From contig JABSSW010000008.1 of assembly GCA_018902385.1 (NCBI GenBank), positions 248,001 through 312,000 of the forward strand: a stretch of DNA of 64,000 nt, in the 5' to 3' direction. Origin of the DNA: Physcia stellaris (lineage: Eukaryota > Ascomycota > Lecanoromycetes > Caliciales > Physciaceae). Positions 1 to 64,000 of this stretch are shown in pieces. Each line of letters begins with the position of its first letter. Position 1 is the stretch's first letter. The notes under the pieces were generated by a model. That model ran no database searches. It was given only the letters and a program-made list of their open reading frames with translations, and was not told the DNA's origin. Position numbers and translations under genes: made by a program.

Positions 1-146
1 AGCGAGTGCGCTATCAGCAAACCCACGTTTCCCACGCCAAGTATGTGTATTCGTCTAGGTAGGTCTGGCATTCTTTTCGGCAGTCGCTGCTCAAAGGCGG
101 AATTCCACGCATTTCCTGCTGCCTCGGTTTCCAATGGAGATTCCAT
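1..146 (-). CDS. 2-dehydropantoate 2-reductase-like protein, N-terminal part (cut by window edge)
   Basis: Reading leftwards from an ATG at 146 there is a stop-free frame to the window edge, 48 codons. It ends in a Rossmann start, RIHILGVGNVGLLIAHS, with the GxGxxG dinucleotide-binding loop after a beta strand. This matches the N-terminus of fungal ketopantoate reductase (ApbA/PanE family), the NADPH-dependent step of pantothenate synthesis. The first 30 or so residues are a variable lead. Another frame here is open from 196 to 14 but has no family resemblance. The rest of the gene lies outside the window, so the enzyme assignment rests on the Rossmann motif alone; a related NAD(P)-binding protein is possible. 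Confidence 0.6.
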   Translation of the reverse strand, partial: MESPLETEAAGNAWNSAFEQRLPKRMPDLPRRIHILGVGNVGLLIAHS

Positions 147-670
147 ATCTTTAGTAATGTCGCCATCTTTTCGCCGCGGCCACCATTGATTGTCATGTGA
201 GGTTGAGAAGCAGTTGGCGCTGATTCTTAAGCCGGCTCCTTTGTTACCAAAGCTCCGTGGTACAGATCTCGCTAAGGCATGGGCCAAAGCCCGCGCGAGC
301 AGCCGCTGGCAAGGCGGACAGGGAGACAGGATGATGCTACTCCTGTCAATCTGTTACAGGCAGTAATCGACCCAAGAATCGAAATTGCATAGGACACAGA
401 ATGACGTTGTGTACTGAGTATTCAGCATCTGACGTTATGGTACGACGTGTATGTAAGCGCAGTGGGGTGGTAGAGTAGTACCAGAAGAGCGTGGTGAAGA
501 TCGATACGGTACATGTACGGAGTTAGGTAAAGCGCATCATCCATGCCAAGGACGCGGAGATTCCTAGATAACCCTAACCCCTCTTCAGACTTGAACGCTT
601 CCTCACTTCTTATTGATTTTAATCTGGACAGATCCTTGAGTCCAGCAGATAACTAGTTGCTGCTTGCGGG
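147..670. other. Intergenic region between divergent genes
   Basis: This is the shared upstream region of the leftward reductase-like gene and the rightward LRP1 gene. I see no coding signal. The only recognisable motif is a telobox-like AACCCTAACCCC at 570-581. Confidence 0.6.
570..581 (+). promoter_or_regulatory. Telobox-like promoter motif
   Basis: AACCCTAACCCC lies about 90 bp before the LRP1 start codon. Telomere-repeat-like boxes at this distance are known in promoters of ribosome-biogenesis genes in fungi and plants. Its function here is inferred from position only. Confidence 0.4.
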
Positions 671-1764
671 ATGGAGGCAGTCGATATGGTTCCGTTGATC
701 GAGCAATTAGATGACAACATTGATGATTTGGAAGTAGCACTGTCTCCCTTGTGCAAGGAAGCTTTGTCAGAATCCGCAAGCAAGTTGCCATTGCTTGATA
801 AGGTCCAGCTCTATGTCTTGATCACCTACGCCATCGAATCGATCGTCTTCTGTATGGCATACCCAACAGAATTCCGAAGACTGTTTACTAATTCTTGTAG
901 CTTTTCTACGACTCAATGGGGTTAATGCCAAGGAACACCCTATATTCCGCGAATTAACCAGAGTCAAGCAATACTTTGACAAGATCAACAGTGCCGAGTC
1001 AGGTGACAGCAAGCGAGAGGCAGCTCTCGATAAACGAGCCGCAGAACGATTCATCAAGCACGCTTTGGTATTTTTCTCAACTTCATACTTTTGATATCAG
1101 AGCTACTTTCTAAGACACATACAGGCTGGCAATGACAAGTATGATCTCAAGCGAGCGCAACAGCAAGCCGCTGAAAGAGCTAGAGCTCATGTCAAAATTG
1201 AGCAATTGTCCAACAAGCGAAAACGAAAGGATGGCGAGGGATCAACTCCCAATCCGAATTCCCAATTAATTGGTGCTGTGAGCTCACAATCGTCGAGCTC
1301 TCCGGTCATTGCCAGTGCTGCAGTGGACCAAAAAGCAGATAGGGTAACTTCAGCACCAGAGGCATTTGAAAACAATGGTTTAGCCAATACTGGCTCCGAA
1401 CAGGAGCAGAACGAAAAGCCAATGCGGCCTCCGGCAGCGCAGGAGTCAAGAACTGCAAGGAAACGGAGAAAGCGCGAAATGGGGACGTTGAATAGCCTCA
1501 ATGCTGATACTATTGGACCTGAAGGTTCGTCTGGAATTTGTTCATCTGCCCCTGGACCTATGCTCATGTGTACTCAAAGAAACCGTTATTCCAGTCAAGA
1601 CGTTACAGGTCCCGCCGACCGGGAGTGCTTCTTTCCAAACCTTTAATCCAGGAGCTGTGGGCAACATCCAGTCCGAGATGCTGAAGAGAAAGCCCACGCG
1701 CCAGCGGAAAAAGGAGGCAAAGCGTGCTGCCCAACGAGCAGCAAAGGAGTCCGAAAACACCTGA
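671..1764 (+). CDS. LRP1: Exosome-associated C1D/Sas10 family protein (Lrp1/Rrp47)
   Basis: Four exons: 671-851, 901-1067, 1125-1524 and 1595-1764. They join in frame to about 305 residues. The first 110 residues carry the Sas10/C1D domain: a helical N-terminus (VPLIEQLDDNIDDLEVAL), then SIVFSFLRLNG and ELTRVKQYFDKI, both typical of C1D proteins. The rest is a low-complexity, charged tail ending in a Lys/Arg run (RKPTRQRKKEAKRAAQRAA), as expected for an RNA-binding nuclear protein. In the family this protein binds Rrp6 and assists the nuclear exosome in 3' processing of rRNA, snRNA and snoRNA. Introns 1 and 2 have clear donors, and intron 1 has a TACTAAT branch-like site. The last intron has a weak donor (GTTCGT) but restores a coherent basic C-terminus. 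Yeast Lrp1 is shorter (184 residues); the extra length is in the tail. Confidence 0.85.
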
Positions 1765-2610
1765 ATCATGAGCAGCAGACGTCGACGAATAGCACTTTGG
1801 CAATAAGGGAACCGGCATTGACAACTTCGAGGGTAACTTACAGCCAGCATCGGTTCTAGGAGCCTTAGAGTCTCTAGTATATACTGTGAGCTGCCTCAAA
1901 TATGCTGATGACTTTGGCTCCAGCTTAGAGACTAGATCTGCCAAAGATAGGAATTACGACATACTACAAGCTGTACTGAAAGGCCTAGCCGACAGACGTG
2001 AGCTCGAGTCTATCGCCGAGGGCATGAGGCCGTTGATGATAGAAGGGATTCAACGAGTAAGAGATGCCCTTTCGAGCCTCTTCACGATAACCTCACCGAT
2101 ACCGAGAAGTTTCAAAGAGCGGAAGACTTAGCGCGTTAGCATGATATGATTGTTAGAAGCGGGGAATTTGGGATAGTGCAATGTACGAGCCGCCGTGGAG
2201 GTAAAGCGGCGCATGGCACTTTGATTCATTTCTCGTTCAATCTTGCCCAAAAACCAGATTTCCATAACCGGATTGGTGGACACCGACTCCACTTTTTCCC
2301 AAGTGAAAAGTTCATTGTTTAATGGTCACAGCCATCTAAACAAACCATACAGAGTCATCGTCAAGGCCAGTGGTAGGTAAAATAGAGATCCACAAAGCCA
2401 ACATGAGTAGGCGATCATTGAATAAGGGTAGTATCCAGGATGCAGGGAGCCATTCGAGAGTCGTGTCATCAGCCTTTTCCTAAACATAGTTATAAAGATT
2501 CGGGCTTCCACTTGTCACTGTTATTGTCGAGATCGTGATAGACTTCCGTCATTGTTGATGTGCTTCGCGCCTTCGACTTTCTCCTTCTCTTTCGCATAAT
2601 GTTCGTTACT
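1765..2610. other. Region without a convincing gene
   Basis: This probably includes the LRP1 3' UTR. A plus-strand frame at 1886-2131 (81 codons, CLKYADDFGSSLETRSAKD onward) extends upstream to about 1846 without a stop. It looks weakly protein-like, but I could not join it to a start or to LRP1. A low-complexity Arg/Lys frame on the minus strand (2490-2744) is probably a shadow. Confidence 0.4.
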
Positions 2611-3413
2611 TCAAGATTCAAAGAGGTCGTCGTCAAGAGGCTCTTCATTTGTCTCCGTTTCGAGCGAATGATCAGATGGATTTTGCCGCTTAACAGACAG
2701 GATTGATGGGGTAAACCTATAGTTGTTGATCTTATGTCTTGCACTACCAGCTATTCCGAAATCGTCGCCAAGAATGGTGATGATATTCGATGTAACTGAG
2801 GTCAAGTGTCGTGACCGAATCTCTGCCATTTCATTTCCCTCGCCTAGTTGGAAGCTTATGATATCAGCAAGTATCTGCGGAAAACCCCAAGAATCTGAGG
2901 GGCCTCGGCAACCAAGAAGGTCTTGGATAGCGCTGGATCGAGCAGATCAGGTTAAGTCCCCCGTCAGATTGATGTCCCATCGAGTCACAGGTTTCATATG
3001 GGGCCCTCCTTGCTAAGCAGGCTTTAGTAGCACTAGGCCGCCTAATCAAGCAGATTAGACCAAGCCTACCTATATGTCCATTATGTAACATCGATTAAAC
3101 CAGATCTTCTCTAAATGGTTCTTGTTGTCAAGCAGACTTCAAGTAGCATTAGACCACCTCATCAATCGGATCGAGTTCAAGTCTCTCAGAAGACAAGATA
3201 TGACACTGACTGTAGATAGGAAACAGATAAATAATATGAAGTCAACATAGAAATACTCACCCAAGACGTATAGTCGGGGAATTCTGCTGATAACTCTGCT
3301 ACTTTGTCGCGACAAGCGGCGGTATCAAACTGTAGAGCAAATGGTTGCGCGAAAAAGCAGGAGCAAAAGGTCGGTACAGTAGCCTGCCTTATTGCGTAGT
3401 CCCGCAGGAACAT
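2611..3413 (-). CDS. Possible unrecognised multi-exon gene
   Basis: Two stretches look protein-like on the minus strand. One (3413 to about 3235) contains MFLRDYAIRQAT, then, after a possible 50-bp intron, FDTAACRDKVAELSAEFPDYTSW followed by a GTGAGT donor. The other (about 2890 to 2611) contains ILADIISFQLGEGNEMAEI and ends EEPLDDDLFES. I could not join them in one frame. The tandem repeat at 3015-3184 lies between them. They may be exons of one gene, two small genes or relics. I do not recognise a family. Confidence 0.22.
3015..3184. repeat. Two-copy diverged direct repeat
   Basis: A stretch of about 53 bp at 3015-3067 (AAGCAGGCTTTAGTAGCACT...) recurs at 3130-3184 with roughly 75% identity by eye. 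The spacing is about 115 bp. Both copies keep the AAGCAG, TAGCA, AGACC and CAAG blocks. The origin is unclear. Confidence 0.5.
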
Positions 3414-3600
3414 GATTGGACAAGAGTGAATGAGTCAAGATATTTGACCACTGGAGTCGCTATAAGAGTAAGAGCTCTGCGATGAGTGCAGCACGGTTAG
3501 CGCTGGGCAACTATTAGCATTTTTTGGAGGATGCTGATCATTGCCTTTACACTAACCTTGCTTCCATGACCAAAGCCCAAGCTTACAATACACATGAGTC

Positions 3601-4230
3601 TTAAATCAAAAGCCCACCAAGTCCCGCAACCGACAACACAGCTTTTACAATCACCCCAGTGTTTTGGTTTTCAAACCGGACACGATACTCGCCACTGAGC
3701 CCCCTCTCTGCTAACCTCATCATAGTCCTAGCGAAGGTCTCTTGAAGCCAGGGTATAGACAAAGGGGCTGGAGACGAGAATTCCAACCTCACGGGCCCAA
3801 CATTAAGGCTGATCATTGGCAGCGGATTCGAGTATTCGTAATGCCATACGGTTTGGAGTTGAATCTGCGAATAGACGTAACGCATTGCACGAATGGCGTC
3901 TGTATCGGGGGCGAAAGGAACCATCTCTTCGACAACCAGCCACCAGCTTTCCTTCAGTGGGAAGGAGATGGGGAAGCGGCGGCTATGAGGGTTTGGAGAG
4001 GGATGAGAGAGAGGCCTCGAGCCAGCAGTACTCAAGAGCTGCCTTGACTGTCCGCTGGTTATATTCTTTCCAGTAGATCGAGGAGGTATTGGTTTGCTGG
4101 AGACAGCAGTCAAAAAGACGTTGCTGAGGACAAGTAGACAGGCAATGAGGAAAGAACAACACGAGAATGTGTCTGATCTTGTACAGAGGAACATTGAGGG
4201 CAAGCAGGGCTTCAACGACCATCGTTGCAT
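3601..4230 (-). CDS. Small membrane-anchored or secreted fungal protein, unknown function
   Basis: One intron-free frame of 209 codons runs from an ATG at 4230; a second ATG lies at 4194. From the second Met, the segment SFLIACLLVLSNVFLTAVSS is a signal peptide or single membrane anchor. A Ser/Pro/Arg-rich linker follows (about residues 65-85). The compact C-terminal domain has a WWLVVEEMVPFAPDTDAIRA motif, YSQIQLQTVWHYEYSNPLP, a stretch rich in beta-strand residues, and WLQETFARTMMRLAERGLSGEY. This layout resembles short hypothetical proteins common in ascomycete secretomes, but I know no named family. The second Met gives a cleaner signal peptide and is my preferred start. The opposite-strand frames at 3742-4076 are shadows. 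Confidence 0.6.
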   Translation of the reverse strand: MQRWSLKPCLPSMFLCTRSDTFSCCSFLIACLLVLSNVFLTAVSSKPIPPRSTGKNITSGQSRQLLSTAGSRPLSHPSPNPHSRRFPISFPLKESWWLVVEEMVPFAPDTDAIRAMRYVYSQIQLQTVWHYEYSNPLPMISLNVGPVRLEFSSPAPLSIPWLQETFARTMMRLAERGLSGEYRVRFENQNTGVIVKAVLSVAGLGGLLI

Positions 4231-4367
4231 TTCCGACAGCGGTATCGAAGCATTTTGAAAAGTAAGACTGAAGACGGCTAAGGCGCCATGACCATCTCCT
4301 GCTATGAGACAAATCTTTCCGATCTAGCGATCGTGTCTGGAGTGTTCGCCTGAAGATGAATCTTGCA

Positions 4368-5324
4368 TCAATACATCTCTTGGTAACATCTGCGCATTTC
4401 CCGCCAAAACGTCGGGTATGCAGGGAGAGCTGTGTGCTTCAAGGCTTGTAGTCTGTCTTTGTAAACGATGAGCGGACCTTGTGAAACCGGGAATTCAACT
4501 TCATCTTGCGCCATACTAGACTCAAGGGTGTGCTTCAATGGCTCAAATGCAAGTGGCGCTTCATGAGTCCGTAAACGTACCAGTACACGAGATAACGAAA
4601 AATGAGGAATAAAACAAACAAGAGGATCGCAAACAAACGTACTTGACGTAGCGGCAATAGGCAGGCGTCGTCTTAGCTTCAGGTATCAGCGCAGCAGCAT
4701 TGTCAGGTAAGGCCCCTTCTCAACGTCGTTTTAATCAATAGTATCCATGATTCAATCCTCCATTAGGGCAAGACTGCCAGTTTTGAGGGCCCCTTCTCTT
4801 TGAATGCATCCCCGGCGAGAATGAGAATGTTGGAAGCGAGCAAGGCCAGTTGGGTGTACATTTTTTTATCCGGTGAATTTCCACATGGTACGTTAGTAAG
4901 CATATCAATATCAATATTAAGTATTGTTGGCAACTCCAGGTTTGCTTTCCATTTGATCACCGAATCGCGATTGATGAGTCAGGACTGTTGGAGACGTCGG
5001 TATTTCAGGGCGCTATTGTCATATCAAGCTTGAGGTGATCTTCTATGCTCATATTGATGGGAACGCAGACACCATGTCGGTAAGTATTGTAGCCACCTTC
5101 GTAAAAACCAAGTCCAAGTCGTTGGGAAGAGGAATCGCTGGGGCAGGGGAGTACCCCCAGATAGCAATGTTCCTCTGGAGGTTACCCCGCAAGGGGGGTA
5201 CATGCAGGGGCACTTCCTTGACCAGGATGAAACTCGTGGTGTTGGATAAGATAATCCTTGTATCCCTTTTCAACTTCTGTAGCATAGCTCTGACTCTGAT
5301 CCTTGCATGATAGCTCGGCTTCAT
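4368..5324 (-). CDS. Unrecognised multi-exon gene
   Basis: The best support is the last exon, 4676-4368. It is exactly 103 codons with no stop, starting after a CTGAAG acceptor and ending PAYPTFWREMRRCYQEMY. It also contains TFVCDPLVCFIPHFSLSRVL and QGPLIVYKDRLQALKHTALP, which read like a folded domain. Upstream, 4960 to about 4775 (QLALLASNILILAGDAFKEK, followed by GPSKLA) and 5324 to about 5060 (NLQRNIAIWGYSPAPAIPLP) are likely earlier exons. The joins between the exons and the start codon are not resolved. No family recognised. Confidence 0.4.
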
Positions 5325-5645
5325 TGAGCAGTGGTCAAAGGATTCCTCATTACAATCACCATCCTATGTCACGTCAGCCAGTAGCTCTGCAACCACCTAT
5401 CCATATCAGATTCCTATCTTAGCCCATTGATGAATTCCAATAATTTCCCTCTACCTGCACTCGGCTTGTGACTCGAAGTCAAAGGATATCAAGGTGCAAG
5501 AAGGTTTCCTCCAGGCTCAGTCTATCTGCATAAAAATTTTCTAAAAGATATAGGAGACTGTTCTGGTTCTAAACAAGCACAGCGTACACCTTGAGAGCCG
5601 GACCAATAGTATCTTCAGCACTTGCCGGCTCATATTTCAGTTGAT

Positions 5646-6466
5646 ATGGCAGCTGCGCCTACACAGTCCCTGAAAGTAAGATCGCTTGGAGGTATAGGAC
5701 CCAGGATTCAACCATTCTAACGAACATATCCCAGTGTGTTGTCACCGGCGATGGAGCGGTTGGCAAGGTATGGAATGATATGAAGGATACAGGATGATCA
5801 CAGTGCTGAAGAGAATATAGACCTGTCTCCTCATTTCCTACACGACCAATGCTTTCCCCGGCGAATACATACCCACAGTGTAATATCCTGCTCCCAGTCT
5901 CAAAGACATGTTGGCTGAGACCCAGGATAGATTTGATAATTACTCTGCGAGCGTGATGGTCGATGGCAAGCCTATAAGCTTAGGATTATGGGATACTGCT
6001 GGGCAGGAGGATTACGATCGTCTTCGGCCCCTCTCATACCCTCAAACCGACGTCTTCTTAATATGCTTCTCGATCGTCAGCCCACCTTCGTTCGACAATG
6101 TAAAAGCCAAATGGTTTCCGGAGATCGAACATCACGCTCCAAATGTCCCAGTCATCTTAGTTGGTACTAAGTTAGATCTCCGTGAAGATAGAGGGAGCTT
6201 GGATGCTCTACGGCAGAAGAGGATGGAACCCGTGTCGTACGAGCAGGCACTACAGGTTTCTAAAGAGATTAGGGCGCGCAAATACCTCGAGTGTTCAGCG
6301 CTCACGCAGAGAAATCTGAAGAGCGTTTTCGATGAGGCTATTCGGTAAGTGTTGCCAGGCACATTAAGATCGGGATCCCTGGGGACTGACCCAAATTAGT
6401 GCGGTGCTGAACCCAAGACCGACTGGCAAGCCAGCTAAGCAAAAGTCAAAATGTGTAATCCTATGA
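5646..6466 (+). CDS. RAC1: Rac-type Rho GTPase
   Basis: Five exons: 5646-5675, 5735-5767, 5821-5879, 5931-6344 and 6400-6466. They give a 200-residue protein. All Ras-fold motifs are present in order: P-loop GDGAVGKT, the effector loop [16 protein letters not shown], the guanine-specificity motif TKLD, and CSA. The Rho insert ([15 protein letters not shown]) is present, with a short tail of lysines and the CAAX box CVIL. A terminal Leu predicts geranylgeranylation by GGTase I. Sequence and length favour Rac over Cdc42 or Rho1. In fungi Rac controls polarised hyphal growth through formins, PAK kinases and NADPH oxidase. The very short first exons match the split P-loop structure common in fungal Rho genes. 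The gene converges with NOP6. Confidence 0.95.
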
Positions 6467-6901
6467 ACATTTAAAGAGTTTTGGTGTGTAAATTTTGTCT
6501 TGTGGACTGACTGCTTCTTGCTTGGAAGCAACGCTGATACGAGTCCTTTCCTACCCTCTTCGATTGTCTAGCGGCAAAGAGCGAAGGCAAGGAACCTTTT
6601 TGGAAGCGCTCATTAGCGAGGCAACTGATGACTTAGCGACCCAGGGTAGAGCATCTGAATTTCATGTGTTCATAGGACGGAGTTGTCGGCGCCATTATGC
6701 CCTTCAACTCCAAAACGAGTACTTTCACATATCGTCGCCTGAAGTGACAAGCCATTCATGCCTGATTTATACACCTGTGATATGACGGTCAAAGGTTGGA
6801 ACCTGGGTGAGATGTAGATCTACAAAGCTCCAAATCGCTCAAAATGATGTGAAGCATTAATGAGGCAGCAAGGCCTCTCTCTAAGGATGTCTCTGAACAG
6901 A
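6467..6901. other. Intergenic region between convergent RAC1 and NOP6
   Basis: Holds the 3' ends of both genes. No further coding or RNA gene was seen. Confidence 0.5.
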
Positions 6902-7854
6902 TTATTTGCGGGTGACTCTGCTTCGCCTGCTAGGGTGTATATCTCCATCGTCGACCAAACTAGATTCGCCCGCATCGTTCTCTACCTTTTCGGCAGCTTG
7001 GATGTTCAATTTGCCATCTTTGTCTGCCTTCTTCTTTCCATTTTTCTTCTCCGCCTTTGCCTTGCCCTCAGCTCTCCGCTTCCGTTCCTCGCTCAACTTC
7101 CAATTCTTAGCCTGCAACTTTGTCTTACGCCCCCTGCTCTTCGCTCCACCGCCGCCCACGCTACAGAACTCGTCTTAGAGAAACAAACCCGGAACTTGGA
7201 AGAAGCAGGGTAACTTACGTCAACTCAACATTAATTTTCCTCACGGGACTGTCCCCGTCATCGAAACCCGAGTGGTGGTAAAGCTTCAAGCACGTCTTCA
7301 TCCGATCGAAAGCCGCAAATTCGAGAAAAGCAAACCCTTTGGATTTGCCAGTTACTTTGTCGGTGCGGTGTCTGATGGAAGTTGGTTGGACCTTTGCGAA
7401 ATGATTCTTCAGGGAGGCGTCTGTCGTGGTATATGGGAGATTCCCTTAAGACGAAGTGTGATTCGTTGCTCTTACCTCATTCTATGAATAGACAAGACTG
7501 TAGCAATATCGACTTACCTATGAACACTATAAATCTTTGAGGTTTGTTCTGTGTGACAGTGCTACTGTCTGCATCATTTTCGTTTACTGCCTCCAACTCC
7601 AATTCCGTACCAGAGGCAGTATGCTCATCCCCCGAAGACGGAGAGGGTTGCTTTCGCTGCTTCTTGACGGTTGGCTCTGCACTCTCACTCGACATGGCGC
7701 GTTCTTCACCTTGAGGACATTTTCGTTTGCGTGCCTCCTTTCGTTTCTTATCGGCTCCACCACCTCGTAAACGTAAAACCGGCTGTGACACCGAATCTTT
7801 AGACGTATCATCGCTCTTTGGATACTTCCCAGGATATCTCAGGGAACAGTCCAT
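6902..7854 (-). CDS. NOP6: Nucleolar RRM protein Nop6
   Basis: Three exons: 7854-7518, 7444-7219 and 7160-6902. They join in frame to 273 residues. The N-terminal third is acidic and basic low complexity. One RRM follows with RNP2-like FIVFIGNLPY (about residues 105-115) and RNP1-like KSKGFAFLEF. It continues to the KTCLKLYHHSGFDDG and RKINVELT segments typical of Nop6. A Lys/Glu-rich tail follows (GRKTKLQAKNWKLSEERKRR). Nop6 acts early in 40S ribosomal subunit assembly in the nucleolus. A peculiarity at residues 26-35 is VLRLRGGGAD followed by KKRKEARKRK. This is nearly the ubiquitin C-terminus as it joins the basic tail of the ubiquitin-S31 fusion, yet no ubiquitin body lies upstream in any frame. 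The ATG at 7854 gives the frame consistent with the first splice site; an internal Met (MSSESAEP) is an alternative start. Confidence 0.9.
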
Positions 7855-8657
7855 TCTATCTAAAACAACAAAGAGCTTCCGATAGATGAAAGTAAGTCGA
7901 ATTCGGGCCGTCGTTCTGATGGTAATCGATGTTACGTTCCAAGAACTTACAGCCGGTACATTTGCACGTGTACATGATTCGGGGTGCTTCTCACAACTTG
8001 CATATCTGCTTTTATAGTAAAGGGAACCAAGCAATGATGTGACATTATAATCTTTTTCACACAATAGCATTATGTAATACTCGGCTGTAACATTACATGT
8101 ACTAAGGTATTACAATGTTGAGCCACATCTAGCCGTAAACTAGCGCACTTGGTGTACCTTATCCCCCTGCCATCTTTTAGCTCGTCACACTACAATTAAG
8201 GTGCGCCATTGAACATTAAAGATACCTTACGTAGCTTGTGGAAACATTGAGAGAGAGTATCGACGACTTGCAGTATACTAAAAATTTCAGATGCTACCTA
8301 TGCTAGTATCAATGCCAGATTTCGCCTCTGGCGCCTGGTTCGATTAAGTACCAACTGACGAATGTTTATGAGTATAACCCCCTACCAATGGTGAAGGTGC
8401 TACTATTTATGTTGGATGTATTCGCTGTCTGGGCCAATTACAAGAACAGATAAAGATGCAGTGGGTGCCGATAAATATCGATTTGCGGGCCTACAAGAGG
8501 CGCCCCGAACTGGTGGAAAAGCTACATTATTGCTTCGGCGTGTGGAGCTAAATGTGAAATCTGAGCAAGTGTTCTTGTCGTCATGTGGTTCCTTAGACAT
8601 CGGAGTTCGAGAGGAATAACTCGGGGCAGCTGTGGCGCGGATCAAGGCTCGAGACAT
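7855..8657. other. Upstream region of NOP6 and 3' flank of the CFEM gene
   Basis: The minus frame upstream of the NOP6 start stays open to 8070 but shows no family sequence. From 8070 to 8657 only short opposing frames are seen, with nothing recognisable. Confidence 0.4.
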
Positions 8658-9971
8658 CTATCGCCAGATATCATGGTTGGTGATTGTTGGTACCGGGTAG
8701 TTGAAGCCAATGTCGTTGTGTGTAGACCGGAGTATGTTTGTTGCGCTACTACCGTTGATTTTCGATGTTGCATTGTCGTATGGAGGCAACACCACAATCG
8801 AGGGGAGCGCTACAACAGCGCTCGTGAAACTACTGATATTCGATCTGCTACTGCTATCCTCGGATAGAGGTCCAGTAGGAAGAAGCAACAATCGCCCCGT
8901 GGTCTTGGTGGGAATTACTTTGGAGCTTCCATAGATGGTTCCGCTGGCCCCGGCTGGCGAGGTTGATCGTAGGCTCTGCAAAGGACGACTTTGATTGAAG
9001 TTCGCTGGATCGCTTGTACCGTTTCTACCAAGGCCTCCGCTAGGGGCACGAATGGTGGCTGTGGCAGTGTATCTTGTGTCGAACGTGGTGCGAGCTCCAG
9101 TACCATTCAAGAATCGCCCATGCACCGCTAAAGGTAGAAAGCTTCTTGATGCGTGTAGGATACTACTGCTTGTTCCATTCGGAGCCACAGTATCGTTGAA
9201 ACCAACATCGTCAAATTCAGTTGGAAGGGCTGTTCTGGCAGGTGTCACTATTAAAATTAGGGTCAGCAATCGGAAAGCTGGTATAGCACTACGGTATCCG
9301 ATATGCGATTCCAGAAGAGCCCACATAAAGAAGGATATGATCTATGAGACATACCTCCGCTGGACGTTTGGACGGGGCCGACGATTATTGTGGGTCTGGA
9401 AGATCGGATCAAGCTAGCTGTGGCCGAGGCACTGATTGAACGACGCTGAACGGAGTGGGATAATGTGACAGAGACCAAGACAACGCCTGGTCGAGCAGAA
9501 GCTTGAGGGCGAGCAGACACTTGCACATTGTCCGAACTTGCTCTTCTGCGAAGGCCTTGATGACGAATTAACGGAGGTAAAGCGTTGGGGACCAGAGATG
9601 AAAACCCGGAGCACCGCATGATTGTGTCGTGGAGGGCTGATCCAAACTGAGATGTTTGGCATTGAGAATACAAACACTGGAGGACAGTCTGCTCAAGTCT
9701 GTCAAAAATGTTCCAACCCGTTCACCAGCGCAGGACTTACAACTTGATATGCTGTATCATCGCATAGGCAGGCAATGTCATTGCGGCAAGCACTAACATA
9801 TTTGGAGTTCTCCCAGCATGTAGGGACGCAGTCTAGCGTGCTCGCTGTCAGAGCCACATGGACATTCGAACTGGATGCTACTCTGGATGATTTACCTGGT
9901 ATCAAAGACTCACTCATAACGGTAACGTTATAAAGCGCTGCACACAGATATATGAAGATTTGAATCCTCAT
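8658..9971 (-). CDS. CFEM-domain secreted protein
   Basis: Three exons: 9971-9741, 9688-9355 and 9247-8658, giving 384 residues. A signal peptide opens the protein (MRIQIFIYLCAALYNVTVMS). The CFEM domain spans about residues 35-100, with eight Cys in the family spacing: DCVPTC, SAC, IACLC, LQC, SQC and MRC, including the Asp just before the CLC pair (RNDIACLCDD). The remainder is Ser/Thr/Asn-rich with several NGT/NGS/NIS glycosylation sequons and no other domain. CFEM proteins bind haem or act at the fungal surface, some as effectors. No hydrophobic GPI signal is visible at the C-terminus (TITNHDIWR), so it is either freely secreted or its last exon is missed. Intron 1 interrupts the domain between Cys5 and Cys6. 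Confidence 0.85.
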
Positions 9972-10450
9972 CTTGCTATGAATGCAAACGGTAAGAGACC
10001 AGCCGGCAAGGCTACTGGAAAAGTATGTTCTTGGATAGCGCTCGGTGAGACGAGGTATGAAGAGGATCCTCTGGGGCCAAATCAAGTACGACTATCAAGA
10101 GCGGATTGACCAAGAGTGGAGGTTTGTGCTCCAAAAGGTTCTTGTCTAAGGCTGAAATGATGGGTTTCAAAGGAGCTGAAGGACGTGGACGACTACATGG
10201 AAGCACTAAGTACTTAAGGTATTCTCGTAGCGTGCTCCAGAAACAAAACGGAAGGGGCGATGGTGGACCGCAGATTGACGTAGTTGCATCTCAAGCTTGA
10301 CTGGAGCATTACCCACATTTCCATGTGCTGTTGTAACTCGACGTAAATGCTGAGAGTACAATCCATATTGTTGATTAGAGTCAGCTTTTGGGACTCTCAG
10401 CACCCGGTGCTGCGTGTCAAACACTGAAGGACTGCTGCCGCAAACAGTTG
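9972..10450. other. Intergenic region between the CFEM gene and CMS1
   Basis: Upstream of the CFEM gene and downstream of CMS1. Short open frames on both strands, none protein-like. Confidence 0.4.
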
Positions 10451-11519
10451 TCAATACAACAGCAAATCGATGCCGTCCTTGCCTTTGCCGTACCGCGACT
10501 TTAGCGTCTCTCTGTTCAAGAGAGCCATCAGGGATTGCTGAGTCTCTTTCATATCAAAGATTCCCCGTTTCTTTTGATCGATATGAGAACAGTCTATGAT
10601 AATACGCTCGAGGTTTTCAGAAGATAAAGCGCCTTTACTGATCAGCCAGTGAAGCTTCGATTTTGGGGCTAGAATTGCTGCCCACCTGCATCTAGCAAAT
10701 CGATAAGTCTAGCGGGAGTACCGATCCCGATTCCAATCCTGATCACGGCTTAATAATGATCTACTTGCCGGATAGATGCCGTGGAAAACGCAAATTACCT
10801 TGTCTTCTTAACATACTTTATGGCGTCTTTGAGCTTGATGTGCTTGGCAAACAGCTTTGCCACCGAAACCTCTTTGGTCTGAAAGACACGCAATGTTCTG
10901 GCAGCCGTCAATCAGGTTCTCTTTGGTTGAAGATTGGATATGAGTGACACACCTTGCAGCATCAGCAGCTCTCAGACCAGCGGCGGTTATAACAAGAGTG
11001 TGAGGAGATCCCAAACTGCTCGATGCTGATGACAATTTCCTTGGGCCCAGGTCCTTCCGACTGTAGCGTTTGAGATAGTCTGGTAGGTCGTGGAGGGTCC
11101 GTGGCTTGTCCCAAGTGCTAGTGTCCTTGAGAGCTCGCTCTGCACAGGGGGTGAGTATCTGATCGCGATATTTCGTAACGCTTGAGGACACTCATACCAG
11201 GAAGATACTGATCTTCAAGCTCGACCATGCTGAGATCAGGTGCAAAGCGTTTAACTTGTTGAGCAACCCAGTCGGTAAGTAATCGACTATCCATTTGCCC
11301 AATCGCTGTGTTAATGCCTCGCTCCAGGTCCAGAGTTTCATCGTCGTCCGCCAGTCCCTTGCCTTTCCCCGACCGTCTTTTCTTGATTGATCTTTTCGAC
11401 TTGATTTCGCCTTCATCAACCTTGAAGTCTAATTTTCGCTTGATGGGTCGAGATGTATCCGCACTCGGCGACGGACTACGCGATACGTCAAAATTCGCAG
11501 CGTCTGACAGGAGAGGCAT
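10451..11519 (-). CDS. CMS1: Cms1-family 90S pre-ribosome protein
   Basis: Exons: 11519-11198, 11139 to about 10949, 10878-10799, 10738-10686 and 10632-10451; about 275 residues (yeast Cms1: 291). The N-terminus is Lys/Arg-rich (RPIKRKLDF, KSKRSIKKRRSGKGK). The conserved core includes INTAIGQMDSRLLTDWVAQQ, SPHTLVITAAGLRAADAAR, VAKLFAKHIKLKDAIKYVKK, the IGIGIGTPARLIDLL helicase-like motif, IIDCSHIDQKKRGIFDM and a C-terminal ETLKSRYGKGKDGIDLLLY. Cms1 is a DEAD-box-fold protein without a working ATPase site; it joins the U3-containing 90S particle. The exon 2/3 junction is uncertain. The strong-looking donor at 10952 breaks the frame, and only a weak GTCACT donor at 10948 with the acceptor before 10878 keeps it. 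The other three introns are clean and 53-60 bp. Confidence 0.88.
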
Positions 11520-13196
11520 TTTGCCAAAATGTAGGAATGAAAGGAAAAATTGTTGTTGGCGATATAGTAAATTCGAAGCGAAAAGACGAGTGTAATCAAG
11601 ATGACGGGAAGCAAGTACCTCCGTACAGTGACCGAACAGCTTGGCGTATTGTAATTTTTTGCTCGGCTGAAATTTTGGTTTGAGTTGAATCATCGCGGTA
11701 TCATTTTTGAGCGAGTCTCATTACTTTTGTCTCGGGCCGTGTAGCCGAAGCGTCGTAGGGCTCAGGCTTCTTTCCTACACTATGTGGTTATTGACTGAGA
11801 CGACCAGTCTTCTGAAAAATGCAGCGCGAAAGTAGAGTAACATAACGATGGTGATTGCGAGACCAAGGTAGGCATCACAGTCGGGATAGCAAAGCAGTTG
11901 AGATAAAGAGTCTCTTGCCATTTGAGAAAAACGTGCGCATAAGTGCCTGCCGTTCTATCGCACCCTTTTTGAAGAATCTTATAGCCCTTTCTACGATATT
12001 TGTATGCCTTATAATCAACGTTGAGGGAGTGATAATGTTAGACATAGAACATTGGCGAAACAAGTTCTTGTTCACACTTGTATTCGATGAACTCACAAAC
12101 CGAAAAGTCGCTCGATCGATCTTTTGTGATACGTTTTGTCGTCTGCTACAGCATTTGGTTGTCACATCACTTGCAACATTCCAACGCCAAATGCTAGGCG
12201 AAGTTATCATGAGTGACGACAGAAAAGATTCCGGTGGTATTGATTTGAGATGGAGTATAAGCGTATTCACCATCGCCAAGGAATACACGTAGAGACAGGC
12301 ATGGCAAGCATTCTCTCTAAGGCTAATGGTCTTTGTAGACACACGTTGTATGCGATGTAGTTTGCGCCTAGGCACTACCTCGCTAGCGTTGTGACCCCTA
12401 CACAATAGAAGCAAAGATAAGGTAGTGTCAGAAGAGTATCCTAGGCTAGCGCTAAGTACTTCGTTAGGCCAGTGGACATGAAGTCAAGATATGAGGTTGC
12501 GGACCGTGCATTAATTCACATACAAACAGAGTGAGCCCCATCCAAAGAGGCTTCCAATCAGCCTGAGGTTAGGCATGAAGCATTAGGTCGGCATTTGCCT
12601 GTTTGCGAAGGGCCCAGGAACTAAATAAGCTTGCGGATCCGCCGAACTCACGATGCAGACCGCATACGGCTGTGATCAGGTCAGGCAAGGAAGCCGGCGA
12701 GACTTGACATCGAGGCATTTCGGCCTTTTCCTCTTCCACTTGTAATAAATTCGTCGTGGGCATCTTTACTGTCTCTCGCTTCTCAATGAGTCCTAGAAAG
12801 GTGACTATAAGTGAGACGAAGGCCGCAAACCTCGAAGAATCAAGCGGTCGCTTTGGAGACGAACCGCGGATCGTATTGGAGGGTATGCCGGCGTATGAGG
12901 TAGGGACGGAATCCACAACGCCCATGTAATAGTAATACAGAGCGCTAATTGGGAGCAACCCTGATATTCGCTCTAGAAGCCACTTTGTCTACTGGCCATG
13001 ATTAACAAATGAATCCTAGGTTAATCTGGTAGAGTACTACCAAAACAACATCTCTTTCCATTTCGAAAGGACAGCCCTAACGAGCTTCTGAGCATATGTT
13101 GAATCGATCCATTGAGAAACCTTGGATGATGGACTCTTGGCGGGTACGTTGTGTTGGACGAAACCTCTTTAATGCCCAGCACTCGTTTTCTCTGAA
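11520..13196. other. Long region without a convincing gene
   Basis: The first 300 bp are the CMS1 upstream region. Opposing open frames at 11855-12292 (+) and 11875-12414 (-) overlap fully, and neither resembles a known protein. A minus frame at 12569-12925 is listed separately. No tRNA or repeat was recognised. Confidence 0.35.
12569..12925 (-). CDS. Doubtful small ORF
   Basis: ATG at 12925, 118 codons, starting MGVVDSVPTSYAG. It has one hydrophobic segment (FAAFVSLIVTFLGLI, about residues 38-52). No family resemblance and no intron evidence. It lies downstream of SHY1 in the same orientation. It may be a chance frame. Confidence 0.22.
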   Translation of the reverse strand: MGVVDSVPTSYAGIPSNTIRGSSPKRPLDSSRFAAFVSLIVTFLGLIEKRETVKMPTTNLLQVEEEKAEMPRCQVSPASLPDLITAVCGLHREFGGSASLFSSWALRKQANADLMLHA

Positions 13197-14317
13197 CTAC
13201 CATTGTTTGCTCTGCCTTACTTTTCTTGCGATCTCCGATGGGGGCTTTTTGACAACCATCCATAACATGATAGTGGTTGCAGCCGATAATGCGTACCTTT
13301 ACACATAGATGTCTTAGTAGGAAAATTTACTGGGTGGGAAGGAGTTGAGACGTTTCGTCATTTAATAACAGGACTAACCAGGTGAAGATATATTGTGTAT
13401 GGTTGTTTCGTAGGTTCACTTCAGGGGCTCGGCCTATAGGGATTCCCCTCGCTTCTCGATCATAAGCAGTCAAAAGGTCAGGTACTTAGTCACATCAGCT
13501 CGCTTGTTCTAAGACCCAAGTCGGTGGTAGAGACATACTCATTGTCTCCTCAATCCATACAGGTTGGCTGCCCGTTAGCTGTGCCATCTGCTTGACATCA
13601 GGGAAGTGAAATTCTTTCTGCTCTGGTTTGTTCTCCGGTGTAAAGATATTCTTCTTCCATGGCTCCCTAAGCAGACCTTCGACGGTGACTTGGCCCTGAG
13701 GAAGTCCGTCCTTTCTAGCCGCTTGTCTCTTCATTTTCTTGGGTATCCAGCCTCTATTGACAAGTACGGTAGAGCCCGTCGCATCTCGCTCCAACGGAGT
13801 TATAACCAAATACCCATTGTTACCATCGTGAATCCTAGGTCCAATGAGCATTTCCTGGTCGTGCCGGAAACGGCCTGTTGCATAGACCCTTCGGTAATCG
13901 AAATCTTTGATGGCTAAGGGATCTATCTTTGGAGGCAAGGGGAGCGGGTCTCGCACCAGCCGGTCCTCAAACTTCGCTATCATCTCAGTTTTCCAACCCA
14001 GGCGGAACACCTGCCATGTTCCAAGCGCGAACGCTGTGATGGGGATCAATGCTGACATGGTCGTGTTAGAGCTCGAACAGCTTCAAGGGCTTCACTAGGT
14101 ACAGACCTAATATGATTAGGCCTGGGCCATGCCGTCTGCCAGCCCTTACGAGATTGGGCGACTGGTCAACGATGGAGATGAATGAAGGGTCGTTAGCTGC
14201 ACTGTATTTTCGCGGCTGCTGGAGAAATGTTCTTTGCTTCAAAAAGTCCGACGACCAGCCGCAAGTGAGCTTGGAACTCCTTTTAAGGCGTCTCGGTGCC
14301 TGGAGTATCCATCTCAT
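13197..14317 (-). CDS. SHY1: SURF1-family cytochrome c oxidase assembly protein (Shy1)
   Basis: Four exons: 14317-14107, 14051-13539, 13484-13379 and 13296-13197, joining to 309 residues. The first Met (MRWILQAPRRLKRSSKLTCG) opens an Arg-rich mitochondrial presequence ending near RKYSA. Membrane helix 1 spans the first splice (LIILALIPITAFALGTWQ), followed by the SURF1 hallmark RLGWKTEMI. Also present are DFDYRRVYATGRF, VLVNRGWIPK, VTVEGLLREPWKKNIFTPEN and PVWIEETM. The short exons 3 and 4 add AYDREARGIPIGRAPEVNLR, NNHTQYIFTW and the second helix ATTIMLWMVVKK. Shy1 sits in the inner membrane and helps insert haem and mature Cox1. An upstream ATG at 14350 would add 11 residues and weaken the presequence. 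The gene is divergent from the UBX gene. Confidence 0.93.
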
Positions 14318-14661
14318 GGTGGGATATGAACAGTGAATGTTGAAATCCACACGAATTCCAACAGGCTCGAGGATCTCGGGTGGCGCTTATCTATCGATAG
14401 CCGTGCCGGCACCGCCGGTCCGCTTACCTTAGAATACTTACCTTACATGTACTCTAGTACTTGTACTGTACCTTAGGCCAGCCTCCACTCTAGGGGAGCG
14501 CCTCGTCTTAGCGTGGAGTGGTGCCTTGTGTACCTTGTATGTTCAGCCTGGATTCAGCATCTCAAGTGTTCAAATTTACAAGATACCCTCCCTTATTCAT
14601 AGTTCGTGCCCGCTCTTTAGCTTGAAGACGTACTCTGAGGCTTGCAACCCGACTTCTGAGC
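14318..14661. promoter_or_regulatory. Divergent promoter of SHY1 and the UBX gene
   Basis: This 344-bp region serves two divergent genes. Between 14425 and 14477 it holds several copies of a TACCTTA-like word (CTTACCTTAG, CTTACCTTAC, TGTACCTTAG) interleaved with near-palindromic GTACTCTAGTAC and TACTTGTACTGTAC. They may be binding sites or simple repeats; no function is known. Confidence 0.35.
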
Positions 14662-16444
14662 ATGTTTTACGACGGCGATTTGCAGTCTGGCATCTCGCAG
14701 GCCTTGGCGGAATCTAAATTGGTTGCATGCTTCGTCAGAGGTGGGCTCGAAAGTCTCATAAGCCAAAAAGGCTCACGCTCATATTGCGACCTAGATGACT
14801 CCGACCAGAGCACTTTATGGGAAAACGAATTTCTCAGGGACAACGAGGTATTTGTTCACCGGCGTTCTGAAAAGCTGCCCTTGCAATTTCTCAGTTGAAG
14901 TAATCAGATCTCTACTGCATTGTCGACCAAAGTCGTTCTCCTCAGAATAATAGCAAATTCAAAAGAGGCTGGCTACCTCTCCGCTTGTACGTATTTCAAT
15001 CCGCCTCCGCATACCTGACTAAATGGGAATTCTAGACTACCCTGTGCCAGCCATCCCGGCGTTGCTGATACTTCGGTATGCTTCAATACTATGTATTCGT
15101 ACGCCTCTCGGCTTTGGCTAAATTGACATCTAGCAATGGCCGTGTGCTCCTCTGCTTAGGAGCCGGACTGGAGAAATCGCAGTTCAAGCGATCCATCCTC
15201 CAAACACTGGACAAGCTTTTGTCCCCTTCAGAAAATACAGATTATGTCACGGAACAACAGCCAACGGTTTCGGTCCCTAGCTCGGAATCCACACTAGCGG
15301 AGCCTGAGCATGATGCTGCTCTATCCCTTGGAGAAGATACAGCTCCTCAGCCCAGATCAGTCCCTCAATCATCTTCTCTAGCCCCAACTCCCTCGGCAAT
15401 ATCGCCACTAACATCCTCTTCGAGTCCCACAATGGCCTCTACTTCCTCGTCCAGGATACACGACATGCTTGCAGAACGTAGGCAACGTCTGGAAAAGGAC
15501 AAGAAAGGTAAGGAAGCTGCAGAAAAAGCCGAACGCAAGGCTCAAGCTGAGTCACGGCGCGAAGCAATCGACGCAAACCCTAGTTCTGCGAAGGCGAAGC
15601 AAGCAGACTATGCAAAACAGCAGCAAAAGCGAAATCAAGATGCCAAGCTCGAGCGCGAGCGGATTCTGAGAGATATCGAAAATAATAAGGCTGAGCGGAA
15701 AGAAAAGGAGGAGCGACGGAAAGCTCTCGCCAAATTAGAAGCCGAAGGAAACGATGGCGCAGAAGGGCTTGTGGACCAGCAGCTAGCACGGGAAGTGTTG
15801 CACCCGCAGCAGAAAAGTTCCAATGAGTGCGCCATACAAGTGCGCCTTTTCGATGGAAGCACCATTCGGCACGGTTTTCCTGTCGAACAATCACTCAGAT
15901 CTCATGTTCGGCCCTGGGTAAGAGAACAGGGACTGGATGGAGATACCCCATATAATTTCAAGCAAATACTTACGCCCATGCAAAATCGAATTATCTCCAT
16001 CTCCGACGAAGAAGAAAGCCTTCGGACTCTAGGTCTTACTCCTAGCGCTACCCTTGTCATGGTGCCCGTACAAGGCTATGCTGCGGCTTATGCTGGTTCA
16101 CAGAGTATCTTCTCTCGATGTCTCTCTGCGGCGTACAGCATCATAAACTCGGGACTTGGAGTGGTTACCCGTGCTCTGGGCACTTTCATTGGGACGGCTA
16201 ATACACGGTCCGGAGTTGAGGCCCTTTCCACCGCTGACCAGGATCCACCGTCGCAGCGTGGCATAGTAGACACTGGACCTAAGATCAATGTGAGAACGTT
16301 GCGTGACGAACGCGAAGACCATGACGATCACCAACTGTATAATGGCAACCAGGTATGTCAGTTGTATGGGAAAACGACCTTGGCTAACCATATCCGAAGC
16401 TTAATTTCGAACCACGAAAGAAGGAGAACGAGGAGGAAGATTAG
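14662..16444 (+). CDS. UBX-domain protein with thioredoxin-like N-terminus (erasin/UBXN4 type)
   Basis: Six exons: 14662-14740, 14795-14847, 14908-14986, 15036-15075, 15134-16352 and 16400-16444, giving 504 residues. The N-terminus (MFYDGDLQSGISQALAESKL, then CFVRDDS, LWENEFL and VVLLRIIANSKEAGYLSAYY) is the thioredoxin-like fold of UBXN4/UBXD2 proteins. A long Ser/Pro linker and a charged coiled coil (about 190-270: RRQRLEKDKKGKEAAEKAER) follow. The UBX domain is at about 315-395 (IQVRLFDGSTIRHGFP, then SLRTLGLTPSATLVMVPV). A mildly hydrophobic stretch comes after (AAYSIINSGLGVVTRALGTF, likely the ER hairpin). The tail LNFEPRKKENEEED is conserved in the family. Such proteins recruit Cdc48/p97 to the ER for protein degradation. 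The four short first exons are typical of fungal orthologs. Confidence 0.9.
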
Positions 16445-16973
16445 ATAGTTCACATCTGTTCTGGTTCAACTTAGCGAGGCGTTGGGGCTCGAATCAGGAT
16501 CGTCTGGTTGACACAATTTCTCATCAGCTGTACAAAGTTTGTTGAACAATCCGTGTCCTTCCGTAGACAACACATTCCAGAGACATATCCTCAACACCTC
16601 ATGACAGACTCAGTATAGGTTGTAAGTATTACTCTAGAGTACACAGCGCGCTTGATACACTCTATCTACGAAAGTACGGAGATTGTTCTGTACCGCCCCG
16701 GTCCGAATAAAGCTTTGAGTCGAGGGCCCGGCATTCACAAAAGCACGCCGCGGAGGGTGAAACACGCTGAAGGTAAGATCGTGATGGTCACTTGATGAAT
16801 ATTAAAAATCTTCCACACATGACTCAAAGGGAAATATTTCTTAGGACTAGATTTGAGGGGAGTCTCTGAGTGATGTTGCAATCAGATATGTTCCCTCCCC
16901 CCCATCCATGCTGCCCTATACTATGCGCTTTCAAAGCTGTACTTCGCCAGCAATTTCGATCAGTGTTTTATGG
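16445..16973. other. Intergenic region between convergent UBX and MIX17 genes
   Basis: No coding frame of note. It is the 3' flank of both genes. Confidence 0.5.
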
Positions 16974-17600
16974 CTAGTATCGACTCGCAGCAGCCTGGCA
17001 AGATTTCTGAGTAATTGGGTCAGCATTTGGTGGCATATGTAAATCCAGAATCGACCCACCAGCTGATCCAAGTACCACGTGCAGATTTGCATGTTCCCGT
17101 TGTTCTGGTCCAGACAGTTCGCTAGACCTTTAGCTGCGGGTTCACAGCTCTCCTGTGCCCAGCTGTTGTTTTGATATCCTCCATCTTGGGTTTGTTGGCT
17201 TGCCACTGCGTTGTCTTGTGCCTCGGCAGGAGTACTACTACCACCACCAAACAGTCCGCCAACTGCGTGGCCAATGGAAGAACCCACTGCTACTCCACTG
17301 CTCAGAGTCAGCGAGGAATCTTACCGCAGCATACAACGCAGGGTAGATATGATACGATCCAGACATCCCATGACATGAGAGGGGACTTTGGAACACTTAC
17401 GCTGCAGTTGAAGCCATTTGGCCGAACAAACCCGGGCTTCGACCAGCTTGAGAAGCAGGTGCAGCTGCAGTGGGGGGTTGAGCAGTCGTACTTGAGCTAC
17501 GGTTTGGCGATTGCTGTGGCGTTACTTGACGACTCTGAGTTGTCGTCGGGCGCGACGGGGCACTACGTGCAGGTGCTGCGGCTCCACGACGGCGTGGCAT
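16974..17600 (-). CDS. MIX17: Mitochondrial twin CX9C protein Mix17 (CHCHD2/10 family)
   Basis: Three exons: 17600-17401, 17297-17060 and 17006-16974, giving 156 residues. An Arg/Ala/Ser/Pro-rich targeting region starts MPRRRGAAAPARSAPSR. A glycine-rich hydrophobic segment spans the first splice (AAGVAVGSSIGHAVGGLFGG). The C-terminal CHCH domain has exactly two CX9C motifs, CEPAAKGLANC and CTWYLDQLKSC; the last exon supplies the final Cys and ends QAAASRY. These features define Mix17, the fungal CHCHD2/CHCHD10 homologue of the mitochondrial intermembrane space. It is imported by Mia40 and linked to respiration. A telobox lies 135 bp upstream of the start, and a MITE-like element lies beyond that. 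Confidence 0.93.
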
Positions 17601-17733
17601 AATGATTCAGTGACCGAAGATGGTGTTACGACGGAGAGCTTAGCTATGAAGTGGTGAGAATGAATTCTGTATGGAGGAAAGTAATGGAGGGAAGAGTTAA
17701 TGTAGCTACCTTACACTAAGATGACCGAACAGT

Positions 17734-17746
17734 TTTAGGGTTAGGG
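17734..17746 (-). promoter_or_regulatory. Telobox-like motif upstream of MIX17
   Basis: TTTAGGGTTAGGG, read on the minus strand as CCCTAACCCTAAA, lies about 135 bp before the MIX17 start. It is an isolated two-unit telomere-like word, not a telomeric array. Confidence 0.35.
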
Positions 17747-17792
17747 CGCTAAATCAAATTTTGAGGATTTTCAAGTACTAGGCTAACCCTAG

Positions 17793-18113
17793 TTCTCGAT
17801 TTCGAAACGCTTGCGACTCCTTGGCGGATTTTTTTCCACAGTACCCCGCCTTCATCAAGGTTATGTCCCAAAAACCTAACCCTGACTTCAATTCTCGATG
17901 GAATTAATGAGCTTTATTGATGCAAATTTTATCATTTCGAACAATCATTAATTTTCGATATATTTTGTTACATCGTTGTGATTGTGTAAATTCACAAAAC
18001 AATTGTCATCATTTGTGAACAATTTGAACACGTTATTGTTGAATTTTACTGAGTTGGAAGAGGATGTGGGGGGGGGAAACGCCAAGGAGTCGCAAGCGTT
18101 TCGAAATCGAGAA
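17793..18113. mobile_element. MITE-like element with perfect 34-bp terminal inverted repeats
   Basis: The ends at 17793-17826 and 18080-18113 are perfect 34-base inverted copies, beginning TTCTCGATTTCGAAACGC and ending CCTTGGCG. Total length is 321 bp. The core is AT-rich, has no ORF and includes poly-pyrimidine runs just inside each end. Short length, perfect TIRs and no coding capacity fit a non-autonomous DNA transposon. I could not find a clear target-site duplication; the flanks read CCTAG on the left and AGGAC on the right. A hairpin-forming host element is the alternative. Confidence 0.65.
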
Positions 18114-18508
18114 AGGACTGTCCGGTGGGTGTAAAAAAAACGGTGAAGGTCTATCCAGATTCGTAGACACGTCACTCCGTATGTTATCATTTTAGTGTAA
18201 ACCAGACTAAGTGGGGAACATTCATGCAGGCCGCGTCGTGAGTACAGCTTGAATGTTAGAGCAGTCCTGTCGACTTGTCAACTCTGGGTTTTTCGAGCTC
18301 GTCGCTGATGTTCTAACGTTACAAGGCATTTGTGAAGGGAAAATCTCGACTTGTGGCGGCCACGGTGAAGTTCTGCAACACATAACGCTCTTAGGTTCTC
18401 ACAATCGGTCTTTGATTCCTTTTTTCTCTTCTTTCTTCCAGGCGCAGCGCTAGTTGCTGTAGATTTTTCCTACGGGCAAGAAGCTTTTCGCATGCACATA
18501 AAACCACG

Positions 18509-19491
18509 ATGAGGCCCCTACTTGAAGTCTTTGACACTGTCCAATCAAAGACGCCCAAATCTCTAGGTTCCAATGCCTGGTATCTCGCAACAGTAAGTCG
18601 ATGTTGACTGGATTGATCGGTCACATGCGTCCAAAGATCTCCTATCGTATGTTCTGATGCTTGTTAAGGCTGCTGCCCTGGTTTCGCTTGGGAAGCCTGA
18701 AGAGATCGGAGAGCTGTCTCTACATCTCACCAAAAACTCATCTTCAGAGCACAAAGACACCAAAGAACTGATCTCCAAGCGCCTCAGAGACGTCTTGATG
18801 AAAGAATGGACCCTTGTTGGCATTCCGCTTGTCAGTGAGTCTGCCGCCGCCCTCTAGTTCCGGTATGACATCTGACCGGACCCCACAAGTTACCGCTTTA
18901 TCTTCTCTGGCGAAGGCCGAGGAAGGACAAAATCTAGAAGGAGGACTATCTAAGAAATGGTAGGCAAACTCTATCTACTACCAGCACATGCTATGCTTCA
19001 TTTTCGTCGAATATACCCTTGTTTATGTCTGCCACAGTCACGTGGGTATTGCTCTGATACAGTAACGTTCCCGTACAAGAAACGTTCAGCTCACAGGCTG
19101 ATGCAGGCAAAACCCCTTGGACCCACAGGGTTTGTCCGAACGCGGGACAACGTTCCTCCAGACACTCTATGCCCAAAATCTTACCCCAATTTTCTCGACA
19201 TGGGGGACCCATCGAGCAGACTTTGAATATCTTGAGAAGAACATAATTTATGGTCTCTACCTTTCTGACCACGATGTTCTCTCCGCGATTGAAGCCGAAG
19301 TTGTGATCCTCACAGCAATCATGTGTCAGGGGCTTCCAGCACCAACGATATATCATTTGAGGGGTTTGCGACGATTAGGAATTAGTGCGGAGGACGTCGA
19401 AGCTTTGGAGATGGCAGTTGAGGCCGTGGCTGAGTGGGCAGGCCGGGAAACATCGCATTGGCCAAGGGTCGTAGACGTCGTACTCTCGTGA
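18509..19491 (+). CDS. AhpD-like / carboxymuconolactone decarboxylase-like protein
   Basis: Four exons: 18509-18592, 18669-18834, 18890-18959 and 19107-19491, giving 234 residues. The all-helical protein opens MRPLLEVFDTVQSKTPKSLG and continues with LVSLGKPEEIGELSLHLTKN and KRLRDVLMKEWTLVGIPLVI. The C-terminal half (WGTHRADFEYLEKNIIYGLY, LSAIEAEVVILTAIMCQGLP, then HLRGLRRLGISAEDVEALEM) matches the repeat-helix layout of fungal CMD/AhpD-like proteins. The CXXC redox pair of true AhpD is absent, as is usual in this fungal subgroup, so an enzymatic role is uncertain. The last intron (18960-19106) is long for this locus; its acceptor was chosen because it alone keeps the frame. Confidence 0.8.
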
Positions 19492-19998
19492 AATGCTTGA
19501 GTACTCACCTTGTTGCAACAATCGGGAATGATTTGAAAGGTCCAAAGCCGAGGTATCCAAGTACGAGTACTACCTGAAGATGGAGGCTTGATTTACTCTG
19601 CGTATTGCTTTTGTATGCTTTCACGAGGCAGCCATTGCCCAACACTCTTCACTACGTAGGCAGCCGCTAACACCCTTCGCCATAATCCGAGTTTCGAGAT
19701 TGAGGGTCCTTCACAGCTATCTGAGGTGTTGGAGTCGCTACTACATTGCTGCTTCTAAGCATGCGCTAGCAAACCCGTCAACGTCGTTCAGACCAATCAA
19801 TTGGGAACAACTTCGATTAAATTCCTGCGCCTTGATCTGGTTTTAGGAACCTGAAAGGAAGACTTTCGAAGACAGGATTGTGCCAGGAAACGGAGAGAAA
19901 GAACCATGATGTTTGATTAGGCGGTAGAGATGTTTCAAAAATGTCGCCACTACTACTAAGTAACCCTATTTCGAGGGCCAAATCGTACATCTTGAGAC
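19492..19998. other. Intergenic region
   Basis: A minus frame at 19817-20002 (KMYDLALEIGLLSSSGDIFE) looks mildly protein-like but overlaps the end of the next candidate gene. Nothing else was seen. Confidence 0.3.
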
Positions 19999-20500
19999 TC
20001 AAGTGCGCGCTCTGGCAGCCTCTACGAAATGTGGGTACTCTTTTTTGCGACGTTCTTTTTCAAACTTGACGACGTGAAATTGTTCAGCTTTATCTTTATC
20101 TTTTTCAATAGCAACGCTATACACCTCATAGAAGATGCGATACAAAACGTACAGTAGAATGACCGACCACTAACTTTATTGATTTGGGATATCGATGTGT
20201 AATTCTTTCAATCCAAGAACGTCAATATCTAATGGTTTAATTTGCTACAACAGGTCTGCCTCACGGAACCCATATGCAAACTTTGCCAACGGCACGCACA
20301 GATCAGACCAAATCATCAAGGCCATGGAATGCCTTATCTGGTGGTGTCTCATCGGTCCTGATAGATATACGGATTTTTGAGTGAGCTTTTGCGGACGGCC
20401 ATGTATATTGACCATAATGGACATTTAGGACCTTTGCACCCGTCCTTAACTGTCAGTACACCTTGGTATGTCGACTTGAGGAGATTTAAAAAGTAACCCA
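19999..20500 (-). CDS. Possible small gene, C-terminal exon clear, rest unresolved
   Basis: A likely last exon at 20169-19999 is exactly 57 codons and follows a TTAG acceptor. It reads VILLYVLYRIFYEVYSVAIE followed by a Lys/Glu-rich tail (KDKDKAEQFHVVKFEKERRK) ending in ARART. Upstream on the same strand, MGYFLNLLKSTYQGVLTVKD (about 20500) and SMALMIWSDLCVPLAKFAYG (about 20320) look coding in different frames, so short introns are implied. I could not settle the joins. A short hydrophobic segment plus a charged tail suggests a small membrane protein. No family recognised. Confidence 0.3.
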
Positions 20501-20640
20501 TGGCTTTTCAAGACTCTAAAGACGCGGCGAGACGAATGTTTGAGTCCATTATATCAAGATATGGTTATGTTCTCATGATGTAAATCTAGTCTCGTCTCTC
20601 AGAATCACGAAGAGGTTTCCATGTTCGCCTGGTCGTGTAC

Positions 20641-21960
20641 TCAAGTAAGCTGACGATGTCTAAGGCGGACTATGGTTTGAATGGGAGGCAGATAAGACCC
20701 ACCAAGACCGGTTGCTATGCCTCCATACGGTTGCAACCTTCTCACACAGATCGCATCAATAGCCGTCGCTGCAGCCCAGATGTCAAACCAATGCGCGGTG
20801 TCCACGGACCCTCGGGTATTGACCGTAACGGTACAATGGCGGCTGCCTCCTTCATGGCCAAAAGTCAGTGAGCTGCAAGATAATCAGCAGAAGTCTACCT
20901 ACTATCCGAGATTGAGTGCGGTAGCTTGACATTCACATGTACACCAGGTGTATCAGCTCGCGCAAATGTAAGCTTCTCACTCGACGCCGACATCCTGTGG
21001 ATTCGGGGTGTCAGCAATCCAGACTAGGGAAATCCTGGGATAGAGATGAGAAAGTTCTTTAGGACCGGCTGTCCAATGGCAGCTTACGATCTCCACGTCC
21101 GTCGGAGATGTCCTCAGGATATTGGGAACATGCTTACTCTGTGTCCAGCAACCTCGAACAAGAACCAAAGATAGGCGCCGTTGCAGAACTGGTCGAACAT
21201 TGCACTGTGGGGGACTACGCGCAACTTAGACGTCAGCATCTTTATGCCAGGGCAAGCTTTGAAGGTCTTTGGCGCAGACTCTGTCAGCCACTTGACTGGT
21301 GATTCAAGCGGATGTCTGCGAAATTAGGCATGGCTTTCTTACATAGGGCCTGACGATTACTGCCAACTTATTCTTGATTCCAATTTGTCTAATTATTCCT
21401 CCCGAAGAGGGGTTACCTTGGGCGCATTGTGCAATGATCTGGAAGGCTGCTTGCTTTATCTCCCATAGCGATGCTCGATCTGAGATCGCTCCTGGCTTGG
21501 GGACTATATCGATAGCGCAAAAGCCATCAGAACTGAGAAACCTATATGGGAGGCCTGCGAGGGCATTTAGTAAGCACACCGGTTTATGCCTAAACCCTCA
21601 CGAACCGAGCATAAATTGTCCTTGTTGTCGCGGTCCGAGGCTGACAGCTCTTTCAAGGTCTGGTATTATTTCCAGGGCATCTATACAGCTACCTGACTTC
21701 ACTTCGCGGCCATACTTATTTCCATCACATATCGCTGGTGACGTTGCAGTGGAGATATTGTGCAATGGACTGGTTGGTAGTATTGCCAGAGGGAAGATGC
21801 TTGGTGCGAAACGTGCTGGGGCGACCCCATATGTAGAAGTGGTTGAAGGATCAGAAGAGCTGATCTCAGCGATTGGTGATGGGCTTTGGGGCGTGAAAGA
21901 AGAACTTAGAGCTAGCACTACAGAGACATACCGAAGCGATTTGAGGAAGTGGAGAAGCAT
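20641..21960 (-). CDS. Secreted protein with two copies of one domain, function unknown
   Basis: Five exons: 21960-21606, 21554-21343, 21204-21088, 20972-20903 and 20849-20641. All join in frame to 320 residues. A signal peptide opens it (RYVSVVLALSSSFT). Two related halves follow. The first has SCIDALEIIP, LPYRFLSSDGFCAIDIVP, WEIKQAAFQIIAQC and GGIIRQIG. The second has HVPNILRTSPTDVEI, VKLPHSISD, CTVTVNTRG, WFDIWAAATAIDAIC and GGIATGLG. The shared pattern is LP-x-x-x-S, C-x-(V/I), W-x-I-x-x-A-A-x-x-I-x-x-x-C, then GGI-x-x-x-x-G. Similar hypothetical secreted proteins are frequent in ascomycete secretomes, but I know no function. Exon 3, with the weakest resemblance, is the least certain. A plus-strand frame over 21374-21994 is its shadow. 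Confidence 0.68.
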
Positions 21961-22183
21961 GGTAATGCAGTTACCAAGTACACTCAATCGATAGTCTTAT
22001 CCGAGGAAAGAACAAGCTGATTCGTATTAGAATATAATCCTGTATTCACTGCTTCACCACATTCTAGTGTGCTAGAACGAGCATGTCCGATATAACGCAG
22101 GGAAATCTTTGTTTTTACCAGAGCGCCTCGAGAAGCATTATTTTGGGCATTGGGCGATCGTCGCAAACAATCTTTAGAAGAAG

Positions 22184-22588
22184 TTGCGCATAGAATCGAC
22201 GGGACAGCCGATCCAGCGCCATCGCTTATCTGAGGTCATACGCGATATAATCTGTGGGGGTATGACGGCACGAGACCAGACACATTTTGCCTTCGGAGAA
22301 GGAAGGAAAATTGCTCAGATAATTAACAGCAGCAAGGTCGTGCTCGAATGCTTCGTTGGTCTTCAGTCACCAGCATTAGACGAACGTGTCGCCACTGCAT
22401 GGGAGCCGCTAATACGGATACTGACAATGCTGGACGAGATTACTCGTACCATGGGCAACACGCCCGCGTCGAGTCGTGAGTGGAGAGAAGCGGATGCAAG
22501 CGCTGTTATGAAGCTGTCGGAACAAAGACTGGGTGGATTACTCAGCCTTAAGCAGTCAGCTCGAACTAAGCTGCGCGGTAGGCAGTAG
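22184..22588 (+). CDS. Unrecognised ORF
   Basis: ATG at 22184, 134 codons, starting MRIESTGQPIQRHRLSEVIR, with VLECFVGLQSPALDERVATA inside. The composition is protein-like and the reverse strand is broken by stops. It may be one exon of a larger gene; no neighbours could be joined. No family recognised. Confidence 0.3.
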   Translation: MRIESTGQPIQRHRLSEVIRDIICGGMTARDQTHFAFGEGRKIAQIINSSKVVLECFVGLQSPALDERVATAWEPLIRILTMLDEITRTMGNTPASSREWREADASAVMKLSEQRLGGLLSLKQSARTKLRGRQ

Positions 22589-23965
22589 AAGCTTGTGATT
22601 CACACCTTTCGTTCGGCATTGAGATTATTGTTGAGAACATCGTCGTCTGTTCTGCAGCACACCCTCATTTCGTAAGTACCCAGTAGCAGGAGAGCGTGTG
22701 TTTTCGTCCGTTCACCTCTGACGGAGATTCCCACAACGTACGCATGCAAGCCATCTGCAAGCCATCTGATGTGTTCATGCAGAGGGTTAGTGTACCGGTC
22801 GATCACCTCAGCAAGCCAATTGTCCAATCGAAGCTAGCCGATGGCGCCATGGGATTCACGATTGGCTTGCACGAGTAGGTGATAATCAAACGCATCACGA
22901 TTCTTTGCATTCTCGTTGACTTGCATTCGACTCGAACGAGCTGGGTGCTTAGGGATAATCACTTGCTAGTTCTTACTTTCAGGCATGAAGCAGGCATGAC
23001 ACCGCAGATGTTAGTCTTCACAACGATTTATCGGCCAAGCGCAATCAGAATCACCCAGTCTCCTGATGACTCAGGCCGCGAAATGTCCGGATGGGTTTGC
23101 ATGACAACATAATCGTTGTTACCAAAGGAAATTGCCTTGGAGAATCAACCAGATCTGTTTTCAGCATGTGATTGGCCACAGATTCGTCAAGTCTCCGAGT
23201 ATGCTCTTGGCTTCGCAGCGCGTCACCGGTTCTGAAGCGAGCGTGCTCTATATAGAGCATTCCGCAGTGATCGGAGGGAAAGAATCAAAGGTGGTACCAG
23301 GCCTGGGGGCTTAGTGATATCTATAAGTCCACTGAGTCAAGGCTTCCTAGGACCTCCCAGCTACGACTCCCTTTGTGAGGATCTTGATGTCGAAAGACGT
23401 CGAACAGTAACGCTGTTGATTAAAACTCATGCATCAACGATAAGTTTTGGGTTACGAACGTTGGAAGGAGCTGAACCCTTTTTCTTGCACAGGTGGAGAG
23501 TTGTTCATGTAAGATGACCCAAAGAATCAGGTAGATGGCCACCAGTGTCGCCGTAGAAGTTTTCTTGACAACAAGCCACAAACCATGTGTCACAAAGCAG
23601 AGAAAGGCCTGTCTCTGCTAAATTTTAGAGAAAACAGTCCAGCCCTTGTTTTTGAAGGACCTTATAAGGATATGCACTGACTCCTACGTAATCGGATGTG
23701 GCGGGTCGAAACCAGGCCTTTCACATCCCCCGTCTAAGTCTATCCCAGCCTGCCGTTCAGTTGTCTATCAATGAGCTTGCTCATTCTTAATCCGAATCGA
23801 AGGCCTGCCGCCAAGAAGTGAAGAACTGAGAGCAAGCCAAGATGAAATTAGGGTAGATGCCGATGGCTACAAGCCCTGACATCCATCATTAGGGAAACCA
23901 GAAATTATCCGTCCAGCGCTTCTGAATTGTCCAGAGCTACCCAGTACCTGCTGCTCGTTGAATCA
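22589..23965. other. Region without a convincing gene
   Basis: Only short opposing frames are seen. A 12-bp direct duplication (GCAAGCCATCT repeated) occurs at about 22746-22769. No RNA gene recognised. Confidence 0.35.
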
Positions 23966-24349
23966 TTAAGCCCATCTACCGTCCATTGCTGCTGCCCTCC
24001 TTGCTACTCGCTTCAATCCCGCCGTGGGATAGCTATAACCAGTACCCACAGTAGCTGTGCCGGTGGCAGTTGGGTAAATGCCAGTGCCAGTGCCAGTGGG
24101 ATAATATGGCGCGGTTCCCGTTCCGGTGGGATAGTATGGCGCGGTCCCGGTCCCAGTGGGATAGTATGGCACGGTTCCTGTTCCGGTGGGGTAGTATGGC
24201 GCGGTTCCGGTTCCCGTGAGATGACGAGGGTAATATGCGTATGCTCGAGGGTAATATGCGTATTCTTGAGGGTAATGCGCGTATGCCAAGGTGGAAGAAG
24301 GTGCAATGAGGGCTACCAAGGCAAGGGTGATTGTGCTTGTGAAGTGCAT
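23966..24349 (-). CDS. Short secreted repeat protein (Tyr-Tyr-Pro / Gly-Thr repeats)
   Basis: An intron-free frame of 127 codons from the ATG at 24349. The signal peptide is MHFTSTITLALVALIAPSST, with cleavage likely near LAYA. The mature part opens with AYYP-type units, then about five tandem copies of a ten-residue unit PYYPTGTGTA. It ends in a basic tail (LKRVARRAAAMDGRWA). The DNA shows the same 30-bp tandem repeat (24075-24225). Repeat-rich secreted proteins of this kind are usually cell-wall or surface proteins and change repeat number easily. The overlapping plus-strand frame at 23927-24358 is a shadow, since it lacks a signal peptide. Confidence 0.6.
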   Translation of the reverse strand: MHFTSTITLALVALIAPSSTLAYAHYPQEYAYYPRAYAYYPRHLTGTGTAPYYPTGTGTVPYYPTGTGTAPYYPTGTGTAPYYPTGTGTGIYPTATGTATVGTGYSYPTAGLKRVARRAAAMDGRWA

Positions 24350-26980
24350 GTCTGCTGACTGTGGGGTCGCGAAAGACTGAATTCGTATTACCGGCTTCCG
24401 TTGACTTTGATAAGTCGATGTCTTGCGGCGTGCTACGGGTCCTAAACGACAAGATGCTTGGAGAGCCTGTGCGGAAGGAATTATCTATAGGAGTTGAAGG
24501 CGAAATGTGCACAGTAAAGGATCTCTGAGTGAAAAATGGCCGGCTCTCCGTAGAAGAGGAAAGAGTGCGGGAATGGGGAATGAGATCTTCTGGAGCGAGA
24601 AAAGCAGAGAGCGAGAGAGAAACGAGGGCTTGAATAATATAGCAAGATAAGCATACGAGAATACCTATAGCACCCTCCACCATGCAAGTTCACGCTCAGC
24701 GTACAGGTATCCATGTCAACTGATTCCACCCCGGGACCGCCAACGAAAGGGAAAACAAGCGACATGGCGGGCAGGCAGGGAAGGGATTGGGCCAAAGAGC
24801 AGCATGGGGGGTGGGAAGAGTGGTAGGATAGTGACAAGAGTGAAAAACCTCGTACTCGGACCCACCTAGGCGACGCAGACTTGGATCCATTCGGACAGAT
24901 ATGCAAGCATGACGAGAAAGACACCTGGGAGTAGCAGGCATTTCGGAACTTTTCTCTTCAATCCTACTCACCTCTCGGGGCAGTAATCAGTACGCTGCAT
25001 GATGTGAGCAACCGTGCAGGCCCAATGGGGCCAGACTTGGCGTGGAAGCCGAGCTGGAGATTGTTGACTGATAAGGATGATGGGACCACTCTCTTGGGCC
25101 AAAAGGTGATTGGAGGGAGGGCGCATATGAGATGCTCGTCACCGTTCTCATAAATCTTCATGTCATCCTGCCAGCCTGCATCAGTCAGTACTGTACATTA
25201 GCCATTCACACCATCCCACCGATTGAGTACCATGAGGAGGTGGAAAGAGGTGACCGGTGTGAGTGGATGTGATCGACGTCGGAAATGCACGGGCGGGCAC
25301 TTTTCGCGGCCCTTGTCAGGTACGAAACACACGATATGGAAAGCTTATCAGCCCTTAAACTCTAAAGACCTTGGCCTGCGAACCAGCTCGGTTCGAATGG
25401 TCACATCTGGCATTTAGAGCCTCTTCACGCCAAGGTCCGTGTAAGTTGATACTTAACGTGCACAGAGTGGAACCATGCACGCTTTCAGCTAAACCTAGTA
25501 CTTCAAGAATCCGTGAGGCGAAGCAATTCTCACGTTTGCGCATCTTGACTAGTTCAATATGCATCTAGCGTTACGGTGGCAAGAAGATGATCCTGCTCGT
25601 AATGGAAACGGTGAGGGTGACATGGCACTGCTCAGAGGGGATGCTGCTGCGAAGACAAGATGAAGGCAAGCCTAACGATACTGCGTAAGCTTCCTAAACT
25701 TTCTCGACCCCGGAGGAAGTATTGTACTATCTTCCATTTTCATACTGCACTGTGCCTCTCTTCTACTCAATCTCAATATCTCGGGAGCACTTTTCTCAAT
25801 TCGAAACAGACATTTGCAACGCGTGATACCTTTATTCAACATCGTAGATTTCCGAGATTGGAACACGCATTTTCCTCTCTTCTGCTAGCAATCAAATTCA
25901 CAAAGACTCGCGACTAGTTTCGATGGTCGAATTTGTTATCATTCAATCCGACTTCTTCTTCGTGAAATGTGACCAATTCATCACGACAAATTTTCCCAGC
26001 GAGCCATTATTTTCATACCGCACTGTGCCCATCATTACATCATTATTGTATTATTGATGACGGATTGTATTCAATGTTATGTAATCTATTTGAAAAACTG
26101 ACATAAAACCTTCCTATAATAAAATATCCTGTAAATTCGCTTGACGCGGATGATCGACCGAGAAGAATTCTGACCAATCCTGCGTCCGTATTCTTTAAAT
26201 CCGATAACTCCACCAATTGAGAATTCAAGTTCCCAATGCGGTAGGTCACCAAACCCTTTTCGCTCAACCACCGAAACTCATTCTGAGTGCGAGAGTTCGT
26301 ACAGTTGCTTCGAATCTTGCACATCAATCAGCAACCACATATGATTTTCACTTATCTAGCCAAAATTGTAGAGCAGAATGAGCGTATTCCAAAGCTGCAA
26401 GAATAACAGAAATCGGCTCATTATCGCAATAGTTCTGAGGCTTCGAAGATTAGACCATTGCTAGATGTCTGTCCGCGAAGTGCTTCGCCCCAATTCTCCC
26501 GCAATACTTGCAATGCAACGATGCGCTTTTCACTATAACTCAATGCGCACTCGCTCGATTTTCGATATTTTTGATTATTTGAATAGAGCTCATTTCAAGC
26601 TTCAAAATGAGTCTTTGATTGTAAGTTTTATTTATTGAGTGCAAATACTATTAACGTGCGAAATAGATGAAGTCGCGAAAGAATTGCGGGACCCTGATTT
26701 GAGCGGCGAGGATTTCGCAATCTTATCAGATTTAGCCCTAACCCTGAAGCTCTGCACGGAATTTTTTTGAAAAAATTCACGGGCAAACTTGTCAGTAAGT
26801 AATTACAGACTTTGTAAACGTCACACAGGCTGGCTCACGCTACTAGAGTATGATACGTACTCATGTCTTTCCTTTGCACATTTATGCCCAACTGCGATCC
26901 AGCTATTCGATAGTAAACTTTCGCGTCACTGATTATCGTCTTCAGTCAGCGCTTATTGTAATTAGACGACCTTTCTCAAC
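24350..26980. other. Long intergenic stretch
   Basis: It contains many opposing open frames (for example 24481-24924 and 25660-25917) but no recognisable protein. A repeat shared with the AT-rich block lies at 26060-26360. The last 200 bp are the upstream region of the Nudix gene. Confidence 0.35.
26060..26360. repeat. Repeat G, little-mutated copy
   Basis: The segment around CTTGACGCGGATGATCGACC and AATTGAGAATTCAAGTTCCC recurs as AT-shifted copies at about 28370-28620 (same orientation) and 30430-30690 (inverted). Shared landmarks are TTGACGC-x-x-ATGATCGA, a Lys/Glu-like AGAA run and CAATTGAGA. Its class is unknown; it may be part of a larger transposon. Confidence 0.55.
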
Positions 26981-28008
26981 ATGGCGAAAGGTAATCTTGA
27001 CCTAATCAATGACTGCGACAGGTATGCTGCCATTCCCTTTCCAAGTGCTTGATGTTCATACCCAAGGCCCCCGTTGATCGTCTTGGCATAAGTAGCTTTC
27101 CTTACGACAGCCCCTTCATAAGCCAACCAAGCGTACTAGCACAATACTACAAATTTCTTTTGCCAAATGACCTTCGTCCCCACGGTTTATTAACACACGC
27201 CACCGTTGATTCCATGCCTTGGACATCCGAATTCTCCATAGACCACTCAGCAAGGACCGTGCAGCTTCTTCCAGAAAGCACGCAGGGAGACGTATCATCA
27301 GCCTGTACCGCCGCCCTGGCAAACCTAGTCGCCATTGCCATTGAGAGAGATGTCTTTTCAATCATCCACGGCAAGCATTCCGAGCTATACCCCATCGTTG
27401 GTGCCGCAGTCCCAATTTCAGTAGAGCGCTTTGCAAGATCCCTGTTCGGCATTACAGCACGAGGTGCTCATCTAACCGTGTATACGCATACCAAGCAAGG
27501 CATCAAAATCTGGGTCCCGAGACGTGCTTCTACATTATTCACCTATCCCGACTGTTTAGACACAACTGTGGCTGGCGGAGTCACTAGTGGCGAAGATCCC
27601 TTCAACTGTGTGATTCGCGAGGCCACTGAGGAGGCATCTCTTCCCGAGAGTCTTGTCCGCGACGGTGCTTGTAGCTGCGGGGTGCTCTCGTACCTTGGTC
27701 TAAAGAATGCCACAGGTGGGGAGGAGAACGGTCTTGTCAGTCCCGATCTCATCTATGTATATGATCTGCATGTTGCGGAGGACATAATGCTTAAGCCCCA
27801 AGACGACGAGGTAAAGGAATTTTACCTTTGGGGAGTTGAAAAAGTGAAACAAGAATTAGCTAAAGGAGAGTTCAAGACCAACTCGGCTCTAGTCATGATC
27901 GACTTCTTGATGAGACATGGCTTTATTACTCCTGCTAATGAAAAAGACTACGTGGAAATCAGCATGAGAATGCATCGACTACTACCATTTCCGATCACTG
28001 TCAATTGA
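26981..28008 (+). CDS. Nudix hydrolase of the fungal DUF4743 / Tnr3 N-terminal type
   Basis: Two exons, 26981-27021 and 27096-28008, giving 317 residues. The first exon supplies MAKGNLDLINDCD, and the splice gives the family opening NDCDSFPYDSP. The DUF4743 region follows (LAQYYKFLLPNDLRPHGLL). The Nudix box is GGVTSGEDPFNCVIREATEE, with the catalytic REATEE Glu residues, at about residues 182-201. IKIWVPRRASTLFTYPDCLD just before it is typical. In Schizosaccharomyces Tnr3 this domain is fused to thiamine pyrophosphokinase and removes oxidised thiamine diphosphates; here it stands alone, as in many ascomycetes. It is the last host gene before the AT-rich block, whose edge is only about 280 bp downstream. 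Confidence 0.9.
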
Positions 28009-28290
28009 CACTTTGGACTTAATATGGAACTAATCTTCGATCGAGTTCTGTCATGGTGCGACTTGATCCTAGATTGGCCCATATGTTGGCCGAGAGTTAT
28101 CAAGGTAGCAATGATTCTGAATGAATGCATTGGTTCAATTGACTAGGAAACATCTATCTAGGAGATGAAAATACATGATGTGGAAGTGCCAAGGAGCACG
28201 TGATGTACGGACCGTCATATTATCCGATTAGATCATCTATTGCTCTGAACTCTTAATGCTTCAACAAGATTGTTTTATAGTTTCTGTTGA
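28009..28290. other. Transition from gene compartment to AT-rich block
   Basis: The Nudix 3' flank has normal base composition. From about 28290 the sequence turns abruptly AT-rich. Confidence 0.6.
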
Positions 28291-28369
28291 TTCAAAACGT
28301 GTAAAACTCGTACTAGAAATAATATAATCTATTGAACTTTTGACATCAAAAATGTATAATTTGAAATGC

Positions 28370-28620
28370 ATAAAACACAATTTATAAAAAAATATTTAAT
28401 AAATTCGTTTGACGCGAATAATCAATCGAGAAAAATTATTAATTAATAATACAACAATCGAAATTCTTTTCATCAATTGAAAATATTGAAATAAATGAAC
28501 GTTCAAAAGAAAAAATTCGTCAATTTTTTTTTTAAATCAATCATTCAATATTTTGCGTTTATACAATTGTTTTACAATTTGCACAATAATTATCAACAAC
28601 GTGTTTTTTTATTATAAATT
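28370..28620. repeat. Repeat G, mutated copy
   Basis: An AT-shifted version of the 26060-26360 repeat in the same orientation. Just upstream (28344-28361) l8 bases match the subterminal word of LTR family A (GACATCAAAAATGTATAA). Confidence 0.45.
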
Positions 28621-29203
28621 CATTAAGTTTTGAAATCGTTTTTGCGTTTTTCAATAATACGAAAATTGATCGAATCGATTTATTATTGTTAATGATATTA
28701 TCGTTTCAACGAATTTCGATAATTATTGTTTATTAAATTTAATTTTGTCAAATTTACGATTTTAACAAAATTTCAAAAAAAATACGATTTATGTTTTTGC
28801 ATTATTTTGTTTTTATTCAATTCGTATCATGATTTTTTTCGATCAATTTGCGTTTGTTGTTAATAAATTTCAAAACAATTTTTTTATTTAAATCGTTAAT
28901 CGTGTTTACACATCAATTTCAAATATTTCAAAAATTTTGATTTTATCATTTCGTTCGTTGCAAATTTTACGCATTTGATTTCAAATCGATTTTTTATTAA
29001 TATTATCGATATTGTTAATCAATTTGTGCAAAAAAAAAATTCGCGATAAATTTCGAAAAGACGTCAATAAAATCATTTCAATTGTCGATTTTTTGTTTTT
29101 GAAATTAAAAAAATGTTTAACAAACGTTCAAATAAAAAAACGAATCGAATATTTGAAATTAATTTCAATTTCGTTTTTTACATTTTTTTGTTAATTTGAA
29201 AAT

Positions 29204-29508
29204 TGTAAAAAACATGACATCAAAAATGTATAACAAAAAACGATATTATTTCTAAATTAATAATTGCAAAATTAATCATTTTTTACACGATTTGTTATAT
29301 ACACGTTTTGTTTAATGCAACGTATACATCATTTAACGCATATATGCAAATATCGATGCGTTAATCGTTGTTGCGTTGATTTTATTCATAAAATGAAATT
29401 GTTCGTTTCATGATATAATCGATTTGATGTTTCGAATTTGTTTGATTTGAATTTTTGACGAAATTCGATTCGCATTGTTTGCAAATTTTGAATTTTGAAT
29501 TCATTACA
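29204..29508 (-). mobile_element. Lone LTR of gypsy family A
   Basis: This 305-bp sequence begins TGTAAAA and ends TTACA on the plus strand. Read on the minus strand, it matches the LTRs at 32886-33194, 45876-46195 and 52130-52450. No partner LTR with matching target duplication was found. It is old, heavily mutated and probably solo or a remnant. Confidence 0.65.
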
Positions 29509-30041
29509 AAAATTTCGTTAAACAAAACGACAATTCGCGCGTTTTGCAAATCGTGTTTTTTTTTTCGATTTTTTTTTTCACAAAAACGACGATTACGATT
29601 TCGACGATTTTTTTTTATACGTTTATACGCAAATTTCGTCGATCACGAATCGAATAAAAAATTCAAACACGTTTCGAATCGAAATAATGACGAAAAAAAA
29701 TCACGTTTGTTCAATAAAAAAATAAAAAAATTTACGCAAAAAAATTTATTAAACAACGCGTTCGAATTCGAAAATTTAATTTTAAAATTTGACGTAACGA
29801 CAAAAATTTGAATTTTAATTATATTATCGTTTGCAAAAAAACGTAATAATTGAAAAATATAAATTGTTTAAATTTTAAAAAAATTACAACGTGTGTTTAT
29901 TTTGCGATGTTTATTAATACGACGAAAAATGTTACAATAAATTTTTCGATAATAAATATTGACATTGTTGCGTTAACGACAAAATTTCATCAAATACAAA
30001 TAGATTCGAAAGTTTTTTTAAAAAAAAACTTTGTCGAAAAC

Positions 30042-30360
30042 TTTTAAAATTAGAATCAAATTTGATAAGATTGCAAAATTTCTGCATCGAAATCAGAATT
30101 TTAATATTTCGCATTCGTTTTGCAATTTTATCGATTTCGCATCTTGATAACATTTGCATTCGATAAGCAAAACATACAAACAAACATTCATTTTGAAACA
30201 CAAAATGAACATTATTCAAATAATCAACAATATCGAAAATTCGACGTTGACGCATTGAGTTATGATCGAAATCGTATTGAAATGATGCAAACTTTGCGAA
30301 AAATTGAATTTTCAAAAAGACGCAACGACGTAATCTTCGAAATTTCAAAATTATTGCGAT
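30042..30360. repeat. Repeat F, copy 1
   Basis: About 300 bp similar to 37570-37834 in the same orientation (shared words ATTTCGCATCTTRATAACATTTGC and GCATTGAGTTATGATCGAAA, shown with R for A or G). It is probably an internal piece of a retroelement and is heavily mutated. Confidence 0.5.
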
Positions 30361-30429
30361 AATGAACGAATTTTTGTCATTTTTGCAACGTTGAAATGCG
30401 TTCATTCTGTTTTACAATTAGAATTAGAC

Positions 30430-30690
30430 AGAAAAAAATGATGCGTGATTTATGATTGCGATGCAACGTGTGCAACAATTGCACGAACGCAAAAAGTTTG
30501 ATGATTGATCGAAAAAAAATTAGTTTTTTTTTCTTTTTAAAAATTTGAAATCTCAATTGATGAAAATTATCAAATTTAACGAATACGAACGCGAAATTGA
30601 TCAAAATTTTTCTCGATCGATCATTTGCGTCAAGCGAATTTATTGAACATTTTTTTATAAATTGTGTTTTATAATAATTTTTGAAACAAA
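30430..30690. repeat. Repeat G, inverted mutated copy
   Basis: The reverse complement matches repeat G at 26060-26360 and 28370-28620. Confidence 0.45.
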
Positions 30691-31680
30691 TTTTGAAATT
30701 ATAACGAAATTGCTCGACGATTTCGAAAAAAACGCAATTTTACAACGAAATAACAATTTTGAATATTTCGATTATTTTTTTATGAAATTCGATTAACAAA
30801 CAATTTCAATTTATTCAAACGATTAAGCAAACAATGCAAAAAAGTTTAAAAAATAATTATTATAAAACATAATTTATAAAAAATGTTTTTGATTATTTTT
30901 ATTTGACTTTTTTGTCGAATCAGAAAGTTAATTTTTACGAAATAAAACATTAATTTTTATCGCATTTTCATTTACAATCATTTTGTGAATATACAAATTT
31001 ATGAAATAATCAAATTGTATAATTAATCGAACGCATTTTAATCATACATAAATCAAACAAAAATAAACAATATTGACAATAATATTTGTTTTGAAAATAT
31101 TGAGATTTTTAAATTGTTATAATTCAAAAAATCTTTTGTTAAATTCGATAATTTTTATCAATTGAAAATTCAAATTTTCAATCGAAACATATATCAAAAT
31201 CATTTCGAAACAACATTTAATTAAGAATTTTTTTAAAAAATTCAAAATCTGTTGTGTTGATAACGTTTTGTCGTTTATCAATGAAAACGCGAAAATAAAT
31301 AAATTACACAACGTTGAAATTATTTTTCGCATTATAAAATCGATTTATTACATGTTGAATGTTTTGTTTGCAAATTCAAATAAATGTCGTCGTTTTTGTC
31401 GAATATAATCGTTGATATTTTACAAAACAATTATTGAAACGTTTGATTCACGATAAACAATTGTTTGAAAAAAAAATTGACACGTTACAAATTTTGATAA
31501 TCAAATGCAATTCGTACGTTCAATCGTTCAAAAATTGCAATAATCGTTTGAAAAATAACGATTTTAAAATCAAAATCGTTTTGAAACAACATAAATTCAA
31601 ACGATTGTTAAAAAATACGCACAACAAATTTATTTTCGAAAAAATCGTTATTGTTTTGAAAGTTTTTAAAATGTTCGATT

Positions 31681-32640
31681 TGTAAAACGCATATTTAAAA
31701 AACAAATAACATAACGAAAATATTTGATTTAAAAAACAAATATGTACAAAAAAATTGAATGAAAAAAGTAAATTGTAAACGTCAAATCATGATCGCGTTA
31801 ATTTTATATAAATTTTCGTTAATAAAATAAAATTTCAATCGAGATTTTCAAACATGTTACATGTTCGTAATATTATTTTTTTCTTTTTTTTCAAAATTCG
31901 TTTCGAAATGAATATTTCATTTTTTTTATCGATCGATATTGCGAAAAAAAATTGTTGATTGTGATTCAAATATCAATTTAATTATCATAAAAACAAAAAA
32001 ATTCAAAACAAATACGATAAACGTGAAAACATAAATGTGAAAACAAAAATTGCGAAAACGAAAACAGAAAATATTTGCGAAAATTGCGAAAATGAAAATT
32101 TTATATGAAAATCTTGTTGAAAATTTTTATTTATCGAAGCAAAAAATATTTGCAAATTCATATAATAAAACGATCGATTTCTCGAATAAAACAAAAACAA
32201 AAACAACAAAACGATATCGATTTCGCGAACGTGTATTGTTTCAAACTTTTCGATTTCGAATTTTTCGAATTTTTATTAATCGACGCGTTTTAATTGATTG
32301 CAAATTTTGTAACGAAAATCGTTTGACAAAGTATTGACGTATTAACGATAACAAAAAATTGCGAAAAAAACAAATTAAACTAATTGCGTAACAAATTCAC
32401 GTTGATTGTTGTTTTTAATTTTTTAATGTCATTTGTTTTCGTATCGTTGTTTTGATGTAATAAATTTATTTTCGTTAAAAATATTAATTGCGAAAATGTA
32501 AAAAATCGAACAAAACAAAACATGCGTTTTTAATTTCATTGAAACAAATTCATTAATCATGTTAAAAATTGTTTCAAAAATGTCAAATGACAATTTCAAT
32601 AAAATTAACGTCGTCGCAACGCGAACATGTAAATATTTTT
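31681..32640. mobile_element. Mutated relative of LTR element C (partial)
   Basis: 31681-31872 matches the 184-bp LTR of element C (61517-61700). The following sequence to about 32570 tracks element C's internal region in the same order. No second LTR was found, so it is partial. It is old, AT-shifted and broken. Confidence 0.7.
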
Positions 32641-32885
32641 TGATACACATTTTGTTAATTAATTAATTAATATTTATTTATCACAAACAATTCAATTATC
32701 GTTGTAACAATTGATAATATCATTATACGATGACGTTTTTCGTTTAATTATTGTGTAACGTTTATTTGTTGTGCAATATTTAATTTTCGTGAAACGTTCA
32801 ATTCGACAAACGATAAATCGTTTTAATTGTTTTGCAATATTTATTCAATCAAAAAATATTTATTTATTTATTTATTTCGAATTTT

Positions 32886-35800
32886 TGTAAAATTCAAAAA
32901 ATATGACATCAAAAATGTATAACAGAAACGATTGTATGATTAAATTAATAATTGCAAAATTAATTATTTTACAAATTTTTGTTTATATAATCAATCAATT
33001 TGTTCAATCGTACACACATTTCGAAATCTAATCGAAAATATGAACTTGTTGAATTCAATCGAAAATTTGATGTTAACGTGATCAAATTGATCGTTTTCAT
33101 GATTTATCGAATTTCGATGATCGAATTGTTTGATATAATTTTATCGAAATTCGATTCGCAATGTTTTGTTGATTTGAATTCTGAATATTTTACATGCGTT
33201 TTTTTCTTAACATAGAAATTTTTTGAAATGATTAACATTTTTCGACATGTTTCGCAATAAAAATTCGTTAAATTTGTGTAAATATGATTTTTTTTTAAAT
33301 TTAAAAAATCGTCAATTTGTAATCGCGATTTTCGCATTTGAAATCGTTGAATTGAAAAATCATTGTCATCGTGATTTTCGCATTTGAATATTTTTCATTT
33401 CGATTTTTAGTCAATTTACGTTAAAAATCTGAAAATACATTTTTTTAAATGATTCAAAAAAACATGATTTGATGATTTTATTATTTGTTGCTTTTAAAAT
33501 CGAAAATCTGATTTCGTACAATTCACAATTTTCGATTTGATAATTAACAACTAATTGATTGACAATGAATTTTGAATTCGAATCGTTTTTTATTTTTTTG
33601 TTATTTTTTTTCGTATATCGAATTCATGAAAAATTTAAACGCGAAAGACGTCGTTGTCGCGATCGCATTCGATATATCAGATTTCGAAATTTTTTTTTTT
33701 TTCATTTCACATTTATTTCGTCGTTCAATCAAATCGAACAATAATTTCTGAAAATATTTTTGACACGATTGATTCTTTATGCGTCGTAAATTCTAAATAA
33801 TAAATAACATTGAATTACGTGTAAAGATTGAATTTTTTTGTTAAAAACAAAAATGTGAAAAAAATGAATTGTAAATTATCGAGAAGTTTCGATTTATAAA
33901 TTTTAATTACATGTGAAAAAGAAATTTTTTTCGTTTTTTTTCGTTAAAGTTAATCATTTCAACGAACAAACATTCAAATCAAACAAATCAAATCGTCGAT
34001 GACATTTAACATTTTTTGTCAACGATTTCATCGTGAAAATTACATTTATTTGACGTCGAACGCGTCGACGATTGATAATTTTGTTGACATCATTTTTTTT
34101 TTGAATTATTCATGTGAAATTTTCGAAACATATTTTTTAAATGTTTAATTATTGCAATTGACTTTCAAATACGTTTTTCGTAATTTTTTCATTGAATCAA
34201 ATAATAAAATTCTGATTCATTGTATGATTTATTCGAAATTTGATTTTCTTTATAAATTTTGTTGTTCAAAATGATTTCAATTCAGAATTTTTCGTTCGTA
34301 AATTTTTCGTCATTTTCGATATTCGATTGATACGTGAATTTTAACGAATTTTTTTTTTTTTAGATTTGATTTTTTTCAACAACGAAACGTGAAAAACGTC
34401 ATGAATTCGTCAACGTTTGAATATTTCGAATTGATATATTTGATTTTTTATTGTTTTAAATATTTTGAATGAATCGAAAAATTTTCATTCGAATTTTTTA
34501 TTGCGTTTGATGCGAATGTTTTTGTCATTGACGTTGACGTAATTTTTTACGTAAAAACGTTTTATTTTTGTTTTTGCATTTTTGTATTTGATTTGTTGTT
34601 TTTGTGCGTATGTTAAATTGATTTTCAATATTTTCATCAATTCGATCAATTTTTCGACATGTTTTTTCGCAAATTTTGATTTAATTTTGAAATTTGCAAA
34701 TTTTTCGAAAAACATTCTTGAAATATATTTTTGCATTGTTACAAAAAACGACATTTGCGTTGACGTATGTTTATTGTTATTGTAAACAAATTCAATCATC
34801 AAAAATAAATTTATTCAATAATTTTGTTAAAAATTGACGTAAATTTTGAAATATTGTTTCATGATTAAGTTTTGACGTTTCGTTTGATCATTTGTTTACG
34901 AATAATAAATCGTGAATAATTTAAATTTGATTTTTAAAGCATAACATAAAACGTCGTGTTATTTCGAAATAAAAATCGATTTTTTGTTTGTTGTTATCGA
35001 TGAAAAAAAATCATGAAATTTAATGATTTTTCGAATCAATATTTCGACGAAATTTTTTGCGATTATTGTTTTTTTGATCGAAATGTAATGTGTCATTTTC
35101 GTTAAACGATTTACGACAACGAATATTGAATTATACGTTGTTTTGTTTCATGTTTTGTTTTCAAATAAATTTGTCACGAAATTCATAATAATGTCAATTC
35201 ATTTGAATTTCGATATAAAAAAAACGATAATTTTTCGTATGATTTGTAACGAAATGTTTTGTTTCTTTTGCAAATTGCACATGTTTCGTAATATTTTTTT
35301 ATTTGTGTTCGCATGTTTGAATCATGTTAAATTTTTTTTTTTCGTTCGATCAATAATATTTTCGTCGTATTAATTTCAAAATACGTTTTACATCGAAATG
35401 ATTTGCGAAAAAATTGTCATGATTTGTTTTTATGACGTTTTTTTTTTAATTCGATGAAACGTACAAACGATTTTCGTGTTACAATATTTTTTTTTCGTTT
35501 ATTCAAAACGAATGTGATTTTTCAAAAATAATTAATTTTTGTTTCATTTGAATCGCACAAAAATTTTCTTTTAACAATGAACGAATCAATTCGACAAAAT
35601 TGTTAATGATTTTATTGTCGTATGTTGCATCATGTTTATGAATATGTTTTCGCGCAATCATTTCGTCGATCGATTCGAAAATCGTTATATTATTTAATAT
35701 TAATGTTTTTCATTCGTTGATAATCACGTTTGATATATTTGAAACGTCAAAAAAATCATTCGAAAAATTGTTATTTTTATTTTTTTCATTGAATTTGAAC

Positions 35801-37540
35801 ATCGTTGTTTTGATTTCGTTCACATAAATCGAAAATTCGTTTAAATTCGTTTGTAAAAATTGTCGCAAACGCGTCAAAATTTGACGATTGTTTTCAATTT
35901 TATTTTCGATGATCGTCATGTAATCAAATCGTTTTGACAAATCGTTCGCAAAATTTTTATTGTCGAAACGATAATCGATGACAAAATTGTAACGTGACAA
36001 TTTTTGTGTTCATCGTATTTGTCGAAATGATAATTTTGTTGTAATCATGAAACGATTGAGATTTCGATGATTCGTCAAAACGAAAATTTGTTTTTTCGTT
36101 TTTTTCAAATAATGACGTCAATGTTTAAATGCGAAAATTATGATCAAAAATTTTTTGTCGTGAATTTCATAATTACATTTCGCGAATATCATTTTTTTCG
36201 AAAAATAAATTATCGAATGTCAATGATTTTTGTCGTTTGATTGATAAAATATTTTTTTTATTGTTTTATTCGAAACGTCGATTTTTACACGAATGAATTT
36301 AATCGAATCGAAATGTTACAAAACAGAAATTTTTTATAAACGTTTTGCGTAATCGTTTAAATGATTCGAAAATTTCGAAAATCAAAAATTCGTTCGATAA
36401 TCGTTTTTTATTGTAATTTTTATTTCGATTTTGTTTTTTTTTAGTTTTTTTTAATGAAATTTTGTTAATTTTTTTAACATGAAAATCAAAAATAATGTCA
36501 ATTTATTGAAATTTTTGATAAATCGTTTATAAAAAATGTACAATTCGAAAATTTCGAAAATTTCGAACACGTTTTTAAATGTAAATCAATTTTATATGAT
36601 TTCGATTTTGTTTTGTTGCATTTGCATTTTTTCGATGAAACGATAAAATTTAAAAATTCGATATTATTTTTGAAAAATTTACATTTTTTCATGTTAAAAA
36701 AAATTTGTGCTTTTTTAAACGATTTAATATTCATTTGACGTTTTCGACGTGTTATGTTTCGTTTTTGAAATAAATAATTATATCGTTCAAATAAACAATG
36801 ATCGACAAATTTAATCGTTCGATCAAAATTTTGTTGACGAAATTTTGAAACGTTGCAAATACATTAATGAAATCGAAAAACATAACGATATATTCAAAAT
36901 ATTCGTATCGTGTTTTGAACGTTGTTTTTCATTCGTTTTTTTTAATACGAAATCGATTGTAAATCGTTATCATGTCAAAATTTGTATATTTGCGAATTTT
37001 GTTTAAACGATTCAAACTTTCATCGATTAATGATAAAAAATATTTATTTTTGATCGTTAAAAAATTAAGACTTTTGTAATTTACGTATAATCGTAAAATT
37101 TCGTTTTTTTTTTTAATGAAATAATTATTTTTTTTAATGAAAACTTTTTTAGTATTTTTTTTAAAAAAGTCGACATATTTCTTTCAAATGTAATTGATTT
37201 TCGAATTGTTTTTGATTTTGACGTTTCAAAATAATTGTGCGATAAATTTTTCTTCAAAAAATTACAACAAAAAAAATTTAATTTTGTTAAAATTTTTGAC
37301 GTAATCGTTCATTTGATTTATGTCGAATTGATTTTTCATTTTTCAAACGTATTGAATTCATTTTTTATAATTATTTTTCACGAATAATTTTGATTTGTTT
37401 TTCATTATCTTAATGTAAAACGATTTTTTTTTAAAAACAAAAATTTGAACGATCTAAAATACAAATGCACGTTGTAATGTTTTTATTCGAACATGTTGTT
37501 GTTGAATATATTCGATATTTTTTCATGATAACACAAATTT
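32886..37540 (-). mobile_element. Ty3/gypsy family A, 5'-truncated fossil copy
   Basis: One LTR of about 309 bp lies at 32886-33194 and corresponds to the 3' LTR of a minus-strand element. The adjoining sequence (33195 on) matches, in reverse, the region just inside the 3' LTR of the copy at 45876-52450. Integrase-like (about 34500), RNase H-like (about 35800) and reverse-transcriptase-like (about 36600) remnants follow in minus-strand order. Gag-side sequence extends to about 37540. The 5' LTR is missing. It is old and broken many times over. Confidence 0.7.
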
Positions 37541-37569
37541 GTTCGTGAATTTTTTCAAAAAAATTTCGT

Positions 37570-37834
37570 GCAAAGTTTCAGAATTAGATTTGAATCTGAT
37601 AAAATTGCGAAAATCGATATTTCGCAATTGCTTTGCGATTTCAACGATTTCGCATCTTAATAACATTTGCACTCAATAAATAAAACATACAAACGAAAAT
37701 TCGTTTTGAAATTCGAAATGAATTCTATTCAAATAATCAATAATATCAAAAATCGATCGAATGCGCATTGAGTTATGATCGAAATCACATCGAAACGTTG
37801 CAAACACTTGAGAAATTTGAATTTTCAAAAACGT
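37570..37834. repeat. Repeat F, copy 2
   Basis: Similar to 30042-30360. Element B inserted at its right edge. Confidence 0.5.
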
Positions 37835-40800
37835 ATCATGAATCGTGTTTGAATAAACGTATTATTGATTAACTAAACGAAAACAATAAATTTGCAAAAA
37901 CAAATAAATACAAAATGTTGAAATTGCAAACAATGTGCGACGTCAAATTTCAAATCACGTTAATTTCAACGTAAAATTAAAACATAATTCGTTGTTCGAT
38001 CACATATCAAATTAATTATTTATTTGTCAAATCTATTTGTCAAACATGTTCGTAACATTATTTTTTTTTTCGCGAACGTCGTTTCGACGATTCGTTGTTG
38101 TTTCGAAAATGAAAAATTTTGTTGAAAATTTTATTGATTGATTTGAATGTTTGTAAAATTCAAAAATTTCACGATTATCATTTTTCATTTTCAAATGTTT
38201 CGTTATTGTTTCAAAAATCGATAAAATTTGACAACAATTTTTGAAAATGTTTTTGACACGATTCAATTTTTCATGCGACGTAAATTTTGATTGTAAATAA
38301 CATCGAAACGATAACGAAAATTAAAAATTGCAAAAACGTTACGAAAATGAAATCGAAATGAATGTACGAAATTCGAAATTTTTAAATTTTAATTGAATGT
38401 AATTTCGATTAATGTCAACATGACGATTTTTTTGCGAAAACGACGACGATTCGTTGAAAAATTTGATTCGTTGAAAACGTTTTGAAATATTGAAATCAAC
38501 GTTTTAAACGACTTTGAATTTGCAATCGTGAAATAAATGCGATAAAAATCGTTCATTACGTCGCGAACATTATCAAATTTTTCGTTGTCGACATAATATC
38601 ATGTTCGATCATGCGATCAATTCGATCAATTGACACGATATTGAAAACGATTGTAATGATATCGAAATTTCAAAATATCGTTTATTTTTCATTCGAAATT
38701 TTCGTTAATTATAACAAAATCAAAAAATTTATTGATTTGATTTTCGAATAAATTACGAAAATTTTTGCGAAAAAATCAACAAATGAAACATATCGTAAAT
38801 ATGCATAATTTCAAACAATTCGAATCGATAAAATTGTTCATACGTTGTAATATTTTGTAAAAATTTAATTTTTTGTCATCGAGTTTGTCAAACGATTTGA
38901 TCGTTTTGATGTTTCGTCGATCGAAAAAAACGAAATTTTTTTCGACGTATTTTACGATTTTTCGATGTTTGTTGATTTGAATTGTCATACGTTTTTGAAT
39001 CATTTTTGCATGATTTCGTACGTAATTAAAAATATTTTGTATCGTGTCGATAATATTTTTTGTTTTAATGATCAAAAATCGTTTTTTCGTTGTAATATAC
39101 GAAATAAAATTTGATGAAAAATTCATACGAAAATGAAAATTTTTATTGATAAAAAATGAAAATAATTTTGTTGTTACAAATACGACGTTGTTGTTTGCAA
39201 ATTCGATCATGAATAATCAAACGTTTCAATCGTTTTGTATGTAATTGCAATATTGTCGCAATTGTTTTTCGATATTTTGATTGATTTTTTCGATTTGTTT
39301 ATCGATTTTTGAATAAAAAACGATGAAAAATTTACATTTGATGTCGAAAATTCGACAAAATGTTTGTCAAACGAACGATATGAATTGAAAATTTCGATCA
39401 AACGTTATCGAAAAAAATAATTCATATGTACGAAATACGTAATTGATGAATATTTTGATCGTGATTTTAACATTGATATTTTCGTCGTCGACGATACAAA
39501 ACACGTAATAACGTTTTTTGTTAAAATTGTTAATTATCGTGTATATGACATTATAATCGTAAACGTCGAACAATTCGATGATGAAATTCATTGATATGTC
39601 GATTCAACGTTGCAAAAATATAATCAAAAAAATAAATAAATCGTTTTTGCGATTTTTGAAAATTTTCGTGCGTTGACATTTATGACAATTGCGTACGTAT
39701 CGACGAATCGTTTTGCGCATGTTGAATCAATAATAATCGCGACGTATAAAATTTTTCATGCGATTAAATTTTGAATGTTTCGAAACAAAAAATTCATGAA
39801 TTTTTTTGAAAAAATCAACGAATAAAAAAACATCGACGAATATTCAAAATCGATTTTTTCGATATAAAACGTCGTTTTTTTCAATGCAATTTCGTAAATC
39901 AATTTCATTCATTGAAATGAAATTTTGTTCGATAATTTCACGATAAATCGTGCAATCATCGTCAATTTTGTTAACAACAAAAATTCGTTCATAAATAAAT
40001 TCGTCAATTTTCATCGCGTGAATTTCGAATCGTTTCGAAATAAACAATATTTGTTTTCGATATTGATGTCGTTCGTCAATATCGTTTTTTGATCGTGAAT
40101 CAAACATACGAATCAAAAAATATTTGTTTTAACGTTTTGAATTTCGAATTAAAATTGAATGACAATATTGAATTTCGAAAAAATTTCTGTTCAACGAATT
40201 TAACGAAAAATTAATTTTTTTGACGTCATGAAAATTTTCAAATTTTTGTGATCGATGAAAATTTTGATCGATTTTTCAATGTTTTTAAATTCAAAACGTC
40301 AATGTTTTAAACAACGAATAATGATCAACAATTTTTTGTTATAAATTTCGTAATTGCATTCGATTGAAATCATGTTGCGATTATAAAAAACAACGAAATG
40401 CAAAATTTTTTCGTCATCGTATTGAAATAATATTTTCGCATTGACGTAATCAAAAAAGTCAATTTTCAAAATGATTTGTTTGATTCGATCGTAATGTCGT
40501 AATATGAAAATTTCGATCATCGTTTTTTTGAAAAAATTGAAAATTTTTTCGATTTCAACGATTCATTCGAAATTCACGAACTTTTTGATTATTCGAATGA
40601 AAATTCGAATTTTTTTCGAAAAATCACGAATGAATCGTCTGTAAAAATTGACGAAATTCACGAAAATTTGTATTTTTTTCAAATTTGTAAAACGTTTTCA
40701 ATTGACAATGATTTTTATTTTTTTCGAATTTATGCGAAAATCATTCATCGATAATATGACGTTCAAAAAAATCATTTTTTTTTGAAAAATTCGCATTTTT

Positions 40801-43800
40801 CAATATTCATTTGTAATTCGATTTTTTTGAATTTTTTCAACATTTTACGAACGTGAACGATGTGTTTTTTTTAAATTTGTTGTAAATGAAAATATTATTT
40901 AAATAAATTTGATAAAAATCGTTCAAAAAATTGAACAACAAATCGTTCATATAATGTTGTCAATTTGCGAATTTGTTGATCAATTCGAAAAATAATATTC
41001 GATATTTGTACGATTTCATGAAAATAACGAATATGATGAATTTTTCATTTTTTTCATTCATTCGAAATTTGTTGAAAATCGATATGATATTCAATTTGAT
41101 CAAATATTTGCAATTTTGCATTTTAATTAAAATTTTTTCGATCAAAAAAATGAAATATCGATTGCGTTTCGTGATGTGATTAAATCGTCGATAATTCACA
41201 CACAAACGTAATTGATCATTTGATTTGATTGCAAATAAAACGAACGAAACGTATGTTGTTTGATTGAATACGATAAAATTTTTTTGAAAATTATTTTTCA
41301 AATATTTTTGAATTTTGAAATTTGAATTCGAACAAAAAATATATTCGATTTCGAAACAATGTATTGTTATCGTTTAAAAATTCGATTTTGTGATCGTAAA
41401 TTCGATGCGACGACAATTCAATTGTTTTTGAAAATCGAATATTTTTGACAAATGTTTGAAATATTTCGATATTTTTTTCATTATACGTTCAAAAATCGAT
41501 TTGATTTGTTCGTGTTTCAAAATTTTTTGATCATGACGACAATTTTCAACGATTCAAAATTTGTTCGCAATGTTTTGAATGCGAAATCGATTTGATTGAT
41601 CGTAATGAAAAAACATTGCATTTTTGTTTTCGATTTTTGAAATCGACGAATAAACAAAAAAAATCGCATTAATCATCGCGATATTCATCGAATTATTTGA
41701 ATTCAATTTCGAAAATGAAAAAATTTCGAATTGTTATTTTTTGATTTTTCAACGTTTGTTGCGTTGTTTTTTCAAAAAAATTTTTAACGAATGTCGTTTT
41801 CGTAATCGTTGTGATATCAATTTTTAAACGATTTGATTCAACGACGAACGATTTTTCATTTTGATCGATTTTCGAATGAATAAAACAATCGAAACATTTT
41901 GAATCGAATATGTTTGATTCGTTTTGTACATAAAACGTTGAAAAATTAAATTGCGAACGAAATAAAATCGTATATCGAAATTTTATTGTAACAATATGTT
42001 TCGCGTTATTTGTTTTCGATAAAAAAACATCGCGACGTCAATTAAATACGTTTTATCGACGATTTGAATCAAAAATTTTCAAACGTCGAATTTGCATTGT
42101 TTTGATGAATATATTGTCATGATGATTACATTTGAACGATTTGAAAATCAATTTATCGTAAATTATATTCAAAATAATTTCATGTTTGTTCATTCACGAT
42201 TTTTTTAAAATTATCGAATGATTGTTCAAATCGATAATGAACAAAAAAATTGTCAATTCGAAATGCAAATCAATTGTCAATTTGAAATAAATGACATGAA
42301 TTATTTGAAAAAATTTGACGATCGTCGAATTCGATAATGAATTTCGATTTTAATAAAAATACGAAATTCATGTTCAATATGTTGCATACAAATTGCGCAA
42401 TTTTTTTATTAATGAAAATATAATCAATTGCATCAATGTTTATTAAAATTTCTAATTTATGTTTATTATCGTTGAATGACAACGTACAATTGATAATTAA
42501 AAATCGTTTGACAAAAAAATCAAACAATTCGTCATGATGAATAAAAAAATTTTAAACATTTATCAATCGCGTTTTTGATGTGAATTATCAATTTTTCGAA
42601 TCAAATTCGTTCGATTCGTTGATTATGTTCATGTAAAACATTTGCATTTTGTGTCAATGACGTTTTTGATGTTTGTAAACGTTCGAATATTTTTTCATAC
42701 GTGATCGATTTTATCGCATGTGAAACATTTGTTCGTGACGATTAATTTGTCGATTATCGAATTACGAATTTTGATTTCAACGTTAAAATGAAAATGAACT
42801 GACAAATTTCACGAAAAAATCGAAAAATGACAAATTTCGTAAAAAACATCGAAATCGAAACGACAAAAATTGATTTGAATTGAAACAATTCAAAACGTTG
42901 TTGACGTGTCGCGATTTTTTTTTCGAAAATTCGATTGTCGATTGTATATTTGTTGCAAAATGATTCGAATTTTATCGAACGTAATAAATTCGCGAAAATA
43001 TACATTCATCGTTTTTTTCAAATTTCAAAAAATTTTGTTCATTAATTTTTCGATTTTGATGATTTCGTTATAATAATTGAATTGTTAAAACGAAAAAAAT
43101 GAAATAAAAAAATTGAAAATTTTGAATATTCATGATCAATGTTCGAAATTGATTACGCATATTGCGTTTGAAATCAAAATTTTCGTAAATAAATTCAAAA
43201 ATTTCAACATCATATGTCAAATTTTGAAATGAAATATCAATATCACGAATCGATTGTATATGATTATCGACATTATTTTCAATTCAATCAATCACAATAA
43301 TGATGCGATCATGTTCGTGTCGTAATAATCAACGTTGATCGTCATTTTATCGTGTATTTTTGTTTTTCAAACACGTCAAATAATTTTATTTCATCGATGA
43401 ATTTAAAAAAATTTGAATGAATTTTTGAAACGTCGTTTGTTTTTTTGAAAAAATTAATTACGTTGATTTTATCGTCGTTTTTTTATCGTCGACGTCAAAA
43501 TTTCGTGTACGATCGCGAATCTTGATCGACAAAACGTCGTGATTTTTAAAAAAAAAATGTAATTTTTTGTTTGATCAAAAATAAATCGCGCGTTTTTTTC
43601 GTATTCGTTTTTCAAAATATTCAATTTTCGACGAATTTTATTTAATTCGACATTCGTATTGATCAATTCGTCACGATCGACGTTGACAATGTTGTACAAA
43701 TTTTGATATTGAATTAAAACGTTCAAATAATTGTCACGATCGATACGTAATCGATTAAATTTTTTAAAAAATCGACGATTTTTTGATTGATTTATCATTT

Positions 43801-44527
43801 CAATTGATCGATAATGACAATATTCAAAAAATGAATGATTTCGTTATTTTTCATTTTTATGAATTCGATCGTTAATACAAATCGACGACGTTTGAATTGA
43901 TCAACGAAATTTTCGTCAAAAAAATTGTCATTAATTTTATGCAACATACGATTCACGTTGACGCGTAACGTTTTGAAACGTTGTTTCATCGAAATAAAAA
44001 ATTCGAAAAAAGTTGTTTCGTGATGATTTCGAATCATAATTGAAAATGAAAAATTGAAAATGATAAAAAGAAAAAAAATTAATCGTGTCAATTTTCGTTT
44101 TTTATCGTCGATTGCGTGAAAATTCGATTTGTTATTTTACGATTTTCGTTAAATGTTTCGTCAAAAAAATTTTTTTGAATCGTTTGTTTGATCAACAAAA
44201 CTTTTCGTCGTTTGTTTCGTCAAAAGAATTTAATCGATTTGAAATTTTATTTTTGAACGTTCGCGTATCACGACGAGCGATAAAAATTGAAAACTTATTG
44301 TAATATCATGAATCGTGTTTGAATAAACGTATTATTGACTAATGAAACGAAAACAATAAATTTGCAAAAACAAATAAATACAAAATGTTGAAATTGCAAA
44401 CAATGTGCGACGTTAAATTTCAAATCACGTTAATTTCAACGTAAAATTAAAACATAATTCGCTATTCGATCACATGATATATCAATTATTTATTTGTCAA
44501 ATTTATTTGTCAAACATGTTCGTAACA
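37835..44527 (-). mobile_element. Ty3/gypsy element B, full-length fossil
   Basis: Two direct LTRs of 223 bp at 37835-38057 and 44305-44527 bound a 6.7-kb element. On the minus strand the LTR begins TGTTACGAACATG. Flanking five-base words AACGT (37830-37834) and AATGT (44528-44532) look like one target duplication with later mutation. On the minus strand, gag-like (about 43.5-44.1 kb), protease-like (42.3-42.5), reverse transcriptase (41.0-41.3), RNase H (40.3-40.5) and integrase (38.8-39.6) remnants occur in gypsy order. It is complete in length, with dozens of breaks, and strongly mutated. The LTR start resembles that of element C. Confidence 0.8.
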
Positions 44528-45470
44528 AATGTCAATGTTTTCAAATTAATATGTGAAATTGTAACGAAATTTTTTTTTTTTAGTTTTTATTTGTTTCAAA
44601 AACGAAACATAAAATATATTATGAATTCATCGTCGTTTGAATATATTTATACGATAAATTTGATTTTTATAATTTCGAATATTTTGAATGATTAAAAAAA
44701 TTTTCATTTTAATTTTTTATTTCGTTTAATATTGAACGAATATGAATGATTGTCATTTATTGCAATGCAATATTATCGAAATTACGTACAAAAATAAATA
44801 CAATTTGATTGCGCAAATGTTTTTAATAATGATCGATTTTGACACGTTTCGTTTAATCGATCAATCAGAAATTTTGATTTTATTCGTGTTTATATTTCAA
44901 TTTTTTGTCATCGTATTTTTTAACATTTTCATTCGATGACAAATATTCATTGTATTCGTGAATGCGATTTTAAAAATTGAATTTCAATTTTTGCATTGAT
45001 TGTGATTTTTCATTGAATGTTAATTCGTGCAACGACGTAATTTTCATTGAATTTCAATTTTTACGTTTATTAATGAAAAAAACATTGAATTTTTTTCATC
45101 AAAAAATCGAATTCGAACGATTTCGAAAAAAATTATTTTGAATTATTATGCAATTCGAATATGAATACGATCAACGAATTTTTGTTTTCAATCATAATTT
45201 GTTAAATTCGTACAATCGAATTATTATCGTTTTAAAATAAAAAAAATGACGTGATTTTCATCAAATTCGAATTTTTTTAATTATTGACGAAAAAAACACT
45301 GATTTTTTTTGATCAAAAAATTAAATTCGAACGATTTCAAAAAAAATCATTTTGAATTATTATGCAATTCAAATTTGAACACGATCAACAAATTTTTGTT
45401 TTCGATCATGATTCGTCAAATGTGTACGATTAAATCATCAACATTTTAACATAAAAAAAACAATTTTAAT
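44528..45470. repeat. Retroelement fragment plus tandem duplication
   Basis: 44540-44770 resembles, on the minus strand, the region after the gypsy A integrase. 45065-45470 holds two copies of a unit of about 214 bp (landmark TATGCAATTC at 45147 and 45361). Both are fossils; the tandem unit may be an LTR or subterminal repeat of copia element D. Confidence 0.45.
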
Positions 45471-45875
45471 TATTGAAAAAAATTTAATTAATTTTCGATT
45501 TTTTCAATTTCAATTGTTTCACGAATTTTTTAAATTTATTTTTTGATAATGATTTAATCAAATTATTAATTATCATGTTTGCATTTGAAACGTAATTTAA
45601 TTGAATCAAATTTTTTGATACAAATTTTTGATGTTATGATAAATTACATTAATGTGTTTTGATCGTTCGTGAATATGTGCGTTTTTGATCAACAAATTAA
45701 CGATTTGATTATTTTTCAAAAATTGCATTGATAAACAAATTTTATGTTTATCGTTTTGAATGATTGTTATTTAATTCAATTCGATTTCGAAATATTTGAT
45801 AAAATTCAATTTTCGAAAAAATTGTGTTATTCATAATTTTTTTAACGCATGTCGATAAAATCATATATTCGATTT
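45470..45875 (-). mobile_element. Ty1/copia element D, 3' part of pol
   Basis: On the minus strand this continues the copia RNase H region that breaks off at 52456. Together they show that element A2 inserted into D. It contains the DDKHKICLS and HERSKHIN copia signatures in degraded form. Old fossil, broken many times. Confidence 0.65.
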
Positions 45876-48800
45876 TGTAAGAAATTCAAAATTCAAAACT
45901 TGCGAAACGAATTTCGTTTGCGAAATGAATTCGTCAAGAATTCAAATCAAACAGATTCGAAACATCAAATCGATTATATTTTGAAATAGCAATTTCGTCA
46001 TATTAATAAAATCAACGCAACAACGATTAACGCATCGATATTTGCGCACAAACGACAATTGATGTGTACGTTGCATTTAACAAAACGTGTATATAATGAA
46101 TTTTCTGAAAAATAATTAATTTTGCAATTATTAATTTAAAAATTATTTTGTTTTTTGTTATACATTTTTGATGTCATTATTTTACGAATTTTACATTTTA
46201 ATAATTATTGAATCATTCGATTAGCATCATTCATTGTATTTTTCATTTTTTTTTTTTTTTTCATCGAACTCGACGATGAATTCGTTTTTGATTTTTCAAA
46301 GTCAAATGTCGTCGCAAAAAAATATCGAACATATATAAGCAACAACACGCTCGATACGAAACATTACGAAACGCATCTAATTTCTCAATCGTTCAAATTA
46401 CTGTTTCTAAGAAAAAGTCATTTTATATCAAGATAATGAGAAACAAATCAGATTTCTTCTCGAAAAACAACTACGCAAAATGAATTCAATACGTTTGAAA
46501 AATGAAAAATCAATTTGATATGAATCAAATGAACGATTACGTCAAAAATTCTGATAAGATTAAATTTTTCTTTGTTGTCATCTTTTAAAAGAGAATTTAA
46601 CGCACATTTGCTATGAAAGCGTCAAGACAAAAAACAATAAAAATCGAAATTATATTTGAAAGAAGTATGTCGATTTTTTCAAAAAAAACATCAAAGACGC
46701 ATTCATTCGAAAGAAGAATAATTTCGAAAAGTATAAAAATTACAAGCAATTAGCTCATCAGTTAGTAAAAGATTACGACGCACAAAATCGTTTTGATTTC
46801 GAATTTACATTCAATCATGAAATTCTCGTCAACAATAAAGTTGCAAGATTTCGTACTGAATTTTACACAAAATAATCAGAACTTTTTGATCGAACAAGAT
46901 ATCGAGAACGACAAAAATCAGATTTTGAAACGTTTCAAACAGCGAAAAAACAACGAGCGCAAAAAACAGCGAAATATCAACAAGAATAAATTTGATAACG
47001 ACGTCAACAAACGCAAAAGAAATGATGAAAACTTCGATTCAGACGAAAATAACAATCAAAATCAATTCAATAGAAATCGAGAAAGAAATCGAAAAAATCG
47101 AAAAAACGATAAAAAATTCAAATCTAATAATTCTAATCGCGAATCAGTCAAGAATAAGAAGTTATGACGATGAATCAAGATCGAATACAAAAATATTCGA
47201 AATAACAACAAATGTATTGATTGCGACAAGTCTGAATGTAATATCAATGATTGCAAAAACATCAAATCGAATACGCACTCATTTGAAAAAATCTTTCGAA
47301 AATCGAAGTCAAAAAAGTAATCGATTTGATGATTTTCAATCAAATTGACACAAAGAAAAATTCAATATCAAACGAATGTATTAATTTTAATCATGACGAT
47401 TTCTTTACAATCGATATCGAGATCAAGAATGTCAAACGTCGTCGTCGAAAATTTCGCATGACTAAATGTAAGAAAACAATGATCAAGATGAACAAAAAAT
47501 CTGACGAAAAAGAAAAACTGAAATTCGAAATCGTCATGAATTTTGAAAAGCAAAAATTAATCTAATAAGTCATATTTTCGTTAAACAATTTGAATTAATA
47601 TTTTTCAACGTATCAAATTACGAGATCGTGACTATAGATAATCACTTTTTCAAAAACTATGAAGTTTATTTCGTTCAATTCGAAATACAAAACGAGAACG
47701 ACGTAAATCGTTTTTTCAATGATAATTTTCTAAAAACAAATCTCGCATGAAGTATAACGTTGAGTCTGTTCTGAATGCAATTGTCAAAAATCAATGTAAA
47801 TTGAAAAATCGATAAAATCGAATCGTGATTACTAATTGTAAAATCAATTCTTTTTACAACAAATCGTATCGAAAAAATTGAATAAAAAAAACTAATCAAC
47901 GCGATAATTAATAACAAAAAACAAATTTTTGTCATGTTCGTACGAATTATTCATAATGAAATGAAAAATTTAAATAACGTGCATATCGAACGAAAAGTTC
48001 AAATCGATTTTGTTTTCGCGAAAATTGAAAATAAATCAAATATCAAAATCATTATTTTCGAAATTTTGAAAAAGTTTGTTGATTTGACAAATGAAAACAA
48101 AATATATAAATTATTTGATTAAAAATCAAACGATCACGCAATAAATTTGAAATTTGACATAAAATTTTCATATAATTTCATTTATTCGTTGTCAAAAAAC
48201 GAATTTAAAATATTGCGAACATATTTGAATAAACATTTCAAAAACGATTTCATTCGATTTTTCATTTTTTCGATTGACGCATCAATTTTATTCGTCAAAA
48301 AAAAACGAAACGTTGAAATTATACGTGAATTACAAAAATTTGAATTTTTTAACGATCAAAAATAGATATTTTTTATCGTTAATTGATGAAAATTTGAATC
48401 GTTTAAACAAAATTCGCATTTATACAAATCTCGATATAATAACGACGTACAACAAATTTCGTATTAGAAAAGACGATGAGTGAAAAACAGCGTTTCGAAC
48501 ACGATATGAACATTTTGAATATATCGTTTTATTTTTTGATTTCATTAATGCATTTGCAACGTTTCAGAACTTTGTCAATAAAATTTTAGCGAAACGACTC
48601 GATTTCTGTGTCATAATATATTTCGACGATATCGTCATTTATTTTATGAATCGAAAGCAACATATCGAGAACGTCAAATGAATTCTTCAACGTTTAAAAA
48701 GCACAAACTTTTCATCAATATTGATAAATGCAAGTGATTTACGAACAGTATCGACTTTTTGAGCTTTGTCGTCTTTTCAAAGAGTGTGCAGATGCAAAAG

Positions 48801-51800
48801 AATAAAATCGATGTCATACAGAATTGATCGATCTCAAGAAACGTGTCAGAAATCTTGAAATTTCTAAAACTATGTAACTTTTACAGACGATTCATTAAAG
48901 ACTTCAATAAGTTAACATTATTTCTGATCGTTATGCTAAAAGAATCAGCAAAGTTTCACAAAAAAAAAGCAAAAAAAAAACGCAATCGAAACAAAAATCA
49001 AAATCGAAATAAATTATCGAATGAATTTTTGATTTTCGACGTCTTCAAAACTTTCAAACGTTTACGAAAAGATTCATGAAAACATCTATTTTACAGCATT
49101 TCGATTCGATTAGACTCATTCGTGTGAAAATCGATGTTTCGAATAAAACAATAGATGAGATTCTTTGTCAATCAGATGACAAAAATCATGACATTCAGTA
49201 ATTTACTTTTCAAAAAAAATGATTTCGACGAAATGCAATTATGAAAGTTCACGACAAGAAATTTCTGATCATAATTTTCGCATTCAAACAATGACGTCAT
49301 TATTTGAAAAAAACGAGAAAACAAGTTTTCGTTTTGACGAATCATCGAAATTTCAATCGTTTCATGATTACAACGAAGTTATCTTTTCGACAAATACGAT
49401 GAGCGCAAAAATTATCACGTTACAATTTTGTCATCGATTATCGTTTTGACAACAAGAATTTTGCGAACGATTTGTCAAAACGATTCGATCATATGACGAT
49501 CATCGAAAAAGATTGAAAATAATCGTCAGATTTTGGCGCGTTTACGACGGTTTTTACAGACGAATTCGAACGAGTTAAAAAAATTTGCGTCGAACGAAAT
49601 CAGAATTACGTTTTTCAAGTTCGATGAAAGTGAAAAGAACAATTCTGCGAATGATCTTTTTGAAAAAAATGAAAAAACAATTTTACGAATGATTTTCTTA
49701 ACATTTTCGATGAGAAATCAGACGTGATTATCGATGAATGAAAAACAATAATATTGAATAGTGCAACGATTTTCGAATCGATCAACGCGAAATGATTGCG
49801 CGAAAACATATTCACGAACATGATGCAACATACGACGATAAAATCGCTGACAATTTCGTCGAGTTGATTCGTTCATTGTTAAAAAGCAAAACTCGTACGC
49901 AATTCAAGTGAAACAGAAATTAATTACTTTTGAAAAATCACATTCGCATTGACACGACAAAAAGAAAATATTATGACACGAAAGATGTTTGTACGTTTCG
50001 TCGAGTTTGAGAAAAGAACGTCATAAAAGCAAATCATGACAATTTTTTCGTTGATCATTTCGAGATAAAACGTAATTTTTGAATTGATACAACGAAAATA
50101 TTATTGATTCAATCAAAAAAGAAACGATTTCGAAAAAACGTCGAGCATTTCAGACATGCGTACACAAATAAAAAAATATTGCGAAACATGCGCAATTTGC
50201 AAAAAAACAAAGCATTTCGACACAAATCATACGAAAAATTTCGTCTTTTTCATATCAAAATTCAAATGAATTGACATAACAATGAATTTCGTGACAAATT
50301 TATCAAAAAGCAAAACATGAAACGAAACGACGTACGATTCAATACTCGTCGTTGTAAATCGTTTGATCAAGATGACACATTACATCTCAATCACGAAAAC
50401 GATGATCGCGAAAGATTTCGTCGAAATATTGATTCGAAAATCATTAAATTTCATGATTTTTCATCGTCGATAACAACAAACAGAAATTCAATTTTTATTT
50501 CAAAATATCATGACGCATTGTGTTATGCTTTAAAGATAAAACTTAAATTATCGACGATTTATCATTTACAAACAGATGATCAGACGAAACGTCAAAATTC
50601 AATCATGAAACAATATTTTAAAATTTTCGTCAATTTTCGACAAAACAAAATGACTGAAAAGTTATTGTCGATGATTGAATTTGTTTACAACAATAGTAAA
50701 CATGTTTTCACGCAGATGTCATCATTTGAAACAATGCAAAAATATACATCAAAAATGTTTTTCGAAAAATTTGCGAATTTCAAAATTAAATCAAAATTTG
50801 CAAAAAAACATGTCGAAAAATTGATCGCGTTGATGATAATATTAAAAATCAATTTAACATACGCACAAAAACAACAAATCAAATACAAAAATGCAAAAAT
50901 TAAATTGAAAAATTTCGACGTAAAAATTTACGTCAACGTCAACGACAAAAATATACGCATCAAACGCAACAAAAAATTGAAATGAAAATTTTTCGAATCA
51001 TTCAAAATGTTCGAAACAATAAAAAATCAAACATATCGATTTGAAATTTTCAAACGTTGACGAATTCACGATGTTTTTCACGTTTCGTTGTTCGAAAAAA
51101 TTATATTTAAAAAAAAAAAAAAAATTTCGCTAAAATTCACGTATCAATCAAAAAACATTGACGTCGAAAATGACGAAAAATTCATCAAAAAAAAATTTTG
51201 AATTGAAGTCATTTTGAACAATAAAATTTACAAAAAAAATCAAATTTTTGATAAATCGTACAGCGAATCAAAATTTTATTATTTTGTTCAATGAAAAAAT
51301 TATGAAAAACGTATTTGAAAATCAATTGCGATGATCAAACATTTACGAAATATGTTTAAAAAATTTCATGCGAAAAATTTCAAAAAAAAACAATACAAAT
51401 AAAATTATCAATCGTCGACGCGTTCGACGTCAAATAAATATTATTTTTATTGTGAAATCGTTGACAAAAAAATCAATTTTTCACATTTGATTCGATGTTA
51501 TTTATTGTTTAAAATTTACGTCGCATAAAAAATTGAATCGTGTCAAAAACATTTTCAAAAATTGTTGTTCGATTTGATTGAACGATGAATATGTGAATGT
51601 GAAATAAGAAAAAAAATCGAAAAAATTTCGAAATATGATATATTCAATGCGATCGCGATTACGACGTTTTTCGCGATTAAATTTTTTTTTTCAAATCAAT
51701 TCATGATTTCGACGTATGAAATAAAAAAATAAAAAAATAAAAAATGATTCAAATTCAAAATTCATTGTCATTCAATTAATTGTCAATCATCAAATCGAAA

Positions 51801-52450
51801 ACGATGAATTGTACGAAATCGAACGTTCGATTTTGAAAACAACAAATAATGAAATCGTCAAATCATGTTTTTTTTGAATCATCGAAAAAAATGTATTCAA
51901 ATTTTTAACGCAAATTGATTAAAAATCGAAATAAAATATATTCGATGCGAAAATCACGATTACAATGATTTTTCAAATCAACGATTTTTTGAATGCGAAA
52001 ATCGCGATTACAACGATTTTTCAAATCACGAACATGAAACATATTTACACAAATCAGAAATTTTTGTTGCAAAACATACGAAAAAATGTTGATTATTTCA
52101 AGAAATTTCGATGTTAAAAAGAAAACGCGTGTAAAAAATTCAAAATTCAAAATTTGCGAAACGAATTTCGTTTGCGAAATGAATTCGTCAAGAATTCAAA
52201 TCAAACAAATTCGAAACATCAAATCGATTATATCATGAAATCAACAATTTCGTCATATTAATAAAATCAACGCAACAACGATTAACGCATCGATATTTGC
52301 GCACAAACGACAATTGATGTGTACGTTACATTTAACAAAACGTGTATATAATGAATTTTCTGAAAAATAGTTAGTTTTGCAAAGTTATTAGTTAGAAATT
52401 ATTCTGTTTTCTTTATACATTTCTGATGTCATTACTTTACGAGTTTTACA
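45876..52450 (+). mobile_element. Ty3/gypsy family A, full-length fossil with LTRs and target duplication
   Basis: LTRs at 45876-46195 (320 bp) and 52130-52450 (321 bp) begin TGTAA and end TTTTACA. The target duplication GATTT is exact at 45871-45875 and 52451-52455. Parts in plus-strand order are gag-like (46.4-47.6 kb), protease/linker, reverse transcriptase (about 47.9-48.7), RNase H (about 49.1-49.5), zinc-binding and core integrase (50.1-50.98). It looks complete in length but has dozens of breaks. The centre (about 46.4-50.5 kb) is visibly less mutated than the ends. It is younger than element D, which it interrupts. Confidence 0.85.
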
Positions 52451-55400
52451 GATTTCAATGATTGAAATAACGATCGATTTTTGTTTACGATTCATTTATG
52501 ATATTGATTTTTCAACGAACATGTAAACGTATTCGAAAATCGATTTTTTGTTCAATTTATCGATTGCGTAATCAAAATTCGAATAAATTTTGATTTTGAA
52601 ATTTTCATTGTTGTTCAATTTCAAATCGTATACAAGATTTAAATTGATGATCGATCGAATGTAACAAAACAAAATTTTCATTGTTTTGTTGATATTTCGC
52701 AAAATCATTGAAATATTAATTTAATCGTTTTAATGCGAAAACGATATTTGAACGAACGTGTATGACGACATACATGAATTTTTCAATTTTGTGTTGATAA
52801 TTTTTTGAATCAATTCGTTCGTCGTTCGATTCAATTGATTTGAATAAATCGTAATCGTTTATGAATAATTTCGTACGTTCGTGTTTATCGATGTTCATAT
52901 GCAATTCATTCAATATTTCGTTCAAATAATGAGTTTGATTCAATCGAATAATTCGTTTTTTACGATCGCGAATGATTTTAATGTCAAAAAAATTTTCATT
53001 TTTTTTCAAATTTTTGATTTTGAATATTTTTTTGAATTCATTTTTGAATCAATTAATTTGTTCGTTGAATTTGACGACAACAAAAATGTCATTCACGTAA
53101 AAAAATAATATGATTTTTCGTTTTTTATGACGAAACATGCAAAAATCAATCGAAATTTGTTCGAAATTCAATTTATGCAATTTTTTTACGCAACGCTCGT
53201 GTCAATTTCTAATTGTTTGTTTCAATTCATAAAAATTTCGACGAATCAAAAATGCTTGTTCTGAAAATAAATTCACGTCGAATGACGATTTCATGTAAAT
53301 TATCTTTTTTAAAAATGATTTCGTGAAAACATTGTTGACGTTCATTTGATAACATTCGAGATTTTTCAACGCAACGATGACAAAAAACAAACGAAAAATA
53401 TCGAATTTGACAATTGAAACAAAAATATTTGTATAGTCGATTTCATACATTTGCGAGAAATTTCTTGCAACGAATTTGATTTTCAATTTGTTCAATGTAT
53501 CATTCACATGCATTTTGATTTTGAATATTCATTTATTGATGACGATATTGACGTTTTTCGATGAAATGACGACGTTTCAAATTTCATTGATTATTAACGT
53601 CGTCAATTCGATTTGAATGATTTCGAATCAAAATTTATTTCAAATGAAATCATTGATAATTTTTTGATAATTTTCGAACACAAATATGATTAACTTTTTA
53701 ACGAATTGTCAATTTATTTTTTTTGTTGTTGCAAATAAAATTCATTTATCGTGTTCGCATGTATCAAAATTTTCGATTAAAAAATCATCATGACGCGTGC
53801 AATTTTGTTGCGAATAAAAAATAATGTTCATTTCGTTTTTTTCGTTCGTGATATTTCGTTTACGTTTAAAAATTGTCACGTGAAAAAATTGTTGCATCAT
53901 ACGTGAAAAATTCGTGAAAAATGTTAATTTAACACGCGTTTGAATTGTCAATTTCGTCGTAAATTTGTTGATTTCATTTTTTTCATTTGATATATCGATA
54001 AATTCATCGTTTTTTTTCATGTGCATTGATTGAATTTTTTTTTTGTTTTTCGAAATCATAAACGCAATAAAAATCGAAAATTTCGCAAAAATTGATGCAA
54101 CAAAAATTGATACAAACGTTGATTTCATCGAAACGATTGCAAATGCAAAAATTATTTTGCGTGATTTTTCGACAAATCGTTTTTCAAATAATTCGTTCAT
54201 TGTAATCGTGAACAAATTCAACGATTCGATTTTTTTTATTTTTCACGTTCAAAAAAAAATTTATGTGATATTTGATGACATTACGACGATCGAAAATTCA
54301 TATTTTGTATTGAATCGTGATGTTTTCGTTATAATTCATAAACACGTTTGATTTTTTTGTATTGACGAATTTTTTTTTTTATTTTTTTCAAACAATGATT
54401 TGATATCAACAAACGAATAACATTTGCATTTTCAAACGCGTATGTAATTTATTGACGATTTGATATTTATTCAAATTTCAATAAAATTTGTCAATTGTCG
54501 TCAATTATTGATTTCGTGTTCATACGATTGCGAACATATGCATTTGTTTTTTTGTTTCAAATCAAAATTTTATAAACAATTTTGCATTTTAAATTATTGT
54601 TCGAATTTGATTTTCGATCGTTTTTATGACACGTTCTATTACGTCATTTTGAATTAAATTATACGAAACGATGTATTGTGAAACAATGTCGATAAATTCG
54701 CATTAAAAATCGAATATAAATTTCAATTTTTTGACGTTGTCACAACGTATTGTTTGTAATTTTCGTTGAATTTTTAATTTCATTTTCAATTTTCATTTGT
54801 TGAAAATTTTTGATGATCGATTTCGTTTGCGAAAAATAAAATTCACGTTCGTCGAAAATGATTATTCACGATTTTTAAAAAATATTCGTAATCGAATTTT
54901 GAAACGAATAAAAATTCACAAATATCGATAAATATCAATTTCAATATGTGAATTTTGCGTTCGATTAAACGACGATTATATGCATTAATCATTTTCGTAA
55001 TCGCATATATTTTGCATGAATCGTTGCGATTTTCAACAATGAATATTGATTTGCGTAAAATTGTGATTTTGTGCAAATTTCGAAATTTTGCAAATTTCAT
55101 ATGATCAAAACGTCGATGTCATAATTCGTATAAATTACGTTTTTTTTGATCAACATTTGAATCAATATTTGAATCAACATTTGAATCAATATTTGAATCA
55201 ATATTTGAATCAATATTTGAATCAACATTTGAATCAATATTTGAATCAACATTTGAATCAATATTTGAATCAACATTCGATAATTGAAAATCGATTTCGA
55301 TATTATTTCGAAAATCAATATTTATATCGAACAAAATTTCGTTCGAATTCACGATTGTTGACATTGCAAATGAAACAAACAAAATTTTAAAAAATTCAAT

Positions 55401-56305
55401 TGCAAACATCGTGTTGCTCGTTAACAATGCGTATTTTTTAAATTTTGATGTAATTTTGTTTATTATGTAAACATTTTTTTGAACGAATGTTCGAAATATT
55501 TCAACGTTTTGTTTATTGCGCATGAACAAATTATCGTCATTGAAATTTTTTATCAAATTTTTTTTGATAAAATGTTTGTCGAATAAAAAATTGACGTCGA
55601 AATCAAATACATAAAATATTTTCGTTAACGTGTTTTCATCGTTTTTGACGTGCATCGTTATTGAATCACATTGATTTGAATACAAATTTTTTTTTTTCGA
55701 TTTTAATCGTGCGCTTTTTAATCGATTTGAAAAATTCATTAAAAAATCGAAAATCGTCAATTATGTGAAACGAAACGTCAATGTTTGCAATTCAAACGAA
55801 TTTGAAAAATTTATTGATCAATTTTTTGAATAAAACGACGATTTTTTTTTCATGTGTTTTTCATTGTTTAAATCGATGTCGATGTCGAAATTTGAATTGC
55901 TATTAAACGAAAAAAAAAATCGACGACGTTGTACGTTTTGTGTTTTTTATTTTTGCGTAAAAATTTTTGATTTTTGTTTTTCGTTCATTTTTTTAATTTT
56001 TCAAAAAATCACATTTTGCGATTCGATGTGAATCATCGCAAAAAAAACATTTCGTTTTTTTCGTTTTAATTTTGAAACGACGAAAATTTTCGTCGAAATT
56101 GAAAAATCGTCGTTGAAATATGCGATAAAATTGACGACGATTATTTTTGATTATCAATATCGATTCGACGATTTTGTTTGCAATGAATTGTGTTTTTTTT
56201 TTTTTTTGCAATTTTGTTGAAATACAATTTTCGCAAATATGTTGTGCAAATGTTGCAATCACAATTCAATTGATATAATTTGACAAAAAAAAATTAATGC
56301 GTTTT
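52451..56305 (-). mobile_element. Ty1/copia element D, main fossil part
   Basis: Minus-strand remnants in copia order: a gag zinc knuckle of CX2CX4HX4C type (about 56.0 kb), an Asp/Asn/Ser repeat region (55.1-55.3), integrase-like sequence (about 54.9), a linker, then reverse transcriptase (53.2-53.5 and 52.7-53.0) and RNase H (52.5-52.7). The 3' end continues at 45875 beyond the A2 insertion, and family E interrupts the 5' side at 56306. Its LTRs were not identified in the window. Old, with dozens of breaks. Confidence 0.75.
55150..55275. repeat. 12-bp tandem repeat inside copia element D
   Basis: About ten copies of a TTTGAATCAATA / TTTGAATCAACA unit, kept in frame with the surrounding fossil reading frame as an Asn-(Ile/Val)-Asp-Ser repeat. 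The two unit variants alternate irregularly, which suggests expansion after a first duplication. Confidence 0.8.
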
Positions 56306-57811
56306 TGTTGAAATTAATGTTTTAATATTCGCACATTTTTTGTGTTTTCATTTGCATGTAACTTATTAAAAAAACGAAATTCAAAACAATAAAATGATAA
56401 TCATTCATGATTTTTTCAATAAATTATGAAAATCGAATTAGCAATTTTCGTTATTACATTTAATATCAATTACAACAATAACATGTCAAAACACGTCATG
56501 AACAATAATAATTAATCGTCGAACAATACAGCAAATTTTGCAATATTTCAACAATAATCAATTTCACGTGAAATATTTAATCTTGTCAAATTCGAAATCG
56601 ATTCAATTGCATTGACAGCATTCAATACATCTAGTACATTTTTAATTACATTGATAACATCTATTTATTTATTTATTTTTTACGAGTTTTTTACGAATTC
56701 GTTTATTTATCGAGATTTTTTACGATTATTTTAGGATGTCGAAATATTTACGCGAATTTTATCATTCAATCAGAATGACGATTTTTATTTTTTTTACGAA
56801 ATCAACAATTTTTGCGAATTTCGCATTGTTCATTTTCGAATTCGCAATCGTTATTTTTTTTTGATCATTTTTTTTTGCATTTGTTTCGACGCGAATGATT
56901 CGAAAACGCAAAATTTTCGATCGTTGTATCACGAACACACGAATTCAAATTTTATTAATGTTTCGAAATGCAATTGATATCAACAAACAAAAAAAGCGCA
57001 AGAAATCTATCATGCTCGAAAGCACGAATTGACAATGAAGAGCAAAATAAAGCAAAAAGCGAAAAAATTGTTGAAACAACAAAAAGAAACTCGTTTGATC
57101 AAAAAACGAACAGAAAAATATATTTGCAAACGTTGCAAAACGATCAAATTTGACAACAACATCAAGTTACACGAACATATTCGCATTCGACACGCGAAAA
57201 AGTCGAAATTTGTTCAACAATTTGTTGTTGTTTCATCTGTTTTCGAATCGATAATTTTTTCATTTTTTGTTTCGTCATTTCAATCGATCATTTCGTCATT
57301 TTTTTCGTCATCGAAATTTTTATCTTTTTCGATGTTTACATCAGAAATCGTACGCGAACGTTCAGAAAACGTATCATCGAAATCAATAATCGAGTCATTA
57401 ATTACATTTTTTTTCGAAATTTCGTCAAATTTTTCGTCGATTGCAACATCAAGAAAGTCGATATTTTGAACAGAAATTGTTTCACGATCTGTTGCGTCGA
57501 AATTTTCTCGTTTTTCGATTGCGACATTCAAATCGATGTGCAAATCGTTGAAAAATGCAAACATTGTTTGTTCGTCGATTTCGTTTCGAACGTTTACATC
57601 ATCGAAATTCTATTTCATCGTGAACGATTTGTTTCGCATGTTCGCAAAAAAGTCGAATTCATTTGATTTGCAACGACATCAAATGCGTTTTTATTTTTCG
57701 AAAATCTTTGACAAAAACAATTTTAAAATTTTTGATTTCATACAAAGTCGCATTACGTTATATTTTCATACGACGATTTTATTTGTTTCGAAATCGATCA
57801 AATTCGAAACA
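56306..57811 (+). mobile_element. Family E, mutated copy E', first segment
   Basis: 56306-56421 is a shortened, AT-shifted match to the LTR of element E, beginning TGTTGAAATT. From about 56960 to 57811 it is a mutated counterpart of the zinc-finger ORF of E, in the opposite orientation to E. Element E itself inserted at 57812. Old and broken many times; it continues at 60918. Confidence 0.75.
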
Positions 57812-58045
57812 TATTGAAAGAATCATGAGTGATTATCATTCTATTGCTCTGAATCTCGTTGTTCTAGGTAAGTTACATGCAGGTGGGAGCACAAGAAGTG
57901 TGCGGGTGCCAAGGCGCTAAGCCCCATTGGCCGGTCTATACCAATGGACCCTGACTGCAGCACCTGCGGAGCACACCTGCGGAGGCTGTATTTTCAACAC
58001 TCCCCCACAGCAACCGCTTGTGCCACCTGCCCTGTATCCTAACGA

Positions 58046-58190
58046 GCCCAGCCTGGAGCTTCCGTGCAAGCTCCCCCAGCGATGAGTCCTGGAGCTACCG
58101 TGCAAGCTCCCCCAGAGCGGTAAGTCCTGGAGCTCCCCCAGCGATGTATTGCCTGGAGCTTCCGAGCAAGCTCCCCCAATGCCTGGTCAT
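58046..58190. repeat. Short tandem repeats inside element E
   Basis: Three to four diverged copies of a CCTGGAGCTTCCGTGCAAGC unit followed by TCCCCCAG, with a period near 40 bp. A second 18-bp duplication, TCCTTCTTGATCGAGTTC, lies at about 58698-58735. Confidence 0.6.
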
Positions 58191-59175
58191 GTACCGATGC
58201 GAAGACTGCAGAAACGAACGAATCGAGGTCCGATGACCTATTGGCTTCAGATATGACGTAGGGCCGAATTGTAAGGCGTGCGACCGAGCATCTGAAGGAT
58301 TGCGACGTTCTGGATATGCATCTCCATGAGGTGAAGCATCGATGTGGGATCTGGTACCTAGGATTGGATAGACGGTACACCATGGAGCAAGTACCCTTTG
58401 CCTGAGTTCTGCGATGTTGAACGAGAGTGCGGGTCACACCATGTAGCATCATTGTGTCTCAGGGTTCTCAGGTACTTCTTGCGGCATCAATGGATCGATT
58501 CCTATGCAATTTGGCTGTAGGAAGTCCATATGGTATGCCAACGATGTGGGGCAGACAGGAAATGGTCGAGAAATCGATAAGGAAGGAGTGTACCGATGTA
58601 AAGAGTGCAGATTCGGGCTTTTCGGTTCTGACTAAGTCCTGCCAGAGAATCAGGTCGATTAGTATGCGAAAAGGTCAGATATCTCCAGCACTATTTGTCC
58701 TTCTTGATCGAGTTCTTGTCCTTCTTGATCGAGTTCCTGCTCTGCAAGGCCGGGTATGTAATGACTGCATAGTACGCTCCCCCGAAGCGGTACTATGTGA
58801 CTCCATCGAGTTCCGAGTGTGTAATCGTCCCCTCCTAACAACTGTGCGTACAGCACGTCAGTACGCTCCTCCGAGACTGCACTGACAGGCTGTACTCTCA
58901 CTCTCTCCCCCTCGTATTTATCGGGCGACTAAGCCTCAAGGGTAGTAGGGAAAGAGGCGATATCGTAGATTAGTCGTGTTAGATCAAGACGAAGCCACAA
59001 AGGTAAGTCCCTACTCATTCGTGAAACAATAAACAAATAAACAAGGCATACAACAACTTTTAAGCTCCCCAGGCCATGGCCGATCAACGGTTAACAGGGG
59101 GGGTGGGCGGGCAAAACAACAAACAAACAAACAACATGCTAACTCCCCCAAGGTAGTGACTTCCCCGAAGAGGGG

Positions 59176-60336
59176 TCAATACTCCCCCAAAGTAGGGCGG
59201 GGAGGAGCGAAACTCCAATAGCGCTGCCCCATGGGTATCTCATTGTTCCCAGCTCTTGAGGCATTTGGCGTGGCCCAACCAGTAGGCCAATAGGTGGCTG
59301 AACGCCCTTGGCAATGCCTGCAAACAGGAGGTGGACGCGAGAATGCCGAGAAAGAGGGGCGCACCGAAGCAAATCGAGAAGGAAAAGAGGTAGGTGAGGC
59401 CGAGGGCCACCGCGAGACCGAAAACTGGCGCGGAACGCTTCCGCGGGCATGTGTTGGCCCAGATGCTTCGGATTTGGCCGATTTCGAAGCAGGTGAGGCC
59501 GCCGCATGGAAGTATGACGTAATGCGGCTTTGTATGGGGCCAGATTTGCAATTGCTTCTAGGACTGCACTTGCCAAGGCTGCGCGGGGACAACGGCTTAT
59601 TCTGGCTTGGCTGCAGGCCAAATGGACTCGGCTTCCCAGCGAACATGCGGAACAGGTCGTCCACGGTGAGATAGGGCCTCGATGGTGTAGGTGCCCGAGG
59701 CGGAGCAGGCGGGCAAGCAACGCTTGCATTCTCCGAGGATTTGCACACCGATTTGGGTGTCGCAATCGGGAGACGAGAGGGCTTCGGTGCAACGATTGGC
59801 CTTGAGGCAATTTCTGCCCAGGATATCGGTTTCTTTGGTGTTGCAACCGACGGAGTAGGTGATACGCTCTCTGAACGCTCGCGTACAATTTCTGGTGTAG
59901 GCATCGAGAGAGGTAAGAGTTTCGGTGACGAAGGAGGTGAGGAGGTGACCGATCGAGGTGACGAAGCAGGAGGTGAGGAGGTTATCGATTCGGAAGCAGG
60001 TGAAACAACAGACTGCTGAGCAGGCGTCGATTTCGGCTTCTTCGCATGACGAGTACGGATATGCTCGTGAAGCTTGGTGTTGCTGTCAAATTTGGCCGAA
60101 TGCTTGCAACGCCTGCACGTATATCCTTCAGCCCGTTTCTTAGCCAGACGGGCTGCTTTCTGTTGTTTCAACAACTCCTTCGCTTTCTGCTTTATTTTGC
60201 TCTTCATCGCCAACTCGTGCTTTCGGGCATGATAGGTTTCTTGTGCCTTCTTGGCTTGCACGAACCAACTGCATCTTAAAGCCTTAGCATCTTCATTCAG
60301 ATGCATGCTGTAAATATATTTGAGATCTTGCGTCAT
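59176..60336 (-). CDS. C2H2 zinc-finger, Ser/Pro-rich protein encoded by LTR element E
   Basis: The open frame runs from 60567 to 59176; the first ATG is at 60336, giving 386 residues (about 463 codons if a non-ATG start or upstream exon is used). A Lys/Arg-rich helix (MKSKIKQKAKELLKQQK) precedes one C2H2 finger, CRRCKHSAKFDSNTKLHEH with the second His in IRTRH. A long Ser/Pro/Thr-rich disordered region follows (SPPASSPRSVTSSPPSSPK). A second conserved patch is RPYLTVDDLFRMFAGKPSPF, then PIQSRITSYF and CRHCQGRSATYW near the C-terminus. PIQSRITSYF resembles a PCNA-binding PIP box (Q-x-x-I-x-x-Y-F). No gag or polymerase features. The mutated E' copy keeps the same order, so the ORF belongs to the element. 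Role unknown; DNA or RNA binding is inferred from the finger. Confidence 0.6.
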   Translation of the reverse strand: MTQDLKYIYSMHLNEDAKALRCSWFVQAKKAQETYHARKHELAMKSKIKQKAKELLKQQKAARLAKKRAEGYTCRRCKHSAKFDSNTKLHEHIRTRHAKKPKSTPAQQSVVSPASESITSSPPASSPRSVTSSPPSSPKLLPLSMPTPEIVRERSESVSPTPSVATPKKPISWAEIASRPIVAPKPSRLPIATPKSVCKSSENASVACPPAPPRAPTPSRPYLTVDDLFRMFAGKPSPFGLQPSQNKPLSPRSLGKCSPRSNCKSGPIQSRITSYFHAAASPASKSAKSEASGPTHARGSVPRQFSVSRWPSASPTSFPSRFASVRPSFSAFSRPPPVCRHCQGRSATYWPTGWATPNASRAGNNEIPMGQRYWSFAPPRPTLGEY

Positions 60337-60912
60337 GGGGTGGCCTTCAGGTACGTGGTCGCAAAGGGCAGACGAAAAAGGTAAGAGGTCAGGTTCGGAG
60401 ATGGTAGGAGTAAGAGGGCAGCCATTCTGACTGCGCGATAGGTTTCGATATCGTAAGGTAAGTTCGGTAGGTAGACGAATTCGTAAGGTACTCGTAAGAG
60501 GGTTCGGTAGGTAGGTGTTACCGATGTAACTGAGGGTACTGTGTATCAAGATACTGAATGCTGCCAATGCAACTGAGTCAATTTCGGTCTGACAAGACTG
60601 GATACTCCACTGAGTTGGTTACTGCTGCGTGTACACTGCTGTACTGCGTGCGGCTAGTTACTACGTGCGCTCGTGCTGTAGCTGGTCCTAGATGTAGCGA
60701 AAGCTGCTAACCCGGGCTCATAACCTATTAAAAGATGTATGGGTGACTACCATTCTATTGCTCTGAATCTCGTTGTTCTAGGTAAGTTACATGCAGGTGG
60801 GAGCACAAGAAGTGTGCGGGTGCCAAGGCGCTAAGCCCGATTGGCCGGTCTATACCAATGGACCCTGACTGCAGCACCTGCCGAGCACACCTGCGGAGGC
60901 TGTATTTCAACA

Positions 60913-61516
60913 AAACATTTGAATCAACACATGTTCGCGAAATCGTTTCGCGTCAATTTTCGATTTCGCAACATTCGATTTCATTCATTTCTTTTTTTTT
61001 TTCGATTTTCGAAAATTTTTCGTTCAATTTTTGTTTGCAAACATTGTCAAAAACGTTTCGTCACGTATTGATTTATCGATTGAATCAAATCAAATGTTTC
61101 AAAAATTGAAAACAATGAAATATTCAAAAGAATGCGTTATTGACGTTTCGCTTTTTTTCATTTTAATTTGAGAAAGTATTGATTTTTTTTCGAAAAAGTC
61201 ATTATTTTGAAAAAGTTAGAACATGTTGTTTGTTTGTTGTTTTGTTCGTTCATTTTTTCTGTTAATCGTTGATCGATTTGAAAAATTTAAAAATTGTTGT
61301 ATGTTTTGTTTATTTGTTTTATTGTTTGACGAATATAATAGAAATTTATCTTTGTTGTGATTTCGTCTTGATTTAACACGACTAATTATCGTTTTTTTCT
61401 TTATTATTTTTGAAACTTAATCGCTCGATAAATACGAAAAAAAAAATGAATACAATCGTCGTATTTGACGTACTGTACGAACAATTGTTAAAAGAAAAAA
61501 ACAATCTATTAGACAA
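60913..61516 (+). mobile_element. Family E, mutated copy E', second segment
   Basis: It resumes E' directly after the insertion of E, including the C-terminal part of the zinc-finger frame and the 3' region that matches E at about 58920-59170 in reverse. Interrupted at 61517 by element C. Fossil. Confidence 0.75.
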
Positions 61517-63406
61517 TGTAAGACGCACGCCTAGAAAACAGATAGCATAACGAGAATATTTGATCTAAGAAGCAAATATGTACAGCATGACCGAATGTCT
61601 GAAATAGATTGTGTGTCAAGCTCAGATCACGCTAATTCTCATATGAATTTTCGCTGATAAAATAAAATTTCAATCGAGATTTCAAACATGCTCGTAACAC
61701 TATTTTTCGTCTTCTTCAAACTTCGTCCGAAACGAATAAATCATTTTTTTTATCGATCGACATTGCGAAAAAATTCGTTGACTGTGATCCAAATATCAAT
61801 CTGATCATTTTTGACAAAAGCAGAAAGATTCAAAGCAAATGTGATAAACGTGAAAAAATAAATACGAAAGCAAAAAACGCGAAAACGAAAACAAAAAATA
61901 TATAAAATCACGAAAATGAGAATTTTGTGAAAAATTTTGACCGCGAAGATATCTGCAAATTAATATGATTAAACGATCGATGTCTCAGAATCAAGCAAAG
62001 CAAAAGCAAAAACAACAAAGCGATATCGATTTCGCGAACGTATGCTGTTTCAAACTTTTCGGATTTGAGCTTTTCGAGTTTTTATTAATCGACGCGTTCT
62101 GATTGGCTGCAGATATTCGGAATATGACGTGTTGATGACAGGCAGACAAACAGACAGAGATTTGTGAAGAAGGCGGGCTGGATTGGCTGCGTGACAGGTT
62201 CACATTGACTGTCGTTTTTCATTTCTTCATGTCATTTGCTCCCGTATCGCTGCTGTAGTGTAATAGGTCCACCTCCTATTGGTGTTGACTGCGGAGGTGT
62301 AAAGAATCGAAAGAAACAACGCATGCGCTTTTGACGTCATTGAAGCAGACTCACTAGCCGTTGTAGCGGACTAACTGAATGCCATGAAGCGGGCAGAAAC
62401 GCTAGGACTGGCGGAGCGGAGCGAAGCGTGACCCAAATTTTTTGTTTGGGGTTTTGGGTGGTTGTTTGTTGGTTTGGTGATGAGATTGTTGTGTGTGGCT
62501 TCTATCCCCTCTTCAACAAAGCGGTGTCCCAACGCTTAAACAAGGAGGTGGTTATTGTAGAGGCCATCTGGCGGGCTGACTGGCTCGGGGGTAGGAGGTC
62601 GTCAATTGACTAGGTGCCGAAGACTCGAGCAAGGAGGTCGGCACAATTGACTTGTTGGTAGAGTTTTAACCCCCACCACGGTTGGTTGACTGGCTTTCAG
62701 AACAAAAAAGCCAACTATTGACTGTCATTCTCGCAAACTCACGACCATTCTCGCTGGCTCACGATGCGCATAATAAAAATGAAACGCAATCACCGTTTTC
62801 AAAGAAAGAACTTCGAATTCTGACAGTTTTCTTTTGACTCGCGTATTTCTACGAATGATTCGACGATTTTTTTTAAACACTCGCGTATTTTTACGAACGA
62901 TTGAAAACTTTGTTTCTACTCGTTTCTTCTACGAGCAATTGGCGATTTTCTTTAATTACTCGCGTATTTTTACGAGCATATTTGGCGATCTTATTTAATT
63001 ACTCGCGTACTTCGACGAGCATAATGAATAACAGTTAGTCTCGCTATTCGTGTACGAAAAATCGCTGTGCTGTAAACAGTGAATCATCGTCATTGCTGAT
63101 TAAAAAAATTGCGCTGAAAACGTCATCGTCGCAAATTGATCGATTTTGTTTTTTTCTATTCGCTGATCGTTTGATAGCGAATGTGAAATTTACATCGTTC
63201 GTCACGATAAAGATCAAATATTATGTCAGACGATGCCTAGAAAACAGATAACATAACGAGAATATTTGATCTAAAAGCAAATATGTACAGCATGATCGAA
63301 TGTCTGAAATAGATTGTGTGTCAAGTTCAGATTACGTTAGTTTTCATATGAACTTTCGCTGATAAGATAAGATCTCAATCGAGATTTCAGACATGCTTTC
63401 GTAACA
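61517..63406. mobile_element. Short non-autonomous LTR element C
   Basis: Direct LTRs of 184 and 183 bp (61517-61700 and 63224-63406) begin TGT and end GTAACA. The exact target duplication is GACAA (61512-61516 and 63407-63411). The 1.5-kb interior has no long ORF; a 61-codon frame at 62428-62613 is not protein-like. This fits a TRIM/LARD-type element mobilised by a partner. The LTR ends resemble those of gypsy element B. Mutation is partial: the outer parts are moderately AT-shifted, while about 62340-62760 is nearly normal. Relatively young. Confidence 0.8.
62836..63024. repeat. Tandem ACTCG...CGAGCA hairpin-like units in element C
   Basis: Five units of the form ACTCGCGTATTTTTACGAGC, spaced 40-55 bp apart. 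Each has complementary CTCG and CGAG arms around an AT-rich loop. Confidence 0.6.
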
Positions 63407-64000
63407 GACAATACAATTTCGAAAAAATGTATTGATCAAGATGTTCACGTTCAGATAATATCGTTTCGAAAAAACGTATTATGAAATCATTACATACTCG
63501 ATGAAATCACGTAATATCGTTTCGAAAAAGCGTATTATGCAATTATTACATACTCGATCTTGCAAAACAGAAACTCGATCAAAAAAACAAATAGTGTTGA
63601 AAATATCTGATTTTTTCGCATACTAATCGATCTGATTCTCTGACAGATTTTAGTCAAATCAGAAAAGTTCGAATCTGCACTCTTTGCATCGATGCACACT
63701 TTTCTTATCGATTTCTCGACCATCTCCAGCTTTTGGCATCGCATCGGCATACCTTATGGACTTCCTACAGCCAAATCGCATAGGGATCGATCCATTGATG
63801 TCGCAAGAAGTACCTGAGAACCCTGAGATCCACAATGATGCTACATGGTGTGACCTGCATTCTCGTTCGCCATCGCAGAACTCAGGCATAGGGTACTTGC
63901 TCAGTGGTGTACCTTTCACTCAATTCTAGGTACCAGATCCCACATCGATGCCTCACCTCATGGAGACACCCAGAACGCCTTCAGTCACTCGGTCGCACGT
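63407..64000 (+). mobile_element. Family E, mutated copy E', third segment (runs off the window)
   Basis: After element C the sequence continues E'. 63480-64000 matches, in reverse, 58250-58890 of element E. The AT-shift fades to almost nothing towards the right edge. The far LTR lies outside the window. Confidence 0.75.

Follow-up and report, generated by a model that had tools for sequence, protein, structure and literature searches.

Introduction

RIP changes C to T only, treats both strands alike, depends on the base 3' to the target and falls on mobile-element DNA. The statements on individual fungi made below hold for the available portions of the cited papers. In Neurospora crassa the order of preference is CpA > CpT > CpG > CpC, and in Trichoderma reesei CpA and CpG are used about equally and CpC comes last (PMC5496416). 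CpT to TpT is a major transposon signature in Magnaporthe oryzae, Botrytis cinerea and Sclerotinia sclerotiorum, which carry a RID/Masc1 gene (Amselem 2015, PMC4352252), and the same change is dominant in alignments of RIP-capable fungi (PMC7882544). In Microbotryum and other basidiomycetes, repeat-biased C to T change occurs at CpG or TpCpG (PMC2621366, PMC4014442). CpA mutation plus 'CpC->TpT double mutations' have been described in Monilinia (PMC8959702). For Rhizoctonia solani AG8, Table 2 of PMC4014442 gives a CpC spacing of 214 bp versus 370 bp for CpG, in unpolarised SNPs between nuclei, whereas the text claims a CpG bias. According to a kingdom-wide study of 1,239 genomes, RIP-like defences share a CpA preference (Badet and Croll 2025, PMC12543289). 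Surveys of RIP and the index tools in general use presume CpA loss and TpA gain; in a region that is nearly free of CpC and rich in CpA, such a CpA-centred view can miss a strong mutator.

Here we describe such a region in a 64,000-nucleotide stretch of Physcia stellaris DNA (contig JABSSW010000008.1, positions 248,001 to 312,000), which was analysed as a whole and is called the window. Its mutated block (28226-57812) holds 0 CC and 3 GG, CT and AG are strongly reduced, and CA, TG and CG are retained. The block resembles the products of RID-dependent RIP in Neurospora crassa in that C:G to T:A changes hit both strands in a 3'-base context, in DNA that includes repeats, and leave AT-rich transposon remnants. 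However, its order, CpC > CpT >> CpA, CpG, is nearly the reverse of the Neurospora one, and TpA is not raised. Trichoderma reesei shares the C to T change in duplicated DNA, but CpC is last there and first here. In Magnaporthe, Botrytis and Sclerotinia CpT always appears alongside CpA and no CpC signature is listed in the available text (PMC4352252), while in the block CpC ranks first and CpA nearly escapes. Microbotryum and the other basidiomycetes target CpG, which is what the block retains best (1,700 CG, a loss of −15%). Dim2 of Zymoseptoria tritici also causes C to T change in transposons, via a DNA methyltransferase, but at CpA, CT being almost unmethylated (PMC8016269). The Monilinia, CpT-dominance and Rhizoctonia AG8 reports weaken the novelty of our case; none of them, as far as their available text goes, describes near-total loss of CpC with CpA kept. 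No CpC-first case of RIP was found in the open-access literature, which was covered in part for papers naming both RIP and CpC.

Extent and dinucleotide composition of the mutated block

All 16 dinucleotides were counted in 28290-57811, with the flank 1-28000 as reference. The preliminary description of this DNA had held that C before C or T is nearly gone here while CpA, TpG and CpG stay common, and the counts agree. CC does not occur and GG occurs three times (at 49535, 49549 and 56734), whereas base composition alone predicts 435 and 469, which rules out chance composition. The other counts are 177 for CT, 254 for AG, 1707 for CA, 1764 for TG and 1700 for CG. GC content is 0.247 in the block and 0.478 in the flank, where rho is 0.93 for CC, 1.08 for CT, 1.10 for CA and 0.87 for CG. 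If the ancestral block DNA is assumed to have had the dinucleotide frequencies of the flank, the loss amounts to 100% of CC, 99.8% of GG, 90.7% of CT and 87.7% of AG. The corresponding values for CA, TG and CG are 15.4%, 13.4% and −15.2%, CG being the best kept; CpA is therefore depleted far less than CpC and CpT.

The longest run free of CC and GG measures 21,309 bp (28226-49534). It is accompanied by runs of 7,183 bp (49551-56733), 1,131 bp (56736-57866) and 630 bp (60900-61529), as compared with a maximum spacing of 189 between successive CC or GG in 1-28000. The mutated DNA is broken by an LTR element, designated E, resumes at 60913 and extends to about 61530 (60913-61530); within this part 61006-61437 matches E at 58912-59352. 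To the left of the block lie ordinary genes with UBX, NUDIX, SURF1, CMS1 and Rac-like GTPase products, and they show no loss of CpC or CpT. The last of the flank genes is the NUDIX frame; it stops near 28005, some 220 bases short of the CC/GG-free run. Weak signs at 26 kb aside, 1-28000 is unmutated. Note that the left rim of the block (28225-28340, about 115 bp) is without CC and GG while CT+AG is normal there (rho 1.27), and it resembles a half-mutated edge.

TpA/ApT in the block is 0.46 and (CpA+TpG)/(ApC+GpT) is 1.37, and by the standard RIP criteria 0 of 58 1-kb windows is positive. Indices built on CpA and TpA are thus blind to this region, as had been anticipated.

Direction and sequence context of the substitutions

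Self-blastn of the window gave 38 matches, 30 of them at least 120 bases long. Four pairs of a less-mutated and a mutated copy were aligned and pooled, omitting sites with A, G or a gap in the mutated copy. Two pairs compare E with its mutated relative E' on either side of the E insertion; the first part of E' lies at 56330-57812 (+ strand) and the other at 61006-61437. The third pair is element C (61517-62356, +) and its mutated relative at 31681-32555 (+). The fourth is element A of the left flank (26083-26775, +) and its relative at 30015-30692.

In the pool, C had become T at 269 of 289 CpC, 283 of 364 CpT, 70 of 391 CpA and 51 of 342 CpG sites, so that the CpA preference usual in RIP, though not universal there, is absent. 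Conversion differs between CpY and CpR with an odds ratio of 27.6 (p 5e-154), and CpC is converted more than CpT (odds ratio 3.8, p 3e-8). The pairs agree one by one. For E and the first part of E' the conversions are 137/152 at CpC, 140/185 at CpT, 18/180 at CpA and 20/165 at CpG, and for E and 61006-61437 they are 70/76, 35/51, 5/53 and 3/38 in the same order. The C pair gave 24/24, 66/74, 30/110 and 13/96, and the A pair 38/42, 42/74, 17/80 and 15/68. A fifth, shorter pair outside the pool (26508-26792 and 37533-37803) has 9/11, 16/28, 1/33 and 4/28. Since the block lacks any CC, the seemingly kept CpC sites are those where the mutated copy lost the adjoining C, and the true conversion of CpC is near complete.

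Most differences between copies are C:G to T:A transitions, both strands are hit, and the base after C sets the context. Between E and E' there are 192 C>T and 120 G>A changes versus 34 of the types C>A, C>G, G>C, G>T and the other changes listed. Thus the claim drawn earlier from E and E' and from C and its relative at 31681, that C is lost mainly before C or T, is borne out by the alignments, and the pooled tabulation by neighbour places the context on the 3' side instead of an even spread. The same is true for the claim of some CpA loss: CpA is converted at 0.09-0.27 per pair and CpG at 0.08-0.22, while the per-site rates are 0.01-0.07 for reverse transitions (A>G and T>C) and 0.035-0.087 for transversions. 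Because these two background rates are low, CpA and CpG are in modest excess, which may reflect weak targeting or ordinary AT-biased change. Diverged copies inside the block bear on this point, and a 3.1-kb inverted pair is one example. The copies at 33977-37112 (+) and 48297-51506 (−) are about 82% identical (81.2% by self-blastn, 83.9% in a global alignment). Their C/T differences at CpA and CpG number 49/346 and 57/366 in one direction and 85/380 and 67/375 in the other. CpR has therefore not been frozen between these diverged copies.

Of a total deviance of 1920, the 3' base explains 733 and the 5' base 9 (8.8). The second 3' base accounts for 44 units alone and for only 11 beyond the first, and a model with the 3', 5' and second 3' bases and the pair reaches 773 of 1920. 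Rates on the two strands are alike, 0.929 and 0.933 for CpC and 0.776 and 0.779 for CpT. CpA conversion is unequal between strands (0.13 and 0.25), unlike that of CpC, CpT and CpG.

These numbers bear on two other kinds of agent. A dedicated DNA cytosine deaminase, AID/APOBEC-like or acting on double-stranded DNA, could read a 3' pyrimidine, and the change is indeed purely of the C to T (U) type and outside the usual RIP context. APOBEC-type enzymes, however, read mainly the 5' base, and a strong 5' context of the AID/APOBEC kind does not appear in the deviance. The equal strand rates give no hint of a processive single-strand deaminase, and strand clustering of the leftover CT and AG in the block was not seen (198 runs versus 209.6 expected, z −1.2), although saturation could mask it. 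We find a deaminase improbable. UV or chemical damage at dipyrimidines in poorly repaired heterochromatin would suit CC and CT, both of them dipyrimidines. But TC is a dipyrimidine too, and the main UV target, and the block holds more TCA and TCG (30.4 and 31.2 per kb) than the flank (19.1 and 16.0), with the 5' base nearly without effect, so that such damage is hardly credible as the cause.

CpC is lost before CpT

Outside the block there are stretches in which the mutation is incomplete. In the partly mutated part of element C (61441-62040) rho is 0.17 for CC+GG, 0.68 for CT+AG and 1.09 for CA+TG, and in a second stretch (62761-63600) the values are 0.08, 0.70 and 0.98. CC and GG have gone there while about 70% of CT and AG persists, which gives the order CpC, then CpT. 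Within the block, at 46-51 kb, where the inverted copy at 48297-51506 is located, CT stands at about 0.25-0.5 of expectation and CC at about 0, CC/GG being nearly absent. A partly mutated match to E at 63552-63966 shows a tract edge. Of the 38 CpY sites on one strand, the leading 22 have stayed intact and conversion falls in the last 16; the other strand has its conversions more scattered. The relative of element A in the gene-rich flank (26050-26800) has a GC content of 0.40, a slight CC deficit (0.77) and a CG excess (1.30), possibly reflecting the same mutation at an early stage. As a separate observation, the CG-rich, partly mutated stretch at 62837-63023 contains imperfect short direct repeats around a CTCGCGTA core.

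The same directed rule is thus found in three element families (E, C and A), in graded stages adjoining normal DNA. This argues against a sequencing or assembly artefact; methylation-dependent miscalls would moreover need to have erased all CC from both strands across 21 kb. Together with chance composition we regard an artefact as very unlikely.

An unmutated element within the mutated DNA

Element E (57813-60912) is an LTR element inserted in E'. It is essentially unmutated, with normal CC at 58001-60001, and its bounds are given by the LTR alignment, the flanks and an AAACAT target duplication at 57807-57812 and 60913-60918, which was read by eye. Either E arrived after the block had been mutated, or it escaped as a single copy. 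Its LTRs carry 7 differences in the first 28 or so bases; the other 160 or so show 2 substitutions and a single 1-base gap. We considered continued scrubbing of the block after E had entered, based on the LTR differences (10/191), but a clock of this kind was dropped because 7 differences lie in the first 28 bp or so and only 2 in the rest. In the part of the left LTR that adjoins the block (57813-57840), 3 of the 7 differences are of the CpY type (GG to GA, CT to TT, CC to TC). It is possible that this part marks a short leak of the mutator, about 30 bases into E, or a patch from an older copy.

The frame of E at 59179-60618 (−) looks intact, with 480 codons and a C2H2-like zinc-finger stretch, and in Pfam it matched no family above the cut-off. 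Zinc-finger frames like this one occur in filamentous ascomycete repeats. A search for relatives of E in viral contigs gave 4 pattern matches, none of which was confirmed, and the LTR stretch had 0 matches in viral and 0 in genome contigs.

Slow loss could in principle lead to a similar composition. A DIM-2-like methyltransferase acting on CpC and CpT in heterochromatin, followed by deamination of 5-methylcytosine over long times, would need no RIP event. In its favour, Neurospora DIM-2 prefers CpT according to the available part of a review, and functional Dim2 raises mitotic C>T change in Zymoseptoria (PMC8016269). The same Dim2, however, methylates CG and CA, some of the CC and hardly any CT, and the mutations it causes fall at CpA, as described in the available text of that paper. 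In addition, CpC is spent in the block while other changes are low: in the copy at 61006-61437, 70 of 76 CpC sites are converted versus 2 of 209 for A>G and T>C, and the C>T change looks fast. Furthermore, E lies within mutated DNA without such loss beyond its first 30 bp or so. We therefore think slow loss unlikely.

Repeats and the reach of the mutation

Of the 29,519 bases of the block, at least 15,536 have a match elsewhere in the window. Repeat dependence of the mutator is plausible. Against it stand the other 13,983 bases of the block, for which no match in the window is listed; they are if anything more fully mutated, with 9.5 CT+AG per kb compared with 19.2 in the matched bases. A minor observation is a tandem pair at 45031-45460, whose 214-base copies lie head to tail, are 83% alike and are both mutated.

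A probable RIP-type mutator with altered 3' specificity

A CpY rule was simulated on the flank with conversion rates of our choosing (C 1.0, T 0.9, A and G 0.1). It gave CC 0.00, CT 0.14, CG 3.28, CA 1.49, TA 0.44 and TC 1.34, with a GC content of 0.225, and the block has CC 0.00, CT 0.16, CG 3.76, CA 1.26, TA 0.44 and TC 1.41, with 0.247. This rule matches nine block ratios closely, while Neurospora-like and context-free rules are far off.

In sum of direction and place, C changes to T on both strands according to a 3'-pyrimidine rule, CpC before CpT; the mutation is confined to element-derived DNA adjoining intact genes, and the later insertion E is essentially untouched. RIP-like is the best fit for this pattern because the change is C:G to T:A and is read from the 3' neighbour, adjacent genes are spared and transposon remnants are hit. 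The preliminary description had thought of a variant premeiotic mutator or another deaminase. The pattern under that proposal, with C lost before C or T and kept before A or G on both strands of mobile-element DNA, stands by counts, alignments and simulation; as an interpretation the proposal is supported in part.

We consider it probable that the agent is a repeat-directed RIP-type mutator, a RID-type enzyme that reads a pyrimidine 3' to the target C and whose order of preference is CpC > CpT >> CpA, CpG. Such a mutator would recognise repeats and would turn C into T in transposon copies, on both strands alike, until CpC is nearly exhausted. It may act in the sexual cycle, by analogy with RIP. 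The enzyme would be a homologue of the RID/Masc1-type methyltransferases in which the readout after the target C has moved from a purine (A) to a pyrimidine. What speaks against this explanation is that the CpA preference usual for RIP is reversed here and that CpA and CpG are not wholly spared. The lack of strand clustering in the leftover CT and AG, the unequal CpA conversion of the two strands and the degree of mutation in the unmatched block bases also count against it.

It is also possible, though we hold it only tentatively, that the mutator is cleanly CpY-specific, a specificity not described before, and perhaps a distinct, non-RID enzyme that destroys transposons through loss of Gly, Pro and Trp codons. 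Similar regions elsewhere would then have been scored as free of RIP by the CpA/TpA indices. In the case of the RIP-type mutator, the RID or DIM-2 homologue of the host would offer a natural mutant in which to look for the determinant of the base that follows the target C. Amselem and co-workers asked about this determinant for CpT in the available part of PMC4352252.

Coding consequences and gene content

With CC and GG absent, codons for Gly, Pro and Trp cannot occur in any frame, and these residues are missing from all 121 open frames of at least 60 codons (10,409 residues, overlapping frames included); this is a mere consequence of the dinucleotide loss and no separate evidence. TAG is nearly absent as well, with 73 occurrences versus 1,616 of TAA and 1,792 of TGA in all frames. 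In three sample frames, a single hit would create a stop at 7-18% of CpA sites and 0.6-3.6% of CpC sites, and never at CpT. Thus a CpC/CpT mutator would kill elements through missense change and not through stops.

A 236-codon open frame at 50275-50982 (+), without Gly, Pro and Trp, retains remnant similarity to a Ty3 integrase (phmmer to Ty3 Gag-Pol 7q5b, E 4.8e-4). Pfam gave no integrase family there; a THUMP match of 20.8 bits, with the cut-off at 20.6, was taken as spurious. Among the 10 frames scanned of the 17 with at least 110 codons within the block, Pfam found no mobile-element family. Of the 48 other frames, 30 were scanned, giving UBX, NUDIX, SURF1, CMS1 and Ras, families that are found in eukaryotes and are not restricted to fungi. 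The CMS1 frame had no match among solved structures, and the Ras fragment is nearest to Rac1 among them. Rfam gave nothing at gathering scores and one weak match below the gathering score, and a tRNA search found none. A scan for fungal intron motifs was uninformative, with 29 versus 28.2 +/- 6.1.

Two coding repeats may be mentioned. An open frame of the block at 55119-55760 ends in a repeated Ser-Asn-Val/Ile-Asp series, a coding tandem repeat in mutated DNA. In the flank, the open frame at 24033-24683 contains a low-complexity coding repeat, in which an Arg-Asn-Arg / Ala-Ile-Leu pattern recurs, and also a His-Trp run.
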